64,000 nucleotides of DNA from an uncultured Algibacter sp. GTDB lineage: Bacteria > Bacteroidota > Bacteroidia > Flavobacteriales > Flavobacteriaceae. Position numbers and translations under genes: made by a program. Position 1 is the stretch's first letter. Every line of letters starts with the position of its first letter. The notes under the pieces were generated by a model. That model was not told the DNA's origin. It was given only the letters and a program-made list of their open reading frames with translations, and made no database searches. The stretch is taken from assembly GCA_947502405.1 (NCBI GenBank), contig CANMZT010000006.1:1-64000 (forward strand), read 5' to 3'. Positions 1 through 64,000 of this stretch are shown piece after piece.

Positions 1-430
1 GCTTTCAACCTTGCAGCTTCAGCTATTCGTGCTTGCTCTTCTTGTTCCGCTTTTACTCTTGCCTCTTCTGCTAATTTTACCTTAGCTGCTTCTTCAGCTT
101 TCAACCTTGCAGCTTCAGCTATTCGTGCTTGTTCTTCTTGCTCTGCTTTTACTCTTGTCTCTTCTGCTAATTTCGCCTTAGCGGTTTCTTCAGCTTTCAA
201 TCTTACAGCTTCAGCTATTCGTGCTTGCTCATGTTGCTCTGCTTTAACTCTTGCTTCTTCAACTAATTTTGCCTTAGCTACTTCTTCAGCTTTCAATCTT
301 GCAGCTTCAACTATTCGTGCTTGTTCTTCTTGCTCTGCTTTTACTCTTGCCTCTTCAGCTAATTTCGCCTTAGCTTCTTCTTCAGCTTTCAATCTTGCAG
401 CTTCAGCTATTTGTGCTTGCTCTTCTTTGT
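1..430 (-). repeat. 96-bp in-frame tandem repeat encoding a 32-residue charged helix
   Basis: The motif gctttcaa recurs at 1, 97, 193, 289 and 385, giving an exact 96-bp period with at least four full units and a partial fifth. Each unit encodes 32 residues with the pattern LKAEE.AKAKLAEEARVKAE and then EQARIAEAAR. Units differ by a few substitutions and there are no indels in the visible part. The array runs off the left edge, so the true copy number is unknown. Confidence 0.95.
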
Positions 431-1541
431 TTAATTCATCAACAGGTTCATTACCGGTTTTAGTCGTTACAACTTTATCTGTATTATTTTTGGCGTTGTT
501 AGCTACAACAGGTTTTCTTTCTCCTTTAGGTTGAGTTTTTGATGTCTTTCTTCGTTTAGCAATAGATCTTGTTTTTCTATTTGGAGAAATTAACAGAGCT
601 TCCTCTTCATCATCTCCAGCATAATCATATCTGTTACGATTATTAAACTTAAACGCTACAGTAAAGTCATGGGAGTTACCAAAACTTGAAAACCCTCCAA
701 CACCCTTTTCATAATTATATTCAATGGCTATTTGCGAAGTAACATTTAAGCCAACACCAGCAGATATAGCATATAAACTATTATAACCAATTTGCCCCCA
801 AATACCTTTAGGCACATTTAACATTACCATACCTGAAAGCACAGTTTGGTCCTTTCTGAATTCAGAGCTTATTAGTCCCGTAAATTTACTTTCATCAAAA
901 AAGCCACGAGCATTCATGTACCCTGTATACATAATATGCCCTTTAAAACTTTGCTCTGGGTTATCTTCAATCATTTTTGAAGATGTAAGATTGTAGGAAA
1001 CCAAATTATTGATAGAAACACCAAAGTCTAAAAACTCAATACCATAATTTATTCCTGGATTTATCGTAATAACTGAATTTGAGGCTATATTATCTAGAGC
1101 ACTATCAGAAACGTTAGTGACAACATTGCCCTCATTTAATCCGCTTTTGTAAAAACCAAGGTTTACCCCAAAAGTTAAATTGCTGTCCCGGTTAAGAACA
1201 GCATTGTAAGCGAAATTTGCGACTCCTCCAAAGGTGGTTAAAACACCATAATTTTGTTGAAACAAACTAACACCTGCTCCAATATTTTCTTGGAATCTTC
1301 CGGAATATCCAAACAAATAGGTTTGGGGCGCATCATCAAATTGTACCCATTCACGTTTGTTATTAAAACTAATGTATTTGTTTTGCTCTCTAACAAAACT
1401 AAATGTTGGATTTATAAAATGTCTGTTAAATTTTAAGGAATTTCTAGCGGGAATATTAAACGCAACAACCCCATCCTCTTGAGAATAGAGCAACTGTGCT
1501 ATACAGAAAAATAAGACTATATGTAATAGATATTTTTTCAC
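1..1541 (-). CDS. PorP/SprF-family type IX secretion outer-membrane protein with repeat-rich tail (3' end outside window)
   Basis: The minus-strand reading frame is open from a GTG codon at 1541 to the left edge. The start is 1 nt after the stop of the upstream gene, so the two are probably cotranscribed. A signal peptide (about residues 1-20, ending LLYSQ) is followed by about 330 residues that look like the PorP/SprF beta-barrel partner of gliding adhesins: an early NPTFSF stretch, alternating glycine/aromatic strands and repeated Asn-rich turns. After a basic linker (about residues 330-370) comes an Ala/Glu/Lys/Arg repeat that is probably a charged alpha-helix. Family knowledge: PorP/SprF proteins are encoded next to proteins with type B sorting domains and help secrete or anchor them. 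The helical extension is not part of the usual family, and its end is not visible; it could lead into another domain such as OmpA. Confidence 0.85.
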   Translation of the reverse strand, partial: MKKYLLHIVLFFCIAQLLYSQEDGVVAFNIPARNSLKFNRHFINPTFSFVREQNKYISFNNKREWVQFDDAPQTYLFGYSGRFQENIGAGVSLFQQNYGVLTTFGGVANFAYNAVLNRDSNLTFGVNLGFYKSGLNEGNVVTNVSDSALDNIASNSVITINPGINYGIEFLDFGVSINNLVSYNLTSSKMIEDNPEQSFKGHIMYTGYMNARGFFDESKFTGLISSEFRKDQTVLSGMVMLNVPKGIWGQIGYNSLYAISAGVGLNVTSQIAIEYNYEKGVGGFSSFGNSHDFTVAFKFNNRNRYDYAGDDEEEALLISPNRKTRSIAKRRKTSKTQPKGERKPVVANNAKNNTDKVVTTKTGNEPVDELNKEEQAQIAEAARLKAEEEAKAKLAEEARVKAEQEEQARIVEAARLKAEEVAKAKLVEEARVKAEQHEQARIAEAVRLKAEETAKAKLAEETRVKAEQEEQARIAEAARLKAEEAAKVKLAEEARVKAEQEEQARIAEAARLK

Positions 1542-1542
1542 G

Positions 1543-2988
1543 CTATTTAATTACTGTTATTGTACCCTTTTTGGGTTTACCATTTGCAGGCGTTATGATG
1601 TAATAATACACGGGATTTACATCCGCAAAAATTATTTCGTTTTCTGGCCAATTATTTTGATAGTTGTTTGTTTTAAATTCAACTTTACCCATAGAACTTA
1701 TTATAACAACTTCAGTATTTGTACCATTAACATATTTTTGCGGAATTACCCATGTATCATTAGCACCATCGCCGTTAGGACTTATTATATTTGGAATTTT
1801 TTCAACATTTGGAAATGCATCTCTTACCACAAAAGGAAATTCAACAGAAGCGTTACAACCTGTTGTTTGTGTAACCACAGCTTTATAATTACCAGTTTGA
1901 GATATTTCGTAGCTACTGTTTGTAGCATCACTTATCATAATATCGTTTAGATACCATTTAAATTCTGGATTAGTTGCTGTAGTAGTAATTGAAGCAATTA
2001 ATGTGTCGTTTTCATCAATATTATTAATTTCGTTTACATCAATACTACTTGAAAATCCTGTATTATCAAGGTTAATTGAAGCACTCGCCATACAACTTCC
2101 TAAATCTATATTTACTGAATAATTTCCAGCTTCATTAGTTTCATACATCTGGTTTATAGCACCAGGAATAACTTCATCATCTTTAAACCACTGATAAGCA
2201 TTGGCATTTATAGCACTTAAAACTGTAGGTCCATCTGTAGAACAATATGGATTTCCTAAACTGGAATTAATACTAGTAGTTGAATTTGTTGTTGCTTCAC
2301 TTAATGTTACTCGATTTGATTCAGACTCTGATGTACATGAACCGTAATTAGTTTTAACAAAATAAGTACCTGGTTGGTTAACTGATAATGTAGCGCCTTC
2401 AGATATAAAAACAGATGTGGTCTCACTAGTCTCTTTATACCAGTTATAAGTTAAATTAGGATATTTAATAGGAGAATCACCTGGAAATTTATTAGGATTG
2501 TCTATACTCAATAGGTAACTGCCACCAGAACAATATACCGCTGTAGCTATTAAGTTATTAATCGAAAAATCTGTATCATGAACTTTATAATAGGCTGGAA
2601 ACACATTTGAACTTCCGCTAATTGATGCTGGTGCAGTACTCCTTACACGCATGGCATATTTTTCTCCTGATGCTGTTGTAGGAAGTGAAAAACTAAAATC
2701 TACAGGAGAAGTTGTAATTTCCCCTGGATTAGAAACATATATTTGAGTTGGATTAGAAAAACTACTATTTCCATCAGAAAGCTCTACTATAAATTGATTA
2801 GATGCTTCTAAATTTGATTCAGGTGAAAATGTAAATCTAGCATTAAAGTTATTAAACGAAGAACTTGCACATAACTGAGTAACTATATCTGTAAAACTAG
2901 GTTTACCTATTACTATTTGCGCATGAAGCCTTACGTTTAATGATAAAACGAAAAAAGCAATAATGTAAAATAGAGTAAAGTTCCTCAT
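1543..2988 (-). CDS. Secreted Ig-like/PKD-like surface protein with gliding-motility (type B) C-terminal domain
   Basis: This 481-residue protein has a signal peptide (residues 1-23, ending LHAQ). The middle part contains repeated beta-sandwich-like segments, each with a paired Cys and the pattern G.Y.V.....GC (for example around NQPGTYFVKTNYGSC and TGNYKAVVTQTTGC). The last 85 residues carry ISPNGDGANDTW, YNW/NNWP and a final TITVIK, which is the gliding-motility-associated C-terminal signature that directs type B T9SS export. The gene lies just upstream of a PorP/SprF gene with 1-nt spacing, the classical arrangement of an SprB-like adhesin and its partner. It is far shorter than SprB, so it is more likely a small adhesin or surface-layer component. 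The ligand cannot be told from sequence. Confidence 0.85.
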   Translation of the reverse strand: MRNFTLFYIIAFFVLSLNVRLHAQIVIGKPSFTDIVTQLCASSSFNNFNARFTFSPESNLEASNQFIVELSDGNSSFSNPTQIYVSNPGEITTSPVDFSFSLPTTASGEKYAMRVRSTAPASISGSSNVFPAYYKVHDTDFSINNLIATAVYCSGGSYLLSIDNPNKFPGDSPIKYPNLTYNWYKETSETTSVFISEGATLSVNQPGTYFVKTNYGSCTSESESNRVTLSEATTNSTTSINSSLGNPYCSTDGPTVLSAINANAYQWFKDDEVIPGAINQMYETNEAGNYSVNIDLGSCMASASINLDNTGFSSSIDVNEINNIDENDTLIASITTTATNPEFKWYLNDIMISDATNSSYEISQTGNYKAVVTQTTGCNASVEFPFVVRDAFPNVEKIPNIISPNGDGANDTWVIPQKYVNGTNTEVVIISSMGKVEFKTNNYQNNWPENEIIFADVNPVYYYIITPANGKPKKGTITVIK

Positions 2989-3126
2989 ACAGTTTCATTT
3001 AAAAAATAAAACATCTAGAAACCGATACTACACAACTGAACTTTTAGTTAGGATTTAATGATCCAAAATCTTGAAAGCATAAACATTCGAGTATATAGGT
3101 CTAGAGTTTTATTATCCATTTTATAT

Positions 3127-4458
3127 TTAATCTACTACTTGCCTTAAATCAGGATCAACCTCGTTAGACGCAATTATCTTGTTTATTTTCAACCTAAAAT
3201 CTGGTCGTTTACTATTTTCAGAATCAATAAAGGTTTCGTAATTATCACCTTTAGAGTACACATTAAAAAAAGCACTATTACCATACCAATTTTCTAAATC
3301 ATCATTGTTGGAATTATTTTCAAGAAAGATGTTTCCATTGCAATTATTAAATAACATAGCTTTAAACTCAATATTCTCTAAATTTTCTTGGTTTATGTAA
3401 ATATTCTCATCTAAAATCACAGCTGGATTAAATCCCGATATTACACTTTTAGCCATTTCAATTTTAGCATTACTGCCCACAAACACAGATTCTTCAACCA
3501 AATTCATTTTAATATCAGTTTTTAAATCTTTGCTAATATTTATGAGCGTTAAGTTTTCTGCCTTGATATTTGTGATACTTTTTGAAAAATCGAACTCTTC
3601 CTTTCTTTCATAAGATTTGACTTCTAAACACCTAGAGCCATTACCGTTTGATGCATAAGGAGACCTTACAGCTAGTGAATTTTTTATAATGGACTCAGAG
3701 CCATAACTAAATTTATAATCGCTTCCTTCGTTGTTAAAGGAAACCATTCTAAACAAATCTAATTTACCTCCTAATACTTCAAAGCCTTTTCCTGCAGAGT
3801 GGCTAACCATGATATTAGATAATTTAGTTTGTTTCCCTATTCCAGCCATTAATAATCCGCTAAAGTATATGTCTTTGGATACCCTTCTTCCAGCATACTC
3901 AATTCTTACATATTCAATTATGCCAGAACTATCCACTTTATCATCACCTCCATAGTTGGTATTAGCATAATCTCGATTACCAATGTTTGGATATAACATA
4001 GCAATAGAACCTGCTCCAAATTTATTAACTGGTGCATTACCCAATAGCGTAAGGCCACCCCAGTCGCCTGGTCTTTTTAAACCTCTGTTTGAGCTAAATA
4101 TAATTGGATCGGTTTGTGTGCCTCTAGCAAAAATTTTTGCTCCACGTGAAATTGTTAATGATCCATTAGTCTTAAAATCTCCTAAAATTACGGTTCCCGG
4201 TTCTATAGTAAGTTCTGTACTATCTGTTACAAAAACACTACCTAAGAGTAGATATACATTCCTCTTGTTCAAAGTAGTATGCTCAGTTATATTTCCTGTA
4301 AGGATTTTAGTAGGTTCTCCATATTCACTTTGGCTGGAATTGAACTCTGTCCAATTGTTTAGCCAGTTTTCTTCTCCAAGAATACCTTTCTCTTGCTGAG
4401 CAAAACTACTGGCTATTCCAAAAAGAAATATGAAAATGATTTGGGTAAAGTTTTTCAT
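3127..4458 (-). CDS. Secreted protein with predicted parallel beta-helix fold, function unknown
   Basis: This 443-residue protein has a clear signal peptide (residues 1-20, ending SSFAQ). Residues about 55-300 show short regularly spaced strands with TIEPGTVILGD, SLTISRGAKIFA and PIIFSSN, the rung pattern of right-handed beta-helices found in many Bacteroidota surface proteins. No catalytic signature of a polysaccharide lyase or pectinase is visible. No T9SS C-terminal domain is recognisable at the C terminus, so it may remain periplasmic or be anchored by partners. It lies 138 bp upstream of the type-B-sorted protein on the same strand. Homologues in flavobacteria are often mislabelled as transporters; nothing here supports that. 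Confidence 0.7.
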   Translation of the reverse strand: MKNFTQIIFIFLFGIASSFAQQEKGILGEENWLNNWTEFNSSQSEYGEPTKILTGNITEHTTLNKRNVYLLLGSVFVTDSTELTIEPGTVILGDFKTNGSLTISRGAKIFARGTQTDPIIFSSNRGLKRPGDWGGLTLLGNAPVNKFGAGSIAMLYPNIGNRDYANTNYGGDDKVDSSGIIEYVRIEYAGRRVSKDIYFSGLLMAGIGKQTKLSNIMVSHSAGKGFEVLGGKLDLFRMVSFNNEGSDYKFSYGSESIIKNSLAVRSPYASNGNGSRCLEVKSYERKEEFDFSKSITNIKAENLTLINISKDLKTDIKMNLVEESVFVGSNAKIEMAKSVISGFNPAVILDENIYINQENLENIEFKAMLFNNCNGNIFLENNSNNDDLENWYGNSAFFNVYSKGDNYETFIDSENSKRPDFRLKINKIIASNEVDPDLRQVVD

Positions 4459-4630
4459 AATGAAATATTTAGTAAATAATTCTTTGATATAATATTAATC
4501 AAAAATATAAAAAAACCTATGAAATACCAATTATTTCGTTGAAATACAATATATTAAAAGAAAAAGACTACAAATTTAATCGATTAAGTGTAAATTTTGT
4601 TAATGAAAAATGAAGATTATTGCATAAAAA

Positions 4631-4676
4631 AATCGAATTTATTTTTTAGATAAAACTCTAAAAAATAAATTCGATT
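4631..4676 (-). terminator. Rho-independent terminator after the 148-aa secreted protein gene
   Basis: A perfect 20-bp inverted repeat (4631-4650 with 4657-4676) has a 6-nt loop. On the minus strand it is followed by a run of seven T. It lies 40 nt past the stop of the gene ending at 4716. The very long AT-rich stem is unusual but fits an efficient terminator. Confidence 0.85.
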
Positions 4677-4715
4677 ATAAACAAAATGGCTATTGTAATA
4701 ACCAATAATTTAATT

Positions 4716-5162
4716 TTAACGAAACTCGTTATACTGATGAAGAGATTTCATAATTTCTTCGTAAAACAATATTCCAGCTATGAGATTACCAGTATCTGAA
4801 TATGGCAAATATTCACTGTGAAACTCGTCTGTATTTTCTAAATAATTATCAGTAGCATCAAATTGATTTTCCAATGCTTTTTTATTATCATTATTTGTAG
4901 GTATGCCTAAAGTAGCCATAGTAATACCAGGTTTTGTAGCAAATGCAACATAAGGCAACGTTCTTGCTAATACTTTAGTTCGTTCAGAATATAAGGTAAT
5001 TAACTGTCCTTTTGCCATGCGCTCTAATTCAGCTTTATTATGATACTTACTTATAGTAGCTTTTTCACTAATGAAGCTTTTTGGTCCTTTCTTTTTTTGA
5101 GCAAAACCAATGCCAGTAAAGAATAGCAGGCTAAAACTGAATAAAATAATCTTCACTTTCAT
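4716..5162 (-). CDS. Small secreted protein of unknown function
   Basis: This 148-residue protein has a signal peptide (residues 1-21, ending GIGFAQ) followed by a lysine-rich KKKGPKS stretch. The mature part is about 125 residues, mostly helical in character, with ELERMAKGQLITLYSERTKVLARTLPYVAFATKPG as its most distinctive region (quoted in part as ELERMAKGQL and TLPYVAFATKPG). I do not recognise the family. The gene has its own terminator at 4631-4676 and is the last chromosomal gene before the integrative element, whose left att copy starts 113 bp upstream. In the ancestor without the element it would have lain directly downstream of mnmE on the same strand. Confidence 0.6.
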   Translation of the reverse strand: MKVKIILFSFSLLFFTGIGFAQKKKGPKSFISEKATISKYHNKAELERMAKGQLITLYSERTKVLARTLPYVAFATKPGITMATLGIPTNNDNKKALENQFDATDNYLENTDEFHSEYLPYSDTGNLIAGILFYEEIMKSLHQYNEFR

Positions 5163-5274
5163 GTTGTAGATTTAAGGGTTTGAGCTACAAATGTATGTAA
5201 TTTATCGTCAAAAACAAGCGTTTTGTCGATTTTTTTAATAAAATATAGTCTATAGCAGTGCTTTAGCGTGAATC

Positions 5275-5292
5275 TTATTTGCCAATACAAAA
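5275..5292. other. Far-end attachment site (displaced original mnmE 3' end)
   Basis: The plus strand reads ttatttgccaatacaaaa. On the minus strand this encodes Cys-Ile-Gly-Lys-TAA, the same C terminus as the intact mnmE at 21959-21976. It is therefore probably the original mnmE tail pushed away when the element integrated. The 5163-5485 gap contains this site, one GGGCAACAAA motif (5330-5350) and a terminator (5439-5464), and no gene. Confidence 0.85.
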
Positions 5293-5329
5293 AGTAAGTA
5301 TTGTTTGTTTATAGGTGTTTGGTAGTGTT

Positions 5330-5350
5330 GGGCAACAAATGGGAAACAAA
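5330..5350 (+). repeat. Inner-end repeat shared with the mnmE-proximal end (candidate integrase arm site)
   Basis: The block gggcaacaaat-g-ggaaacaaa lies 37 bp inside the far att copy. The same block, with one base changed (a for g), lies at 21843-21863 near the other end in direct orientation. Tyrosine recombinases often bind such arm-type repeats flanking the core. The assignment is inferred from position and repetition. Confidence 0.55.
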
Positions 5351-5438
5351 TACAAGAGTATAAAGAGAATATTTAGAATAGATATTAACAAAACCTCTTG
5401 TTAGTATATCCTCTCCAAAAATAAGTAATCCCTATAAA

Positions 5439-5464
5439 AAAACCGCTCCTTTTGGAACGGTTTC
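5439..5464 (-). terminator. Rho-independent terminator after the DUF6266 gene
   Basis: The stem aaccg(c)tcc / gga(a)cggtt (about 5441-5462, loop tttt) is followed on the minus strand by a run of T. It lies about 25 nt beyond the stop at 5486 and is the last functional signal before the element end. Confidence 0.85.
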
Positions 5465-5485
5465 TCATTTACTATTTAGATGCGT

Positions 5486-6127
5486 TTAAGCTGCCGTACC
5501 AGAGCCTAAATAGATACTGTTTGATACCTGACTATCATCTTCTGATACAAATGCCATAAATAGCTCTACATTGTCTCCTGAATAGGTGTTTGGTAAACTG
5601 ATAGTTTGAGAACCAACTGTTCTGTTTGCGCCTGTCAAGGTGTAAATAGATTCTTTTTTTGATGGATTATATACTAATACCATTGCTCTATCAGTTGCAT
5701 TAGCATTTCCTTCTGCTGAATTATCTCCCCAACTAAATGTAGCTTCTCCAGCCGTTGTTAAGTCCGTAGCACCATTTAAAACACCTGATAATGAACCACG
5801 ACTTATTAATGCGTTGGTATAATCAATTACAAAGTTGGGTGCTGTTCCTGTGATTGCATTGTTTAAGATGTAAGACATTGCTGCATTGAACTCTGTACGC
5901 TTGTTAGCGAAGCTTTTGTAACCAACTTTAATAAAAGCCTTATTGGCTTGCAAGAATGATAGCGTGGTTGCAAATTTAGTCCGCTGGTTAACTTGCCCTT
6001 CTGTTCTCGGATTAGCAACACTTGAAGGCTTAATTCTGATATAATCAATTCCTTTCCAGTTTCCACCGACTATATTCCCTACTTTTCCCGATAGTCCTCC
6101 TAAGATTCCTTGTGATATTTTACCCAT
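5486..6127 (-). CDS. DUF6266-family protein
   Basis: This 213-residue protein begins with a Gly-rich amphipathic segment (GKISQGILGGLSGKVGNIVGG) read here as GKISQGILGG then LSGKVGNIVGG, followed by WKGIDYIRIKP and NPRTEGQVNQRTKF. That N terminus is the hallmark of the DUF6266 family of Bacteroidota. The rest is beta-rich and ends in GSGTAA. There is no signal peptide. The function of the family is not known to me. The gene stands alone at the far end of the integrative element with its own terminator and a long 5' region. Family members often lie near mobile genes, so a particle-structure or surface role is possible but unproven. Confidence 0.75.
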   Translation of the reverse strand: MGKISQGILGGLSGKVGNIVGGNWKGIDYIRIKPSSVANPRTEGQVNQRTKFATTLSFLQANKAFIKVGYKSFANKRTEFNAAMSYILNNAITGTAPNFVIDYTNALISRGSLSGVLNGATDLTTAGEATFSWGDNSAEGNANATDRAMVLVYNPSKKESIYTLTGANRTVGSQTISLPNTYSGDNVELFMAFVSEDDSQVSNSIYLGSGTAA

Positions 6128-6530
6128 TACTCTATTATTTAAAAATTAATACACGTTTGGACTTGGTACGGACTTAATTCGGCTTAAACAAACTCAAGAC
6201 AATAATAGGTTTATTTACAATTGATTGTTATGTAGTGGTTTCTTTTGCTTTGTATTGTTCTTTTTTACCCTACAAAGCCCAACTAATTATTTTTAAAAAG
6301 AAAAATAGAAAAAAGAAAACAGTACTCTTGATGGCGTGGGGAATGGCGACAAGGTTTTTAGGAAAATTATTGCTTAATACTTGAACCTTAGAAGCGAAAG
6401 CAAAAAGACTGCTGCAAAAATTTTTCTAAAACCCTTTAGGGCTTGACCTTTTCGGCATTATGCGGTTGGTGTGGTAGCCATCTATATTTGTGACCTTTTT
6501 TGTTTATTTTAATTACCGAAATTAAAATCT
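6128..6530. other. Divergent intergenic region between DUF6266 and the HNH-like gene
   Basis: This 403-bp AT-rich stretch separates two divergently transcribed genes. A TAnnTTTG-type -7 box (tatatttg, 6483-6490) lies 40 bp before the plus-strand gene at 6531. A short GC-richer patch (6341-6480) contains the small hairpin ccct-tt-aggg (about 6432-6441) but no convincing open frame. I see no tRNA or other RNA gene. Confidence 0.5.
6483..6490 (+). promoter_or_regulatory. Bacteroidota -7 box for the HNH-like gene
   Basis: The sequence tatatttg matches TAnnTTTG exactly and lies 40 bp upstream of the ATG at 6531. No TTG is found at the ideal 19-bp distance, so the promoter is only partly supported. 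Confidence 0.4.
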
Positions 6531-7568
6531 ATGAAGTGTAAAATTTGTTTAACAGAAGATGCTACTAAAAAGGGGTCTCATATTGTACCTGCCTTTATAC
6601 TCAAAACTCTATTCGAAAGAAACAAAGAATTTGTTGTGTCAATTGGTAATGAAGCTGTACAAAATCATATTGGCCGTGAACTTACTCCTGAAAAGATAGA
6701 AGAATATATGGGCAGAGAAATAAAAGATGAAGAGATTGAACAAAACTTTATTCCGTTTATAGAGGACTATATCTTTTGTGATAATTGTGAGAAGAAATTG
6801 GGATATATCGAATCTGTATATGCAGAAAAAATACATAATAAGATTAGTGAAGACGAAGGGAATAAAAATCATAAAATTGTATTTGATAATGATTTAGGGC
6901 TTATTTCTCTTTTTTGGTATTCTGTGATTTTCAGGATGTCTATAGCAGAGCATAATCCAAAAAAGCTTAAAAAAAAGGAAGAGAATGCGCTAAGAAACTA
7001 TTTGAATATTAACTTGAAAGATACAGTTGCTGAATTAATAGAACATACAGATAACAACATATCTAAAAATTGCCCATATCCAATTGCCATTTTTTTTAAT
7101 TCTAATGCAGTTAATAAACTATCAAGTAATACTGTAGTAGGTATACCAAAGTATGTCAATCCTTATTTTTTTATAATAAATGAATATATAATTGTTCAAT
7201 ATCATAAAAAAACACAGGTAAACGGAATGAAACATAGTTTTTTTGGTTTGGAAAAAGTGTATGAACCTACCGAAGAGGTTAATTATGATGGTAATAAGGA
7301 ATGTACCATATGTATAATAGAAAATAATAGCTGGGAAGAGATTAAAACAAAAACATTCGAATTAGCGGCAAAATTAAAACATCAAGACTTTGTAGAGATG
7401 TTCAGCCTTGTAGCCAATCATCTAAAGCTTTCTTTTACTAAACAAAACGTAGCCTATTTTATTAATCGAATATTATATGAAGACTGTGCGTTTGCTGATA
7501 GGTATGATAAAGGCAGAGTATTAAATATTTTGAAAGAAGAATTGAACAAACTACCTAAAATAGTATAA
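6531..7568 (+). CDS. Putative HNH/treble-clef zinc protein (nuclease-like), function unknown
   Basis: This 345-residue protein starts with C3-x2-C6, then SHIVP (residues 16-20), and later C83-x2-C86. A CxxC - SHIxP - CxxC order is typical of degenerate HNH or treble-clef zinc-binding proteins. The His in SHIVP would be the candidate catalytic or zinc-binding residue. The remaining 250 residues are mixed alpha/beta with no recognisable motif. It is the only gene of this size on the plus strand in the element. It is flanked by a DUF6266 gene and by a GC-rich noncoding stretch rather than being in the hsd operon. Such proteins occur in accessory and defence regions, so an antiviral or DNA-targeting role is reasonable, but no function is assigned. 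Confidence 0.6.
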   Translation: MKCKICLTEDATKKGSHIVPAFILKTLFERNKEFVVSIGNEAVQNHIGRELTPEKIEEYMGREIKDEEIEQNFIPFIEDYIFCDNCEKKLGYIESVYAEKIHNKISEDEGNKNHKIVFDNDLGLISLFWYSVIFRMSIAEHNPKKLKKKEENALRNYLNINLKDTVAELIEHTDNNISKNCPYPIAIFFNSNAVNKLSSNTVVGIPKYVNPYFFIINEYIIVQYHKKTQVNGMKHSFFGLEKVYEPTEEVNYDGNKECTICIIENNSWEEIKTKTFELAAKLKHQDFVEMFSLVANHLKLSFTKQNVAYFINRILYEDCAFADRYDKGRVLNILKEELNKLPKIV

Positions 7569-7641
7569 AGCAGGTAATCGCGCAGCTATAGCGCAGCAAG
7601 GAATGAAGCACAGCGAAATGGATTGCTGTGATATAAAGCGA

Positions 7642-7741
7642 GCCGCCAGCGAGTTGAGCAAGGGTGGTATGGCAAATAGCGTGTAGCGATAGCGAAACGC
7701 TGCCATAGCTACGTGGTACACGCAGGGCTGGCGGTGTTTTT
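7642..7741 (+). ncRNA. Candidate structured RNA or large terminator (nested hairpin plus T run)
   Basis: Three nested pairings are visible: gccgccagc (7642-7650) with gctggcggt (7727-7735), tatggca (7668-7674) with tgccata (7701-7707), and agcgt (7678-7682) with acgct (7697-7701, sharing one base). A run of T follows at 7737-7741 on the plus strand. This could end the transcript of the 345-aa gene or be an independent small RNA. It is read directly from sequence; no RNA family is recognised. Confidence 0.4.
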
Positions 7742-8068
7742 GATTCGGTAGTAGTTTTGTTGAGATTATAATGTTTATTTCAGTATTCAAATGTTGTTTA
7801 ATTTCAATTATCAAAAACAGTGACAGCCCGATTAGCCCGAAGCGAGCAGCAGGCGAGCCAAATTATTAAACAGCGGTTTACCCTTAAAAATATACTTGCG
7901 TAGCAAATCCTTATTGGATATTAAGGGTAAAAAGTAGCTGTGGGTGAGGAAGGCGTGTAATGTGTGCAATAAAACAAATAAATAGTGCCAACGAGGACGT
8001 GCCGCCACAGTGGTGCTATTTATGGTAAGCACAAAAGCGACCAACGGAAGCTATTGTGATTATGTTTT

Positions 8069-8212
8069 ATGGAACTAAATGAAACAACTGACGAACACCT
8101 TATTACCTGCTACAATGTGCGCGCAAAGGCAAAAGGTACTGGCTATAATGCTGTAGCTTCTTATGATAATAAGGTGAGGAAGCGTTATAGCGAGTACCGT
8201 GCGGAACGGTAG
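8069..8212 (+). CDS. Possible 47-aa small protein, basic
   Basis: An ATG at 8069 opens a 47-codon frame ending with TAG at 8210-8212. The product begins MELNETTDEHLITCYNV and ends in the basic KVRKRYSEYRAER. Its composition is protein-like, with charged and aromatic residues well distributed. It lies in the GC-rich noncoding stretch of the element without a clear ribosome-binding site. It may be a genuine small protein, a fragment of a decayed gene, or chance. Confidence 0.25.
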   Translation: MELNETTDEHLITCYNVRAKAKGTGYNAVASYDNKVRKRYSEYRAER

Positions 8213-8296
8213 GCTGTTGCGAGTGAATGCGTGTAGCTTGCGGAACAAATGAACGAGTAAGTGCCGAGAGTGTGGGGTTGATAAAGTAATAGTTTT

Positions 8297-8878
8297 TTAT
8301 TGATTCAAAATCTTACTGTATTCTCTTGTATTTAGAAACTGACCAAAAGCAAAGAAGGCTTCATCTAATTTCTTTAAATCTTTGATATTCTGTGATTCTA
8401 TAAATGGTAAATATCTCTCGAAATAAAACTGCTCTTTAGCTTTATTATTAATTGATGTATTTGAAATATTAGACCAATTCTCTTTATGAATAAATAAAAA
8501 GGCTCTGTGTATATGCTGGTCGTAAATAGGGTATTTATTTGGTTTTATAATATGCAATAAAAATATCTTCCAAACGGCTGATATATTTCGAAACTCATTC
8601 TTAAAATACTCTATATCTAAATTAGCATCATTCTTTAAAGCATTAATAATTGAAAGTTTACTTGTAATTTTAGTGTCTAATGACTTTTGTTTTAATACAC
8701 TCAATTTCATTCCATTCTTCCACTTGTATAAGTTTTGAATATCTGTATTGGTAAGTGTTTCTTTAACTATTGATTTATTGTAAATAGCTTCATTTGAAAA
8801 AGAATATAACTTTGACCAAGCTGAAATAAAACTATTTAAGTCAGTTGCTTTATTACATTCTAAATTGATAAGATTCAT
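8297..8878 (-). CDS. Small protein resembling HhH-GPD DNA glycosylases, last gene of the hsd operon
   Basis: This 193-residue soluble protein is almost all helical. Residues 116-126 read YPIYDQHIHRA, comparable to the (F/Y)PvDxHv.R segment with the catalytic Asp in helix-hairpin-helix (HhH-GPD) DNA glycosylases; here the Asp would be D120. The Gly-rich helix-hairpin-helix and lysine of endonuclease III are not visible, so a lyase activity is not supported. The gene starts 13 nt after the stop of the PD-(D/E)XK/DUF5655 gene and is cotranscribed with the type I R-M genes. The fold assignment is my inference. The protein could act on modified DNA or serve as a regulator of the system. Confidence 0.45.
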   Translation of the reverse strand: MNLINLECNKATDLNSFISAWSKLYSFSNEAIYNKSIVKETLTNTDIQNLYKWKNGMKLSVLKQKSLDTKITSKLSIINALKNDANLDIEYFKNEFRNISAVWKIFLLHIIKPNKYPIYDQHIHRAFLFIHKENWSNISNTSINNKAKEQFYFERYLPFIESQNIKDLKKLDEAFFAFGQFLNTREYSKILNQ

Positions 8879-8891
8879 TGATGTTTAATAG

Positions 8892-9794
8892 CTAAATAGC
8901 TTGTTTTATAAGACTCATTATATATTCTAAATCGTCTGTATTCTTGATTACCAATTCATAATCTCCATTTCCCCAATGACCAATATTAGAAACATCACGC
9001 ATCAATTTTTTAGAGTCATCGAGTTCACCACTTTTTAAGTTTATCCATAGCTTAATACCACTTTTTTGAATTAATATATCACAGATGATGCGGTTACCTT
9101 TAAACGCTATTCTTTTCTTACGAGGTATTATTTCAATATCTTCTTTAAAGTTTAAAATTGTATCTCTAAAAGTTTCATATAGTTCAACAATATCATCTGT
9201 TTTATTGGCTGTATGGTCTTCTTCTGTGTAAACTTTTATCTCTTTAGTAACAGCTTGTAGTTCTGTATTACTTGAGGTAATAGGCTTTATACTTTCTGCT
9301 GACTTACTTTTCTTTATTTGATTTACGCTTATTAAATTATTCTCATAACGCTTTACTTCCCATAACTCAATAGCAATATCTTTAAAGTTAGTTGCAGTCT
9401 TTTGATTATCTGTAAAACCTGTTGAAACAAAAACGACTCTTGTTTGACTCCAATCAACATCGGTACGTTTTAAATTTTGTTTTAAAGTTTCGTTATACTC
9501 TACAATAAAGTCTGCTTTGTTTTCGAGCATTAAACTCAAATAGGTAAAACCTTGGTCAACAACACTAATATTTTTACTACGCTTATATTCAATAATTATA
9601 AAAGCATTTGATTGTGTATCGTAAGCTAAAGTGTCAATACGTTTATTTTTTATAGAGAACTCCGATTTTACTAATTGTAAATTCATTAGTTCACTCAAAT
9701 TACTTTCAAAAAGTGATTGTATCTCTTTTTCTAATTTAAAAGGCTTTTCCTTTACTGTACTTATGTCGTTTGAATGTACTTTATATAAATTCAT
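8892..9794 (-). CDS. PD-(D/E)XK nuclease-like protein with C-terminal DUF5655 domain
   Basis: This 300-residue protein has an N-terminal nuclease-like core: R52-I-D54-TLAYD followed by AFIIIE69-Y-K71-R, matching the D...ExK signature of PD-(D/E)XK enzymes. Residues about 130-150 (VVFVSTGFTDNQ and IELWEVKRYE) continue that fold. The last 100 residues (VELYETFRDTIL to SLIKQAI, with IGHWGNGDYEL) match the DUF5655 domain seen in NucS-like and predicted-transport proteins. The gene lies 24 nt after hsdR on the same strand and 13 nt before the small glycosylase-like gene, so it is probably in the hsd transcript. A DNA-targeting accessory role in restriction is plausible; substrate and partner are unknown. 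Confidence 0.7.
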   Translation of the reverse strand: MNLYKVHSNDISTVKEKPFKLEKEIQSLFESNLSELMNLQLVKSEFSIKNKRIDTLAYDTQSNAFIIIEYKRSKNISVVDQGFTYLSLMLENKADFIVEYNETLKQNLKRTDVDWSQTRVVFVSTGFTDNQKTATNFKDIAIELWEVKRYENNLISVNQIKKSKSAESIKPITSSNTELQAVTKEIKVYTEEDHTANKTDDIVELYETFRDTILNFKEDIEIIPRKKRIAFKGNRIICDILIQKSGIKLWINLKSGELDDSKKLMRDVSNIGHWGNGDYELVIKNTDDLEYIMSLIKQAI

Positions 9795-9818
9795 TAAATA
9801 CTCTTTAATTAAAAAATC

Positions 9819-12800
9819 TTAATTGATTTCACACTTATAACGTTTCCAGTACTCTTGTAACGTAGTGGTAGGCATATTACCGTTTAGTTTTTCAATTCTT
9901 CTTAATTCTCTACAAATACAGGCTATTAATGCGTTAGTCGCTTGGTCTATTTCTTTAGGTAAATACTGTTCGTCATCTAAAACATCTTCGTAATTAATAA
10001 AACACTTATTAACTCTATCCGTCATTTTAGATAAGGTAGATTGAGGAATTAAACTTTTTAATTTGATTCCTTCCTCTATATCCGCTTTATTTTCTGTGGT
10101 TGTTTTAGCTTCTTTTAATGCCTTTTTGGCTTTAATTCTATCTCTTTGACTTTGCCAAAAGTTAATTGCTTGCATTGCTCCTCGAATTAAGGATACAACG
10201 ACACTTGGTTCAAAAATAGGTGCTGGTTGCATAATAGTATTGTTTATTGGTTCAATTAATGTTCTTTCAAAATCATCACAAAGCTGATTGAGAATGTCTT
10301 TTGTCTCTCTTTTAAAGAAGTCTCCAAGGTTTTTATTGATTATTACATACTTCCTGTAAAGCCTTTCAAAATCTGAGTAGATTTCTTCTTGTGTGAATGC
10401 CGAACCATCATCAGTAATCTTAGCAATCAATCTCTTGCCTAAATTATCTGACTCTATATACTTAAAGAAACCCTCTATCTTATCTTCAAAATCCTTGATT
10501 AACTCTGCAATGGCTTCTTCTTCCTGATTTCTTTTTTCAATGACTTTAAGAATATTGTATTTATACTTATTCGGTTGTTCTGGGTCTGTAGGATTAGGAT
10601 TTTTGGTCTTGGTCTTTTTCTCTTTTTCTTCTCCTGGTGCTACAATACCAATACGATTATCAAAGTAAATCTCTACATCATCAATTATTTCATCTGGACG
10701 ATTAATCGTGTTATAAATTAAATTGTACTTTCTCCAAAACTGTAGAAATGCTTCTTCACTAAACTTAGGGTTCAGTTCTATTACGAACTCAATTAGATTT
10801 AATATTTTGAAGTAAGAGCCTATTGACTTTTTTAAGTGCTTTGCTTCTTTAGGGTTATTATTTATGTATCGCTCAAAGCCTTCTTCCATATTAAGAACTA
10901 TAGAAATATCATTGCTCCCTTTTTGATATTTCTTGAAGTCTTTGAAATGGTCACTGTAGATTGAATGGTCTTTTAGCTCCGTATAATAAACCCCTAATTT
11001 TTCTTCATCACCTAATGGGTCAAAATCGGAAACAACTACATTACTGAAATGCTCAAAAGCTGACTTTATATTCTTTACATTGACATTCTTGTATGAGAAA
11101 TCTACAATCTTACAATCATTCTTATATTTAGCTGTTCTGTTTACTCTTGATATGGTTTGTATAGCATTGATACCCTTGATTTCCTTGTCGAGGAATAATG
11201 TATGTAACTTGGGTTCATCAAATCCTGTCTGTAGCTTATCTACGACTATTATCAATCCATTCTTAGCTAATTTGAAATTTTGAAGTACTGATTTTTCACT
11301 CAAGCCATCATTTAGACTGGAACTGCTCTGATATTCTTGACTATCTGAATACACAATATAAATAGGTGCATTCTTAAAATCTTCATACTTTTTTAGTTGT
11401 GTTAAATCGTTAAAATATTTCTGAATAAAGCCTTTGTATTTGATAGCCGCTGATATTGAAGAAGCTGCTAACATTGCTTTAGCTTTTCTTCTAATGTTTG
11501 GATATACCGCTGTGACTAATCTTTGAGCTACAAACTTTGATATTGCCTCAATACGTTCTTTATTAGCATAGATTTTCTTTTTTCTAATCGCATATTTTCT
11601 ACCTTCTTCATCAATGCCTGTATCTGTATTGTCTGGAATCTCATCATAGCCATAATCATTTTCGAAACCTTCTAATTCATTATCAGGTATTTCAAAGAAC
11701 ATCTTAGCCGAAACTGGAACTATACCTTTGATTGGGTTGAGAATGTAGCCATCTTGTATGGCTTCTTTCATTGTATAACTATCAAAAGGAATCCATATCT
11801 TTTCAGCTTCTGCATACTTGTTATACTCACCAAACCTTGCTAATGTGTGGTCGCTTGGTGTAGCTGTAAAACCTACTATTAGGTTCTTTTTAGTCGCTTG
11901 TTCCTTATATGATTTGCTATTATCAAAGCTCGATTGTAATTCATCAAATACACTAACCATTTCTGAATGCTGAACACCACTTTGGCTTCTGTGTATCTCA
12001 TCAATTAAAAAAGCAATTCTTAGTTTGGATAACTTATTGGAAATATTTGATTCATCAGAATCTATTATCTCTTTTATTGAAGAGAATTTTTGAACGTTGA
12101 CTACAACTATTCTTTTATCACTGGTCAATGCTTTAATAAAGCTCTTTTTGTCTGAGGCTTCAATGAACATTCCTTTTTGAATATTCATATTGTGCATCTT
12201 ACTATCTAATTGGTCACGTAGTTGTAGCCTATCTACCACCAACATTATTTTATCATAGACATAGGCATCATTTCTTCTTAAATCTTTGAGCTGTAATGCT
12301 GTCCAACCTATGATATTGCTCTTTCCAAATCCTGCTGCATATTGCAACAGCAATGAATAGACGGTTTTGTTATTTTGGTATTTACTCCTTTTGTGAACTA
12401 ACTCTTTGATTTGTTCTTCTCCTAAGCCCCTTGCTCGTAAATCTTGTTCTAATTTGTTAAGGAAGTAATCTGGGTCATTCTCGTGCAATAGAAATTCATC
12501 TATTTTACCAATTACCTTATCTGTACCGAATTTTTGTTTCGGTCTTGGTGCTATGAGCCTACCGTCATTGTGCTTGTATTCTTTAGTTCTGCTTCCTTCT
12601 TTTTTGATTAACTCTCGTTCGATAAAGTTGTAGTAGAGGATTTCTTTTTCAATCATCCTTTTATCATAGAGAGCTTTGAAGATTTCTTCAAAGCGACCTT
12701 GTTTAGTATCGTGTTTTTCTCTTAGCGGATAAGGCTTAAAGTCTTTGAATAACTTCTTCTCGTAGGTCTCAAAATCATAACTACCTGCATTTACAGTGTT

Positions 12801-13520
12801 TTTTATCTCATCAAAATTATTGGCAATAGTTCTGATTATAAATGTCTCATTTATATCAGTTGCGGTAATATGAATTGCCTTTTCAAATATTTTTAAGAAA
12901 CTCTTTCTAATGGATTGGTTTAGGTCATTATCCTTAGCAATTTGCAAGTATTCCTGTGCTGCTGTTAGATAGTCTTTGCTTACTTTCTTTCTTCCATTTT
13001 TACGAGCATTTTGATTGTTGTAGTTACTCTTTAGTTCACTATACCCAAGGTAGATACCATTGATAAAAAAGGTAAGGTCTGGTCTGAATGAAAACAGTTG
13101 TTTATCTCTATGCTTAAATGTATAGGGTAACTCCTGAACTACTGAAAAAATATTTTGATTGAATAGTTTGTCTCCGTGAGTTTCTGTTCCGCTTGGATAA
13201 AACAAATGCAGTTTAGTGCCTTCAAAAGTTACCGACTGATTGTTATTGATAAAGATTGCCATATTCATAGACGAACTGATACGCTCATCTAAAAACTCAG
13301 TAAATGACTTTAATAGCTCTTTTTCTGAATCGAACTTTCGTAGTAGCTTTTTGTAATTTGATTTGTTTAGCTCTGTTTCTGATAGAAAGTGTTTCAAGTC
13401 TTCTATGACGAAGAAATTAGACGACACAGTATTTGCCTTGGCTTCATTATATTTAAGCCCATCAGCCCTTTTACAAAGGAAGTTGATTATATATTTATCT
13501 TGTAAGTCCAATTCTTTCAT
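9819..13520 (-). CDS. hsdR: Type I restriction enzyme, R (endonuclease/translocase) subunit
   Basis: This 1233-residue protein would cut DNA after ATP-driven translocation, together with HsdM and HsdS. An N-terminal PD-(D/E)XK nuclease site is visible (P147-D148, then E162-L-K164). The helicase motor has Walker A AAGFGKS (395-401), DEIH (507-510, Walker B), VGFTATP (motif III) and QTISRVNR (motif VI). The C-terminal third is helical and charged and should bind the methylase core. The start codon overlaps the hsdS stop by 4 nt (ATGA), showing translational coupling. The length is somewhat above the usual 1000-1100 residues. All motifs are intact, so the subunit is expected to be active. Confidence 0.95.
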   Translation of the reverse strand: MKELDLQDKYIINFLCKRADGLKYNEAKANTVSSNFFVIEDLKHFLSETELNKSNYKKLLRKFDSEKELLKSFTEFLDERISSSMNMAIFINNNQSVTFEGTKLHLFYPSGTETHGDKLFNQNIFSVVQELPYTFKHRDKQLFSFRPDLTFFINGIYLGYSELKSNYNNQNARKNGRKKVSKDYLTAAQEYLQIAKDNDLNQSIRKSFLKIFEKAIHITATDINETFIIRTIANNFDEIKNTVNAGSYDFETYEKKLFKDFKPYPLREKHDTKQGRFEEIFKALYDKRMIEKEILYYNFIERELIKKEGSRTKEYKHNDGRLIAPRPKQKFGTDKVIGKIDEFLLHENDPDYFLNKLEQDLRARGLGEEQIKELVHKRSKYQNNKTVYSLLLQYAAGFGKSNIIGWTALQLKDLRRNDAYVYDKIMLVVDRLQLRDQLDSKMHNMNIQKGMFIEASDKKSFIKALTSDKRIVVVNVQKFSSIKEIIDSDESNISNKLSKLRIAFLIDEIHRSQSGVQHSEMVSVFDELQSSFDNSKSYKEQATKKNLIVGFTATPSDHTLARFGEYNKYAEAEKIWIPFDSYTMKEAIQDGYILNPIKGIVPVSAKMFFEIPDNELEGFENDYGYDEIPDNTDTGIDEEGRKYAIRKKKIYANKERIEAISKFVAQRLVTAVYPNIRRKAKAMLAASSISAAIKYKGFIQKYFNDLTQLKKYEDFKNAPIYIVYSDSQEYQSSSSLNDGLSEKSVLQNFKLAKNGLIIVVDKLQTGFDEPKLHTLFLDKEIKGINAIQTISRVNRTAKYKNDCKIVDFSYKNVNVKNIKSAFEHFSNVVVSDFDPLGDEEKLGVYYTELKDHSIYSDHFKDFKKYQKGSNDISIVLNMEEGFERYINNNPKEAKHLKKSIGSYFKILNLIEFVIELNPKFSEEAFLQFWRKYNLIYNTINRPDEIIDDVEIYFDNRIGIVAPGEEKEKKTKTKNPNPTDPEQPNKYKYNILKVIEKRNQEEEAIAELIKDFEDKIEGFFKYIESDNLGKRLIAKITDDGSAFTQEEIYSDFERLYRKYVIINKNLGDFFKRETKDILNQLCDDFERTLIEPINNTIMQPAPIFEPSVVVSLIRGAMQAINFWQSQRDRIKAKKALKEAKTTTENKADIEEGIKLKSLIPQSTLSKMTDRVNKCFINYEDVLDDEQYLPKEIDQATNALIACICRELRRIEKLNGNMPTTTLQEYWKRYKCEIN

Positions 13521-14839
13521 TCTACTACTTTTATTTTGCCCGTAACCACATCATTGATTACCGTTTTACGAAGTTCTTTAAGGTGGTCTATTTGCTTTCC
13601 AATGTTTGTGATAATAGCATCTATAGTACTGGTCTTATCATCTAAGTATTGAGCTATTTCTGTTTGTTCAGTTTTAGTTTGCGGAATGTGAATGAAGAAG
13701 TCATTCACCTTTTCCATTTTAAGATTGATACGAGTGAAGCCCTTGCCTTCAACTATAAGCAACTGTCGATAACTATCCGACAACAATAGGTAATTGATAA
13801 AATGAGGGTTGTGCTTATCTGTTTTCAATCTGTAGCCCTTACAAAAACTATTCAAGTAAGTCTCGCCTAATTCCTTATCTAATACAGAAGATTTGCCAAT
13901 ATCTTCATAGCCTTCCGAACTCATTAAAAAGAATACGTCACCTTTACGGACTTGATTTTGATTTTCGGTTGGCTCAACTACAACTGTACCTAAATTATCT
14001 TCTGCTATGTAGGTGTTTGCAGCAATATTGGTAAATGGAATAAAACCTTTGTTATGCTCGTGGTCGTCTTGTCTAAAATCATCACCGCTCTTGCCAGACA
14101 AACCACTATATAAATTACCAATATCCTTTAATCTGTGTCTTGTCCAATGTTTAGGAATGTCAATCCCTATTTCAGAATCTTTCAACTCTGCATCTTTATT
14201 TAAGCCTTTGGTAACGGCATCATTGATTATAGATTTTCGTAACTCGGTGTAGTAGTCTATTTTCTTTTGTAATAGACTTACTTTTTTATCTATAACTTGA
14301 GTCTTGGCATCTAAGTATTGAGATATGGTTTCTTGTACATTAAGGCTTTCAGGATAAATTAATAATGTACTTCCTAATTCTTCTTTATTCAAGTGTGGCT
14401 GGGCAGCTCTTAATGAATCAACTACCAGTTGGTCATTAAATACATACTTACTAAGTAATACGTAAGATAAAAACTTAGGGTTGATTAGCCTGTCGTTAGG
14501 TGTAATTACCATATCATAACCTGATACAGAACCGATATATTTTGAAGTTATGATAGCACTATCGCCTGTATAAGCACCACTCCTCACGACTATTATTTCA
14601 TTTTTTTTGAGTATTGGATTTCTATCATAAGGTAAGTCATTTGGGTCTACGTAAATTAAATTATTTTCCGATATTTTTCCTTTAAAAATGTTCGTTGCCC
14701 TTATAATTGGCAAACCATTTTCGAGTTCTTTTGGTGGTTGCCCTAAACCATATCTGATAGCGCCAAATGATTTAATTCTATTCCAATGCCAATTGTCTGG
14801 TAAATCATACGACCATTCTATGTTTTCATTATTCATCAT
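13517..14839 (-). CDS. hsdS: Type I restriction-modification specificity subunit
   Basis: This 440-residue protein has the two-fold repeated architecture of HsdS: target-recognition domain 1 (about 1-165), a central conserved helix with QETISQYLDAKTQVIDKKV (about 168-188) and YTELRKSIINDAVTKGL, target-recognition domain 2 (about 225-395), and a matching distal helix with EIAQYLDDKTSTIDAIITNI, HLKELRKTVINDVVTGKI. The two TRDs differ in sequence, so the target should be bipartite and asymmetric. The start overlaps hsdM by 4 nt and the end overlaps hsdR by 4 nt. No inverted partial hsdS copies lie nearby, so phase-variable TRD shuffling is not indicated within the window. Confidence 0.95.
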   Translation of the reverse strand: MMNNENIEWSYDLPDNWHWNRIKSFGAIRYGLGQPPKELENGLPIIRATNIFKGKISENNLIYVDPNDLPYDRNPILKKNEIIVVRSGAYTGDSAIITSKYIGSVSGYDMVITPNDRLINPKFLSYVLLSKYVFNDQLVVDSLRAAQPHLNKEELGSTLLIYPESLNVQETISQYLDAKTQVIDKKVSLLQKKIDYYTELRKSIINDAVTKGLNKDAELKDSEIGIDIPKHWTRHRLKDIGNLYSGLSGKSGDDFRQDDHEHNKGFIPFTNIAANTYIAEDNLGTVVVEPTENQNQVRKGDVFFLMSSEGYEDIGKSSVLDKELGETYLNSFCKGYRLKTDKHNPHFINYLLLSDSYRQLLIVEGKGFTRINLKMEKVNDFFIHIPQTKTEQTEIAQYLDDKTSTIDAIITNIGKQIDHLKELRKTVINDVVTGKIKVVE

Positions 14840-16902
14840 AGGGCTAATTCGGCTTCCAGTTGTTTTAAATCTTTTTCCAAGTCTTCTATATCAGTTGTGA
14901 TTTTTGCCACACTTCTAAGTCCCTCTGGTTGGTAGAATATTTTATTAAAGTTGAGTTCTACACCTATCACATTATCTAAATATTCAAAAGGACGGCTCAC
15001 ATACTTAGCCATAAAATCAGCTATGTTTTGTGAGTTAGTGGCTTCATCTGGGCTGTATGGTATTATCTCATAATCTTTCTCCAGGTCTTTGGTCAACTCT
15101 GCTGTTATGGCTATAGACTCTCCTTTTGTTTTAGTGGCTTTTTTGTAGCTCACTTTTATATTGATTTTACCACAACCTAAGGCAGTTTCGTTTCCATCAT
15201 TTTCTATAATGGTGTTTTTGTCAGTATCGTAGTAGTAAGTAATTTCATCCGACACTACTCTAAGATTGGATTCTTTGTAGTCTATGGCAGCAATTTGAGG
15301 TTTTAGCACTTTGTCGTAATACTCTTTTAGATTATTGCAGTTTTCATCATCAAAAGAGGTAATGGTAAATTCGGTCAGTTCCTTTGTTTCCCCATCTATC
15401 TCATAGCTGACTTTTGACGGATTGAGTTTTATGGATTTCGCTTCTACGGTATCACCAGCTCTGTTGGTTTTGGTTGGCATTTCAATAGACTTGCCATCTT
15501 CATCTACATTAGTTAGTATAATAGCTTGTTTGTTGTAATAGAAGTTCCATTTGTCAAATACTTTGGCAAAGTCATTATCTTCAAAAGCGGTGAAGGCATT
15601 TACTATCAAGTTTCTGTGTTCTTGATTCATTTGCCTACGTTTCTTGCCCTTACTCTTTTTGAGTTGTTCCCAATGGTCGCTACCGTCTATGAGTATGAAT
15701 TTATCTTGTCTATCGGCTGGCTTATTCTTATTATAAATCCATAAATACGTATAGATTCCTGTATTGAAGAACTCATCTGTTGGCATTTGAATAATGGCTT
15801 CTACCCAATCTTGCTCAAAGAAGTATTTACGAATATTGCTTTCTCCACTACCTGCATCACCACTAAACAAAGTTGAGCCATTATGAACTACAACCGATAA
15901 GCCATCATCTGCTAAATGGTGCAATATGTGTTGGGTAAATAAAAACTGGCCATCAGAAATGGAAGGAAGTGCAACGAACCTTTCTGTGGTATCGTTTTTA
16001 ATATCTTTTTGATAGCCTTTCCAATCTACACCGTAAGGTGGATTGGCTACGACAATATCAAATTTCTTTTCAATGTGGAAGATTCGAGTTAAGGTATTGC
16101 CGTGGTTTATATCACTATCGTTTCTAAACCTACTTTCAATCTTAGCTAAGGCATACAAAGTATCATTCCATTCATCACCGTGGGTTTTGGTAGGTCTGTT
16201 GAATTTTTGCTGTATTTTATCTTCTACTCCAAACAATAAGTTTGCACCACCACAAGTGGGGTCATAAATGGTAAGGAACTTACCATTGTCATCAATCTTG
16301 GCGGCAATGATTTCTGTAATAAGGTCGATAATGTCTTCAGGTGTATATTGTTCCCCTGCTGTTTCTGCTGAAATATCTGCCCACTTTCTCTTGATATGTT
16401 CTTCAAGTGTGGTTATCTCAGAGTTATTAAAAGGTGTTAAGTCTATTTCACTCCACGCCTTTACGGTATCAAATAGTATGTCTTTCTTTTTGAGTAATCC
16501 TGAAATACCTGATATATCTAAAAACTTCTCTTCATCCGTACCCTTATCTACGCCTAATAAATATCTGGTCTCTGGGTCAAATGCTCTGATATAGGCATAA
16601 AAATCAACATCAAAGGTTTTATCGTTTTGACAAATGGTTTTTAACGTTTTTCCTTCTCGGATAGCATAGTCATTATAACCTAATCCTTCCAGTCGGAACA
16701 TTTCAATAAAGTCATCAATATTGTCTCTGCCAACTTCTTCTTCTAATCTATTGGCTTCACGAATGAGCCTACTCTCTACCATTACGAGAGCAAAAAAGGG
16801 CATCATATATTTTGGAAAGTCGGATTGCTTTATCCCTGCACCTATGAGTAGGTCTGCCGTTTTCCAAACGTCAGGTTCGTGTTTTAAGATATTATTGTTC
16901 AT
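14836..16902 (-). CDS. hsdM: Type I restriction-modification DNA N6-adenine methyltransferase
   Basis: This 688-residue protein carries the N6-adenine methylase fold: an N-terminal helical domain, GEQYTPEDIIDLI before the SAM motif DPTCGGANLLF (214-224), and the catalytic NPPY at 287-290 followed by GVDWKG. It methylates the adenine of the host recognition sequence together with HsdS. The length is greater than the usual 500-540 residues because of a C-terminal region (about 480-640, rich in TKTKGESIAITAEL-type beta/charged sequence) before a terminal coiled-coil (VAKITTDIEDLEKDLKQLEAELAL read in parts). The ATG directly follows the stop of the upstream XRE-type regulator with no spacer. Confidence 0.95.
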   Translation of the reverse strand: MNNNILKHEPDVWKTADLLIGAGIKQSDFPKYMMPFFALVMVESRLIREANRLEEEVGRDNIDDFIEMFRLEGLGYNDYAIREGKTLKTICQNDKTFDVDFYAYIRAFDPETRYLLGVDKGTDEEKFLDISGISGLLKKKDILFDTVKAWSEIDLTPFNNSEITTLEEHIKRKWADISAETAGEQYTPEDIIDLITEIIAAKIDDNGKFLTIYDPTCGGANLLFGVEDKIQQKFNRPTKTHGDEWNDTLYALAKIESRFRNDSDINHGNTLTRIFHIEKKFDIVVANPPYGVDWKGYQKDIKNDTTERFVALPSISDGQFLFTQHILHHLADDGLSVVVHNGSTLFSGDAGSGESNIRKYFFEQDWVEAIIQMPTDEFFNTGIYTYLWIYNKNKPADRQDKFILIDGSDHWEQLKKSKGKKRRQMNQEHRNLIVNAFTAFEDNDFAKVFDKWNFYYNKQAIILTNVDEDGKSIEMPTKTNRAGDTVEAKSIKLNPSKVSYEIDGETKELTEFTITSFDDENCNNLKEYYDKVLKPQIAAIDYKESNLRVVSDEITYYYDTDKNTIIENDGNETALGCGKINIKVSYKKATKTKGESIAITAELTKDLEKDYEIIPYSPDEATNSQNIADFMAKYVSRPFEYLDNVIGVELNFNKIFYQPEGLRSVAKITTDIEDLEKDLKQLEAELAL

Positions 16903-17214
16903 TTACTTTGTGTCCTTTTTAAAATCTGATTTGTATTTCAATCCTTCTTCTGCCAACTTCAAGGCTTGAAAAGCCTGCTTATCATTTGCTATTAATTCGA
17001 AAACTTGGTCTGCTAACCATAGTGCCATAGTACTATCGTGGTCGAGTTTAAAGATTTTGATAAGCTGTAGCACTTGTTCTCTTTTAGCTCGTCTTTCGCC
17101 TCTTTCCATTTTACTGAGATACGCAGTATCAATATCTAACTTTGCAGATAAGTGTCTGAGTAGCATTTCTTGTTCTTCTCTTTTAGACCGTATTAAGTCT
17201 CCGAATTTGTTCAT
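16903..17214 (-). CDS. XRE-family HTH regulator leading the hsd operon
   Basis: I use the ATG at 17214 (MNKFGDLIRSKREEQ), giving 103 residues. An upstream in-frame ATG at 17274 would add a hydrophobic 20-residue stretch absent from this family. The N-terminal half is a Cro/C1-type helix-turn-helix (LRHLSAKLDIDTAYLSKMERGER). Its stop is adjacent to the hsdM start, so regulator and R-M genes form one transcript. By analogy with controller proteins it probably adjusts R-M expression when the element enters a new host. No operator could be assigned with confidence upstream. Confidence 0.85.
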   Translation of the reverse strand: MNKFGDLIRSKREEQEMLLRHLSAKLDIDTAYLSKMERGERRAKREQVLQLIKIFKLDHDSTMALWLADQVFELIANDKQAFQALKLAEEGLKYKSDFKKDTK

Positions 17215-17278
17215 TTTATGCTTGTCTATAAATGATTTGTTAAAAATAGACAAATACAGCACAAAAAATAACAATCGA

Positions 17279-17572
17279 TTATAATTCTTTTTCTTGTCGC
17301 TTAAAAGGTCTATAATGAATATCCAGTAACCGTTCTATATCACTCACTTTATAGTATATTTTATTCTCAATTTGTGAGTAGGCTATGATGCCCTTATTAC
17401 GCCAGTTTTGTGCTGTACTACTACTTATATTCATTAATTGTAAAAAGTCTGCATTATCGATGAGTTGTGCTTTTAATGCTGTCTTTTTAATGGTAGCTAA
17501 TTCTTTTGTAAGCTTTTCTAATCGTTGCTCTATTGCTTTGAGCCTTTCTTTATGTGGGTGCTGTAATTCCAT
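17279..17572 (-). CDS. Small HTH protein (MerR/excisionase-like) of the element
   Basis: This 97-residue protein has a coiled-coil N terminus (KERLKAIEQRLEKLTKEL) followed by a winged HTH-type segment, ADFLQLMNISSSTAQNWRNKG, IIAYSQIENKIYYKVSDIERLL, like the helix-turn-helix domains of Bacteroidota integrative elements. It probably binds DNA to regulate the element or to assist excision. It lies 65 bp upstream of the hsd regulator and 49 bp downstream of the Rep-like gene on the same strand. It resembles the 99-aa HTH protein at 18526-18825 in plan (coiled coil, then HTH), so the two may be distant paralogues or a heteromeric pair. Confidence 0.75.
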   Translation of the reverse strand: MELQHPHKERLKAIEQRLEKLTKELATIKKTALKAQLIDNADFLQLMNISSSTAQNWRNKGIIAYSQIENKIYYKVSDIERLLDIHYRPFKRQEKEL

Positions 17573-17621
17573 AGCTTTTATTTTTACCCTTGTTTTAGGG
17601 TATATTACAAGTTGTAAAACC

Positions 17622-18521
17622 TTATGATTTTAAATGTTCAGTTATTTGAGATTGTATCTTTTCTATCACTTGATTATTAAAGGGGTTTTCTTCGATTGTT
17701 TTTAAGAGTTTAGAGTAATTTTTTCGGTCTAATAGATAGCTGTGCTTATGATGTTTTTTTAAGCCCTTAACGACTTCCTTATCATTCATAGCAGCTATGA
17801 GTTTGATTTCCTTAGGCTGCAACGCAGCATAGGGAATCATTGGTTTTTTCTTAATCGCTTTATACACAGTAGCAAGATGTTCCGATAGTCTTTTAAAATT
17901 TTCTTTATTGACTAAATCCTGTACCTTGTAGATAGGTATAGGGTCTTTTTTACGGGCATAATAGTATTTTGCTTTGGCTTCTAATTCAAATCTGAAATAA
18001 GGTGCTTTTAACTCCTGTCTTTCATTGTTCTTTACCTCATAGGTCTTATCATAGCCCTTAATATTGTACTCTGTCGCTTTATAATGTGCGCCGTATATTT
18101 TAGTGCCGTTTCGCATTACTTGAGGGAATTTGCCTTTATAATCTGCCCAACTTTCAAAAATGGGTTGTGGGTCTTCTTGTATGACAATACCGCAGGCAAT
18201 GTGTTTGACTATAGCATCATAAATACTGAAAGGGAAATGGTTGTCTAATAACTGTATGGCGTGTTGCGCTTTTGCGAAAGCGAACTCTTCATAATTATTG
18301 CCTAAATAAAACTTGTGTAATGAGTTTTTAATAATCAGTTTATCATCCTTAAGCTGTAACCAAAGATTCTTTATTGCTGATTTATAGTACACTATGTAAC
18401 CGTGAGTGCTGTAATGAGGTGACCACTGCAATCCACACCATTCAAAAGGCTCTATAGATTTTTGCGCAACCTTATGAGGCAGTTGTTGTAACTGCTTTTC
18501 TATGTGGATGGTGTCGTACAA
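17622..18521 (-). CDS. Putative replication-initiator-like protein (phage gene II/X type)
   Basis: This 299-residue protein contains GYDKTYEVKNN followed by APYFRFELEAKAKYYY (about residues 155-190), a pattern like the Y(D/N)K..E ... lRfEl segment of replication initiators of filamentous phages and small rolling-circle replicons. A clear HUH motif is not obvious to me. The first 120 residues include HGYIVYYKSAIKNLWLQL and regular beta strands. It is packed between two HTH genes (4 nt after the 99-aa HTH gene). If correct, the excised element could replicate as a circle. The call is inference from local motif resemblance and context; an alternative is an element-specific regulatory protein. 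Confidence 0.4.
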   Translation of the reverse strand: MYDTIHIEKQLQQLPHKVAQKSIEPFEWCGLQWSPHYSTHGYIVYYKSAIKNLWLQLKDDKLIIKNSLHKFYLGNNYEEFAFAKAQHAIQLLDNHFPFSIYDAIVKHIACGIVIQEDPQPIFESWADYKGKFPQVMRNGTKIYGAHYKATEYNIKGYDKTYEVKNNERQELKAPYFRFELEAKAKYYYARKKDPIPIYKVQDLVNKENFKRLSEHLATVYKAIKKKPMIPYAALQPKEIKLIAAMNDKEVVKGLKKHHKHSYLLDRKNYSKLLKTIEENPFNNQVIEKIQSQITEHLKS

Positions 18522-18525
18522 CTCA

Positions 18526-18825
18526 CTAACTATTTCTTATGAGGTACTCTGTAGCTTGTGCGTCTATCTCATCTTTTGTTATTTGACGATTACGCTGTAG
18601 CCACTGGTCTAATTCAGTACGGTTGAAATACAACTTCTTGCCCTGTGGGCAAAAGTGTGGTATTTGCTTTTGACTGGTTAGTTTGTAAAGATGTGAGGCA
18701 CTTATATCTAAATAGGCAGCAGCCTCATTTAGATTTAATACGTCTTTTTTGAGCAAGTTTTGCTCTTGCAACATCGTCTCGATGTTTGCGAGTTTTTGAA
18801 GAATGATTTCTTGTTCCATTGTCAT
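18526..18825 (-). CDS. Helix-turn-helix (excisionase-type) DNA-binding protein
   Basis: This 99-residue protein has an N-terminal coiled coil (EIILQKLANIETMLQEQN) and a typical HTH_17/excisionase domain: LNLNEAAAYLDISASHLYKL, TSQKQIPHFCPQGKKLYFNR, TELDQWL. Such proteins act as recombination directionality factors or local regulators in Bacteroidota elements. The start could be M1 or M3. It ends 4 nt before the Rep-like gene, so the two are probably cotranslated. The upstream gap to the 444-aa gene is about 98 bp and probably holds its promoter. Confidence 0.85.
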   Translation of the reverse strand: MTMEQEIILQKLANIETMLQEQNLLKKDVLNLNEAAAYLDISASHLYKLTSQKQIPHFCPQGKKLYFNRTELDQWLQRNRQITKDEIDAQATEYLIRNS

Positions 18826-18923
18826 ATTATTTTAAATTTCTGGAAGCAAGAAACTGCCTTTATAAGGCTATTGGAATTGAAGTCTGACAAGGCATTGACA
18901 TTTGTCAATAATGTCATTGTTTT

Positions 18924-20258
18924 TTATTTCATATCTCTGAAAATGTTGTCAATAACTGTTTTTAATTTCGGATTATTATTCTTTGCAGAACTTAAATGCG
19001 TTTGCTTTAACAAGCTATTACCTTCGGATAAAAACAACATCGAATTTGCGATAGCAACCCATTTAAGATTAGTAAAGTATGGCTGTAACTTTGTAATAAT
19101 GTAATAAAACTGTTTATTATCACAATTTAGATGAACTTTGATATTTAAATTGCTAAAGTCTTTTGCTGTGAGTAGCTTATGAAAATTATCGACTGTTGTA
19201 AAATCTTCTTTCAGCATATCTATTCTTAACTGCAAAGATTTTATTACGGCTAAAAGTGCATTAGTATCCCCTTTAAAACCAAAATAGTTTTTTGGTGTCT
19301 TTTCGTTTTTAGGTTTTGGTGCTGGTGCTTGTTTTAATTTTGGTACAATTTCCTTAAAATAGTCCTTCTCATTTTCAAGCCACTTTTTAATGGTCTTTAT
19401 ATATTGTTTTTCACCTTTATTATATACTTCTGTTAAGGTACGCTGTCTAAATCGGTGGTTTTCGTTGAGTACATCAATATTTAATTTTTCGGCTTGTGAT
19501 ATTAAGCCTTGTTTTTGAAGTTCGGTTGTATCTATTAATGATAAAATATGTTGTGTGCGCCTATATAGCGAAGCCACTAACTCAGTTGGTGTTACTAATT
19601 TTGCAGACACCATACCCAAATAGCGATTCTTACGTGTTACTTCTTTTACAAAGGGTAATGATTGCGTAAGTCTTGGTTTTAAGGGTCTAAAAAAAGGTAA
19701 ATCAAATGGAAACGCTTTTAACCATTTTTGATATGTACTATATAGTAAATTAAGGTCTGTTTTCTCTTTTGCTGGTTTATACTTGTTTACTTCTGTTAAG
19801 TATTTTAATAATGCTTTACATTTATCTTTAGGAAACTTTCCGTCATTTCTTTGAAGGTTTAGTTCAACGAGTTCTAAATATATATGTGACCCTACAGCTG
19901 GCGTACCCATACTCCAGAAACATAGTTCAAAATATTCTGTAATAGCATCAAACCAATCTTCTTTATCAATGTTTTGCTCTATAGTATGCCACGTGTAATC
20001 AACAGCTTTTAAAACCCAAATTGGAATTTGACCGTAAACTTTTTCTTTATCGAATTTAAAACGCTTGTAAAAGTCAGCGTGGTTATCACAACAAAAAGGA
20101 AAACGTTCTAAATAATCTGTGAGTAATTTGTAATTGTGTTTATGTGGGGCACAACAGTTAGGATAATTTTCTGCAAATTCGTACCCTTCAGGCTTCTGAA
20201 TCTCAAATGGGTGTAAGATAAATTCTTTGGCATCAATTTCAATAAATGGTTTTTCCAT
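18924..20258 (-). CDS. Conserved-looking protein of unknown function next to the integrase
   Basis: This 444-residue soluble protein lies directly downstream of the integrase gene (4 nt apart), so it is probably co-expressed with it. The N-terminal part has several Cys and His (NYPNCCAPHKHN at about 33-44 and FPFCCDNHADF at about 53-63), which could bind a metal. The middle is helical (LVASLYRRTQHILSL), and a Lys/Pro-rich linker APAPKPKNEKTPK (about 310-325) separates a C-terminal domain of about 115 residues. I do not recognise the family. The position suggests a role in integration, excision or control of the element. Confidence 0.6.
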   Translation of the reverse strand: MEKPFIEIDAKEFILHPFEIQKPEGYEFAENYPNCCAPHKHNYKLLTDYLERFPFCCDNHADFYKRFKFDKEKVYGQIPIWVLKAVDYTWHTIEQNIDKEDWFDAITEYFELCFWSMGTPAVGSHIYLELVELNLQRNDGKFPKDKCKALLKYLTEVNKYKPAKEKTDLNLLYSTYQKWLKAFPFDLPFFRPLKPRLTQSLPFVKEVTRKNRYLGMVSAKLVTPTELVASLYRRTQHILSLIDTTELQKQGLISQAEKLNIDVLNENHRFRQRTLTEVYNKGEKQYIKTIKKWLENEKDYFKEIVPKLKQAPAPKPKNEKTPKNYFGFKGDTNALLAVIKSLQLRIDMLKEDFTTVDNFHKLLTAKDFSNLNIKVHLNCDNKQFYYIITKLQPYFTNLKWVAIANSMLFLSEGNSLLKQTHLSSAKNNNPKLKTVIDNIFRDMK

Positions 20259-20262
20259 AAGT

Positions 20263-21369
20263 CTATAAATCTATTTGAATACGGTTAGCGGCTTCTTTCT
20301 TCTTTTGGTCAATTACCTTTGCATATATCTGCGTTGTCTTTAGTTCTTTATGGCCTAATAGCTTTGAAACTGTATAAATATCTGTTCCTAAAGTCAACTG
20401 TAGGGTTGCATAAGTATGTCTGGCACAATGAAAAGTAATCGTCTTTGTAATACCTGCTTTCAGCATCCATTGTTGTAATTTGAGATTTGTCCAGGCACTG
20501 TAATGCAATCCTTTAAAAACTGTTTCTTCTGGTTGTCCTTCTTCACCTAATAATTCTCTTGCTTGCTCTGAGATATTAAGTGTTTCAGAACCTTTTGTTT
20601 TCTTCTGTCTAAATCTGATGTAATTGCCGTTCTCTTTAGAGTGTTGCATTTCTGACCATACTAATTTTTCAATATCACTCCATCGTAGACCGGTAAGACA
20701 ACTAAAAATGAATGCCTTTTTGAGTTCTGGAAGCTCACAATCTACCTTGACGATTGCTTGCAATTCGTCATAGGTTAGAAACTCTCTTTCTGGTTCACCT
20801 TGTTTAAACCCTTTTACCTGTTCTGCGGGATTAAGTCTTAAAATACCATCTTTTACGGCTTGTTTAAGCGCAGCATTAAACTTGCCAAAGTAAGAATACT
20901 TTGTATTTAGTGAAAGTTCTTTATTTGCTCTGCCTATGGCTTTTTTATCTAAGTACTCTTTAAATTCTTCTACAAATTTTTTATTGATTTGCTTAAAAGA
21001 AACACCCATCGGCTTGAATGCTTTCATATGTTTAATAAGACTTAGCCAATTACCATAATTACCTTTACTACTACTTCTTTTTTCTGCGAGAACTTCTAAA
21101 TAGCTAATGAAGCTGCCTTTCATTTTTTCTTTATCCTCAAAATCATACAAACCGCTCTGAATTGCAACGTGCTTTTTTGCACGAATGTTTTCAGCAAGTT
21201 CTAAGGTTGCCTTGTTTTCGTCTCTCTGTGCTTTTGTGAGTTTTCCTTGCTGGGGTTCTGGATATAAATACAGTTTTAAATACTCATAACTACGATTTCC
21301 ATTCTCATAATAATCGAGGTATAAGCTTATTTTATTTCCTTTCTTGCGTTTTCTTAAGGTAACTTTCAT
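20263..21369 (-). CDS. Tyrosine recombinase (integrase) of the mnmE-inserted element
   Basis: This 368-residue protein has an N-terminal arm-binding-like region (TLRKRKKGNKISLYLDY), a SAM-like core-binding domain (about 85-190) and a C-terminal catalytic domain. The catalytic set is visible: R229 (TGLRWSD), the H314-x2-R317 box (HCARHTYA), H340 (LLGHKELKTT) and the nucleophile Y349 (QIYAKV); K257 is the probable lysine. This organisation is that of Bacteroidota phage-type integrases. The gene ends the unit closest to the mnmE junction, 12 nt downstream of the excisionase-like gene. It most likely catalyses recombination between the 18-bp sites at 5275 and 21959. Confidence 0.95.
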   Translation of the reverse strand: MKVTLRKRKKGNKISLYLDYYENGNRSYEYLKLYLYPEPQQGKLTKAQRDENKATLELAENIRAKKHVAIQSGLYDFEDKEKMKGSFISYLEVLAEKRSSSKGNYGNWLSLIKHMKAFKPMGVSFKQINKKFVEEFKEYLDKKAIGRANKELSLNTKYSYFGKFNAALKQAVKDGILRLNPAEQVKGFKQGEPEREFLTYDELQAIVKVDCELPELKKAFIFSCLTGLRWSDIEKLVWSEMQHSKENGNYIRFRQKKTKGSETLNISEQARELLGEEGQPEETVFKGLHYSAWTNLKLQQWMLKAGITKTITFHCARHTYATLQLTLGTDIYTVSKLLGHKELKTTQIYAKVIDQKKKEAANRIQIDL

Positions 21370-21380
21370 CTGGTACGGCT

Positions 21381-21740
21381 TTAGTTAAATAAGGATTCTA
21401 TTTGGTATCGGGCAACAATATGTTTTCTTCCAAAGGGTACAGCTTTAAGCTGCCCGCGTTTAATCATTCTTTGTATGGTCCATCTGCTTACTCCAATTAA
21501 TTGAGCAGCTTCAGTAATACTTAAAAAGTCTTTTTGATTTACTGCTATAGCAGTTGTAGGAATAGCAACTTCTGGTTGCATTTCTTCTTTGAGAGTAGTT
21601 TGTACTTTTTCAGTACGCTTGCGTGCCTTATAAGCATACTTAGCGCATTTATCACCGCAGTACTTAGTTACTGTAGTTCGGGCAACAAAGGCGTTACCGC
21701 AATGCTGGCATTTTTTAGGAATATATAAGTTGCTGCTCAT
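21381..21740 (-). CDS. Zinc-finger plus HTH excisionase-like protein
   Basis: I start this gene at the ATG at 21740 (MSSNLYIPKKCQHCG), giving 119 residues. The longer frame to 21851 would translate the 20-bp repeats upstream and is unlikely. Residues 11-30 form a C-x2-C...C-x3-C zinc finger (CQHCGNAFVARTTVTKYCGD in outline), followed by a basic KARKR stretch. Residues about 75-119 are an excisionase-type HTH (ITEAAQLIGVSRWTIQRMIK, GQLKAVPFGRKHIVARYQI). It sits directly upstream of the integrase gene, so it is the best candidate for the recombination directionality factor and regulator of integrase. Confidence 0.85.
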   Translation of the reverse strand: MSSNLYIPKKCQHCGNAFVARTTVTKYCGDKCAKYAYKARKRTEKVQTTLKEEMQPEVAIPTTAIAVNQKDFLSITEAAQLIGVSRWTIQRMIKRGQLKAVPFGRKHIVARYQIESLFN

Positions 21741-21742
21741 AA

Positions 21743-21789
21743 ATGGTGCGTTATGTAGCGAAATGGTGCAACGTGGGGCAATATGGTGC
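21743..21789 (+). repeat. Three ATGGTGC direct repeats with exact 20-bp period (iteron-like)
   Basis: The heptamer atggtgc starts at 21743, 21763 and 21783, exactly two DNA turns apart. The array lies just upstream of the excisionase-like gene (start 21740) and inside the att region. Equal helical phasing points to cooperative binding by one protein, such as the excisionase-like HTH protein or an initiator. Confidence 0.6.
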
Positions 21790-21803
21790 ATCATTTCTCC
21801 TTT

Positions 21804-21894
21804 GTTTGTTGCCATTGGATTTGGGCAACAAATCGCAATAGTGGGCAACAAATAGGAAACAAACTTATCCTAAAAACAACAAAAAGGCAACAAA
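21804..21894. repeat. Cluster of GGCAACAAA motifs (candidate integrase arm sites)
   Basis: The motif ggcaacaaa occurs at 21824-21832, 21844-21852 and 21886-21894, and as an inverted copy (tttgttgcc) at about 21804-21812. The copy at 21843-21863 extends into the 21-bp block shared with 5330-5350 at the far end. Asymmetric numbers of arm sites at the two ends are usual for phage-type attP. No gene lies between 21741 and 21958. Confidence 0.5.
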
Positions 21895-21958
21895 AAAGAG
21901 ATAGAGTTATTAATTAATATCAACAATAACAAGCAGTTACGAAACAAAAGAAAGTAGA

Positions 21959-21976
21959 TTACTTCCCAATACAAAA
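21959..21976. other. mnmE-proximal attachment site
   Basis: The plus strand reads ttacttcccaatacaaaa, which is the last five codons of mnmE on the minus strand with one extra base triplet (TTTTGTATTGGGAAGTAA). It pairs with 5275-5292 as a direct repeat. Element sequence begins just past the stop codon. Confidence 0.85.
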
Positions 21977-23350
21977 ATTAGCAAAAATATTACCCAACAA
22001 ATCATCATTAGTAATTTCTCCTGTAATTTCTCCAAAATAATATAAAGCCTGACGAATGTCTATAGCTAATAAATCTCCTGACAAACCTGTTTCTAGACCA
22101 TGCTTTACTTTATCAATTTCCTCAAAAGCTTTTAGAAGTGCATCATAATGACGTGTGTTAGTTACAATAGTCTCATTATTTCTAAGCGCACCAGTATTAA
22201 TAAGATTTAAAAGTGAATTGGTGAGTTGTTCAACACCAAAACCGGTTTTAGCAGAAAGTAAAAGGACATCTGCAATCGTTTTATTGATGCTCGCTAATTG
22301 CGAGTCTGTTAAAGTATCAATTTTATTAGCAATAACTAATAAAGGTTTTTGTGGATATTTATTTCTTATTTTTTCAATCTCTACACGCACCGCTTCAAGA
22401 TTATCTACATTTTTATGTGCATCAAATAAATAGATGGTAACCTGAGATTGTTCAATCTTTTCAAATGTCTTTTTTATACCAATACTTTCAACAACATCTT
22501 TTGTTTCTCTAATCCCTGCGGTATCTATAAATCTAAAACCTATACCACCAATAGAAATTTCATCTTCAATAGTATCTCGGGTAGTACCAGCAATTTCAGA
22601 TACTATAGCTCTATCTTCATTTAATAGCGCATTAAGTAAAGTGGATTTACCAACGTTAGGCTCACCAACTATAGCTACTGGAATTCCATTTTTAATCACA
22701 TTACCAACTGCAAAAGAATCTATTAAACGTTTTAAAACAAATGTAATTCTAGCTATCAAATCTTGAAACTGGGTGCGATCTGCAAATTCTACATCTTCCT
22801 CTGCAAAATCTAATTCTAACTCAATTAAAGAAGCAAAATTTAAAAGCTCTTCTCTTAGTTTGGCTATTTCAGAAGAAAAACCACCACGCATTTGTTGCAT
22901 AGCTATTTGATGAGACGCTTCATTATCGCTAGATATTAAATCAGCAACAGCCTCAGCTTGAGATAAATCTAATTTTCCATTTAAAAATGCACGAAGTGTA
23001 AACTCCCCTGCTGTTGCCATTCTACAGCCTTTTCTTAGAAATAACTGAATAATTTCTTGTTGAATGTAATTTGAACCGTGGCAAGATACCTCAACAACAT
23101 CTTCCCCTGTGTAAGAGTTAGGGTTTTTAAAAACAGACACTAAAACTTCATCTATTGTTTTTTCGGCATCAATAATATGGCCTAAGTGAATGGTATGCGT
23201 TTTCTGGTTTACAAGTGATTTCTTTGAAATAACCGATTGAAAACATGCATCAGCAATCTTAATAGCATCGTTCCCAGAAAGTCTAATTACAGCAATAGCA
23301 CCAGCTCCTGAAGGCGTTGCTAAAGCTACAATTGTGTCTTGATTTATCAT
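21959..23350 (-). CDS. mnmE: tRNA uridine-5-carboxymethylaminomethyl modification GTPase MnmE
   Basis: With MnmG, this 463-residue enzyme makes the 5-carboxymethylaminomethyl group on wobble uridine of certain tRNAs, using a formyl-folate and GTP. The N-terminal folate-binding domain (TIVALATPSGAGAIAVIRLSG) is followed by a helical domain and an inserted G domain with G1 GEPNVGKS (229-236), G2/G3 TTRDT ... DTAG and NKID. The C terminus is the conserved FCIGK with the essential Cys at 460. Although the element is inserted at its last codons, the reading frame and C terminus are complete because the element's att copy recreates them. The promoter abuts the start codon. Confidence 0.98.
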   Translation of the reverse strand: MINQDTIVALATPSGAGAIAVIRLSGNDAIKIADACFQSVISKKSLVNQKTHTIHLGHIIDAEKTIDEVLVSVFKNPNSYTGEDVVEVSCHGSNYIQQEIIQLFLRKGCRMATAGEFTLRAFLNGKLDLSQAEAVADLISSDNEASHQIAMQQMRGGFSSEIAKLREELLNFASLIELELDFAEEDVEFADRTQFQDLIARITFVLKRLIDSFAVGNVIKNGIPVAIVGEPNVGKSTLLNALLNEDRAIVSEIAGTTRDTIEDEISIGGIGFRFIDTAGIRETKDVVESIGIKKTFEKIEQSQVTIYLFDAHKNVDNLEAVRVEIEKIRNKYPQKPLLVIANKIDTLTDSQLASINKTIADVLLLSAKTGFGVEQLTNSLLNLINTGALRNNETIVTNTRHYDALLKAFEEIDKVKHGLETGLSGDLLAIDIRQALYYFGEITGEITNDDLLGNIFANFCIGK

Positions 23351-23354
23351 GCGG

Positions 23355-23362
23355 CAAAAATA
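23355..23362 (-). promoter_or_regulatory. mnmE -7 box; probable leaderless or near-leaderless start
   Basis: On the minus strand TATTTTTG ends 4 nt before the mnmE ATG and matches TAnnTTTG. The same TTTGCCGCATGATAAA join is found at the CvfB-like gene (25016-25028). At 19 bp spacing the upstream trinucleotide is ATG instead of TTG. Confidence 0.5.
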
Positions 23363-23769
23363 CTAAATTTGAAATGCTATACATTAAAACTTTAAAATCA
23401 ATACATGAAATTAATTTTCAAATATGACAGCCTTAACCTGAGAAATCAATAAAAAAATTCAATTTAACATATACCCAACTTCATATTCTTTAATAAAACA
23501 TGCATAAAAATGATGATTATATAACGTATCGCAGTAAAATAGAATTATTTTTTATTTTTTTTTATTCCTTTCAAACAAATACATAATAATCTGATTTACA
23601 AAATTTTAACTAAAATATTCTATGCAAGCATAGTATATTTGCAAGCGCTAATTTTAAATTATCACAAAAATATGTGACCAATTGCTTATACCTGTGTCAT
23701 ATTTTCTGATAACCAAAGCGTACTAATTTTTATCCCCCTAAAGCAAACGAGGTAAAGATTTGCAATAAA
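23363..23769. other. Divergent intergenic region upstream of mnmE and the 142-aa gene
   Basis: This AT-rich stretch of about 400 bp holds the mnmE promoter at its left end. A TAnnTTTG-type box (tatatttg, 23634-23641) for the plus-strand gene at 23770 and an imperfect inverted repeat (aatatgtgac near 23669 with gtgtcatatt near 23694) are visible. No open frame or RNA gene is evident. Confidence 0.5.
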
Positions 23770-24198
23770 ATGAAAATTATAGAATCTGATTTTTCAAATC
23801 AAATTTTAAAGTTCGTACAGAACCGGTTAGGTAATATCTTCTTCTTCAATCACATTGCGGTTGTTGAACTTAACGAAGGTGTTCATTTTGATATTGAAAA
23901 TGCCCCAATTATCATTAACGAATTAGAATCTTATTTTGGAGAACGCCAGCCCTATGGCGTTGTAGCTAATCGTATTAATTCCTATTCGGTAGATTTAATA
24001 AACACCCCTTTATACAGAGAAAAAGCAAAAAATTTATATGCTTACGGAGTAGTTGGTCACGATCTTGCAAGTAAAATGAATGCAGAGATAGAAAACGATT
24101 TCTGTGTTTCAGAAAAAGTAGATTATGATACTATCTATGATGCTATAAATAACGTGTACAACAAGTTGAAAAACAGTGGCTTATTTAGCCTCAACTAA
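23770..24198 (+). CDS. Conserved hypothetical cytosolic protein
   Basis: This 142-residue protein has no signal peptide or membrane segment. It alternates strands and helices (IAVVELNEGVHFDIENAPII, YGVVANRINSYSVDLINTPLY, AKNLYAYGVVGHD), similar in plan to small STAS-like alpha/beta proteins of flavobacteria, but I cannot assign a family with confidence. It is transcribed divergently from mnmE. Its last 18 bp overlap tail-to-tail with the CvfB-like gene on the other strand, so antisense transcription there is likely. Confidence 0.6.
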   Translation: MKIIESDFSNQILKFVQNRLGNIFFFNHIAVVELNEGVHFDIENAPIIINELESYFGERQPYGVVANRINSYSVDLINTPLYREKAKNLYAYGVVGHDLASKMNAEIENDFCVSEKVDYDTIYDAINNVYNKLKNSGLFSLN

Positions 24199-25020
24199 AT
24201 AAATACCATCCGGTTTTATTTCAATTAGCCGCTTTTTGTAAAGTGTACCTATTGCTCGTTTAAAATTCTTTTTACTCATTTGTAACTGCTCTTTAATCAA
24301 ATCTGGGCTAGACTTATCTGTAAGATTTAAAAAACCGCTATTATCATCTAACTCTTGCATAATTCGGTCAGCATTAGGCTCTATATTTCTATATCCAATC
24401 TGCCCAAGAGCTATATCCAATTTATTGCCAGGGCGAATCTTTTTTACAATACCCTTCAAGGTATCCCCCACACTTAAATCTCTAAAAATATTGTCTTTGT
24501 AAATAAGCCCCATATGTTTTTTATTTACAATAACATTCATGCCAATATCAGAAGGATGAGAAACTATCAAATCAACCTCTTCAAAAGCCTCAACAGTAAG
24601 CTCTCTATTATCTAAAAACCTATTAGTTTTACTAGACGCCACTAATCTATCCGTTTTTTCATCCAAATAGCAATGCACCAAGTACCAACCACCAGGTTTC
24701 ATTTTAAACGCCTGCTCTTTAAACGGACAAAACAATTCCTTTACTAAACCCCAATCTAAAAATGCCCCATAATCCGTTACTTGGTTACAACGCAACAATG
24801 CAAACTCGCCTCGTTTAATATAAGGCATATCCGTAGTTGCAACAGGCCGTTCCTCATTATCTAGATACACAAAAACCTCTAGCTTTTCCCAAATCTTAAA
24901 AGACTCTGGCACATAACGGTTAGGCAATAAAACCTCATTATCTTCATCATCAATTAAATACACACCATGGTCGGTTTCTCTTAGTATTTCCAGCGTGTTT
25001 ATTTCCCCTAGTTTTATCAT
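24181..25020 (-). CDS. S1-domain RNA-binding protein, CvfB/YitL family
   Basis: I start this gene at the ATG at 25020 (MIKLGEINTLEILRETDHG), 279 residues. The promoter -7 box ends 4 nt before it, and the longer frame has no support. The N-terminal domain resembles S1 domain 1 of CvfB (GVYLIDDEDNEVLLPNRYVP), followed by further S1-type barrels (YGAFLDWGLVKELFCPFKEQ; VGDTLKGIVKKIRPGNKLDI) and a C-terminal winged helix (KEQLQMSKKNFKRAIGTLYK, RLIEIKPDGIYL). In Firmicutes this family affects virulence and RNA metabolism; in Bacteroidota the role is not established. It is likely a leaderless or near-leaderless mRNA. Confidence 0.85.
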   Translation of the reverse strand: MIKLGEINTLEILRETDHGVYLIDDEDNEVLLPNRYVPESFKIWEKLEVFVYLDNEERPVATTDMPYIKRGEFALLRCNQVTDYGAFLDWGLVKELFCPFKEQAFKMKPGGWYLVHCYLDEKTDRLVASSKTNRFLDNRELTVEAFEEVDLIVSHPSDIGMNVIVNKKHMGLIYKDNIFRDLSVGDTLKGIVKKIRPGNKLDIALGQIGYRNIEPNADRIMQELDDNSGFLNLTDKSSPDLIKEQLQMSKKNFKRAIGTLYKKRLIEIKPDGIYLVEAK

Positions 25021-25024
25021 GCGG

Positions 25025-25054
25025 CAAAGGTAACATTTTATTGTTATGGCGCAA
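25025..25054 (-). promoter_or_regulatory. Consensus Bacteroidota promoter of the CvfB-like gene
   Basis: On the minus strand TTG (25054-25052) is followed by 19 bp and TACCTTTG (25032-25025), an exact TTG-N19-TAnnTTTG promoter. The -7 box ends 4 nt before the ATG at 25020. The TTG lies inside the end of the GC-rich repeat element at 25048-25139. Confidence 0.8.
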
Positions 25055-25139
25055 CCCAAGGGTCGGGCTATCCGTTACAAGTCCTCGTCACGCCTTAGGG
25101 CGTAACTGTGGGCTTTCCTCTACTATCCCTTGCGCACCT
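25048..25139 (-). repeat. GC-rich intergenic element, copy A
   Basis: Read on the minus strand, this 92-nt block starts AGGTGCG..AGGGAT.GTA and ends AGCCCGACCC...GGGT.GCGCC, as does copy B at 63503-63595 on the plus strand. Its centre has a hairpin (acgcc-cta-aggcgt). It stands out as GC-rich in an AT-rich gap. The remainder of the gap to 25325 is AT-rich and holds nothing else I can identify. Confidence 0.6.
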
Positions 25140-25325
25140 ATTTGCTAAAGTCAATTTTAAATTCAAAATTTTAACAAAATCAGCCTAAAACTCGCCTAAA
25201 CAAATTATATTAAGCATAAAAATACACATCTCACTTACAGCTACTTAGGCTATTTTTAAAATATTTATAACAGATATTTCAGGAGTTTTAAAAATTGAAT
25301 TGTTATATAATAAAAACCAATAATC

Positions 25326-25826
25326 ATGAAAAAACTAATCGTATTACTAGTATTAACGCTTTCATTTGCAAGCTGTGAAAAAGAAGAATTAAACAACACT
25401 GAAGAAAACCTTATTGAAGCTAAAGTTTTAGGAACTTGGGAACTTTATCGTGATGAAAATCTAGAATCTGTAATAGATGAATGGACAGGTACAGAATGTA
25501 CCACTAAAGATGAGTGGTATCAAAACACAAGAGAAAACTCTCAAATTATATTAGAATTTAAATCAGATAATACATTTGTAGATCGATATGCTGATGTTGA
25601 AGTAGCCAATGGTAGTTGGGGACTTCTAGATGATGGTCGTTTTTACTTTGATTACATCCAAAACGAGGCACCTATAAACAATAAACTAACTCAAAGAAGG
25701 TATATTACCATACACTGTGATAATACACATTCAGTAGAAATACAAGATAACAAACGCGCTGTGTATTACTATAGAAAAATGGGAACCACTGAATGTTCAG
25801 ATCTAATAGAATACCATGTTGAATAA
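25326..25826 (+). CDS. Lipocalin-like lipoprotein
   Basis: This 166-residue protein has a lipoprotein signal peptide with lipobox FASC (Cys18). The mature part contains VLGTWELYRDENLESV, IILEFKSDNTFVDRY and GSWGLLDDGRFYF, the G-x-W and alternating strand pattern of small lipocalin-like (DUF4488/lipocalin_4-type) Bacteroidota lipoproteins. It is presumably anchored to the outer membrane. It is followed closely by a second lipoprotein gene on the same strand, and the two probably form an operon ending at the terminator at 26272. No ligand can be deduced. Confidence 0.7.
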   Translation: MKKLIVLLVLTLSFASCEKEELNNTEENLIEAKVLGTWELYRDENLESVIDEWTGTECTTKDEWYQNTRENSQIILEFKSDNTFVDRYADVEVANGSWGLLDDGRFYFDYIQNEAPINNKLTQRRYITIHCDNTHSVEIQDNKRAVYYYRKMGTTECSDLIEYHVE

Positions 25827-25854
25827 ACTATTTTTTAATCAAAACAATACCGCA

Positions 25855-26244
25855 ATGAAAAAAGTATTTCTAATTCTACTACTACCGCTAATTGTAGCAA
25901 CAACATGTGAAGATGACGACTTAAGTTCTGGTTTTGAAACCGAATACATTATAGAGAATAATTCAAGTATCGATTTAATTTTACTTCAAGAAGGTAATTT
26001 TCAAATAACCATTGATAGTGGGGCTAGTTTAACGCTTGCCACAGACTTAAATCAGGAAACAAACCCCATCTCTCCAAATGAATCTTTTACATTTAATAGC
26101 ATTAAATTTTATAAAAAAGATAACGATAATTTTATTCTGGCTTATAAACAAGATCCTATTGATGATAGTTTGTGGGCATTTAATGAGCCCGTAACCAATA
26201 GATATAGTTATACATTAACTCTTACTGACGATTTATTGAATTAA
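25855..26244 (+). CDS. Small lipoprotein of unknown function
   Basis: I use the ATG at 25855 (MKKVFLILLLPLIVATTC), giving 129 residues, because it yields a proper lipoprotein signal with the lipidated Cys at residue 18. The upstream in-frame ATG (25816) overlaps the preceding gene and lacks a signal. The mature part is acidic after the Cys (EDDDLSSGFE) and beta-rich (YIIENNSSIDLILLQEG, FTFNSIKFYKKDNDNF). No family is recognised. It lies 28 bp after the lipocalin-like gene. Confidence 0.65.
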   Translation: MKKVFLILLLPLIVATTCEDDDLSSGFETEYIIENNSSIDLILLQEGNFQITIDSGASLTLATDLNQETNPISPNESFTFNSIKFYKKDNDNFILAYKQDPIDDSLWAFNEPVTNRYSYTLTLTDDLLN

Positions 26245-26271
26245 TATCTATTAATTTTAAAATCAAGACAT

Positions 26272-26302
26272 AAAAAAAGCGTTACACATTGTAACGCTTT
26301 TT
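26272..26302. terminator. Bidirectional terminator between convergent genes
   Basis: A 9-bp stem agcgttaca (26278-26286) / tgtaacgct (26290-26298) with loop cat has A and T runs on both sides. It can serve both the lipoprotein genes and the DUF2853 gene. Confidence 0.9.
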
Positions 26303-26321
26303 AATTTATATAAATCGAGTT

Positions 26322-26660
26322 CTAGTAAACAGACTCTTTTCCAAAATGCTTAGTTAACAAATAGTAAACTACAGCTCTGTATTTGTTACGGTTAGATTTA
26401 CCATAAGTTTCCATAACAGAAGCTATAGCTTCATCTAACTTCGGTCCGTCACTTAATCCTAACTTCTTAATTAAAAAGTTGTTTTTAACAGTAGCTAACT
26501 CAGATTCATCCGATCCTGAAACCGTAGATGCATCTGCATTATAAATAGATGGTCCACATCCAATAGTTACTTTAGTTAATAAATCCATGTCTGCGCTTAC
26601 TCCGCATTTGTCTTTTAAATCAGCAGCATATTTTGCAATAAGCTCGTCTCTTTTACTCAT
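26322..26660 (-). CDS. DUF2853 family protein
   Basis: This 112-residue cytosolic helical protein matches the DUF2853 family in length and in motifs: MSKRDELIAKYAADLKDK at the start, KVTIGCGPSIYNAD in the middle and KYRAVVYYLLTKHFGKE near the end. The function of the family is not known. It is a single-gene unit with its own terminator (26272-26302), lying between the lipoprotein genes and menD. Confidence 0.85.
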   Translation of the reverse strand: MSKRDELIAKYAADLKDKCGVSADMDLLTKVTIGCGPSIYNADASTVSGSDESELATVKNNFLIKKLGLSDGPKLDEAIASVMETYGKSNRNKYRAVVYYLLTKHFGKESVY

Positions 26661-26734
26661 AATGATTTCGTTTTATGTGTTAATTAATAATTTAATAGAT
26701 AACCGTTCTAAAGGTACTAATTTTTAGACACAAA

Positions 26735-26755
26735 AAAAACCAATAAGTCACTTGG
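26735..26755 (-). terminator. Weak candidate terminator after menD
   Basis: Directly after the menD stop, the minus strand reads CCAA-gtgactta-TTGG followed by eight T. The stem is only 4 bp, so the call is tentative. Confidence 0.35.
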
Positions 26756-28516
26756 CTATTTTATAAACTCAAAGTAGTTTAAAAGCACCTCATCATTAAC
26801 ATGCTTTGGGGTAAAGACTTCCAAAAGCTTAGGCTTCTCTCCTTTTGAGTAAAACGATTTTAAAGACAGATTTAGCTTTTCTTCATCTGAAACTGAATCA
26901 TATTCAAAACCATACATCTTACATAATTGCGCCGCGGTTAAATCATGATTCGTTTCAAAATACGTATCAAAATTCTCGGTGTTTTTATGTCCGGGTAGAA
27001 TTCTAAAAATACCTCCACCCCTATTATTTACTACAATTATTCTAAAATGCTCTGGTATATAGTTATTCCAAAGGGCATTACTGTCATAAAAAAAACTTAA
27101 ATCTCCTGTAATAAAAAGCGTTGGATTTTTATTGGCAACAGCACATCCTATGGCTGTAGATGTACTTCCGTCTATACCACTCGTACCACGATTACAAAAT
27201 ACTTTTATGCTTTTATCTATTTTAAACAATTGGGTATAACGTATGGTAGAACTATTCCCTGATTGTAAAATATAATTATTTGGTATTAATTTTAAAACAT
27301 GACTAAACACTTTAAAATCTGAAAACGGAATGGTTTCTAAATACGCTTTATGGCTTTTTAAACGTCGCTGTTTTATTGTTGTCCAGGTTGATTGATAATG
27401 ACTCTTTACAACATGCGTAAGCTTAGGTAAAAACTCTTCAAAAAACGTATTGGGTACTTTTTTAATATGATTGTCTAGACAAAAAAACGTGTCGTTGGCC
27501 TGTTTTGGATCTATATGCCAATGATGTTTGGGTTTATACTTCCTAAGTAATTGTTTAATCTTTTTGGAGACTATTAACCCACCAAAAGTTACTAATATAT
27601 CTGGCTGCAGTTCCTTTTTTTGGTCTTCTGAAAGTGGCGCTATTAACTGGTCGATACTCGGAAAAAAATTTGGATGGTGTAAATTTGATGTGGTTTCTGT
27701 TAAAACAATTACACTATCATCTTCAGCTAACTCATCCAACCACTTTTTTTCTATTTGATTGGGTTGATTTACACCTACTAAAACCATCTTTTTAGTTGCC
27801 GAATTCCAGTCTTCTAAGGCTGCCTTTAAAACATAATCTTCAATTTCAGTTTCCTTTACTTTGGGGTTTATATTTTTGGGATTAACACTTAAGGCATCTA
27901 CCCTTTCATAAAGTGGTTCATCAAAAGGTATATTTATATGTACTGGCCCATTTTTAAACTTAGCAAGGTTTATAGCTTTATTAATTTCCTCTTCATTATG
28001 AGTTTGAATATCCTTTTGTAAGCCCAATAAGCGCTCAAACTTATCCTCCAGACTTTTCATAATAGGTAATTCTTCGTGCTCAGGCACATTTTTTTCATCT
28101 TTTAAATCCAGCTTCAAATTAGCAGAATATAAAATATGATTCTCATAAACGTTTTTCTGATTTATGGTTTGTCCATCTCCAATACCCACCAAATGTTTTG
28201 GTCTATCGGCAGATAAAACTACCAAAGGAATATCACTATAAAACGCTTCCGAAACCGCTGGGTAATAATTGAGTAAGGCACTTCCCGATGTGCAAACTAC
28301 AGCTGTTGGTTCTTGTAATTGTTGTGCAATGCCTAATGCAAAAAAAGCAGCACAACGTTCATCTACAATACTGTAGCATTTAAAAAAATCATCATGAGTA
28401 AAACCAATGGTTAATGGGGCATTTCTACTTCCTGGAGAGATTACTATATGCGTTATGCCTTTAGCTTTACACAGCTCAATAACAGTTTGGGCAAGCGGAA
28501 TTTTAGGGTATATCAT
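26756..28516 (-). CDS. menD: 2-succinyl-5-enolpyruvyl-6-hydroxy-3-cyclohexene-1-carboxylate synthase
   Basis: This 586-residue ThDP enzyme joins isochorismate and 2-oxoglutarate in menaquinone synthesis. The N-terminal HIVISPGSRNAPLTIGF and the SVVDERCAAFFALG stretch with the catalytic-type Glu are typical of MenD. The C-terminal ThDP-binding region has TSGIDGSTSTAIG, GDLSFFYDSNALWNN and NNRGGGIFRILPG. It is preceded by isochorismate synthase (50 bp gap) and a hotdog thioesterase on the same strand, giving a men operon. Menaquinone is the main respiratory quinone of Flavobacteriaceae. Confidence 0.97.
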   Translation of the reverse strand: MIYPKIPLAQTVIELCKAKGITHIVISPGSRNAPLTIGFTHDDFFKCYSIVDERCAAFFALGIAQQLQEPTAVVCTSGSALLNYYPAVSEAFYSDIPLVVLSADRPKHLVGIGDGQTINQKNVYENHILYSANLKLDLKDEKNVPEHEELPIMKSLEDKFERLLGLQKDIQTHNEEEINKAINLAKFKNGPVHINIPFDEPLYERVDALSVNPKNINPKVKETEIEDYVLKAALEDWNSATKKMVLVGVNQPNQIEKKWLDELAEDDSVIVLTETTSNLHHPNFFPSIDQLIAPLSEDQKKELQPDILVTFGGLIVSKKIKQLLRKYKPKHHWHIDPKQANDTFFCLDNHIKKVPNTFFEEFLPKLTHVVKSHYQSTWTTIKQRRLKSHKAYLETIPFSDFKVFSHVLKLIPNNYILQSGNSSTIRYTQLFKIDKSIKVFCNRGTSGIDGSTSTAIGCAVANKNPTLFITGDLSFFYDSNALWNNYIPEHFRIIVVNNRGGGIFRILPGHKNTENFDTYFETNHDLTAAQLCKMYGFEYDSVSDEEKLNLSLKSFYSKGEKPKLLEVFTPKHVNDEVLLNYFEFIK

Positions 28517-28566
28517 GCAATTTTAATAGATATACAAAAATACGGAATAGCGTGTTATTTATCGAA

Positions 28567-29682
28567 TTACAAAATACTTTTAATCACTAAAGATTTTGAT
28601 ACGGTTTCGTCCCACTCTTTTTCAGCATCAGAGCTTTCAGTAATACCACCTCCAACATAAATAATAGCTTCGTTATTTTTAATTTGCATACAACGTAAAT
28701 TCACATAAAGTTGGGTGCTATCTCGTTTTACAGCGTAAGCTCTATTTTCAATATTGCGCTTGCTAGAGCGCGGTGAAATAGTGGTTTCGCAATTTAATTC
28801 GCCTAAAAAACCGGTGTAGAATTCTCGGTTGTAGTTTTCATGCTTTAATATAAATTGTTTAGCAGCTTCCTTTGGTAATCCGCAAACCGCTGGTGTTGGA
28901 TGCAATGCTTCAATAACTTGTTTTAAGGGTGTACCCGCTTTTAAGTTAGCAGAAATCATAGTTTTTAAGTGTACCAAATTTCCAGCTTTTACCGTTTCCA
29001 CATCCGAAACTTTAAAACTCTCAACCGAAGGCTTTAAATTATCTATTATAAAATCGGTAACAAATTGTTGTTCTTGCTTTTCTTTATTTTGCCAAACCAC
29101 ATCCAAGCTGCCTTTGTAATCTTGTGTGCCTGCTAATGCCATAATGGAAAATCGAGAGCCTTCAATTTTTATTAATGTCTCGGGTGTAGCTCCAAGCCAT
29201 AAACCAATTTTTGGATGATACCAACAATATACAAATGCGGATTTATAAGTATTTAAAAGCTTTTTAAAAATTGAAATAGGATTTGGTTCTGAAAGCGCTA
29301 CAGTTTCACTTCTGGACAAAACTACTTTTTTTAAATCTGTTGTTCTTAAGGTTTCTACACCTTGATTTACGAGGGTGATGTGAATATGTTTCGAATCAGT
29401 AGAAATATTTTTGGGCATTGAGTGTATTCCCGCCTGCTCAGGAATGACAGAATATTTAGAGTAACTTATAAGCTCAGAAAGTTCATCTGGAATTAGCACC
29501 GTTTTTTTTACATCATCAAAAGGAGAAAACACAAAACCTTTTTCAGTAAAACCATCAACAAAATATGTGGTGTCGTTATTTTGTAACCGCGCAATAAGGT
29601 TTGTTTTATTGGGTTGCCTGTAGGCTACAAATGGTCGTTGGTTGCTATATTGCGCTTTAATACGCTCAAAAAAATCTTGCAA
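28567..29682 (-). CDS. menF: Isochorismate synthase
   Basis: This 371-residue chorismate-binding enzyme turns chorismate into isochorismate, the first committed step to menaquinone. Signatures are ALAGTQDYKG, the KLxxCG-like HPTPAVCGLPKEAA, YTGFLGELN and IYVGGGITESSDAEKEWDET at the end. The length is on the short side for MenF but usual for Bacteroidota. The context (before menD, after a thioesterase) favours menaquinone over siderophore (EntC) use. The stop of the upstream thioesterase gene is 4 bp before this start. Confidence 0.93.
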   Translation of the reverse strand: MQDFFERIKAQYSNQRPFVAYRQPNKTNLIARLQNNDTTYFVDGFTEKGFVFSPFDDVKKTVLIPDELSELISYSKYSVIPEQAGIHSMPKNISTDSKHIHITLVNQGVETLRTTDLKKVVLSRSETVALSEPNPISIFKKLLNTYKSAFVYCWYHPKIGLWLGATPETLIKIEGSRFSIMALAGTQDYKGSLDVVWQNKEKQEQQFVTDFIIDNLKPSVESFKVSDVETVKAGNLVHLKTMISANLKAGTPLKQVIEALHPTPAVCGLPKEAAKQFILKHENYNREFYTGFLGELNCETTISPRSSKRNIENRAYAVKRDSTQLYVNLRCMQIKNNEAIIYVGGGITESSDAEKEWDETVSKSLVIKSIL

Positions 29683-29686
29683 TGCT

Positions 29687-30112
29687 TTATTTTTTTCTAG
29701 GTAATGAAATGGTTGTTAGCTTACATAAAGAAATTAGATTATCATCATCGTCAGTCACCTTAATTTCAAACAATTGTGTAGTTCTTCCTTTATGGATAAA
29801 CCTTGCTGTAGCATAAACATAACCTGTTTTTACACTTTTTACATGGTTTGCACTAATTTCTATACCACGTACAAACGTATGCTCTAAATCTAAAAGTAAT
29901 TCTGCTGCAAAACTTCCAGTAGTTTCGGCTAATGCTACAGTAGCACCACCATGAAGCACACCATCTGGTTGATATACTCTTTTGTTTACTGGCATTCTTC
30001 CAACTACAAAATCATCACCAAAATCGACCATCTTTATCTCCAAGGTTTCCATTAACGTGTTTTTGGTAATGGCATTGGCTCTTTTTAATATGTCTTGTTT
30101 GGATAATTTCAT
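29687..30112 (-). CDS. Hotdog-fold thioesterase, probably DHNA-CoA hydrolase of the men operon
   Basis: This 141-residue protein belongs to the PaaI/4HBT hotdog family: DGVLHGGATVALAETTGSFA carries the HGG motif and catalytic Glu, and RGIEISANHVKSVKTGYVYA follows. As the first gene of the isochorismate synthase-menD operon it most likely hydrolyses 1,4-dihydroxy-2-naphthoyl-CoA (MenI role). It is also similar to phenylacetate-pathway thioesterases, but no paa genes are nearby. Activity on DHNA-CoA is inferred from context. Confidence 0.8.
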   Translation of the reverse strand: MKLSKQDILKRANAITKNTLMETLEIKMVDFGDDFVVGRMPVNKRVYQPDGVLHGGATVALAETTGSFAAELLLDLEHTFVRGIEISANHVKSVKTGYVYATARFIHKGRTTQLFEIKVTDDDDNLISLCKLTTISLPRKK

Positions 30113-30481
30113 TGAAATCTTTTTTATTTAAGCAGTTGTAAAAATACAAAAAGCGTAGGTAATCTTTAGCTATTAATATATCGATTACGGTATTTGTTGG
30201 AGTAACGAAGTTTAAGTAATTGCTGATAAACTTAAAAGGTATTATAAATATGCATTAAGGCTTGATATTTTATACGCAATATGGGTTTGATTTATTATTT
30301 TGAAGTAGCAATGGGATACTCTAAAAGCTTATTTTTTTGGATTTTGGGAGGTGACGCTTATCTTTGATGATATGACGTCGTTTTAATGACTTATATCAGT
30401 CGATAAGCGAAGTTAGAATTTTCTTACCAGAATATCAATAGGTAATCCTACGTATTTTTAAATATAATTGTAAACAAAAAA
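30113..30481. other. Intergenic region upstream of the men operon
   Basis: This AT-rich stretch contains an 8-bp perfect inverted repeat (cgcttatc 30355-30362 with gataagcg 30402-30409) around a 39-nt loop that itself contains gacgtc. A frame of 28 codons (near 30280) is too short to call. The men promoter must lie near 30113-30180, but no full TAnnTTTG box is visible there. Confidence 0.45.
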
Positions 30482-30499
30482 ACCTCCCAAATGGGAGGT
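30482..30499. terminator. Terminator of the serine hydrolase gene
   Basis: The stem acctccc / gggaggt with loop aaat is flanked by an A run on one side and a T run on the other. It lies 26 bp past the stop at 30525 and reads as a minus-strand intrinsic terminator. Confidence 0.9.
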
Positions 30500-30524
30500 C
30501 TTTTTTCAGAACATTTTAAAGCTA

Positions 30525-32288
30525 TTATTCCTTTAATTTTTTTCCAGTAATCTCGCGCCCACCTTGAAAAAGTGTTACACTTTCTACTTTACCAGCATCA
30601 TTTTTATTAAACTTTAACTGTGCTTGCACCACTTTTAAATAAAACTCGGTTTCGCTTTTAGGAAAAACATCAAATACGGGTTGCCCTGTAGCTTGTGTTT
30701 TTAACTGGGTGCCTTCTCTGGTTATGGTTAGTATAAACCCAGGCATCAGTTCGTATTTACCTAAATACGTATCTAAAATAGCCTCTGATACTTTAATTTC
30801 TTTTTGCAAATCGCTAACATCATCACCTAACTTTTTTAAATACTCAATACCGTTTTGGTTATTTGGGTCTAACTCTACAGATTTTCTATAGTTTTTTATA
30901 GCCAAATCGGTTTTACCTAAATGCATTAAAGCTTCTCCATAACTATCATAAGTATTTGAGGATTTTGGAAATGCCTCAGTATTCAACTTAAAGACTTCAG
31001 CTGCAGCTTCGGTTTTACCAGCGCCCATAAGCTTATAGCCCATAGCATTCATATCGCCTTCATCGGTATGATAAAGTTCTGAATCTTTAATTGCATTATA
31101 ATGCGCTAATCCAGCTTCAATACCTTTATCTTCAATAACTGCATATAATGCATCTGCAACCGATTTTTTAGGCATGCTATAATCTTTCCCATTTAAAATG
31201 CCATAAATAGCTCGAGTTATTGAATTTAGTGGTGCACCACCTGTATTACTAAAAAGTACAACCAAAGATTTGTTTGAAGGTGCTCTGGAAATATTGGTAT
31301 TAAACCCGTTAATTCCGCCACCATGACCAATGGTATAAATGCTATCTTTAGACTTTCCTATTTTGTTATAACCTACACCCCAACCGTATGCATAATGGCT
31401 ATTTCCCCAAGCTGGGATATAAGGTTTAAAATACATATCCATGTATTTTTTAGTCAGCAATTTATTAGTGTACAACCCTTGATCCCACAAGTATAAATCT
31501 TCAACGGTGGAATACATAGAACCTGCTGCATATGGAATAGACATATCTAAATACCTTGAGTTCTCATAACCACTTCCGTTTTTCTCATAGCCTGTGGCAC
31601 GTTTCTTTAAAATCTCTCCGTGATGGTCGTAACCAGTATTGTCCATCTTTAAAGGCTTAAATATGTTTTCGTGTAGCAATGCTTCATAAGTCTTTCCGCT
31701 TAGTTTTTCAGCTAAAACACCCAATAAAAAATAACCTGAATTGCTATACTTGAATTTCTCTCCTGGAGCAAATTCTAAATCCATATCCTGAAATTTCTTA
31801 ATAAATTCTTCTGGTGTAAATGGGTTACGACTTTCGTCTTGCATAAACCTTGGAAACGAAGTGTAATTAGGTATTCCTGAGGTATGTGTTAATAGATGAT
31901 GCGTGGTTATTTTATCGCCATTGGCTTTTGGATAATCAGGAAGATAGGTTGTAATGGGTGCTTGCAAATCTAATTTACCTGCTTCTGCCAGTTGTAAAAT
32001 TAACATGGCTGTGAATTGTTTAGTAATAGAACCCAATCGGTGTTTGGTGTCTGAAGCATTAGGAATATCCCATTCCATATTCGCCATACCAAAGCCTTTT
32101 TTATAGATAACTTTACCGTTATCTGCTACTAACGCTGAACCGTTAAATTTACCATACTCAGCATATTTACTAAGGAGTTCGTTGATTTTATCGACTTTTG
32201 ATTGTGAAAATACAGGACTTGAAACAATTAATAAGGCAAATAATAGTCCACTTGTTTTTAACCATTTAAAATTTGTAATTGATTGCAT
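30525..32288 (-). CDS. Serine hydrolase (class C beta-lactamase/esterase-like) with TPR and C-terminal lipocalin-like domain
   Basis: This 587-residue protein has a signal peptide (to about residue 29, VFSQS). The beta-lactamase-like domain shows S87-x-x-K90 (GSITKQF), Y181-S-N183 (KYSNSGY) and an HGGG at about 322, the three active-site elements of class C enzymes, penicillin-binding proteins and esterases. After it come TPR-like helices (SSNTYDSYGEALMHLGKTDL, AIKNYRKSVELDPNNQN) and a beta-rich end (YLGKYELMPGFILTITREG) typical of DUF3471-type tails. It acts in the periplasm. Peptide or ester hydrolysis is more likely than resistance, since such combined proteins are usual in Bacteroidota. 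Confidence 0.85.
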   Translation of the reverse strand: MQSITNFKWLKTSGLLFALLIVSSPVFSQSKVDKINELLSKYAEYGKFNGSALVADNGKVIYKKGFGMANMEWDIPNASDTKHRLGSITKQFTAMLILQLAEAGKLDLQAPITTYLPDYPKANGDKITTHHLLTHTSGIPNYTSFPRFMQDESRNPFTPEEFIKKFQDMDLEFAPGEKFKYSNSGYFLLGVLAEKLSGKTYEALLHENIFKPLKMDNTGYDHHGEILKKRATGYEKNGSGYENSRYLDMSIPYAAGSMYSTVEDLYLWDQGLYTNKLLTKKYMDMYFKPYIPAWGNSHYAYGWGVGYNKIGKSKDSIYTIGHGGGINGFNTNISRAPSNKSLVVLFSNTGGAPLNSITRAIYGILNGKDYSMPKKSVADALYAVIEDKGIEAGLAHYNAIKDSELYHTDEGDMNAMGYKLMGAGKTEAAAEVFKLNTEAFPKSSNTYDSYGEALMHLGKTDLAIKNYRKSVELDPNNQNGIEYLKKLGDDVSDLQKEIKVSEAILDTYLGKYELMPGFILTITREGTQLKTQATGQPVFDVFPKSETEFYLKVVQAQLKFNKNDAGKVESVTLFQGGREITGKKLKE

Positions 32289-32435
32289 AAGATGATTTTT
32301 TTGATTGATTATTAGTTTCTTTTAGTGTGACGATACGCGTCGCTATAAGTTACATAATAATTCGAAAAAAAATCAAAAAATTGTTTAAAACAAAACCGTT
32401 AGAAAAAGCATCTGTTTTATTAAACGTTATATTTC

Positions 32436-32924
32436 CTATACAGCCAAAGCGTTTTCTAGAGCTAAAAGGTGAGTGATTTTATTACTATCATTTTTTAGCG
32501 GATAAATAGTAATTTCACACTTATAGGGTTCACCATCTTTTTTGTAATTGATGATTTCTTCTGTAAAATGAATTCCTGATTGTAATTGGGTTCTAATTGA
32601 TTTTCTAGTTTTAGAAGATGATTTTTCACCTTGTAGAAAGTTTGGTTTTTTTCCAACCGCATATTTAGCTGGATACCCTGTCATTTTACTAAATCCTTTA
32701 TTTACCCATTTAATATCTTGATTAGCATCGGTAAGAACCAAAGCTTCAAATTTGTTTTTGGTGAGTAGCTCTTCAACATCTTTTGTCCAGCCAAATTGTG
32801 CCTTACAATCTTTTAAAAATGCAATTTCGGTTTGTTTATTGAAGTTTTTAGCTTGTTCTGATAAGAACATGCCGTAGATGTCCCAACATAATAAAGGTGC
32901 TCTTAGTGTAGCTGTAGTTTTCAT
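32436..32924 (-). CDS. Stand-alone PAS domain protein, LOV-like but lacking the photoactive cysteine
   Basis: This 162-residue protein has a helical N-terminal cap (about 1-55) and one PAS domain (about 60-155). The domain follows LOV sequences closely: TDANQDIKWVNKGFSKMTGY, then GKKPNFLQGEKS and EEIINYKKDGEPYKCEI. In LOV photoreceptors the segment is GRNCRFLQG; here the flavin-reactive Cys is Pro94. The domain could still bind FMN or another ligand but cannot form the cysteinyl adduct. There is no output domain, so it would act through a partner. A TAnnTTTG-type -7 box (caaagata at 32941-32948 on the plus strand) lies 17 bp before the start. Confidence 0.8.
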   Translation of the reverse strand: MKTTATLRAPLLCWDIYGMFLSEQAKNFNKQTEIAFLKDCKAQFGWTKDVEELLTKNKFEALVLTDANQDIKWVNKGFSKMTGYPAKYAVGKKPNFLQGEKSSSKTRKSIRTQLQSGIHFTEEIINYKKDGEPYKCEITIYPLKNDSNKITHLLALENALAV

Positions 32925-33179
32925 TGCTTCTTTTTGAGTGCAAAGATATAAAGAAGCTAGATTGACTATTAAATATAATAGCCTTAAGTATAAATCTTAA
33001 CTTGCTTTATATCGCGAAAGCACGGTTTTATGATTATAAAGGAAGTGTCTGGCTTGTAATTTTCATTACTTACAGTTGCGCGACAGCTCGTGATTTTAAC
33101 ACGATTCCTTTTTATCTAGCAAAAGCTAAACCTTTATAATAACTCAAAGATAATCAATTAAATTTTGACTATGCAAAAC

Positions 33180-33785
33180 TTACAAATCCTTCCTATAACG
33201 CTCTATCATGGCTTCTCTAGTTTCAGGAGCTTCTTTTGAACCTAATTGATCTTTTAACATTTGCCCCATCGTGGGAAACGTATCTCGATCAATTTGAGTT
33301 GAGGCTTCCCATAATTTTGAACGCATAAACGCTTTAGCACAATGTAAAAAAGCTTCTTTTACAGAAATAACAATACAGGCTTTTGGCGGGTTATTTTCTT
33401 CAATAAATAGTTTTAAATAAGAGGTGTCAGTGGATAAAAAAGCACTCCCATTGATGCGAAGTGTTTCATCAACCCCAGGAATTAAAAACAGTAAGCCAAT
33501 GCTATTCGTCTCAATAATATTTGATATACTATCTACCCTATTATTACCCTTTGCATCAGGGATAACAATAGTTTTATCATCAACAATTTTTACAAATCCA
33601 GAGTTCCCTCCTCTTGGTGAGGCATCTTGATTTCCTTCTAGACTTGAAGTAGACATTACCAAAAACGGTGAGGTTTTTATAAAATTAATGGCGTGTTTCT
33701 CTAAATGATCTAGAACTTTATCTTTAGCTCTTCCTTTAGGATAGCCATATAATTCGCGAAGTTGAGACTCATTTTCAATTTTCAT
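33180..33785 (-). CDS. Pyridoxamine-5'-phosphate-oxidase-family FMN-binding protein
   Basis: This 201-residue protein has the split-barrel flavin-binding plan of PNPOx-like proteins (MSMEG_1061-type): FLVMSTSSLEGNQDASPRGG, GFVKIVDDKTIVIPDAKGNNR, SIGLLFLIPGVDETLRINGSA and CIVISVKEAFLHCAKAFMRS. The last motif with HCAKAF is typical of this subgroup. It is probably a small cytosolic flavin- or F420-type reductase. The substrate is unknown, and true PdxH function is unlikely because the PLP-binding signature is missing. Confidence 0.85.
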   Translation of the reverse strand: MKIENESQLRELYGYPKGRAKDKVLDHLEKHAINFIKTSPFLVMSTSSLEGNQDASPRGGNSGFVKIVDDKTIVIPDAKGNNRVDSISNIIETNSIGLLFLIPGVDETLRINGSAFLSTDTSYLKLFIEENNPPKACIVISVKEAFLHCAKAFMRSKLWEASTQIDRDTFPTMGQMLKDQLGSKEAPETREAMIERYRKDL

Positions 33786-33919
33786 ATTGAAGTTGTTACT
33801 GTGGTTATAAATTTAATAAATTAATAAGGTCTTAAACCTTGTAAATTGGTTATTCATCAAGTATTTATATATCAAATGATAAATATTATTTAAAATTACA
33901 CATCTTAATTCTTTTTAAA

Positions 33920-34276
33920 TTGAAGCATTTAATAGTCTTATTTGCCTTATTTTTTACATGTTTTTGTAGTGCACAGTTTATATCTGATGATGATAAACTA
34001 CATTTTGGTACTGGTTTTTTAATATCTGGTAGTACTTATGCAATAGTTTATGCCAAAACCAAAAATAAAAAGAAGGCCTTTTGGTATAGTTTTGCAGCTT
34101 CAACTCTAGCTGGACTTTCCAAAGAAATTTATGATGGTTATATTATAGAGGGAAGGTTTGATTCTGGTGAACTTATAGCTACTTCCCTTGGCGGTATAAC
34201 AGCAAGTACAACACTTCAAATATTTGTTGGCAAAAAGAAAAGTAAAAAACGAAAAGATGTTGCAATTGTTAACTAA
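33920..34276 (+). CDS. Small secreted or membrane protein, TTG start
   Basis: This 118-residue protein starts at a TTG codon (33920) and has a signal peptide ending CFCSAQ. The mature part has DDKLHFGTGFLISGSTYAIV and FAASTLAGLSKEIYDGY, then DSGELIATSLGG and a basic tail KKKSKKRK. This resembles the YfiM-like family of small membrane proteins with conserved D-K-x-x-H and K-E-x-x-D patterns. Two or three hydrophobic helices are likely. It overlaps tail-to-tail by 8 bp with the flavin oxidoreductase gene. Confidence 0.65.
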   Translation: MKHLIVLFALFFTCFCSAQFISDDDKLHFGTGFLISGSTYAIVYAKTKNKKKAFWYSFAASTLAGLSKEIYDGYIIEGRFDSGELIATSLGGITASTTLQIFVGKKKSKKRKDVAIVN

Positions 34277-35216
34277 CTAGACGTCTGATAATGTCTTTTG
34301 TAGGCAAAATTTTTGTGGTATGCTCTATACTTGGTCCAGCTACCCAAACGGTTTTGTAAGTTGCTTTTGTAGCTGCATTTTTAGTAGCATTCATTCCAAT
34401 AGAAAAACGAATCATTTTTACCCACTTTTTTAGTTTCTTATTCTTGTTTAAAACAGATTCTAACCAAGTTTGCTTTGTGCCTATTTTTTGAACATATGGC
34501 GTGTTAATTACAGTACACGGTGTTCCAGAAATACGTTCTGTCATCACAATATCATCAGCACCATAATCCACACAGGCTTGCTTATATTCATCTGTAACAT
34601 TGGCCTCCTCTGATGCTATAAACGGACTCCCTACTGATACACCTTCAGCGCCATAACTTAACATCTTATCAATATCAGCTTTACAACCAACGCCACCAGC
34701 AGAAATAACAGGAATATTACAGTTGGAACTTAATTCTTTAATTAAATCTTCTGGTGATAAATTTCCTCGGTGTCCTCCAGCTTCATTATTCACTGCAATA
34801 ATGGCATCAGCTCCTAAGCCTTCAACTTTTTTTGCGAATTTTAAATCTGTTACATCACAAAATACTTTTATGCCAACCGCATGCGCTTGATTTATAGTTT
34901 CCTCTGGACTACCTAAAGAAGTAATAATAAAATCGCAACCTTCTTCACAAATCACTTCTAATTGCCCCTTATATTTTACGTTGGATTTGTTTACAATTAA
35001 ATTAAATCCAAATGAGCCTCCTTCTGGTTTTGCTGCCTTTAATTCTCGTAAAGCTACTTTTAGTTCATCTAAAGTTCTGTAATTTAAAGCTGGAATACAT
35101 CCCGCTATACCGCCATACATAGCCTCTTTAACCATAGCTACATTAGAGACTAAAAACATAGGCGCTTGAATAATTGGATATTTAATATTTAAGAGTGTTG
35201 TTAGTTTGGTTTGCAT
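34269..35216 (-). CDS. NAD(P)H-dependent flavin oxidoreductase, nitronate monooxygenase/FabK-like
   Basis: I start at the ATG at 35216 (MQTKLTTLLNIKYPIIQAPM), giving 315 residues; the longer frame runs into the promoter. The TIM-barrel FMN signature is present: PIIQAPMFLVSN, GCDFIITSLGSP, AVNNEAGGHRGN, and PVISAGGVGCKADIDKML with the phosphate-binding YGAEGVSVGSPFIAS. The family includes nitronate monooxygenases and FabK enoyl-ACP reductases; the sequence alone does not decide. Its promoter carries an 18-bp perfect palindrome related to one upstream of the PepSY-like gene across the efflux operon. Confidence 0.85.
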   Translation of the reverse strand: MQTKLTTLLNIKYPIIQAPMFLVSNVAMVKEAMYGGIAGCIPALNYRTLDELKVALRELKAAKPEGGSFGFNLIVNKSNVKYKGQLEVICEEGCDFIITSLGSPEETINQAHAVGIKVFCDVTDLKFAKKVEGLGADAIIAVNNEAGGHRGNLSPEDLIKELSSNCNIPVISAGGVGCKADIDKMLSYGAEGVSVGSPFIASEEANVTDEYKQACVDYGADDIVMTERISGTPCTVINTPYVQKIGTKQTWLESVLNKNKKLKKWVKMIRFSIGMNATKNAATKATYKTVWVAGPSIEHTTKILPTKDIIRRLVS

Positions 35217-35235
35217 AGTGTAGTATCGATTTATA

Positions 35236-35266
35236 CAAATATAATAAATATTATGCATGCATAATA
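35236..35266 (-). promoter_or_regulatory. Promoter with 18-bp perfect palindrome upstream of the flavin oxidoreductase
   Basis: The palindrome tattatgcatgcataata occupies 35249-35266. The -7 box TATATTTG (minus strand, 35243-35236) follows 5 nt downstream and 20 bp before the ATG. The position between the -33 and -7 regions suggests an operator. Confidence 0.6.
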
Positions 35267-35307
35267 AAAACCCCTGTTTATGAAGAATCTGTGATTAACT
35301 TTTGTAA

Positions 35308-37029
35308 TCAATTAAAAGTGTGCTCTACTCTACCACAGTTTAACATGGTATCTCCAAAATATGGATTTAAAACTTTACTATCTAAACTTAACCAACTACC
35401 TCCAGTAAAATCATCTACACAATCACAATGTTGTACAAAAACTTTTGATTCTAAGTTTTTAATTTGCGAAAAAATTGAAATAAGATAATCTGATAATGGT
35501 TTAAAAGCTTTTCGTTGGCTTTTAAGCGTTTTGGCATTGCTTATATTGTTTAAATTTTTTTGGATTACATGGAACTCTTTACCATCATTAGTGGTAGATT
35601 TCAATAGCTTTTTTATTTCATCTTCAAATACTTTGGCTTTATTACCAGTTTCTGAAAAATCTGATTTAATCAAAGCATCCTTTAAATCTATATAGTATTT
35701 TAGCAAGGTTTTAAAACTATCCTCTGAATGCGCACTTAAATGAAATTTTACAGTTTTTCCTTTTAAATCTTTTTCATCGTTATGATGATTCATCATAGGT
35801 TCATTTTCAGACATAGACATCATTGACTTTTTCCCTCCAAGTTCAGCTGTAGCGTCAACTGTAAAAGCACCGTTAGTTACAATCATATCACCTTCTGAAA
35901 CACCATCTAAAACCTCATAGTAATCTCCAATTCGTTTTCCTAGTTTTACTTCTGTCATTTCAAATATAGACTTGTCTTTAAAAGGTTTTAAGTATACAAC
36001 CGATCGTGTACCTGTCCATAAAACCGCAGATTTTGGAATATTAACTATGTTACTGCTAGACACTCTTGACCCTAATTGCGCTGTAACAAACATACCTGGT
36101 TTTAATGTTCCTTCTTTATTATCTAAAACAACACGTATATTTACTGTACGACTTAATTCATCCATTATTGGTTCTATAAAATCTATTTTAGCTTTAATAA
36201 GTTTTTGACTTGCACCTCTGACTAAAACTTCAATATCATCACCCTTTTTTAAGCCGTTTAATTGATTTTCGTAACAATCAAAAACCGCCCAAACTTTTCT
36301 TAAATCAGAGGTCTTAAAAATAGCATCACCTTCCTTATAAAAATCACCTTCTCTAGCTATTACGTCTGTAATTGTTCCAGAAACATCAGCGTAAATAGGA
36401 AAAGTGTCTATAGTTTTTCCTGTTGAAATAATTGAGTCTATCAGGACATCTGGCACTTTCCATAATCCATCAGAATTTCTAGCGGCTATAAATAATCTTT
36501 CGTGTGTTTTACGGTATTTTACAGAATTTAAAAACTCGTCTTGTGCTGGAATGAGTTCTGGTGAATAAATAATTCCTATTTTTTGCCCTTTGTAAACTTT
36601 TTTACCCACATAATTAGTATATAATTTCTCAATTCTTCCATTAAAAATGGATGTTTGTATACCATCTGTTTTGGTATTGGTAATAATTTTTCCCGATAAT
36701 GTTGTACTTGAATTTTCATTTATACCCGAACCAATAGTAAAAGTTTCTATACTAGCAAGAGTTATTGCATCTTCAGACATTTCAAATTGAGATTCAGATA
36801 AATCTGCATTTTGATTTGAAACATAAACTAAATCCATGGCACATAATGGGCATTTACCTTCACTTTCATTTTGTACTTTTGGATGCATAGAACATGTCCA
36901 GCTTCCAGTATTAGCTGTTTTATCCTCTTTTTGGTTAGATATAGAATCGCTATCAGACCCAAAAAATAGATACCCTAAAAACAAACCAATTAATAAAATG
37001 ATTATATATGAGACTATTTTTTGTTTCAT
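35308..37029 (-). CDS. Heavy-metal RND efflux periplasmic adaptor (CusB-like) with metal-binding and DUF3347 domains
   Basis: This 573-residue adaptor has an N-terminal membrane anchor (IVSYIIILLIGLFLGYLFF). A Cys-rich heavy-metal-binding domain follows (WTCSMHPKVQNESEG and CPLCAMDLVYV, about 46-70). Next comes the adaptor core with lipoyl/barrel and hairpin segments (ADVSGTITDVIAREGDFYKE and VWAVFDCYENQLNGLKKGD). The last 150 residues resemble DUF3347 (GGSWLS, NPYFGDTMLNCG). It links the inner-membrane pump to an outer-membrane channel and may pass on Cu(I)/Ag(I). It starts 1 nt after the cusA-like stop. No outer-membrane factor gene is next to it. Confidence 0.92.
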   Translation of the reverse strand: MKQKIVSYIIILLIGLFLGYLFFGSDSDSISNQKEDKTANTGSWTCSMHPKVQNESEGKCPLCAMDLVYVSNQNADLSESQFEMSEDAITLASIETFTIGSGINENSSTTLSGKIITNTKTDGIQTSIFNGRIEKLYTNYVGKKVYKGQKIGIIYSPELIPAQDEFLNSVKYRKTHERLFIAARNSDGLWKVPDVLIDSIISTGKTIDTFPIYADVSGTITDVIAREGDFYKEGDAIFKTSDLRKVWAVFDCYENQLNGLKKGDDIEVLVRGASQKLIKAKIDFIEPIMDELSRTVNIRVVLDNKEGTLKPGMFVTAQLGSRVSSSNIVNIPKSAVLWTGTRSVVYLKPFKDKSIFEMTEVKLGKRIGDYYEVLDGVSEGDMIVTNGAFTVDATAELGGKKSMMSMSENEPMMNHHNDEKDLKGKTVKFHLSAHSEDSFKTLLKYYIDLKDALIKSDFSETGNKAKVFEDEIKKLLKSTTNDGKEFHVIQKNLNNISNAKTLKSQRKAFKPLSDYLISIFSQIKNLESKVFVQHCDCVDDFTGGSWLSLDSKVLNPYFGDTMLNCGRVEHTFN

Positions 37030-37030
37030 A

Positions 37031-40000
37031 TTATCTTGTTTTTATGTTATTAAAACTTATTTCTTTTTTCCAACAATACAACATCGGAACCACAAATAAT
37101 GTAATTAAAGCCATTATCATACCTCCAAGACACGGTATAGCCATTGGTAACATAATACTAGCGCCTTTGCCACTTGAAGTTAAAATTGGTAATAATGCTA
37201 GAATGGTTGTTGCGGTTGTCATTAAACAAGGACGTAATCGTTTTTTACCTGCCTCTAATACGTTTGCTCTGATCTCTAAAATACTTGTTGCAGGTTTAGC
37301 ATCGAAATTTTGTTTTAAATAAGTTGCCATAATTACACCATCATCAGTAGCAATACCAAATAATGCGATGAAACCTACCCAAACTGCCACACTCAAATTC
37401 ACAGTATTCATATGAAACAATTCTCGGAAATTCACTTCTCCAAAATTAAAATTCAAAAACCAAGGTTGCCCATAAAACCATATTAATATAAACCCTCCTG
37501 CAAAAGCAACTGCAATACCAGAAAATACTATAAAAGACGTTGTTATAGATTTAAATTGTAAATACAGTATTAATAAAATAATTACAAGGCATATTGGAAT
37601 AACAACGTTTAGTGTTTTTTGAGCATGTAAATGGTCCTGATAAGTTCCACTAAACTCAAAATTAACACCCATAGGTACTTTTAAGCCACCTTCATTAATT
37701 TGTTTTTCTATTTCCTGTTTTACTTTATTTACAACTGAAACTTCTGATAGTTCATTATTCTTATCAAAAATCACATAACTTACAATAAAACCATCTTCAC
37801 TCTTAATACTTTGTGGGCCTTTTTCATAACGAATAGAAACAAAATTATTTAACGGAACTTGTTCGCCATTTGGAACATCGATGAATATATTTTCTAAATC
37901 TTCAGGAGAGCTCCTTAATTCTCTAGGATATCTAACTCGTATGCCAAATGTTTCTCGGTTTTCAATAGTTTTTGAAATTATTTTTCCACCAACAGCAACC
38001 TCAATATTGTTTTGTATTTTATTTATGGATAGTCCATATTTTGCGATTTTTTCACGATCAATATCTAATAAAAGATAAGGTTTCCCTATAACTCTATCTG
38101 CAAAAACTGAGTTTTTAACAACACCTTCTGTTTGTTTTAAAACACGTTCTAAATCCAATCCAAACTTTTCTACATCCTCTAAATTTTGGCCTTTAATTTT
38201 TACTCCTAAATTACTTCGCATTCCAGTTTGAAGCATAACTAATCTAGTTTCAATAGGCTGAAGTTTTGGAGCTGACGTTACTCCCGGTAGTCTAGTTACT
38301 TTTGCTATCTCTTTCCATATATCATCTTCCCCTCTTATATGTTTTCTCCAGTTTCGGTAGTATTCACCATTGTTATCTGGTATTAATTCATGCTTTTTAA
38401 TACCTGAACCAAAATCAACAAACTTACCTGATCTAGTTTCAAATTTTCCATCATCATTCACCTTGAATTTTAATGGATTATTATTTTCATCCAAAATATA
38501 TTCTGTTTTGTATGATATTAAATTTTCATACATAGACATTGGTGCAGGATCCAGAGCTGAATTTACTCTACCTGCTTTACCAACAACATATTCAACTTCT
38601 GGTATAGAGGCTACAGCAATATCCAATTTCTTGAGTACTTCAATATTTTCAGTAACACCAGCATGCGGAAGTGATGTTGGCATTAACAGAAAATCTCCTT
38701 CTTCTAATCGAGGCATAAATTCCTTACCAGAATTTAGAAATATCATAAACCCTAAAAAAACTACAAATACAGGAACACTAATAGCAATTTTTTTATGTTC
38801 AAGTATCCATTTTAAAAGTTTTTCATAATATTTACTAAAAATATAAAAAGGCAATATAACAGAGACTAAAAGGCATACTACAAACAAAAGATTTCCAAAC
38901 CAACCCATACCAAAACCTAGTGGTCGCCAGTATAGTGCCAATAATAGGGAAACAGCCAGAACCACAGCTCCAAGTATTAAATATTTGTATTGGTTATTAT
39001 TAACTATGTTTTTGTAAGAAGCTAGAGCTATAAAACCAAATAATAAAGCAATTCCACCTGCCCATAATCCTGAAAATAAAGCTATAATCCCTAAAATAGA
39101 AATGATGATTTCTAGAATATAATAATGAGTTCTTGTCTTTTTCTTTTTTAATAAAACAGCTGCTATAGTAGGTATAACAAATAAAGTAATTAGTATAGCA
39201 GAAAATAATGCTGCTGTTTTAGTGAACGCCAAAGGTGTAAATAATTTTCCTTCAATACCAGTTAATGCAAATACTGGTATAAAACTTATTATAGTTGTTA
39301 ATCCAGCTGTTACAATAGCCCCAGAAACTTCTTTACTAGCATCTAGAACTAAAGATTTTAAAGGTTTTTCCGGAAACTTCTGCTGGAGCCTTATTATATT
39401 TTCAGACAGAATTATACCCATATCCACTATAGTCCCAATGGCTATTGCTATTCCAGAAAGTGCTACAATGTTTGCCTCTACTTTAAACAATTTCATGATA
39501 ATAAATACTGCCAAAATTGTTAGCGGTAATAATCCAGATATTAAAAGTGCTACTTTTAAATTTCTAAGCATAATAATAACTATCAAAATAGTTATTAAAA
39601 CTTCTAACCATAGTGCTTTGCTTAATGTATTTAATGAGGCTTTAATTAGGTTTGAGCGATCATAAAAAGGAACTATTTCAAGTTTAGAAACTGTACCATC
39701 ACTGAGTGTTTTTTCTGGTAAACCATTACTTATCTTTTTTATTGTTTCCTTTATATTATCAGTTATTTGCATTGGATTTTCACCCTGAGTAACAGTAATA
39801 ACACCTCCTACTACTTCTGCGCCACCCTTATCTAAGACACCTCTTCTGGGAGCAGGACCAATACTAACATTAGCAATATCTTTTATAAAAATTGGTGTGT
39901 AATCATTAGATACAATGCTAGTGTTTTCTATGTCTTCCAAAGATTTAACATAGCCTAATCCGCGAACAAAGTACTCTACTTTATTAATTTCAACTGTTTG

Positions 40001-40711
40001 AGCTCCTATGTCTCTATTACTGTTTTTAACAGCTTGAACTACTTGTTCTAGACTTATTCCAAACTGACGCATTAATTCTGGATTAACATCAATTTGATAT
40101 TCTTTTACATAACCTCCTATAGAAGAAACTTCTGAAACACCTTCTGTAGCACTTAAATTATTCTTTACATAAAAATCTTGAATTGTTCGGAGTTCTTCTA
40201 AGTTCCATCCACCTGTTACCTCACCTTTTTTATTTCTACCTTCTAAGGTATACCAGAAAATTTGTCCTAATGCTGTTGCATCTGGTCCTAATCTTGGTTT
40301 TACTCCCTTGGGAAGAAGATTACTTGGAATAGCATTTAATTTTTCTAAAATTCTAGAACGTGACCAATAAAAATCTACGTCATCTTGAAAAATAACATAA
40401 ACCATAGAAACTCCTAACATTGAATTACTTCTCACAGATTTTACTCCTGAAATTCCTAATAAGTTTGAAGTTAAAGGAAATGTAATTTGATCTTCAATAT
40501 CTCGTGGAGATTGACCTCCCCATTCTGTAATAATAATTTGTTGATTCTCTCCTAAATTAGGAATAGCATCTACAGAAAGTTTATAATCAGATAAAAACGA
40601 GATTTTAGAATTGAATGGAGATATTACTATTCCAAAAAAAGTTATAAGAATAATAACGACAACTATAATTAGTTTATTTTCAACTAAATATTTAATGCTT
40701 TTATTAAACAC
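37031..40711 (-). CDS. Heavy-metal efflux RND transporter, CusA/CzcA family
   Basis: This 1226-residue inner-membrane pump starts at a GTG (40711). It shows the HME-RND plan: TM1 (IIVVVIILITFFGIVI), a porter domain with TEWGGQSPRDIEDQITFPL, TM2-6 with the TM4 charge D430 in AIGTIVDMGIILSEN, a second porter domain, and TM7-12. Between TM6 and TM7 (about 525-625) there is an extra segment with some four hydrophobic helices that explains the length above the usual 1040. Cu/Ag versus Zn/Co/Cd specificity cannot be settled; the neighbouring CusB-like adaptor with a CSMHP domain favours copper or silver. It is first in the two-gene operon. Confidence 0.93.
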   Translation of the reverse strand: MFNKSIKYLVENKLIIVVVIILITFFGIVISPFNSKISFLSDYKLSVDAIPNLGENQQIIITEWGGQSPRDIEDQITFPLTSNLLGISGVKSVRSNSMLGVSMVYVIFQDDVDFYWSRSRILEKLNAIPSNLLPKGVKPRLGPDATALGQIFWYTLEGRNKKGEVTGGWNLEELRTIQDFYVKNNLSATEGVSEVSSIGGYVKEYQIDVNPELMRQFGISLEQVVQAVKNSNRDIGAQTVEINKVEYFVRGLGYVKSLEDIENTSIVSNDYTPIFIKDIANVSIGPAPRRGVLDKGGAEVVGGVITVTQGENPMQITDNIKETIKKISNGLPEKTLSDGTVSKLEIVPFYDRSNLIKASLNTLSKALWLEVLITILIVIIMLRNLKVALLISGLLPLTILAVFIIMKLFKVEANIVALSGIAIAIGTIVDMGIILSENIIRLQQKFPEKPLKSLVLDASKEVSGAIVTAGLTTIISFIPVFALTGIEGKLFTPLAFTKTAALFSAILITLFVIPTIAAVLLKKKKTRTHYYILEIIISILGIIALFSGLWAGGIALLFGFIALASYKNIVNNNQYKYLILGAVVLAVSLLLALYWRPLGFGMGWFGNLLFVVCLLVSVILPFYIFSKYYEKLLKWILEHKKIAISVPVFVVFLGFMIFLNSGKEFMPRLEEGDFLLMPTSLPHAGVTENIEVLKKLDIAVASIPEVEYVVGKAGRVNSALDPAPMSMYENLISYKTEYILDENNNPLKFKVNDDGKFETRSGKFVDFGSGIKKHELIPDNNGEYYRNWRKHIRGEDDIWKEIAKVTRLPGVTSAPKLQPIETRLVMLQTGMRSNLGVKIKGQNLEDVEKFGLDLERVLKQTEGVVKNSVFADRVIGKPYLLLDIDREKIAKYGLSINKIQNNIEVAVGGKIISKTIENRETFGIRVRYPRELRSSPEDLENIFIDVPNGEQVPLNNFVSIRYEKGPQSIKSEDGFIVSYVIFDKNNELSEVSVVNKVKQEIEKQINEGGLKVPMGVNFEFSGTYQDHLHAQKTLNVVIPICLVIILLILYLQFKSITTSFIVFSGIAVAFAGGFILIWFYGQPWFLNFNFGEVNFRELFHMNTVNLSVAVWVGFIALFGIATDDGVIMATYLKQNFDAKPATSILEIRANVLEAGKKRLRPCLMTTATTILALLPILTSSGKGASIMLPMAIPCLGGMIMALITLFVVPMLYCWKKEISFNNIKTR

Positions 40712-41028
40712 TTTATTAAATGAGGCTTTGATTTCTATACAAATAAAATCTTATTAACTTAGATAATCAAAAAAATAGCTCTTAATAGTATCTTTTATTC
40801 GTCAAAGCACGCATAAAAAGAATCTCTTGCCGCACAAAAGCGTTTTCTGATAGGATATTAGCTTTATTTTACTAAAAATTAAATATTATTAAAGCATAAT
40901 AACTGATATTCAAATAGTTATATTTTAAATAATATTTAGTAGTGTTAAATGTCTGATTTTATGATATTTATCATTTTTTTGTTATGCACGCATAATTAAT
41001 TTTGTGATAGAAAAAATAATAATCTATC
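40712..41028. other. Divergent regulatory region of the efflux operon and the PepSY-like gene
   Basis: This 317-bp region holds the promoters of two divergent units. A near-palindrome, ttatgcacgcataa, lies at 40982-40995 directly before the plus-strand -7 box. A weaker partial copy (gcacgcataaa near 40808) lies on the efflux side. A near-consensus minus-strand -7 box (TTTATTTG, 40747-40740) lies before the cusA-like GTG. Confidence 0.55.
40982..41004 (+). promoter_or_regulatory. Promoter and operator-like palindrome of the PepSY-like gene
   Basis: The palindrome ttatgcacgcataa (40982-40995, one mismatched centre pair) is followed after 1 nt by TAATTTTG (40997-41004), a full TAnnTTTG box, 24 bp before the ATG. 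It matches the core of the palindrome at 35249-35266 at 13 of 14 positions. Confidence 0.6.
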
Positions 41029-41529
41029 ATGAAAAATTTATTCCTAGGTCTAATTTTTATTGGATTTGCCTTCCAAATTAATGCACAAGCTGTTGAGTTG
41101 CCTGAAACATTAATCTCAGTAAATTACAAATATTTAGATGCTGTAGATGTAGACCATGTTCCTAATCGTGTTAAAAAACTAGAAAAGGAAGTTTTAAACT
41201 ATAAAAACATAGAACAATCAAAACTTTACGATGATGAGCATGATACTTACACCGTATCCTTTTATGTTCCTGAAGGGAAAATAGTTGCCGCTTATGATGC
41301 TCAAGGAAAAATTATAAGAACTATTGAGAAATATAATAATGTAAGGTTACCATTGGTTGTTATGCAATCTATTTCTAAACGGTTTCCTAATTGGGGAATC
41401 GTTGAAGATGTCTATCTTATCAAATATCACTGTGATGATGACAACTTAAAACAGGAATATAAGGTGAAAATAAAAAATGAGAACGAAGTGCTCACAGTAA
41501 AAACCAACGAAAAAGGAGAGTTTATTTAA
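41029..41529 (+). CDS. Secreted PepSY-like protein
   Basis: This 166-residue protein has a signal peptide ending QINAQ. The mature part has two related halves of helix plus strands (VSFYVPEGKIVAAYDAQGKI, IRTIEKYNNVRLPLVVMQSI, FPNWGIVEDVYLIKYHCDDD, YKVKIKNENEVLTVKTNEKG), the plan of PepSY-like/BLIP-like periplasmic proteins common in flavobacteria (often wrongly labelled nicotinate-nucleotide adenylyltransferase). It is divergent from the metal-efflux operon and shares the palindrome, so a role in the periplasmic response to metal or other stress is possible. Confidence 0.7.
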   Translation: MKNLFLGLIFIGFAFQINAQAVELPETLISVNYKYLDAVDVDHVPNRVKKLEKEVLNYKNIEQSKLYDDEHDTYTVSFYVPEGKIVAAYDAQGKIIRTIEKYNNVRLPLVVMQSISKRFPNWGIVEDVYLIKYHCDDDNLKQEYKVKIKNENEVLTVKTNEKGEFI

Positions 41530-41532
41530 AAC

Positions 41533-42762
41533 TTAATCCTCAAATCTGTAATATCCAGTTTTTAAATAAGCTCCTTCCGGAAACCCAACAGGATGATCAA
41601 TATCATGTTGGGTTTTCAATTTTAATTTAAATGGTCGTTGCATTGACAATAACACCTGCTTATTAATATCAAAAAATGATTGCGCTTCAACTCTTGAAGA
41701 ACAAGAAGCCAAAACAAGAAGTCCTTTTTTTGAAGTTAATTTTACTCCTAGTTCAGCTAATTGGGCGTACTTTTTCTTAGCTAAATCAATTTCACTTGCT
41801 TGTTTTGCAAAACTTGGAGGATCGATAACTACAACATCAAAAGTAATTTTGTTTTTAATTAACTTTTTTAATTCTTTAAAAGCATCGCCTGCTATAGTTT
41901 TATGAGTTCCAGAATAGGAGTTTAACTTTCCGTTTTGTACCGCTATTTCTAAAGCTTGTTTACTTATATCTAAACTTGTAACTTCAGTAGCACTATTTGC
42001 TAATGCATGTACAGAAAAACCACCAGCATAACTGAATACATCCAACACTGTTTTTCCTTTACTCCACTCACCTACTTGTTTTCTGTTGGCACGATGATCT
42101 AAAAAATAGCCTGTTTTATGACCTTTGATAACGTTAGCCGAAAAGTTAACACCATGTTCTACAAATTCTACAACTTCATTTTCAAGTGTACCGTAAACTA
42201 CTTCTCCATTTTTTAGTTGATGTAGTTTTGATTTTTCTAGCCCCCTACTTAATCGAATAACTATAGTTTTTGCATTTGATGTTTCTTGCAAACTTGGAAT
42301 GATAGTTTCTAGATAAGGTAACCATATTTCAGAATAAATTTTTACTACCAAAACCAATGCATACATATCTGCAATTAACCCAGGAAACCCATCGTTTTCT
42401 CCAAATAATAAACGATAACTATTAGTGTTAGTTTTTAATAAGGAACTGCGTTTATTAAAAGCTTCCTTAATTTTTTTTTGAAAAAAAGCTGCATTTATTT
42501 CTACCCTATCAGTACCAGAGTGCAGCATTTTTATTCGGATTGGTGAATTCGAATCATACAAACCTAGACCAATAACCCTATTTTTATTTTTACTAAATAT
42601 AATGGCTAAATCTCCAGAAATTGCATCGTCATTTATTTTATTGATATTATTAGAAAATACCCAAGGGTGATCATGAACTACAAATTGTTCGCCTTTAGCA
42701 TTTAGTTTTACTGCTAATCGTTTAGGACTATAATTGGATGTTATCTGTGTTGAAAATGACAT
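41533..42762 (-). CDS. Class I SAM-dependent rRNA methyltransferase, RlmI-like
   Basis: This 409-residue protein has an N-terminal PUA domain (VVHDHPWVFSNNINKIND, AIIFSKNKNRVIGLGLYD) and a Rossmann methylase domain with VLDVFSYAGGFSVHALA (SAM motif I), TSLDISKQALEIA and the catalytic DPPSFAK. A Cys in LVLASCSSRV is the expected second element for cytosine-C5 methylation. The RlmI family methylates 23S rRNA C1962. It ends 4 bp from the convergent PepSY-like gene. A TACTTTTG -7 box (minus strand, 42787-42780) lies 18 bp before the start. Confidence 0.88.
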   Translation of the reverse strand: MSFSTQITSNYSPKRLAVKLNAKGEQFVVHDHPWVFSNNINKINDDAISGDLAIIFSKNKNRVIGLGLYDSNSPIRIKMLHSGTDRVEINAAFFQKKIKEAFNKRSSLLKTNTNSYRLLFGENDGFPGLIADMYALVLVVKIYSEIWLPYLETIIPSLQETSNAKTIVIRLSRGLEKSKLHQLKNGEVVYGTLENEVVEFVEHGVNFSANVIKGHKTGYFLDHRANRKQVGEWSKGKTVLDVFSYAGGFSVHALANSATEVTSLDISKQALEIAVQNGKLNSYSGTHKTIAGDAFKELKKLIKNKITFDVVVIDPPSFAKQASEIDLAKKKYAQLAELGVKLTSKKGLLVLASCSSRVEAQSFFDINKQVLLSMQRPFKLKLKTQHDIDHPVGFPEGAYLKTGYYRFED

Positions 42763-42888
42763 AGGTTATATGTATGTACCAAAAGTATTAGTTTTGTAGA
42801 TATTAAAAAATTATCAATACATCTTATTAAAAATGTACCTTATATTTTTTAAACACAAGGCGCATAAAAACCTGTTAATCAACACATT

Positions 42889-44064
42889 TCAGTGTTTTAT
42901 AACTTTTTTTATTACTTGGTTTTCTTCATTAAATATTTTGAAAAAGTACAAACCATCTGGTAAGTTAGAAATGTTAATCTTATTATCAATAAGCTCTAAC
43001 TTTTGTTTTACTTTTATTCCTTTAGCATCAAATACGTCAAATATATAAGAAGAATTAATGTTTGCAATAGTGATAATATCTTCTGCTGGGTTTGGAAATA
43101 TAGAGATGCCATTATACTTTTCAGCTTTAGTATGCAATACATTGTTTGCAAAAACTCTACTGCTGCCATTACTATAATTAAAATCTAACAATTCATCCCA
43201 AATAAAATCTATTGTATTTTGAAAATTGGCTTGTACCAATCCGTTCACGGTAATAGGGATTGTATATGTAGATGGGGCTTTCTCTTCATAAATTGCCATA
43301 TAAGTTATTAAACTTGCTAAGAAATAAAGTGTTGGCTCGCCATGAGGGGCGTTATCTTCATATAATTCTAAAATAGGTATTTGACTTAAGGGTGTATCAG
43401 TTAACAATTTACTTATTATTGGTCCAACAGGTATCATTCTAACATTCTCATTTGGACGTTCAGCTTGAACAAAATCTTGATAATCAACCCACCAGTTATG
43501 AAAGTCTCCAAGAGTATAATTATTATAGTTTTCAAACTCAGCCTCTGATGGTGGGAAACTTTCTCCCGTTATAAAACCAGCCATATCTGGCCAATTCTCA
43601 TAAATATATGTTACTGCATTCTCTTCTTGATTATCAATCCAGTCTACAATATCTAAAGTTGCAGATAAAGGTGATGTAGTTGGGTTTCCATGATAGTTAA
43701 CATTGGATGGTTGGTCTTGTGCAAAATTTGCAGCTGTTAATAAAATGGTATTAAAATTTGCATCTGTAAAATTCTCAGTATCTGAATCCCAAGCTGATGC
43801 CACTTCACTAAATCCCCATTGAGCTGTAGGTGGAAGATTTGCGTGTTGTGGTAAAAAGCCGTATTGTCCAGAAACTGAAACACTATGTTCTGCTTCTTGA
43901 GCTAATAAATGCAACCAGTGAGGTACTGTAGTTTCGTCAGAATCAGTGGCATGAACAATAAGACTATGTCCAAAAATATACATAGTTTTATCCTGTTGGG
44001 CTATTGTTCTATTAGTTATAACAAGACATAATAACACTAAAGCGAATTGTAGTAGGTTTTTCAT
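42889..44064 (-). CDS. Secreted protein with T9SS type A sorting domain, possibly SGNH-hydrolase-like
   Basis: This 391-residue protein has a signal peptide ending RTIAQ. It has an N-terminal domain beginning TMYIFGHSLIVHATDS, in which GHSL resembles the block I GxS of SGNH/GDSL hydrolases. The middle has many Asn/Trp/Asp residues (SNVNYHGNPTTSP, WWVDYQDFVQ). The C-terminal 75 residues are a type A sorting domain: ISIFPNPAEDIITIANINSS, FDVFDAKGIKVKQKL, ISNLPDGLYFFKIFNEENQ. It is exported by T9SS. The enzymatic role is a guess based on the GHSL motif only. Confidence 0.75.
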   Translation of the reverse strand: MKNLLQFALVLLCLVITNRTIAQQDKTMYIFGHSLIVHATDSDETTVPHWLHLLAQEAEHSVSVSGQYGFLPQHANLPPTAQWGFSEVASAWDSDTENFTDANFNTILLTAANFAQDQPSNVNYHGNPTTSPLSATLDIVDWIDNQEENAVTYIYENWPDMAGFITGESFPPSEAEFENYNNYTLGDFHNWWVDYQDFVQAERPNENVRMIPVGPIISKLLTDTPLSQIPILELYEDNAPHGEPTLYFLASLITYMAIYEEKAPSTYTIPITVNGLVQANFQNTIDFIWDELLDFNYSNGSSRVFANNVLHTKAEKYNGISIFPNPAEDIITIANINSSYIFDVFDAKGIKVKQKLELIDNKINISNLPDGLYFFKIFNEENQVIKKVIKH

Positions 44065-44222
44065 TGGGTAATGATTTTTTAAGATTTGATAATATAGCTA
44101 TAAAACAATTTACTTATATAATTTCCTACCTAGGTTTAAAAAAAAATACTATTAAAATGTTTTCATATTTTTATGAAAGCGTATTACTGGAACTTAAAAT
44201 ATTGACAAATTGTTTACTGAAC

Positions 44223-44255
44223 AAAAAAAGGTTAGTGAAATACTAACCTTTTTTT
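44223..44255. terminator. Strong terminator after the first T9SS paralogue
   Basis: A perfect 14-bp stem (44223-44236 with 44242-44255) around a gaaat loop, made of an A run plus ggttagt and its complement, gives an intrinsic terminator in either direction. It lies 25 bp after the stop at 44280. Confidence 0.9.
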
Positions 44256-44279
44256 GATAAATTGAATTATAAAGTTTGC

Positions 44280-45164
44280 TTACTCTTTAATAAACTTAAA
44301 TGTAGAACCACTTTCTAATACAAGAAAATACATTCCTGCAGATAATCTTGATACGTCAACAGAATTAAAATCTCCCGTTATTGCTCTTGTATCTAAAAGT
44401 TTACCATGTACATCGTATATGTGAGCTTCCTTGTCAGCTATGTTAGCTTTGATATTGATAGCTAAACGTGCTGGATTTGGAAAAACTGAGCCTTTAGTAG
44501 TTGCAAAATCATTTGAGGATAATGTAGCTGTAGCATTAACAATAACTTCATCAAACCATAAAGAAAATGCACCAGATTGTGTATTATCAAAATCTGGAAA
44601 TACACTATACCTGTTAACTATACCGTCTAAATTAGGAGTATATGGAACAGCAACACCGGCATTTGCGGCCTCTGTATCTGATAATGGACCATTTAAATTT
44701 GGTTGCCCACCAATACCAAAGTCTTGTGGTGCATATACTATTTGTGATTCTAATAATTGCCAATCTCCATTACCAGTATAGGTAAAATCAGCTTCTAAAG
44801 GGTTTTGAGTCCTGTTTGAAATTGGATCATCTGTAAATTGAAATCTTGAAGTATAATTATTTACATCAGATCTCAAGTACACTAAAAGAAACTGTCCAGC
44901 AGATACATCTACTGTAGAAGTAAACTCACCTCCGTAACCTGCAAAATTCCCAGCGGATGCTTGTACTTGCAACAGCCTAACGTTAGCTGTAGTATTTCCT
45001 GTTTGATCAGGATTTGGGTCTGGTGTATCAGATTTCATGATAGTATTCGAGTCGAAAGGAAAATCGAATGCTGGGTTTATTCCATCCCAATTAATCAAGG
45101 TTGTCTGCGAAAAAGCAAAACAACTTATTAAAGTTGATAAAAGTAAAAAAGTAATTTTTTTCAT
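44280..45164 (-). CDS. T9SS type A secreted protein, tandem paralogue 1
   Basis: I use the ATG at 45164 (MKKITFLLLSTLISCFAFSQ), giving 294 residues, matching paralogue 2 exactly in length; the upstream in-frame ATG adds 12 residues without a signal. The core (about 20-210) has TLINWDGINPAFDFPFDSN, VQASAGNFAGYGGEFTS and FSLWFDEVIVNA, a beta-sandwich-like domain perhaps binding carbohydrate. The end is a type A sorting domain (GSVFPNPARLAINIKANIAD, RLSAGMYFLVLESGS). The product is secreted or surface attached. Function is unknown. The terminator at 44223 and the 45165-45440 gap bound it. Confidence 0.8.
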   Translation of the reverse strand: MKKITFLLLSTLISCFAFSQTTLINWDGINPAFDFPFDSNTIMKSDTPDPNPDQTGNTTANVRLLQVQASAGNFAGYGGEFTSTVDVSAGQFLLVYLRSDVNNYTSRFQFTDDPISNRTQNPLEADFTYTGNGDWQLLESQIVYAPQDFGIGGQPNLNGPLSDTEAANAGVAVPYTPNLDGIVNRYSVFPDFDNTQSGAFSLWFDEVIVNATATLSSNDFATTKGSVFPNPARLAINIKANIADKEAHIYDVHGKLLDTRAITGDFNSVDVSRLSAGMYFLVLESGSTFKFIKE

Positions 45165-45440
45165 ATTAGTTAAATTTTTAAGTGAATAAATTCCAATCAT
45201 TGCTTGTAAAATTGGCTCACACTAATATATGGTTAGATTACATATCACTTTAAAACAAATAAAGCATTTTATGTAATTATAGAGTTATATTATGATTAAA
45301 TAAAAGGATTTACCAATAAAAGAAAGTTAAAACTTACAAAATAAAATTATAACTAATCAAACAAAATTATTTTTATTTTAAGTATCATTAAAATTTAAAT
45401 TGCTTGAAACAATTATTATTCTAAAGATATTACATAAAAA
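45165..45440. other. AT-rich gap between tandem paralogues
   Basis: The gap holds the promoter region of paralogue 1, but no clear TAnnTTTG box is visible, and there are no open frames or structured elements. Confidence 0.4.
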
Positions 45441-45463
45441 AAGGCTAGTAAATTACTAACCTT
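45441..45463 (-). terminator. Terminator after the second T9SS paralogue
   Basis: The stem aagg-tagta / tacta-cctt with one internal mismatch and a 3-nt loop is followed on the minus strand by a T run. It resembles the 44223 terminator (shared ggttagta core), in keeping with duplication of the whole transcription unit. Confidence 0.7.
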
Positions 45464-45496
45464 TCTTTTAAGTATTTATTTAATAAAGCTAATATC

Positions 45497-46381
45497 CTAC
45501 TCTTTAATAAATTTAAATGAAGAACCACTTTCTAAAACAAGGAAATACATTCCATTAGATAAACTAGAAACATCAACAGAATTGAATTCACCTGTAATTT
45601 CTTTTGTGTGTATAAGCTTTCCATTAAGACTATATATATGTGCTTTTTTATCACTTATATCCGCATTGATATTTATAGCTAATCGGGCAGGATTTGGAAA
45701 AACTGATCCTTTTGTATTTGACAAATAATCATTTGTTGATAATGCATTAGCATATACAGTTACCTCATCAAACCATAAAGAAAAAGCACCAGATTGTGTG
45801 TCATTAAAATCTGGAAATACACTATACCTGTTTACTATACCATCTAAATTAGGAGTATATGGAACAGCAACACCGGCAGTTGCGGCCTCTGTATCTGATA
45901 ATGGACCATTTAAATTTGGTTGCCCTCCAATACCAAAGTCTTGCGGTGCATATACTATTTGAGATTCTAATAATTGCCAATCTCCATTACCAGTATAGGT
46001 AAAATCAGCTTCTAAAGGGTTTTGAGTCCTGTTTGAAATTGGATCATCTGTAAATTGAAATCTTGAAGTGTAATTATTCACATCAGATCTCAAGTACACT
46101 AAAAGAAACTGACCTTCAGATACATCTACTGTTGAAGTAAACTCACCTCCGTAACCTGCAAAACTCCCAGCGGATGCTTGTACTTGCAACAGCCTAACGT
46201 TAGCTGTAGTATTTCCTGTTTGATCAGGATTTGGGTCTGGTGTATCAGATTTCATGATAGTATTCGAGTCAAAAGGAAAATCGAATGCTGGGTTTATTCC
46301 GTCCCAATTAATCAAGGTTGTCTGCGAAAAAGCAAAACAACTTATTAAAGTTGATAGAAGTAAAAAAGTAATTTTTTTCAT
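45497..46381 (-). CDS. T9SS type A secreted protein, tandem paralogue 2
   Basis: This 294-residue protein is nearly identical to paralogue 1 over the signal peptide and core (only a handful of changes up to about residue 210, such as N/S, A/E, N/T). It differs clearly in the linker and sorting domain (SNTKGSVFPNPARLAININ, DISDKKAHIYSLNGKL). Both domains are intact, so both copies should be exported. It is presumably the parent or child of a recent duplication. Function is unknown; the conserved core suggests the same ligand. Confidence 0.8.
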   Translation of the reverse strand: MKKITFLLLSTLISCFAFSQTTLINWDGINPAFDFPFDSNTIMKSDTPDPNPDQTGNTTANVRLLQVQASAGSFAGYGGEFTSTVDVSEGQFLLVYLRSDVNNYTSRFQFTDDPISNRTQNPLEADFTYTGNGDWQLLESQIVYAPQDFGIGGQPNLNGPLSDTEAATAGVAVPYTPNLDGIVNRYSVFPDFNDTQSGAFSLWFDEVTVYANALSTNDYLSNTKGSVFPNPARLAININADISDKKAHIYSLNGKLIHTKEITGEFNSVDVSSLSNGMYFLVLESGSSFKFIKE

Positions 46382-46670
46382 GATTAGTTAAATTTTAAAG
46401 ATTAATTAATTCCAAACCTTGTTAAAACAAAATTCAGCTTTGGCTAACTTATAACCGTTAACTAATAGAAATTAGAACAAATAAAGCATATAGTATAAAT
46501 ATGTCGTCATATTAGGGTTAATTGTATATAAAACTACTATAATATCTATTCAAAAGAAGACGAACACTAATTATAAAATCATAGTTTTCAATAAATTAGA
46601 GCTTTTAAAATACAGATTACTGTTCTTATTTATTAATAAATAAAAGAGATTTAGAATATTAAAATAAAAA
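46382..46670. other. AT-rich gap upstream of the T9SS paralogues
   Basis: This stretch, with the terminator that follows, separates the duplicated T9SS genes from dnaK. I see no open frame, repeat or RNA in it. Confidence 0.4.
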
Positions 46671-46696
46671 AAACACAACCAAAATTGGTTGTGTTT
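46671..46696. terminator. dnaK terminator
   Basis: The stem aaacacaacca / tggttgtgttt with a short AT loop is followed by a T run on both strands, about 48 bp after the dnaK stop at 46745. Confidence 0.9.
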
Positions 46697-46744
46697 TTTA
46701 CTATTATTTGATGGAATTCCTGTATTAGCAGGAATAACTCCTTC

Positions 46745-48658
46745 TTACTTCACTTCTTCGAAGTCAACATCCTCAACATCATTACCTTCAGCTTGGGCTT
46801 GCTCACCGGCACCAGCATCTGGTCCAGGTTGTGCGCCACCAGCTTGTTGGGCTTCGGCTTGTGCTTTGTACATTTCTTCTGATGCAACTTTCCAAGCTTC
46901 ATTTATTTTATCTAAAGCTGGTTCAATTTGCGCCAAATCTTTAGTTTCATAAGCTTTCTTCAGTTCTTCTAAAGCTTCTTCAATTGGCTTCTTTTTATCA
47001 TCAGATAATTTATCACCAAACTCCTCTAATTGTTTTTCCGTTTGGAAAATCATAGAATCTGCTTCATTCAATTTCTGAGCTTGTTCAGCTGCAGCTTTAT
47101 CTGCCTCAGCATTTGCTTCAGCATCTGCTTTCATTTTCTCGATTTCCTCTTCAGTTAATCCAGAAGATGCTTCAATTCTAATATCCTGTTTCTTACCGGT
47201 CGCTTTATCTTCCGCAGAAACTTTAATAATACCATTCGCATCAATATCAAACGTTACTTCAATTTGCGGTGTACCACGTCTCGCTGGTGGAATACCATCT
47301 AAATGAAAACGTCCGATAGTTTTGTTATCCGCAGCCATTGCTCTTTCACCTTGCAGTACATGAATCTCTACTGAAGGTTGATTATCTGCCGCAGTTGAAA
47401 ACACTTGCGATTTTTTAGTAGGAATGGTTGTATTCGCATCAATTAACTTTGTAAATACATTACCCATAGTTTCAATACCTAATGATAATGGCGTTACATC
47501 AAGCAATAATACATCTTTCACATCACCAGTTAATACACCACCTTGGATACCAGCACCTAGAGACACAACTTCATCAGGATTTACACCTTTACTTGGTGCT
47601 TTTCCGAAAAATTTCTCAACCGCTGCTTGTACCGCAGGAATACGTGTAGAACCACCTACTAGAATAACTTCGTCAATATCACTCTTGCTTAAACCAGCAG
47701 CTTTTAAAGCAGACTCACATGGCTCAATAGTACGTTTTACTAAATCGTCAATTAATTGTTCGAATTTAGAACGTGTTAATGTACGTACTAAGTGCTTTGG
47801 CCCGCTAGCAGTTGCCGTAATATATGGTAAATTGATTTCTGTTTGTGCAGAAGATGATAACTCAATCTTCGCTTTTTCAGCAGCTTCTTTTAAACGTTGT
47901 AAAGACATTGGATCTTTACGTAAATCCATATTCTCTTCAGCATTAAACTCATCTGCCAACCAGTTAATGATTTTTTCATCAACATCATCACCACCTAAGT
48001 GTGTATCACCATCTGTAGATAATACTTCAAATACGCCATCACCTAATTCTAAGATAGAAACGTCATGCGTACCTCCACCAAAATCAAATACAACTATTTT
48101 TTGGTCTGTACCTTTTTTATCCAATCCGTAAGCCAAAGCTGCTGCTGTAGGCTCATTAATTATACGCTCTACTTTTAAACCAGCAATTTCTCCAGCCTCT
48201 TTAGTGGCTTGACGTTGCGAGTCATTAAAATAAGCAGGCACCGTAATTACAGCTCTACTTACATCAGCACCTAAATAATCCTCAGCAGTTTTCTTCATTT
48301 TTTGAAGAATCATTGCTGATAATTCTTGTGGCGTATATAAACGCCCATCAATATCCACTCTAGGTGTATCGTTGTCACCTTTTACCACTTTATATGGTAC
48401 ACGTTCTGCTTCTTTCTTAGACTCAGAATATTTATTACCCATAAAACGTTTAATAGAATAAACCGTTTTTGTTGGGTTTGTTACTGCTTGTCTTTTCGCT
48501 GGATCACCAACCTTAATCTCGCCGCCTTCTACAAATGCAATCACCGATGGCGTAGTACGCTTGCCCTCCGCATTTGGGATTACAACAGGCTCATTACCCT
48601 CCATCACAGAAACGCAAGAGTTAGTTGTCCCTAAATCGATTCCAATAATTTTACTCAT
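46745..48658 (-). CDS. dnaK: Molecular chaperone DnaK (Hsp70)
   Basis: This 637-residue Hsp70 starts with [18 protein letters not shown] and has the ATPase phosphate and adenosine motifs ([29 protein letters not shown]), the substrate-binding domain ([18 protein letters not shown]), a helical lid and a Gly/Ala/Gln-rich tail ending [11 protein letters not shown], which is the EEVD-like end of bacterial DnaK. It folds proteins with DnaJ and GrpE. Neither partner gene is adjacent. A TGACACAGTGTCA palindrome lies 80 bp upstream. It is a single-gene unit with its own terminator. Confidence 0.99.
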
Positions 48659-48737
48659 AATATTTTTTTTATTGTGTTGAATGTTCTTTTTTAAATTTGA
48701 TTACAATAAGTCAATCATTATGCCAATACACAAATGC

Positions 48738-48750
48738 TGACACAGTGTCA
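48738..48750. promoter_or_regulatory. 13-bp palindrome upstream of dnaK
   Basis: tgacacagtgtca is perfectly symmetrical around its central base and lies 80 bp before the dnaK start. A related tgacacc...atgtca arrangement follows at 48788-48812. It may be an operator for stress control; no classical CIRCE element is present. Confidence 0.4.
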
Positions 48751-48864
48751 TATTTTTATTTAAGAACCATCTAATTTATTGATTTACAAAGCTATTTGAC
48801 ACCATTAAATATGTCATCTTAATCACAAAATTGAGTATAGATATAACGTGTTTATCAGAATAAA

Positions 48865-50295
48865 TTAATTCTGCTTGACTAACATCTTTTTATTAAAACT
48901 ACTCTTTGGAGCTTCACAAAGCGAACATTCATAAGTTTTAGGAAGGCTTTCAAAAGGAGTGTTAGGTGCAATATTTTGAGTTATATCGCCAAAAGTATCG
49001 TCATATACCGTTAAACATTCTGAACATTGATGCACTTCTTCCTCTATAATTTCCTTTGCAATGATCTCTGTTTCCTCACCACGTTCTGTACCTAACTGTT
49101 CAAAATAAAGCTGACTTAACTCCATCAACAAACCTGGTAATTCAACTTTATCTACATCCTGTACATGCATTATATATGATCTTGTATTAGGATCAAAATT
49201 CTTAGCGTATAGTAAATTATAGGTGTCTCGTATTTTGAAATTACCAACAGCCTCTGGTTGTTTATTTTTTTCTATTACTATGGATGTAAAGTTATACGTA
49301 TCACTATCAAAATTGGTAATACCAAAGGTTAATCCATAGGTGCTAATATCATTCTGGTCGAAATTAGTTACTAAGTATTTTTTAAGACTTAATGCATCTT
49401 TATCGTTTACTGGCAAATGCCAATTCATTTCTAGCATAGAATGACGGACATTGATACCAAACTTCCCTAAAAACTTTTCCCATTGTAATTTATTCTTAGA
49501 AGGGATTCCTTTTACAATGAAAGATTTCCAAGGCGTAATGGAGATTTTACCAATTTTATTTTCTGAACATAAATCACACATGGCTTTTAGAAACTTCAAA
49601 TCGTAACGATTATTTCTCCAATACAGCCCTAACCAATACCTATCGGTACCTATACGATTCATGCCCTCGTAGTAGGGAAAAGGATAAAATGGTACTTCTA
49701 AAGGTATGCCTGCAGTTCTATTATTAGTATCTACAGCATCACTTACTAAATCGAATACCGTTTCAATAGTCTCTGGTTCTTCTATTAAGATGTTTTCGAT
49801 TGCTAATTCAATCTTGTCCATATCCCAACTGTAAATAAGTGCTGGATACATTTTGGTCTTCTCCCAACCTGGTAATCGCAAATATAAATACCAATAATCT
49901 TCATGCTCTGAAGCTATAAAATTCACATTTCCTGTAAACAATGGCACTAAACGCTGTTTTGGATCGGTGACATTAATTCTCAACTTTGGATTATGTTTAA
50001 ACTGCTCAATAACATACAGATACCTATCACTAGTTAACCAAGACGTACTGGGTAAAATTTCGGCAGAAACGTACGACGAGGCTATATTTTCTACACCATC
50101 TCGCTTAGGTTTTACAAATTGTATTTTATCAAATTGACTAAACTTACTTTCATCTATTTCCTCTGGAAAAATAATGTCTTGTCGTGATCCAAAAGATATG
50201 GCATCCAAACCTAAACCTTCAGCAGCTTCACAAATATATTTTAATTCTCCTGGCGATAATACACCACCGTTAATCATTAATCTGTATGGTTCCAT
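48865..50295 (-). CDS. Nitrite/sulfite-reductase-like protein fused to a C-terminal rubredoxin
   Basis: This 476-residue protein has a first part (about 1-410) built like the ferredoxin-half-plus-catalytic repeats of sulfite/nitrite reductases (LMINGGVLSPGELKYICEAA, GLDAISFGSRQDI, NVTDPKQRLVPLFTGNVNFI). The paired Cys motif for the siroheme/[4Fe-4S] centre is absent. The end is a rubredoxin with C424-x2-C427 and C457-x2-C460. The start overlaps the nitrate reductase stop by 1 bp, so the two are translationally coupled. It is probably an electron-transfer partner for nitrate reductase. The arrangement is known from flavobacterial nas clusters, but the role of the first part is unclear. Confidence 0.75.
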   Translation of the reverse strand: MEPYRLMINGGVLSPGELKYICEAAEGLGLDAISFGSRQDIIFPEEIDESKFSQFDKIQFVKPKRDGVENIASSYVSAEILPSTSWLTSDRYLYVIEQFKHNPKLRINVTDPKQRLVPLFTGNVNFIASEHEDYWYLYLRLPGWEKTKMYPALIYSWDMDKIELAIENILIEEPETIETVFDLVSDAVDTNNRTAGIPLEVPFYPFPYYEGMNRIGTDRYWLGLYWRNNRYDLKFLKAMCDLCSENKIGKISITPWKSFIVKGIPSKNKLQWEKFLGKFGINVRHSMLEMNWHLPVNDKDALSLKKYLVTNFDQNDISTYGLTFGITNFDSDTYNFTSIVIEKNKQPEAVGNFKIRDTYNLLYAKNFDPNTRSYIMHVQDVDKVELPGLLMELSQLYFEQLGTERGEETEIIAKEIIEEEVHQCSECLTVYDDTFGDITQNIAPNTPFESLPKTYECSLCEAPKSSFNKKMLVKQN

Positions 50296-53200
50296 TATGC
50301 TAATACTTTTGAATTTTGAAGTATCTCTCTAACTTCTGTTTTACAACTACCACAACCTATACCTGCACCTGTTTTATTACATAATTCTGTAAAATCTGTA
50401 CAGCCTTGAGCAATAGTTTCTTCTATATTACCCTGTCCTACTTGGCTACAAGAACACACCAGTTTTCCTATAATTGGTGCATCATTAGAAGCACCTCTAA
50501 GCAATGAATTTCGCTTATCGGCCATTTCAATTTTACTCTCAATCATGGTTTTAAATTCGGCAAATTCGTTTTTGTCCCCCATTAAAACGGCACCAACCAA
50601 AAGATCATCTTTTACAATACATTTTTTATAGTAACGTTTCTTGATATCTGTAAAAATAATTTCTTCGTAACTATCGTCATGCTCAGGTACGCTAATATCT
50701 CCAATGCTACACAAGTTCAAGTCATTAAACTTTAAAATGTTCATTAATACTGAACCATTATAGGAGCTACTCACATCTCCTGCAATAAAATTGGCTAAAA
50801 TATTAGCTTGCTCTTCTGCCGCTGATGTAATTCCGAACAGTTGATTATTAAATTCTGCTATTTCTCCAATAGCAAAAATATCAGGATGAGAAGACTGTAG
50901 ATGTTGATTTACCTTAACCCCTCTACTACAAGCAATACCGTTTGCTCTGGCAATATCCACATTAGGAATTGTACCAATAGCGTAAACAATAGCATTAGCT
51001 GTTATATATTTTCCACTTTTTAAAGTGATGTTTAATTCGCCTGTATCTTCATCATCAAATACTGTGCTTACTTCATTATCAAAATAAATTTGAATCCCCC
51101 GTTCTTGCACATCCAAAGCCAATAACTTACTCGACACTTTATCTAACTGACGCTCCATTAAACGTGATGCACGTTGTATAATGGTAATTTTAGCGTTTTT
51201 ATGCTTCATTGCTGCAGCTAGCTCCAAACCAAGTAAACCACCGCCAACAATCACTACATGTTGTTCTTCTGGAGGAAGTCCCGTAGCATCTAAATGTTTC
51301 TTAAATTTATCCGCATCAATTTTATTACGCATGGTAAAACGTCCTGGTAAATCAATTTGCACATCTTTTGGCACAAAAGCACGACTACCTGTTGCTAGTA
51401 TGAGTTTATCAAAACTATGATTACCACCATGACTATCTGTAACTGTTTTAGCTGTTTTATCAATTTTAGTAATGTAAGTTTCGGGATGCAAATGTATATT
51501 TAGCTTATCAAGTTCTGCTTTTTTAATTTTTAAAAGCTGTTCCCATGATAATTCTTCTGTAACATATTCTGGAAGTAATACCCTATTATAAAACAGATTA
51601 GGTTCTTTTGAAAACACATGTATTTCGTCCGTTTCATTTTGCTCGCGATAATTTTGAACAAAACGAAACGCCGCAGCACCTGCACCTGCAATGATAATTT
51701 TTTCTGCCTGTTTCTTGTATTTTGAAACTATAACACGTGTAAACTTAAAATCTGGCTCTTTTGAAGTTGGATCTATATGCGTATTTGTTAAATTATTGGT
51801 ACGATTTAAATTACTCTGCAGTTGTTTACCCCAATGCATTGGCAAGAATACAACACCTTTTTTAATGTTTTCGGTAACGCTTGCACGCACTCTAACTTCG
51901 CCATTCTCACTTTTTATCTCTGTAATATCGCCATCTTTTATTTTGTATAAATAGGCGTCTACTGGATGAATTTCTAAAACAGGAGTAGGATAATGTGTTT
52001 TTAAACGCGACACCTTACCCGTTTTGGTCATGGTGTGCCACTGGTCTCTGATACGACCCGTCGTTAAAATGAGTGGGTAGTCAGCATTCGGTAATACTGA
52101 TGTATTAACGATTGATGTTGGTACATTGAATTTAGCCTTCTGAGAAGGCGTATAAAACTTTTTATCTTCAAACAATCTAGAGGTTCCTTGATGTCTGTGC
52201 TCTGGTACAGGCCATTGAAATGTACCTTCATTTTTAAGCCTATCGTAGTTTAAGTAAGATACATCTATATTGGTGCCTTTGGTCATAGAGACGTACTCAT
52301 CATAAATCTCACTAGCACTATTAAAATTAAATCCTCTAAAGCCCATGCGTTGTGCGAAATCGCAAAAGATTTCAACATCTGGTCTAGCTTCTCCAGGAGC
52401 TTCAATTTCCTTTGGTAAGTATGAAATTCGCCTTTCGGAATTTGTCATTGTACCTTCTTTCTCTAACCACGCCGCAGCAGGAAGCACCAAATCTCCGAAA
52501 GCTACGGTATCAGATTTATGAGATATATCTTGAACCACAACAAACTTAGCGTTTTTCATGGCTTTTTCTACACGATTTAAATTTGGTAAACTCACGAGTG
52601 GATTAGTACAAGCTATCCAAACGGCTTTCATTTTTCCACTTTCTAAAGCATCAAACATTTCGGTAGCCGTTAGTCCAGGTTTCGGGTTAATTTGATCTAC
52701 ACCCCAAAACTGAGCTACTTCTCGCCTATGCTCTTCATTCATTAAATCTTTATGAACTGCCAAAAGATTTGCCATTCCTCCTACTTCGCGCCCTCCCATG
52801 GCATTAGGCTGTCCTGTTAATGAAAAAGGACCTGCGCCTGGTTTTCCTACTTGTCCTGTGATTAAGGATAAGTTTAATAGTGATACATTTTTATCCGTTC
52901 CTACCACACTTTGGTTTAAGCCCATGGCCCACATACTGATGAATCCTTTTGAAAGTCCAATAATATCAGCAGCTTTACGTATATCTTTTTCTGGTACGCC
53001 ACATAATTTTGAAGCTTGTTTCAATGAGGTTTTAAAGATTAAATCTTTATAATCTTGAAAGCCTTCTGTATGATTTTTAATAAAATCTTCATCAATTAAA
53101 CCACGTTTATACAAGCATCTTCCAATGGCATTGTAAAGTATAACATCTGTTCCTGGTAGTAGTTGTAAATGTATATCTGCAAAATTAGCTGTATCTGTTT

Positions 53201-53816
53201 TTCTAGGGTCTACAACTATAATTTTAACATCTGGATTTTCCTCTTTATGCTTTTCTAATCGTCTAAATAAAATAGGATGACACCACGCTGGGTTTGCCCC
53301 AGTAATTAAAAATGTATCTGCTAATTCAATATCAGCATAGGAAATAGGTACACTATCTTCTCCAAAGGTTTTTTTATAACCTACCACAGCAGAACTCATG
53401 CATAAGCGCGAATTGGTATCTATATTATTTGTGCCTAAAAAACCTTTGGTTAGCTTGTTAGCGATATAGTACTCTTCGGTTAAACTTTGTCCGGAAACAT
53501 AAAACCCAACACTATCTGGACCATGCTTTTTTATTATCGATTTAAAAACGCTCGCAGCTCTATCTAAAGCATCATCCCAACTTACACGTTCTCTAGGATG
53601 AGACCTACTCCAACGCATTTCAGGATATAAAATTCTATCGGAAGTATCATTCGCTACATAATGCAAATTCATGCCTTTAGAACATAACATGCCTTTGTTT
53701 ACAGGATGATCCTTATCCCCCTCAACAAATACTTGGTTATTGGCATCTTTCTTAACAATGATTCCACAGCCAACTCCACAATAAGAACAGGTAGTTTTTA
53801 CTTCGCTTTTTATCAT
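50295..53816 (-). CDS. nasC: Assimilatory nitrate reductase fused to NirB-like FAD/NAD(P)H dehydrogenase and BFD [2Fe-2S] domain
   Basis: This 1173-residue protein reduces nitrate to nitrite in the cytosol. Residues 1-690 are a molybdopterin bis-PGD oxidoreductase with the [4Fe-4S] ligands C10, C13, C17 and C45, and later NLNRVEKAMKNAKFVVVQDI and ILTTGRIRDQWHTMT. Residues about 690-1090 are a pyridine-nucleotide-disulfide-type FAD domain (IIIAGAGAAAFRFVQNY, VVIVGGGLLGLELAAAMKHK, HPDIFAIGEIAEFNNQ). The last 60 residues are a BFD-type [2Fe-2S] domain (LVCSCSQVGQGN, CGSC). This gives one chain able to pass electrons from NAD(P)H to the Mo centre. It lies between narK and the rubredoxin gene. The gene name is by function; the exact symbol varies. 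Confidence 0.92.
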   Translation of the reverse strand: MIKSEVKTTCSYCGVGCGIIVKKDANNQVFVEGDKDHPVNKGMLCSKGMNLHYVANDTSDRILYPEMRWSRSHPRERVSWDDALDRAASVFKSIIKKHGPDSVGFYVSGQSLTEEYYIANKLTKGFLGTNNIDTNSRLCMSSAVVGYKKTFGEDSVPISYADIELADTFLITGANPAWCHPILFRRLEKHKEENPDVKIIVVDPRKTDTANFADIHLQLLPGTDVILYNAIGRCLYKRGLIDEDFIKNHTEGFQDYKDLIFKTSLKQASKLCGVPEKDIRKAADIIGLSKGFISMWAMGLNQSVVGTDKNVSLLNLSLITGQVGKPGAGPFSLTGQPNAMGGREVGGMANLLAVHKDLMNEEHRREVAQFWGVDQINPKPGLTATEMFDALESGKMKAVWIACTNPLVSLPNLNRVEKAMKNAKFVVVQDISHKSDTVAFGDLVLPAAAWLEKEGTMTNSERRISYLPKEIEAPGEARPDVEIFCDFAQRMGFRGFNFNSASEIYDEYVSMTKGTNIDVSYLNYDRLKNEGTFQWPVPEHRHQGTSRLFEDKKFYTPSQKAKFNVPTSIVNTSVLPNADYPLILTTGRIRDQWHTMTKTGKVSRLKTHYPTPVLEIHPVDAYLYKIKDGDITEIKSENGEVRVRASVTENIKKGVVFLPMHWGKQLQSNLNRTNNLTNTHIDPTSKEPDFKFTRVIVSKYKKQAEKIIIAGAGAAAFRFVQNYREQNETDEIHVFSKEPNLFYNRVLLPEYVTEELSWEQLLKIKKAELDKLNIHLHPETYITKIDKTAKTVTDSHGGNHSFDKLILATGSRAFVPKDVQIDLPGRFTMRNKIDADKFKKHLDATGLPPEEQHVVIVGGGLLGLELAAAMKHKNAKITIIQRASRLMERQLDKVSSKLLALDVQERGIQIYFDNEVSTVFDDEDTGELNITLKSGKYITANAIVYAIGTIPNVDIARANGIACSRGVKVNQHLQSSHPDIFAIGEIAEFNNQLFGITSAAEEQANILANFIAGDVSSSYNGSVLMNILKFNDLNLCSIGDISVPEHDDSYEEIIFTDIKKRYYKKCIVKDDLLVGAVLMGDKNEFAEFKTMIESKIEMADKRNSLLRGASNDAPIIGKLVCSCSQVGQGNIEETIAQGCTDFTELCNKTGAGIGCGSCKTEVREILQNSKVLA

Positions 53817-54010
53817 ATTAAACCAACGTTTTATACTAATTTCTATATTTTATTTTTCCAAAGCAAGCACTAACTTTATTATTCTGAATACCGTAAAAAA
53901 GACCTTTTAAATTTTAAATTTGATAAAAAAGCGTATTTCAAATCGTAAAATTCGTTTCACATATTTTCTTTTATGTTCTCACTTTTACGAGAATAACAAA
54001 TGCAATGATA

Positions 54011-54031
54011 GTCTTAGAAAATTCCTAAGAC
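54011..54031. other. Hairpin between the nitrate transporter and nitrate reductase genes
   Basis: gtcttag (54011-54017) and ctaagac (54025-54031) form a 7-bp stem with a 7-nt loop, 15 bp after the transporter stop. No T run follows, so it may be an attenuator or RNA-processing site rather than a terminator. Confidence 0.4.
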
Positions 54032-54045
54032 CTACTCTCCGCCTA

Positions 54046-55449
54046 TTACTTTTTTACTTTAACAGGTATTAAGTTAGCTGCAATTTCTTCATCTTTAGTT
54101 GAAAACTTAATAGTTAATGCTACAAAAGCAGTTATCATTACAATAACACCAATAATAAAATAACCACTAGATACCGCTGCTGCTGATGCCGCCGATTGTG
54201 CTGCATTAATTGCTGTTTCGCCTAAACCTTCACTTGCAACAATAGCCACTTTTTCTGCCGTTGCAGATTGGGATTTTAATAACATTGCTGCTAAAAATGC
54301 ACCTACATTACCCCCTGCCCCTACTATGCCAGAAACTGAGCCTATTGCTTTTTTATTTATAAATGGCACTACCGAAAAGGTTGCTCCTTCTGCCATTTGT
54401 ACTGATAAACTAAATAAGATTAAAAACACAATACCTACGTAAATACTTGTTGCCGTTGAAAACGTCATTAACATTGTGGCTTGAACTGCTAAAATTCCAG
54501 CTAAGAATAGTACGCGACCTCTTAACCCTTTTAATTTCCCAAATTTATCTCCAAAAAAACCACCTAAGGTTCTTGCAAAAATGTTCATCAACGCAAATGA
54601 CAATACTACATTACCCGCTGTAACCCTTTCTAACTGAAACGTATTTTGTAAGTAATCGTCCATAGTACCGTAAACCGTTAATTCTATTCCGAAACATGCG
54701 GCATAAACCAAAAATAAAATCCAAGTTCTATAATCTTTTATCACAGTTAAAAACCCAACCTTATCCTTTTTGGTTTCAATCATTTCTCCCGAAGCACGCA
54801 AGTCTTTAAAATTTCCTTGAGGGGTATCTTGCGTAAAAAAGTAGTATACCAAGCCCATTAAAAAACAAACAATACCAGCAATAACCATAGAGTATCTCCA
54901 AGCTTCAGCTTCGGCGATACCAAAACCCACTACAGCTGCTGCTATTAATGGCATACCTAAGCGATTAGCACCACCACCCAGATTACCCCACCCAGCTGAA
55001 GTTGCATTTGCAGTACCCACAATATTTGGTGCAAACATTAATGAGGTGTGTACTTGTGTAATTACGAAAGAAGCGCCTATAAAACCTATAAACAATCTAC
55101 ATACTAAAAATTGTGTAGGTGTTTGTACTAAACCACATAATACTACTGGAATTGCTCCAAGCATTAACAACCATGTGTAGCATAATCTAGGACCGTATTT
55201 ATCACATAGTTTTCCAACGAGTAAACGTGCAAAAACAGTTCCTGAAACTGCTAAAATTATAGAGTTCCATTTCTGGTCAGGCGTTAACCCTAAATCTTTA
55301 ACAACATCTGGCATAAACGGCACAATACCAAACCATGAGAAAAAACATAGAAAGAATGATATAGCCGTTATCCAAAATGTACGTATGGGTAAACTTTTAA
55401 GATTGAATAATTTTAATGTGGTGGATTTAGTTTGTGTTGTAGTATTCAT
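54046..55449 (-). CDS. narK: Nitrate/nitrite MFS transporter (NarK/NasA family)
   Basis: This 467-residue membrane protein has 12 hydrophobic helices and the nitrate/nitrite porter signatures: TSAGWGNLGGGANRLGMPLI (first NNP motif) and GSVSGIVGAGGNVGAFL (second), and ARLLVGKLCDKYGPRLCY as the MFS loop. It brings nitrate into the cell for the downstream reductases. It has a palindrome-linked promoter shared with nirB. An Ala-rich extension (about 395-425, ESATAEKVAIVASEGLGETA) lies between the last helices, which is unusual for the family. Uptake rather than nitrite export is suggested by the assimilatory context. Confidence 0.93.
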   Translation of the reverse strand: MNTTTQTKSTTLKLFNLKSLPIRTFWITAISFFLCFFSWFGIVPFMPDVVKDLGLTPDQKWNSIILAVSGTVFARLLVGKLCDKYGPRLCYTWLLMLGAIPVVLCGLVQTPTQFLVCRLFIGFIGASFVITQVHTSLMFAPNIVGTANATSAGWGNLGGGANRLGMPLIAAAVVGFGIAEAEAWRYSMVIAGIVCFLMGLVYYFFTQDTPQGNFKDLRASGEMIETKKDKVGFLTVIKDYRTWILFLVYAACFGIELTVYGTMDDYLQNTFQLERVTAGNVVLSFALMNIFARTLGGFFGDKFGKLKGLRGRVLFLAGILAVQATMLMTFSTATSIYVGIVFLILFSLSVQMAEGATFSVVPFINKKAIGSVSGIVGAGGNVGAFLAAMLLKSQSATAEKVAIVASEGLGETAINAAQSAASAAAVSSGYFIIGVIVMITAFVALTIKFSTKDEEIAANLIPVKVKK

Positions 55450-55470
55450 AATTAAGTACTTTTATACGTA

Positions 55471-55491
55471 CAAATCTACGTATTAATACTT
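55471..55491 (-). promoter_or_regulatory. narK promoter: palindrome directly against the -7 box
   Basis: On the minus strand the palindrome AAGTATTAATACGT (55491-55478) runs straight into the -7 box TAGATTTG (55478-55471). The arrangement matches that of nirB at 18 of 21 bases. A second half site (acgtattaat) lies at 55511-55520. No TTG -33 box is evident, which suggests activator dependence. Confidence 0.7.
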
Positions 55492-55753
55492 AATTTTGAT
55501 GTTAAATTTTACGTATTAATTGAAAAATGCGAGGTTGATAATTTTGAAGTAAGGATTTTGTGGATTTGGTAAAATGATGGAGATTATTGTTGGCTTTTAT
55601 TAGGATTAGTGAATGAATAAAACTGAGAGTTATTTAATTATTTGTTCGTGGTATAGAAACATTTATGTAAGTATTTAACTATATTTGAGGATAGACAAAA
55701 TGGGGAAACACAATTTTGTTTATTCTACTATTGTATTCAATTAAAACAGAAAA
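55492..55753. other. Divergent gap between narK and the HEPN-like gene
   Basis: This gap of about 260 bp contains a further acgtattaat half site (55511-55520) on the narK side and a tatatttg -7 box (55680-55687) on the plus strand for the gene at 55754. I see no other gene. Confidence 0.4.
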
Positions 55754-56626
55754 ATGGAAGTTTTTGGAGATAAATTATTTAACGCTATTTCTTATACTAG
55801 GTCATTGCTTTTCACGGAAGGAGAATTAGCTAATCTAACAGTAATCGCCAACAATAAATTCATTTCCGTAATTGAGGAAGAAGGAGAAGAAACAATAAGT
55901 ATAGACCATCCTGTAGGTTGGAGAGCTGATGACACACCTATAAACTCAACAAATACTTACACCAAAGAGGAACTTATAAATAGATATAAATTTATGAGTG
56001 AAACTAAACTTCCTCTCGATGGAATTTATAGATTAGTCACTATTACAGAAACACTCTTGAATTTTATTTTCAAAATTGTCCTTATTGAATTTCCTACTAA
56101 AATACCAAGCAAGAAAAAAGTTGATGTTTCTGTTGCTTTAGGTGCTGATTCAATTGAATCCATTAAAATTGGAATTGTTGATATTATATTAAATGAAATA
56201 GCTTACAAATCTCCAAAAGAATATGCTGAAGAGTTTAATAAATATGTCGGCATTAACTTATTGGAAAATCCAATTTTCCATAAATATATTGAGTTAAAAG
56301 CAACACGAGATATCCATATTCACAATGCAGGAACTGCGAACGATATTTATATAAATAAAGCTGGTCAACTTGCGAGAGTTAAATCTGGCAACTACTTGCC
56401 AGTGTCAGTACAGTACTTTTTACAGTCTTATGAAGCTTGTTTACAATTAACAGAGATTTTAGAGTCCGAATTAAATAAAATATGGCCAAGTGCAAAATAT
56501 CAGGAGCATAAGAATAATATCAATACCAAAGGAAAAGAAAAGGTAATTGAAGAAAATGTTGACCAAGTAATTGAAGAATCACAAAAGAAAGTAGCTGACT
56601 CAAATGAAACATCGACTGAAAAATAA
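55754..56626 (+). CDS. HEPN-like protein of unknown function
   Basis: This 290-residue, mostly helical protein carries R185-D-I-H-I-H190-N191, which fits the R-x4-H(N) signature of HEPN nucleases; the segment sits in a helix after FHKYIELKAT. The last 40 residues are Lys/Glu-rich and disordered. The gene is on the opposite strand to all neighbours and splits the nitrate locus between narK and the NarL-like regulator. It has its own -7 box. A HEPN protein would usually be an RNA-cutting toxin or defence effector; no nucleotidyltransferase (MNT) antitoxin or other partner gene is adjacent. The motif match is mine and needs structural confirmation. Confidence 0.45.
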   Translation: MEVFGDKLFNAISYTRSLLFTEGELANLTVIANNKFISVIEEEGEETISIDHPVGWRADDTPINSTNTYTKEELINRYKFMSETKLPLDGIYRLVTITETLLNFIFKIVLIEFPTKIPSKKKVDVSVALGADSIESIKIGIVDIILNEIAYKSPKEYAEEFNKYVGINLLENPIFHKYIELKATRDIHIHNAGTANDIYINKAGQLARVKSGNYLPVSVQYFLQSYEACLQLTEILESELNKIWPSAKYQEHKNNINTKGKEKVIEENVDQVIEESQKKVADSNETSTEK

Positions 56627-56664
56627 AAAACTATAACAAAAAAGAATCGATTAAAAACACTTAA

Positions 56665-57330
56665 TTAAACCAACCCAAACTCCTTAGCCTTATCGGTCAA
56701 TTCTTTTAAATTAGACACCTCTAATTTTTTCATCAAATTAAAACGGTGTACTTCAGCAGTACGCTTGCTTATTTTAAGTTCCTCGGCGATATCTTTATTG
56801 TTTTTTAGTTCTAAAACCAAGTCTAAAATTTGCTTTTCACGTTTGGTAAGATTGAACGGATCTACTTTGGGTACAGGCTTTGGTGCTACTGCGACGTTAG
56901 TATTACCATTCACAAAATTATTCATGATAATTGCCGAAATATCTCCTGTGAAATATTTACCTCCAGAAGCTACTTTATTTAGGGCTTTTATAAATTCTTC
57001 TTTACTAGCTCCTTTTAATAAATAACCATCTGCACCGGCTTGAATGGCTTGCACTACGTATTCTTCAGAGTCATGCATAGAAAGCACTAAAGTTTTAACA
57101 TCAGAGCCAGATTTGTTGATTTCTGCAACCACCTCGATACCCGTCATTTCTGGCATTCTAATATCAACTATTAGCACATGAGGTTTATTTTCACTAATAA
57201 CCTCTAGAGCCTCTTTTCCGTTGGACGCTTCATCAATAACTTCAATTCCAGTTTGGTCTTCAAGTAATGCTCTAATACCGTCTCTTACTAGAATATGATC
57301 GTCAGCAAGTACTACGTTGATTTTATCCAT
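56665..57330 (-). CDS. NarL/FixJ-type response regulator
   Basis: This 221-residue protein has a receiver domain with D10-D11 and phosphoacceptor D56 (VLIVDIRMPEMTG), the conserved T/S and K residues (LVLSMHD, LLKGASKE), a Pro/Val-rich linker and a LuxR-type HTH (LTKREKQILDLVLELKNNKD, IAEELKISKRTAEVHRFNLMK). It is the natural partner of the NarX-like kinase at 57846. It probably controls the nitrate/nitrite genes and may bind the shared palindrome. It lies 50 bp after the RidA-family gene. A TATTTTTG box (57356-57349) lies 19 bp before the start. Confidence 0.93.
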   Translation of the reverse strand: MDKINVVLADDHILVRDGIRALLEDQTGIEVIDEASNGKEALEVISENKPHVLIVDIRMPEMTGIEVVAEINKSGSDVKTLVLSMHDSEEYVVQAIQAGADGYLLKGASKEEFIKALNKVASGGKYFTGDISAIIMNNFVNGNTNVAVAPKPVPKVDPFNLTKREKQILDLVLELKNNKDIAEELKISKRTAEVHRFNLMKKLEVSNLKELTDKAKEFGLV

Positions 57331-57379
57331 AAATTAAAAATATAAGTACAAAAATAACAAATTAAGTAAAACTACGTAT

Positions 57380-57760
57380 TTAAGATTTTAAGGCTGTAAC
57401 CTGAATTTCAATTTTCATCTTATCATCAGCTAAACTAGCAGCAAACATAGTAGCAGCAGGTTTAATATTACCTAAGTGTTTTTGAAGTACTGGCCAGCAA
57501 TTTTCAAAATCTGAAGCATTTGGTAAAATGTATGTTATTCTAACTATATCTGATAAACTAGATTCTGCCTGCTCTAGTGTATTTTTAATATTAATAAAGC
57601 ATTGCTCTGCTTGTTCTACAACATCGTCGCTTATCGTCATAGTTTCATAGTTATATCCAGTGGTTCCAGACACAAATACCCAATCTCCTTGTACTACAGC
57701 TCTTGAATATCCTATTTTCTCTTCAAATGAAGACCCTGTACTTATTAATTTTCTTTTCAT
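57380..57760 (-). CDS. RidA-family (Rid/YjgF/UK114) protein
   Basis: This 126-residue protein has the Rid family fold: SSFEEKIGYSRAVVQGDWVF, VSGTTGYNYETMTISDDVVE, QAEQCFINIKNTLEQAESSL and ATMFAASLADDKMKIEIQVT. RidA proper hydrolyses enamine/imine intermediates using an Arg near residue 105; here the matching position reads AATMFAAS without that Arg (PAATMFAAS versus typical PARxxV), so it belongs to another Rid subfamily, and deaminase activity is doubtful. It sits between the sensor kinase and its regulator, which is unusual and may indicate a linked nitrogen-metabolism function. Confidence 0.85.
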   Translation of the reverse strand: MKRKLISTGSSFEEKIGYSRAVVQGDWVFVSGTTGYNYETMTISDDVVEQAEQCFINIKNTLEQAESSLSDIVRITYILPNASDFENCWPVLQKHLGNIKPAATMFAASLADDKMKIEIQVTALKS

Positions 57761-57845
57761 GATATATTTTTTAATCTATGTCTGGTCAAGGGTAGTCGAG
57801 ACCTATAAAATATGAACCTCTAAACTGAACTCGAGGGAGCAACAT

Positions 57846-59660
57846 CTAATTCAAAGGAATATTTAAAGTAACCCGCGTCCCTTTTCCTGCTTCGGAAGTT
57901 AAAAATAATCGACCATCAATATATTTAATACGCTCTTGCATAAAGGTCATTCCCATACCTCCATCTCCAGTTTTCACTTTTTTTACTTTATTAGGATTAA
58001 AGCCCTTACCATTATCATCTATTACAATACTTAACATGGTTTTACTGTGCGATAAAGACACTATAATATGAGTAGACTCAGCGTATTTTATAGCGTTATT
58101 AATTGCTTCTTGTACTATTCTATATATATTAATTTCAGACAGCGAATCTAGTCTTTGATTAAAATCGGTTTTATTAAAAAGTACAATTTCTTTAGCTGTT
58201 AACCTACCTAACTCATGTGTTAATTTAGTTAATGCTGGTGCTATACCATGATCTGTTAATTCTGGTGGTGCTAAATTAAATGTTGCTGTTCTTACCCCTT
58301 TAATGATATCTGCCGTCAATTCTTTTAAATGCTCAATTTTAGCAGTAGCTTTCGCTATATCTTTAGTATCAATACTTTCTAGATTATACTTTAGCCCCGT
58401 TAACATTTGCCCTATACCGTCATGCACATCTTTAGCAATACGATTTTGTTCCTTTTCTTGGTTTTCAATTATCTTACTAGAAATGATTTTTTGTTGATTC
58501 ATTTTCTCTTCGAAACTCCTTTCTGTAAGTCTATCTATTTCTAATTGTGCTACCTTACGTTCTGTAATTTCTGAGGCTATAATAAGTAATTCAGCTTTCT
58601 CCTCTATGGGACTGTATGGAATAACAGCCATTTCCAACCATACATCTCTTCCGTCTTTACAAGTAGCTTTAACTTCTCCTTGCCATCCAGTTTTTTTATG
58701 TTTTGTTATAATATCTTCAATAATTTCTTGCTCGGTATCAATGGAGGATAATACATTCCAAAACAACGCATTATCATTAAACTTTGTAAACTTAAACAAC
58801 CTTGAAAACTTGTTCCCCATATGAACCAAACTACCACTAGGCAAAATACGTGCAAATAGCAAGGTATCATCCATAGCACGACTTAAAGCACTTAGTTCTT
58901 GTATAGATTTCTCTTTAGCTTTACTTAATTCATCTGCATCAAAAGCCATTTTTTTTGCACGCTTCTCAGCAAACAACAACTCAGCTAATGTATATCGCAC
59001 AGACTTAGCCGCAGGCCAAAAAATAAATAGAAATTCGCCTAAAAGAATTACCAAAGTTAAGACGGTCAACCAAAACTCCAACTTACGCAACCATGCCACT
59101 TTTTCCTCAGCTTCTTTATCGTATTGGTTTACAATAGCATCCATCTGAGTTAAAAAACCCGCTTCAAGTCTTTTTACCGTTTCAATATCATTTATGTAAC
59201 TAGATAGTGGTAATACAGGAACATTTTCAATTTTTTCAATGATAGAGTTTGAAGCAGTAGCAATGGTATCGAAAACGGGATTTAAAACCTTAAATTTTTT
59301 AATTACCTCAACACTATTCTTCCTAGGTAAGCTTAAACTATCATTACCATTTTGTAATGCATGATGAGAGAATTCCCAAAGAGCCAAGGTCTGCTTTAAA
59401 TCATCCTTTATCAATAATTTATTTTGCAAACTTGAAGTAGTATTTAGCAATAACACATCTTTAGCCAACTTCTGACTTAACATACGTTGCCTACCTGCAA
59501 TATTTATAACTCTAGAATCACTTTCTTGACCACTTAAATGGGTACGAATTAAGATTTGACTTATGATAACAGAAAGAGCTATAGTACTAAAACCGATAAT
59601 GTACAAGCGGCGCAGTTTATCAAAAGTCCTTTGGTCTAATGAATTGCCGTTTTGTGCCAT
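57846..59660 (-). CDS. NarX-like sensor histidine kinase (PilJ/P-box sensor, PAS, HisKA_3)
   Basis: This 604-residue membrane kinase has TM1 (about 19-38), then a periplasmic helical sensor with VINIAGRQRMLSQKLAKDVL (51-70), which is the PilJ/P-box-type element of nitrate-sensing kinases, and TM2 (about 200-222). A cytoplasmic PAS domain (about 260-370) with FTKFNDNALFWNVLSSIDTE and WLEMAVIPYSP follows. The HisKA_3 dimerisation domain has NRIAKDVHDGIGQ with H413, and the ATPase domain has IVQEAINNAIKYAE, DDNGKGF and GGMGMTFMQERI. It is predicted to sense nitrate or nitrite outside the inner membrane and phosphorylate the NarL-type regulator. Confidence 0.9.
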   Translation of the reverse strand: MAQNGNSLDQRTFDKLRRLYIIGFSTIALSVIISQILIRTHLSGQESDSRVINIAGRQRMLSQKLAKDVLLLNTTSSLQNKLLIKDDLKQTLALWEFSHHALQNGNDSLSLPRKNSVEVIKKFKVLNPVFDTIATASNSIIEKIENVPVLPLSSYINDIETVKRLEAGFLTQMDAIVNQYDKEAEEKVAWLRKLEFWLTVLTLVILLGEFLFIFWPAAKSVRYTLAELLFAEKRAKKMAFDADELSKAKEKSIQELSALSRAMDDTLLFARILPSGSLVHMGNKFSRLFKFTKFNDNALFWNVLSSIDTEQEIIEDIITKHKKTGWQGEVKATCKDGRDVWLEMAVIPYSPIEEKAELLIIASEITERKVAQLEIDRLTERSFEEKMNQQKIISSKIIENQEKEQNRIAKDVHDGIGQMLTGLKYNLESIDTKDIAKATAKIEHLKELTADIIKGVRTATFNLAPPELTDHGIAPALTKLTHELGRLTAKEIVLFNKTDFNQRLDSLSEINIYRIVQEAINNAIKYAESTHIIVSLSHSKTMLSIVIDDNGKGFNPNKVKKVKTGDGGMGMTFMQERIKYIDGRLFLTSEAGKGTRVTLNIPLN

Positions 59661-59672
59661 ATTTCAAAAAGT

Positions 59673-60257
59673 TTAAGCTATAGCTTGCTTTACCAGAGCC
59701 AATGATTTTTCTGAAAAATTAAGCTTTAAAGCTTCTTGTTGTCCTTCTTCAGACATTTTAACCCAAGTTTTTTGGAGAATATCAATTACTTTTTCATCGG
59801 GATGTTTTTCAGCAAATTCTTCAAAATAATAATCTAAAAACACCAAACAGATAGTATCTTCTAAAGCTTGAGATTCTTCGTTTTTCTTAATAAGTTTCTT
59901 TAGTATTATTTTTCTAATTCTGTCATCAAATTGCTCATCATACCCTACTTGCTTTAATATTTCAGATGTTAAATCTGCATGCATCTTCTTAAGTGTTTCA
60001 CGCCATTTCAAATATCCAACTCTGTCCATAGGGTATTCATCACGAGGAATTTTCCATCTACAAATATGTTGCGCACGAGCTGCAATTTGTAATGCCTTAG
60101 AAGCGTCTGGTTTAAATTGCAACAACTTTCGTGTCATTCTTTGAGAATACAAAAGCTCTTTAGGGTATTCAATACCAGCAACTTGATAGGTATTTATATC
60201 TTCAGAATTTGCCTTATCAATAAGTGCAATAGCGGTTTCAAAACGAGTTGGTTTCAT
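59673..60257 (-). CDS. DUF4202 family protein
   Basis: This 194-residue soluble helical protein matches DUF4202: FETAIALIDKANSEDINTYQ at the start, LQIAARAQHICRWKIPRDEY (with the conserved His/Arg and an HD-like character), MDRVGYLKWRETLKKMHADL, and LEDTICLVFLDYYFEEFAEK. It is regularly found near nitrite-reductase genes in Bacteroidota and Proteobacteria. The function is unknown; a hydrolase or regulator of nitrogen assimilation is possible. It lies 89 bp after nirD and 12 bp before the sensor kinase gene. Confidence 0.88.
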   Translation of the reverse strand: MKPTRFETAIALIDKANSEDINTYQVAGIEYPKELLYSQRMTRKLLQFKPDASKALQIAARAQHICRWKIPRDEYPMDRVGYLKWRETLKKMHADLTSEILKQVGYDEQFDDRIRKIILKKLIKKNEESQALEDTICLVFLDYYFEEFAEKHPDEKVIDILQKTWVKMSEEGQQEALKLNFSEKSLALVKQAIA

Positions 60258-60346
60258 ACAGTTCTGTTAGTTTTAACACTGTAGCCAATATACAGAATTA
60301 CTTTTTCAAATTTGAAGAGAATTTTAGATTTTATTTAAAGTTAATT

Positions 60347-60724
60347 CTATTCATCAAAGCCAATATAAACGAAACCTTCCTCCACTTTTACAGGGTAAAC
60401 AGCAATGGCATTTAAATCTGAGTTTAAATTCTCTCCTGTTTCCAAGGAAAATGTTTTTTTATGTAATGGACAAGCCACTTTTGGAATACCTTTATCATCT
60501 CCGATCATACCTCTACTTAAAACCATTTCCATTTTATGCGGACAAAGATTTTGGCATGCATACCATTTATTTAATCTAGTAAAATTAAAAACAGCAATTT
60601 GCTTGTCCTTATATTTCACGCATGCACCACCATCCTTAGGGAAATCGTTAATTGACGCTGCTTTAAACCAAACTTTAACGTTTGCAACTTCGGTAGCTTT
60701 GTATTTATCTAGAATTGTTTCCAT
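60347..60724 (-). CDS. nirD: Nitrite reductase [NAD(P)H] small subunit
   Basis: This 125-residue Rieske-like subunit partners with NirB in reducing nitrite to ammonia. It retains possible [2Fe-2S] ligands C61-x-H63 and C85-x2-H88, although the spacing of 21 residues is longer than in classical Rieske proteins, and flanking regions FTRLNKWYACQNL and KTFSLETGENL are typical of NirD. It starts 26 bp after nirB, cotranscribed. The start ATG at 60724 is well placed. Confidence 0.95.
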   Translation of the reverse strand: METILDKYKATEVANVKVWFKAASINDFPKDGGACVKYKDKQIAVFNFTRLNKWYACQNLCPHKMEMVLSRGMIGDDKGIPKVACPLHKKTFSLETGENLNSDLNAIAVYPVKVEEGFVYIGFDE

Positions 60725-60750
60725 CTTGTTTTAATTTGTATTACTGTTAA

Positions 60751-63267
60751 TTACACCCAAGGTTCTGGCATTTTCTGGTCTCTCATTGGTACAAAAACCA
60801 AATTATCATCCTCTTCTTCACTATTTACAAAATGATTGAAACGTTTCATCATTTCTGGGTCGTTAACCGCTTGAGTCCACTCACATTCAAACCTATTTAC
60901 TAAAGTTTGCATTTCTTTTTCAAGATCTTCTGCTATACCTAATTTATCCTCGATAATAACTTCTTTCAAGTAATCCAAACCACCTTCTAATCGTTCTTGC
61001 CATGCGGCAGTACGTTGCAATGGTTTTGCAGTTCTCATGTAGAACATTAAATATCTATCTAAATATTTTATAACCGTTTCGTTATCAATTTGTTCAGCAA
61101 ACAACTCAGCATGTCTTGGGTTAGCACCACCGTTTCCTCCAACATATAAATTCCATCCACCTTCAACAGCAATTAATCCAAAATCTTTACCGCGTGCTTC
61201 GGCACATTCTCGAATACATCCTGATACACCTCCTTTTATTTTATGTGGTGCTCGTATACCTCTGTAACGGTTTTCTAATTCAATACCAAAACTTACACTC
61301 TCATCCATACCGTAACGACACCATGTAGAGCCCACACAGGTTTTCACTGTCCTTAACGATTTTCCATAAGCATGTCCACTCTCAAAACCATGACTGATTA
61401 ATTCTTTCCAAATTAAAGGGAGTTGACTTAAGGTAGCTCCAAATAAATCGATACGTACACCACCTGTAACTTTAGTGTATAAATCGTATTTCTTAGCAAT
61501 TTGCCCTAAAGCAATTAGCTTATCTGGTGTTATTTCTCCACCTGGAACACGTGGTACAACAGAATACGTACCATTACGCTGAATATTTGCTAAAAATCTA
61601 TCGTTAGAATCTTGGATAGCATACTCTTTGTTAGCCGTATCTGCATGAATCGTTGCCATTAACGAAGCCACTAACGGTTTACATAATTCACAACCATGAC
61701 CACCATTTCCGTGATTATCTAATACTTCATTAAATTTTGTATAGCCCTTTACTTGAATTATTTTATATAAATCTTGTCTGTTAAGATCAAAATGCTCACA
61801 AACCGAATCTTTAACTTCAATACCTAAAGATTTAAGTGTGGCATTTGTTAAATCAGCCACCATAGGTTTACAACCTCCACAACCTGTACCTGCTTTTGTA
61901 CAACTAACTACACCTGCTAAATCTGATGCTTCTTCATTCTCAATAACCCCGCAAATCTGTCCTTTGGTTACACTTTCACAAGAACAAATTTGTGCTTCAT
62001 CTGGTAAATCCATAACATCACCCAGTAAAGCACCACCTTCACTTGCTGGCAATATTAATTGTGCAGGATCTTCAGGGATTTTCATACCATTAAGATACAC
62101 TTGGTGTAACATACTATAATCAGCCGCATCTCCAACTAAAATACCGCCTAATAGTGATTTGCCATCAAGACTAACATTAATTCTTTTATATAAATGCTGT
62201 GTTTTATTTTCAAAAATAATGGAATGTCCTTTTGATGCTGGCATAAAAGGCTCTCCAAAGCTCGCTACATCAACACCAATTAGTTTTAATTTAGTAGACA
62301 TGTCAATATCTGCAGGCATTACTTTATCTGTATTACCAAGTATTTGATGCACCGCAACATCTGCCATATCATATCCTGGAGCAACCAATCCATATATCAT
62401 TTGGTTGTATAATGCTATTTCACCAATGGCATAAATATTATTATCTGAGGTTTTCATAGTATTATCTACCACAATACCACCACGTACACCAACTTCCAAT
62501 CCACATGCCCTAGCAAGTTCATCTCTGGGTCTAATTCCCGCAGAAACAATAAGCATATCAACATCTAAAGTATCGTCTTCACCAAACTCCATCCCTGTAA
62601 TCTTACCATCACCTAAAATTTGATTGGTAGCTTTACTTAAATGGATATTTAGACCAATAGACTCAAGTTTTAATTTTAAAACTTGAGAACTTCTAGAATC
62701 TAATTGCCTTGGCATTAGCTTAGGAGCAAACTCAACAATATGAGGCTCTAAGCCCATGTCTAATACAGCTTTACCTGCCTCTAAACCTAACAAACCACCA
62801 CCAAGAACTGCGGCTTTACCATCTGGTTTTTCAGCATTAATTTTGGCTGCATAAGCTAGCATACCTTCTAGATCTTCAATAGTTCTGTAAACAAATACAC
62901 CCTCTTTTTCAACCCCCTTAATTGGAGGCACGAAAGGCGAAGATCCTGTGGCTAGCACTAAATAATCATATGAAAACTCGCGGTCTTTTGCAGTGGTAAT
63001 GGTTTTTGCAGTTCTATTAATATCTGCCACGCGTTCATCAACCACTAAATCAATACCATGTTCTGCGTACCAAGATGCAGGTGCCATTTCTAAGGCTTTT
63101 GCATTCTGGCTTTCAAAAAACTCACTAAGATGCACTCTATCATATGCTGGTCTTGGCTCTTCACCAAAAACGATAACTTTAAAATCTTTGCTTGCTTCAT
63201 TGGCTACAAATTTTTCACAAAATTTATAACCTACCATGCCGTTTCCAACTACTATGATATTTTTCAT
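60751..63267 (-). CDS. nirB: Nitrite reductase [NAD(P)H] large subunit
   Basis: I use the ATG at 63267 (MKNIIVVGNGMVGYKFCEKF), giving 838 residues, since the conserved Rossmann start follows at once. The enzyme reduces nitrite to ammonium with NADH. It has the FAD/NAD(P) domains (VVGNGMVG; AVLGGGLLGLEAGKAVLDMG), two BFD-like [2Fe-2S] domains (ICSCESVTKGQICG, TGCGGCKP; GGHGCELCKP), a ferredoxin-like half and the siroheme/[4Fe-4S] site C644-x5-C650 ... C684-x3-C688. The promoter carries the shared palindrome. It is first in the operon nirB-nirD-DUF4202-sensor kinase. Confidence 0.97.
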   Translation of the reverse strand: MKNIIVVGNGMVGYKFCEKFVANEASKDFKVIVFGEEPRPAYDRVHLSEFFESQNAKALEMAPASWYAEHGIDLVVDERVADINRTAKTITTAKDREFSYDYLVLATGSSPFVPPIKGVEKEGVFVYRTIEDLEGMLAYAAKINAEKPDGKAAVLGGGLLGLEAGKAVLDMGLEPHIVEFAPKLMPRQLDSRSSQVLKLKLESIGLNIHLSKATNQILGDGKITGMEFGEDDTLDVDMLIVSAGIRPRDELARACGLEVGVRGGIVVDNTMKTSDNNIYAIGEIALYNQMIYGLVAPGYDMADVAVHQILGNTDKVMPADIDMSTKLKLIGVDVASFGEPFMPASKGHSIIFENKTQHLYKRINVSLDGKSLLGGILVGDAADYSMLHQVYLNGMKIPEDPAQLILPASEGGALLGDVMDLPDEAQICSCESVTKGQICGVIENEEASDLAGVVSCTKAGTGCGGCKPMVADLTNATLKSLGIEVKDSVCEHFDLNRQDLYKIIQVKGYTKFNEVLDNHGNGGHGCELCKPLVASLMATIHADTANKEYAIQDSNDRFLANIQRNGTYSVVPRVPGGEITPDKLIALGQIAKKYDLYTKVTGGVRIDLFGATLSQLPLIWKELISHGFESGHAYGKSLRTVKTCVGSTWCRYGMDESVSFGIELENRYRGIRAPHKIKGGVSGCIRECAEARGKDFGLIAVEGGWNLYVGGNGGANPRHAELFAEQIDNETVIKYLDRYLMFYMRTAKPLQRTAAWQERLEGGLDYLKEVIIEDKLGIAEDLEKEMQTLVNRFECEWTQAVNDPEMMKRFNHFVNSEEEDDNLVFVPMRDQKMPEPWV

Positions 63268-63284
63268 AATTACGTATTTAAACA

Positions 63285-63305
63285 CAAAACTAAGTATTTA
63301 TACTT
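63285..63305 (-). promoter_or_regulatory. nirB promoter: palindrome directly against the -7 box
   Basis: On the minus strand AAGTATAAATACTT (63305-63292) runs into TAGTTTTG (63292-63285), 18 bp before the nirB ATG. It matches narK in the same positions, differing at only three bases. A tacgtattta half site (63271-63280) lies between promoter and ATG. Confidence 0.7.
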
Positions 63306-63502
63306 ATTTTTAAATTAGATTTTAGTGAAAATTTATGTAGTAATAGAATTATTATCGATTTCTCAAATTGACAGGTTTATAATTGTCTTTTCAAAAATTT
63401 GACATGTTTTTTTTATTGAATATTAAAGTATTTTGTTTTGGGCTAAAATACTTAAACCAGCAAGCACAAGTAAAAATAAGGCACAATTATATGCTAGCAG
63501 AA

Positions 63503-63595
63503 AGGTGCGTTAGGGATTGTAACGGCAGCTTTTGGCGAGGCATGCATCGAGCCAAAACTATTAGTGGAAAGCCCGACCCCTTGTGGGTAACGCCC
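63503..63595 (+). repeat. GC-rich intergenic element, copy B
   Basis: This 93-nt block begins aggtgcgttagggattgta and ends aagcccgacccc...gggtaacgccc, the same ends as copy A (25048-25139, minus strand). The centre forms the hairpin ttttggc (63530-63536) / gccaaaa (63551-63557). The rest of the gap between nirB and the molybdoprotein gene (63306-63502) is AT-rich with no gene. Confidence 0.6.
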
Positions 63596-63615
63596 AAAAA
63601 ACAAAGATAGTAGTT

Positions 63616-64000
63616 TTATGCTTTTTGAACTGTAATACGTACACTCTTTGAAGCTGGTGTTTTGGCCGTATGCGCAAAACTATCAAGGGGAACTAATACG
63701 TTGGTTTCTGGAAAATAGGTAGCACAACAGTTTTTAGGAATATCGTAACCTACTACTTTAAAATTAGTGGCCTCTCGTGTGACGCCATTGTATTCTGATT
63801 TTAAATGTACCACGTCATGCGCTTCCAAACTACGTAGTTTCATATCTTCCCGATTCATGAAAATAATACGACGCTCGTTAAAAACACCTCTATACCTATC
63901 ATCTAATCCATAGATAGTCGTGTTAAATTGATCGTGACTACGTATTGTCATCATAATTAACTCATTATCTTTTAATTGCCACTTAGGGAGCTTATTCTTA
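63616..64000 (-). CDS. FdhF/YdeP-type molybdopterin oxidoreductase, C-terminal end (5' part outside window)
   Basis: The minus-strand frame is open to the right edge and stops at 63616. About 128 residues are visible, so an internal Met at 63954 is not the true start: LPKWQLKDNELI precedes it in frame. MMTIRSHDQFNTTIYGLDDR, YRGVFNERRIIFMNREDM and KNCCATYFPETNVLVPLD are typical of the C-terminal molybdopterin-dinucleotide-binding domain of the FdhF/YdeP (oxidoreductase alpha) family. It may be a formate dehydrogenase-like enzyme sharing the Mo cofactor supply with the nitrate reductase. Upstream context lies outside the window. Confidence 0.88.
   Translation of the reverse strand, partial: KNKLPKWQLKDNELIMMTIRSHDQFNTTIYGLDDRYRGVFNERRIIFMNREDMKLRSLEAHDVVHLKSEYNGVTREATNFKVVGYDIPKNCCATYFPETNVLVPLDSFAHTAKTPASKSVRITVQKA

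What the first reader, a model, noticed from the sequence alone, without database searches (positions are those of the whole stretch)
5275..21976. Integrative element in the 3' end of mnmE in a flavobacterium, with att copies that differ only synonymously
The two 18-bp copies (5275-5292, 21959-21976) both encode Cys-Ile-Gly-Lys-stop and differ only at two third codon positions. This fixes the element ends, shows that mnmE's C terminus is restored on integration, and suggests the left copy is the displaced native tail. SGI1-family islands of Proteobacteria use the same mnmE 3' end. Seeing it here with a Bacteroidota-type tyrosine recombinase suggests convergent choice of this site, or a wider mnmE-targeting island family not yet described in Bacteroidota.
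Basis: partly seen in the sequence, partly recalled or inferred. Interest (0 to 1): 0.8.

Follow-up and report, generated by a model that had tools for sequence, protein, structure and literature searches.

The report
Defence island inserted in mnmE tail
A 16.7-kb mobile island carrying a restriction system has inserted into the last codons of a tRNA-modification gene and rebuilds that gene's end, and it belongs to a large island family that does the same in many bacteria of the Bacteroidota.

Summary
In detail: two 18-bp copies (5275-5292, 21959-21976), both encoding FCIGK-stop, bound a 16,684-bp element at the 3' end of mnmE. Same-genus genomes G265 and G304 hold the empty site: mnmE runs straight into the 148-aa gene. 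Across 18 islands with both ends mapped, the mnmE-side copy ends GGGAAGTAA in 17 and the far copy varies (9 different 9-mers), so mnmE's last codons come from the island and the far copy is the displaced native tail. The family is wide: among the 80 best of at least 582 named loci with a related integrase, 74 sit within 900 bp after mnmE, in several orders of Bacteroidota. Shared are an integrase/excisionase-like/DUF6617/HTH module, a replication gene set, and DUF6266 as last gene, 184-219 bp before the far att. Cargo includes restriction systems, Argonaute and metal efflux. No phage-structural or conjugation gene was recognised in the window island. SGI1-type islands use the same site in Gammaproteobacteria, with the same GGGAAGTAA half (PMC9035990, passages). 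Seven searches of an open-access library showed no Bacteroidota description.

The parts
21959..23350 (-). mnmE (trmE, thdF), 463 aa; host gene whose last codons are the attachment site
   Evidence: Pfam TrmE_N, MMR_HSR1, MnmE_helical
21959..21976 (-). mnmE-proximal att copy; its right half GGGAAGTAA is island-derived
   Evidence: 17 of 18 mapped islands (this one included) carry the same 9-mer here
5275..5292 (-). distal att copy; GGCAAATAA is the displaced native mnmE tail
   Evidence: empty sites in G265 and G304
21381..21851 (-). 156-aa zinc-finger/HTH_17 protein, likely excisionase (start codon uncertain)
   Evidence: HTH_17 7e-9; PHROG 66 excisionase/regulator 3e-11; clustered in 26 of 27 elements
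20263..21369 (-). 368-aa tyrosine recombinase (integrase)
   Evidence: Arm-DNA-bind_5, Phage_int_SAM_5, Phage_integrase; in 27 of 27 elements, which were chosen by it
18924..20258 (-). 444-aa protein, DUF6617 at its C-terminal part
   Evidence: PF20322 2e-27; 26 of 27 elements
18526..18825 (-). 99-aa HTH_17 DNA-binding protein
   Evidence: HTH_17 4e-14; 27 of 27 elements
17622..18521 (-). 299-aa protein, probable replication initiator distantly like Rep_trans; takes the place of the primase/helicase genes of most sister elements
   Evidence: homologues in 15 of 299 family genomes, own included; 3 of 13 members match Rep_trans weakly, best E 0.012, the window protein itself has no match
17279..17572 (-). 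97-aa HTH_17 protein
   Evidence: HTH_17 1.5e-7; 25 of 27 elements
16903..17274 (-). HTH_3 regulator
   Evidence: HTH_3 1.3e-6; 21 of 27 elements
14836..16902 (-). type I restriction-modification methyltransferase (HsdM)
   Evidence: N6_Mtase 1e-51; PADLOC MTase_I 2e-112
13517..14839 (-). type I specificity subunit (HsdS)
   Evidence: Methylase_S 2e-22; PADLOC Specificity_I 2e-71
9819..13520 (-). type I restriction subunit (HsdR)
   Evidence: ResIII, T1R_D3-like; PADLOC REase_I 1.5e-26
8892..9794 (-). PDC-S18 candidate defence protein
   Evidence: PADLOC PDC-S18 1e-142; DUF5655 2e-11
8297..8878 (-). 193-aa protein, no family match
6531..7568 (+). 345-aa protein, the one annotated island gene on the other strand; no family match over a cut-off
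5486..6127 (-). DUF6266 protein, 213 aa, last gene before the distal att
   Evidence: PF19781 3e-98; last gene, 184-219 bp before the end of the far att, in 17 of 18 mapped islands
4716..5162 (-). 148-aa host gene that follows mnmE directly in empty sites
   Evidence: L080 and L083

Best explanation
A site-specific integrative island. Its tyrosine recombinase recombines the island's circular attP with the last codons of mnmE. The exchange lies inside TGYATYGG. The chromosome keeps its own sequence up to that point; the island supplies the rest (GGGAAGTAA), which still spells Gly-Lys-stop, so MnmE is unchanged. The native tail is pushed to the island's far end. A small HTH protein beside the integrase probably acts as excisionase. 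Once excised, the circle is probably replicated by the 299-aa protein, or in most sister islands by a primase and helicase pair. The island pays its way with defence genes: type I restriction-modification plus PDC-S18 here, Argonaute, other restriction systems or metal efflux elsewhere. Shown by sequence: ends, empty site, half-site origin, family-wide targeting. Inferred: excision, replication, route of transfer, cargo benefit.
For: att pair; empty sites in two same-genus genomes; 18 mapped islands with 17 uniform proximal halves and 9 kinds of distal half, against 3 GGGAAGTAA among 27 mnmE genes with no such integrase seen downstream; 26 of 29 fetched family loci and 74 of 80 named loci, the best of at least 582, directly after mnmE; domains of integrase and cargo; the place of DUF6266 predicted the unmapped far end of G141 and led to a far copy with one base deleted in G244; DUF6617 protein 93% identical to that of G073 although mnmE is 75%, which speaks for horizontal movement; the window island's junction reads TTACTT-TTTGTATTGGG-AAGTAA, a perfect 6-bp inverted repeat as expected for core binding sites, seen also in L036 and L037 but only imperfectly in the other 15.
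Against: No excised circle or transfer was observed; no transfer gene was recognised; G+C (33.5%) hardly differs from the flanks (32.3% and 32.9%). Far ends were not found for L046, L051, L058 and L060; L055 and L059 run to contig ends; L061 has only a two-mismatch candidate. GGGAAGTAA is less dominant in the wider set: of 85 distinct sites with an integrase of at least 60% identity 36 have it and 35 have GGAAAGTAA; under 60% identity there are 11 kinds in 26 sites, so the exchange point may differ there.
Confidence: 0.93

Rival explanations
1. The block is a decayed, immobile island: it entered by integration but now persists only as a defence locus.
For: No transfer gene recognised among 14 island proteins; the two att copies differ at two bases.
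Against: The integrase, excisionase-like and replication-type genes are open and conserved; att differences occur in 17 of 18 mapped islands and follow from hybrid half-sites.
Confidence: 0.25
2. The island is a phage satellite that moves in the capsids of a helper phage.
For: Four islands measure 16.5-16.9 kb although their cargo differs; the integrase, HTH and Rep-like layout resembles satellites (recalled).
Against: No head, tail or packaging family matched by the 10 window proteins scanned against PHROGs; the other 14 mapped islands range from 20.5 to 37.5 kb, with a 19th at 42.4 kb. Of 11 viral contigs with a related integrase none shows mnmE, but in 7 of them the integrase lies at the contig start, so only 4 could be judged.
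Confidence: 0.12
3. The island is mobilised in trans by a conjugative element, using the Rep-like protein as relaxase or an oriT mimic.
For: SGI1 in the same site is mobilised by conjugative plasmids (PMC8409611 abstract and passages); 3 of 13 members of the 299-aa family weakly match Rep_trans, the family that includes MobT relaxases (recalled).
Against: No relaxase PF03432 over the cut-off in any of 27 island-bearing genomes (other relaxase families were not searched genome-wide there); the Rep_trans matches are under the cut-off.
Confidence: 0.4
4. The 18-bp copies are a chance pair and the region is ordinary core genome.
For: The copies are not identical.
Against: 0 of 100 shuffles; empty sites; relatives.
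Confidence: 0.01

Closest known systems
SGI1 and SGI1-related elements of Gammaproteobacteria (IMEs at the 3' end of trmE/mnmE)
   Same: Last 18 bp of mnmE as attB, imperfect synonymous direct repeats, element-derived half GGGAAGTAA (or GGGAAGTGA) at one side and native variable half at the other (PMC9035990, PMC3285670 and PMC11237444, passages).
   Different: No SGI1 backbone gene recognised; integrase has the Arm-DNA-bind_5/SAM_5 make-up; cargo is defence and metal efflux; host phylum. The integrases themselves were not compared.
CTnDOT / NBU-type integrative elements of Bacteroidota
   Same: Tyrosine recombinase of the phylum's usual domain type (Pfam names; that it is the usual type is recalled); primase and DUF3987 genes in sister islands, common on such elements (recalled).
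   Different: No conjugation or MobP relaxase gene found; targeting of one site in mnmE; IntDOT is described as site-selective (PMC6316836, passages).
Cryptic integrated elements with archaeo-eukaryotic-type primases (PMC5862659)
   Same: Integrated elements with primase and integrase but no phage or conjugation genes are one of the three classes described (passages).
   Different: mnmE is not among the sites named in the passages read (tRNA genes, intergenic regions, GMP synthase, tmRNA); the BT4734-like family is mentioned there as belonging to no clade.

Membership tests
SGI1 family | Integration into the last 18 bp of trmE/mnmE | tested here: met
   site definition from PMC3285670 and PMC9035990 passages
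SGI1 family | Backbone genes traN, traG, traH, mpsA, mpsB, sgaC, res | tested here: not met
   14 island proteins (all annotated ones; ORFs of 70 and 87 aa were left out) scanned against Pfam, with mnmE and the 148-aa gene: no match of those kinds. Gene list from PMC9035990 passages
SGI1 family | Integrase of the SGI1/PGI/AGI int clade | not tested
   No SGI1 integrase could be fetched
CTnDOT-type ICE | Type IV secretion and relaxase genes | tested here: not met
   Pfam scan of the 14 window island proteins; PF03432 not over cut-off in 27 genomes
CTnDOT-type ICE | Arm/SAM-like/catalytic tyrosine recombinase of Bacteroidota type | tested here: met
   (domains); the type label is recalled
Integrative and mobilizable element (IME) | Own relaxase or a recognised oriT | tested here: inconclusive
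   PF03432 negative; Rep_trans-like signal weak; oriT not testable
Prophage or phage satellite | Virion, packaging or capsid-redirecting genes | tested here: not met
   10 of 14 island proteins against PHROGs: no head, tail or packaging match; hsdM, hsdS, hsdR and PDC-S18 were not scanned there
Bacteroidota mnmE island family (proposed here) | mnmE-proximal related integrase, shared HTH/DUF6617 module, far-end DUF6266, native mnmE tail displaced | tested here: met

The most novel reading that the evidence does not exclude
A phylum-wide class of Bacteroidota islands, neither phage nor conjugative element, has converged with SGI1 on the highly conserved FCIGK-stop end of mnmE, even to the same GGGAAGTAA half-site, and spreads by an unknown route in which the far-end DUF6266 protein has a part.
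Probability: 0.25. Interest if true: 0.72.

Novelty: new variant of a known kind. Interest (0 to 1): 0.56.

Why it matters
mnmE ends in FCIGK in 193 of the 194 loci whose mnmE C-terminus was read here (one FCVGK; loci overlap in part), and SGI1 uses the same end in Gammaproteobacteria, so this is a landing site that crosses phyla. The Bacteroidota islands give a second island world at that site, with defence systems and metal efflux in place of drug resistance. They give a ready rule for finding island ends in these genomes (mnmE tail at one end, DUF6266 then a second mnmE tail at the other), and they raise a testable question: how islands without recognised transfer genes reached hosts in several orders.

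Tried and rejected
Chance repeat: rejected. Core genome: rejected by the empty sites. Foreign base composition as evidence: G+C is nearly flat, no help. Viral att sites: 16 viral stretches match TTYTGTATYGGGAAGTRA, which a collection of that size could give by chance (my estimate; its size in bases was not measured); only L295 lies at an mnmE gene and only L287 has a related integrase beside the site. Fold of the 299-aa protein alone: mean pLDDT 32, useless. PDB profiles of its family: nothing relevant. Plasmid, phage and viral searches for the 299-aa protein: no match. DUF6266 in viral contigs: none. A constant island size: holds only for four islands.
Full report
OBSERVATION. On the minus strand the two copies read TTTTGTATTGGCAAATAA (5275-5292) and TTTTGTATTGGGAAGTAA (21959-21976); both translate to FCIGK-stop and differ at two wobble bases. 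The degenerate mnmE-tail pattern has 2 matches in the window and none in 100 shuffles. ARAGORN finds no tRNA gene in the window. The element is 16,684 bp.

ANATOMY. From the mnmE side: a 156-aa zinc-finger/HTH protein (excisionase-like), a 368-aa tyrosine recombinase with Arm-DNA-bind_5, SAM-like and catalytic domains, a 444-aa DUF6617 protein, a 99-aa HTH_17 protein, a 299-aa protein, a 97-aa HTH_17 protein, an HTH_3 regulator, type I hsdM, hsdS and hsdR, PDC-S18, a 193-aa protein, a 345-aa protein on the other strand, and DUF6266. The own genome holds this integrase once; its other five integrase matches are 25-32% identical.

EMPTY SITE. The genus has 10 genomes in the collection. In G265 (L080) and G304 (L083) mnmE is followed directly by homologues of the window's 148-aa gene (87% and 82%) and 443-aa gene (74% and 66% over the part read). 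The stretch between the left copy and the 148-aa gene aligns with the mnmE downstream spacer of both, best in its last 80 or so bases. G044 carries a related island (73% integrase, 49-locus table) and G300 a 47% integrase after mnmE; in the other five genomes neither this integrase nor the 148-aa gene was found within the 1.5 kb read, so they neither help nor hurt.

HALF-SITES. In 18 islands with both ends mapped, the proximal copy ends GGGAAGTAA in 17 and GGAAAGTAA in 1; the distal copies show nine different 9-mers (GGGAAGTAA in 5 of 18). The two copies part upstream of TG (second and third base of the 18-mer agree in only 5 and 8 of 18) and again after GG. Between, TGYATYGG agrees except at the Cys wobble in 1 and the Ile wobble in 4 of 18. 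Therefore the exchange lies in TGYATYGG, mnmE's final Gly-Lys-stop is island DNA, and the far copy is native. Control: of 27 mnmE genes with no such integrase seen downstream (one, L279, has only 36 bp of downstream sequence), 3 end GGGAAGTAA and 7 GGAAAGTAA, 14 kinds in all; of 85 distinct sites with an integrase of at least 60% identity, 36 and 35; of 26 sites with less similar integrases, 6 and 3. So the close part of the family uses GGRAAGTAA, 71 of 85, and the more distant part is not uniform. The two bases that differ in the window are best read as the two parents of a hybrid site.

FAMILY. Of 299 genomes of the bacterial family, 58 have the integrase at E 1e-60 or better. Of the 29 relatives fetched at 60-83% identity (L007-L035), 26 lie directly after mnmE; L033 is at a contig start, and L034 and L035 are elsewhere. 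Seven of seven loci at about 50% identity (L069-L075) are also after mnmE, and so are L067 and L068, while L062-L066 (61%; two of them the same places as L034 and L035) show no mnmE end. In a draw of 395 genomes of the phylum, 65 have a match at E 1e-40; 16 of the 29 new loci fetched have mnmE upstream within the 1.5 kb read, among them all ten best. Hosts of the 74 include Winogradskyella, Aequorivita, Salibacter, Saprospiraceae, Algoriphagus, Fulvivirga, Sphingobacterium, Gynurincola, Labilibaculum and Prolixibacteraceae (record titles; their orders are recalled). A tree of 92 integrases, left from 157 after dropping identical rows and rows over 93% alike (72 labelled mnmE, of which L125 and L133 by hand, 13 other, 7 edge), shows the mnmE label spread through most of the tree, needing 11 changes where shuffles need 18.3 on average and none of 500 is as low; it is not one clade, and rows with other targets are nested inside. 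That tree is midpoint-rooted and has long branches.

SHARED GENES AND CARGO. In 27 islands (at most the first 20 kb for the nine whose far end was then unmapped) ORF clustering gives: integrase 27, 99-aa HTH 27, excisionase-like 26, DUF6617 26, 97-aa HTH 25, primase/helicase 24, HTH_3 21, Piwi protein 20, DUF6266 17. Only representatives were named: BT4734-like primase N domain and PriCT_2/DUF3987 (L038), and an Argonaute (L038, PADLOC pAgo 3e-287). The window island and those of G073 and G083 lack the primase pair and have the 299-aa protein in its place. Cargo in the islands sampled includes Eco57I-like and type III restriction systems, a type I restriction subunit, and P-type ATPase and efflux genes. 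DUF6617 is 93% identical between the window and G073 while their mnmE proteins are 75% identical, and the 299-aa protein 45%, a mosaic that speaks for exchange between islands.

DUF6266. It is the last gene, ending 184-219 bp before the end of the far att, in 17 of 18 mapped islands (L057 has none). At genome level it is present in 23 of 27 island genomes, and genomes with the integrase have it more often (34 of 58) than those without (24 of 241); these copies need not lie in the islands, and related strains are not independent. Its place predicted the missing far end of G141 (42.4 kb) and led to a far copy with one base deleted in G244; in L058 it is followed by an unrelated ORF and no copy was found. 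No paper in the library names DUF6266.

REPLICATION AND TRANSFER. The 299-aa family (15 of 299 genomes) keeps a KxYxKT...RxE pattern. Three of 13 members match Rep_trans weakly, best E 0.012, and the window protein has no match; in a search of 100 genomes with Rep_trans two of the ten matches at E up to 1 are members, neither over the cut-off. I infer a replication initiator with about 60% confidence. No relaxase PF03432 was over its cut-off in 27 island genomes; the one weak match (G027) lies on another contig than the island. How the islands travel is not known.

LITERATURE. SGI1-type islands at trmE are established: 18-bp imperfect repeats (PMC3285670, passages), GGGAAGTAA or GGGAAGTGA as the island-derived half and a variable native half (PMC9035990, passages), tandem arrays (PMC2297512, passages). 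Searches of the held library for mnmE, trmE or 'tRNA modification GTPase' with Bacteroidota, Flavobacteria, integrase, hotspot, attachment-site or integration-site words showed no Bacteroidota case; of most hits I saw only the listing, and one search listed 15 of 117. The IME review's table names trmE for SGI1 and MGIVchHai6 (PMC5704250, passages). The TIGER/Islander database (PMC12424338, whole text) may list such islands as rows; I could not check it. Most subscription papers are not held.

VERDICT. A real, well-bounded island at mnmE, member of a large Bacteroidota island family that I found no description of; mechanism of the known tyrosine-recombinase kind. New, as far as these searches go, are the family, its breadth, its shared ends, and the match with the SGI1 half-site.

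Noticed in passing
L038:7846-9957 and 19 other islands: A 703-aa Argonaute-type protein (pAgo) is clustered in 20 of 27 mnmE islands; only the L038 copy was scanned. The window island has none.
   Followed up: partly
window 5275-21976; L036, L037, L057: Four islands with different cargo measure 16,544, 16,684, 16,768 and 16,873 bp, the other 14 mapped ones 20.5-37.5 kb; a packaging limit for this branch is possible.
   Followed up: no
L299-L302 (G059): Four mnmE-tail copies on one strand within 64 kb, alternating GGCAAATAG and GGAAAGTAA, with no integrase of this family among ORFs of 120 aa or more: perhaps a tandem array made by other recombinases.
   Followed up: partly
L309 (G201): A decayed island: mnmE, a 113-aa integrase-like remnant (judged by eye) next to IS21-like genes (family recalled), DUF6266, then a second mnmE tail 11 kb on.
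   Followed up: partly
L310-L312 (G014): Two identical mnmE-tail copies 41 kb apart without an integrase of this family among ORFs of 120 aa or more.
   Followed up: no
L062-L066: A 61%-identical integrase branch with no mnmE end nearby; in G226 and G141 it is a second copy beside the mnmE island elsewhere in the genome. L063 has DUF6266 about 1.8 kb before the integrase.
   Followed up: partly
L199: Integrase and excisionase-like gene follow a transporter-like ORF that ends early (139 aa) instead of mnmE: possibly a secondary site.
   Followed up: no
L226-L229: Of 5,374 E. coli genomes with mnmE-tnaC matches, 775 do not cover 80% of the junction in one place; the three read have an extra gene there, no integrase.
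   Followed up: no
L287 4638-5384: A viral contig with a related integrase (33% identical) beside an exact mnmE-type 18-mer outside mnmE, a possible free attP.
   Followed up: no
window 8297-8878 and 6531-7568: Two cargo proteins (193 and 345 aa) near the restriction genes and PDC-S18 with no convincing family match; candidates for unknown defence genes.
   Followed up: no
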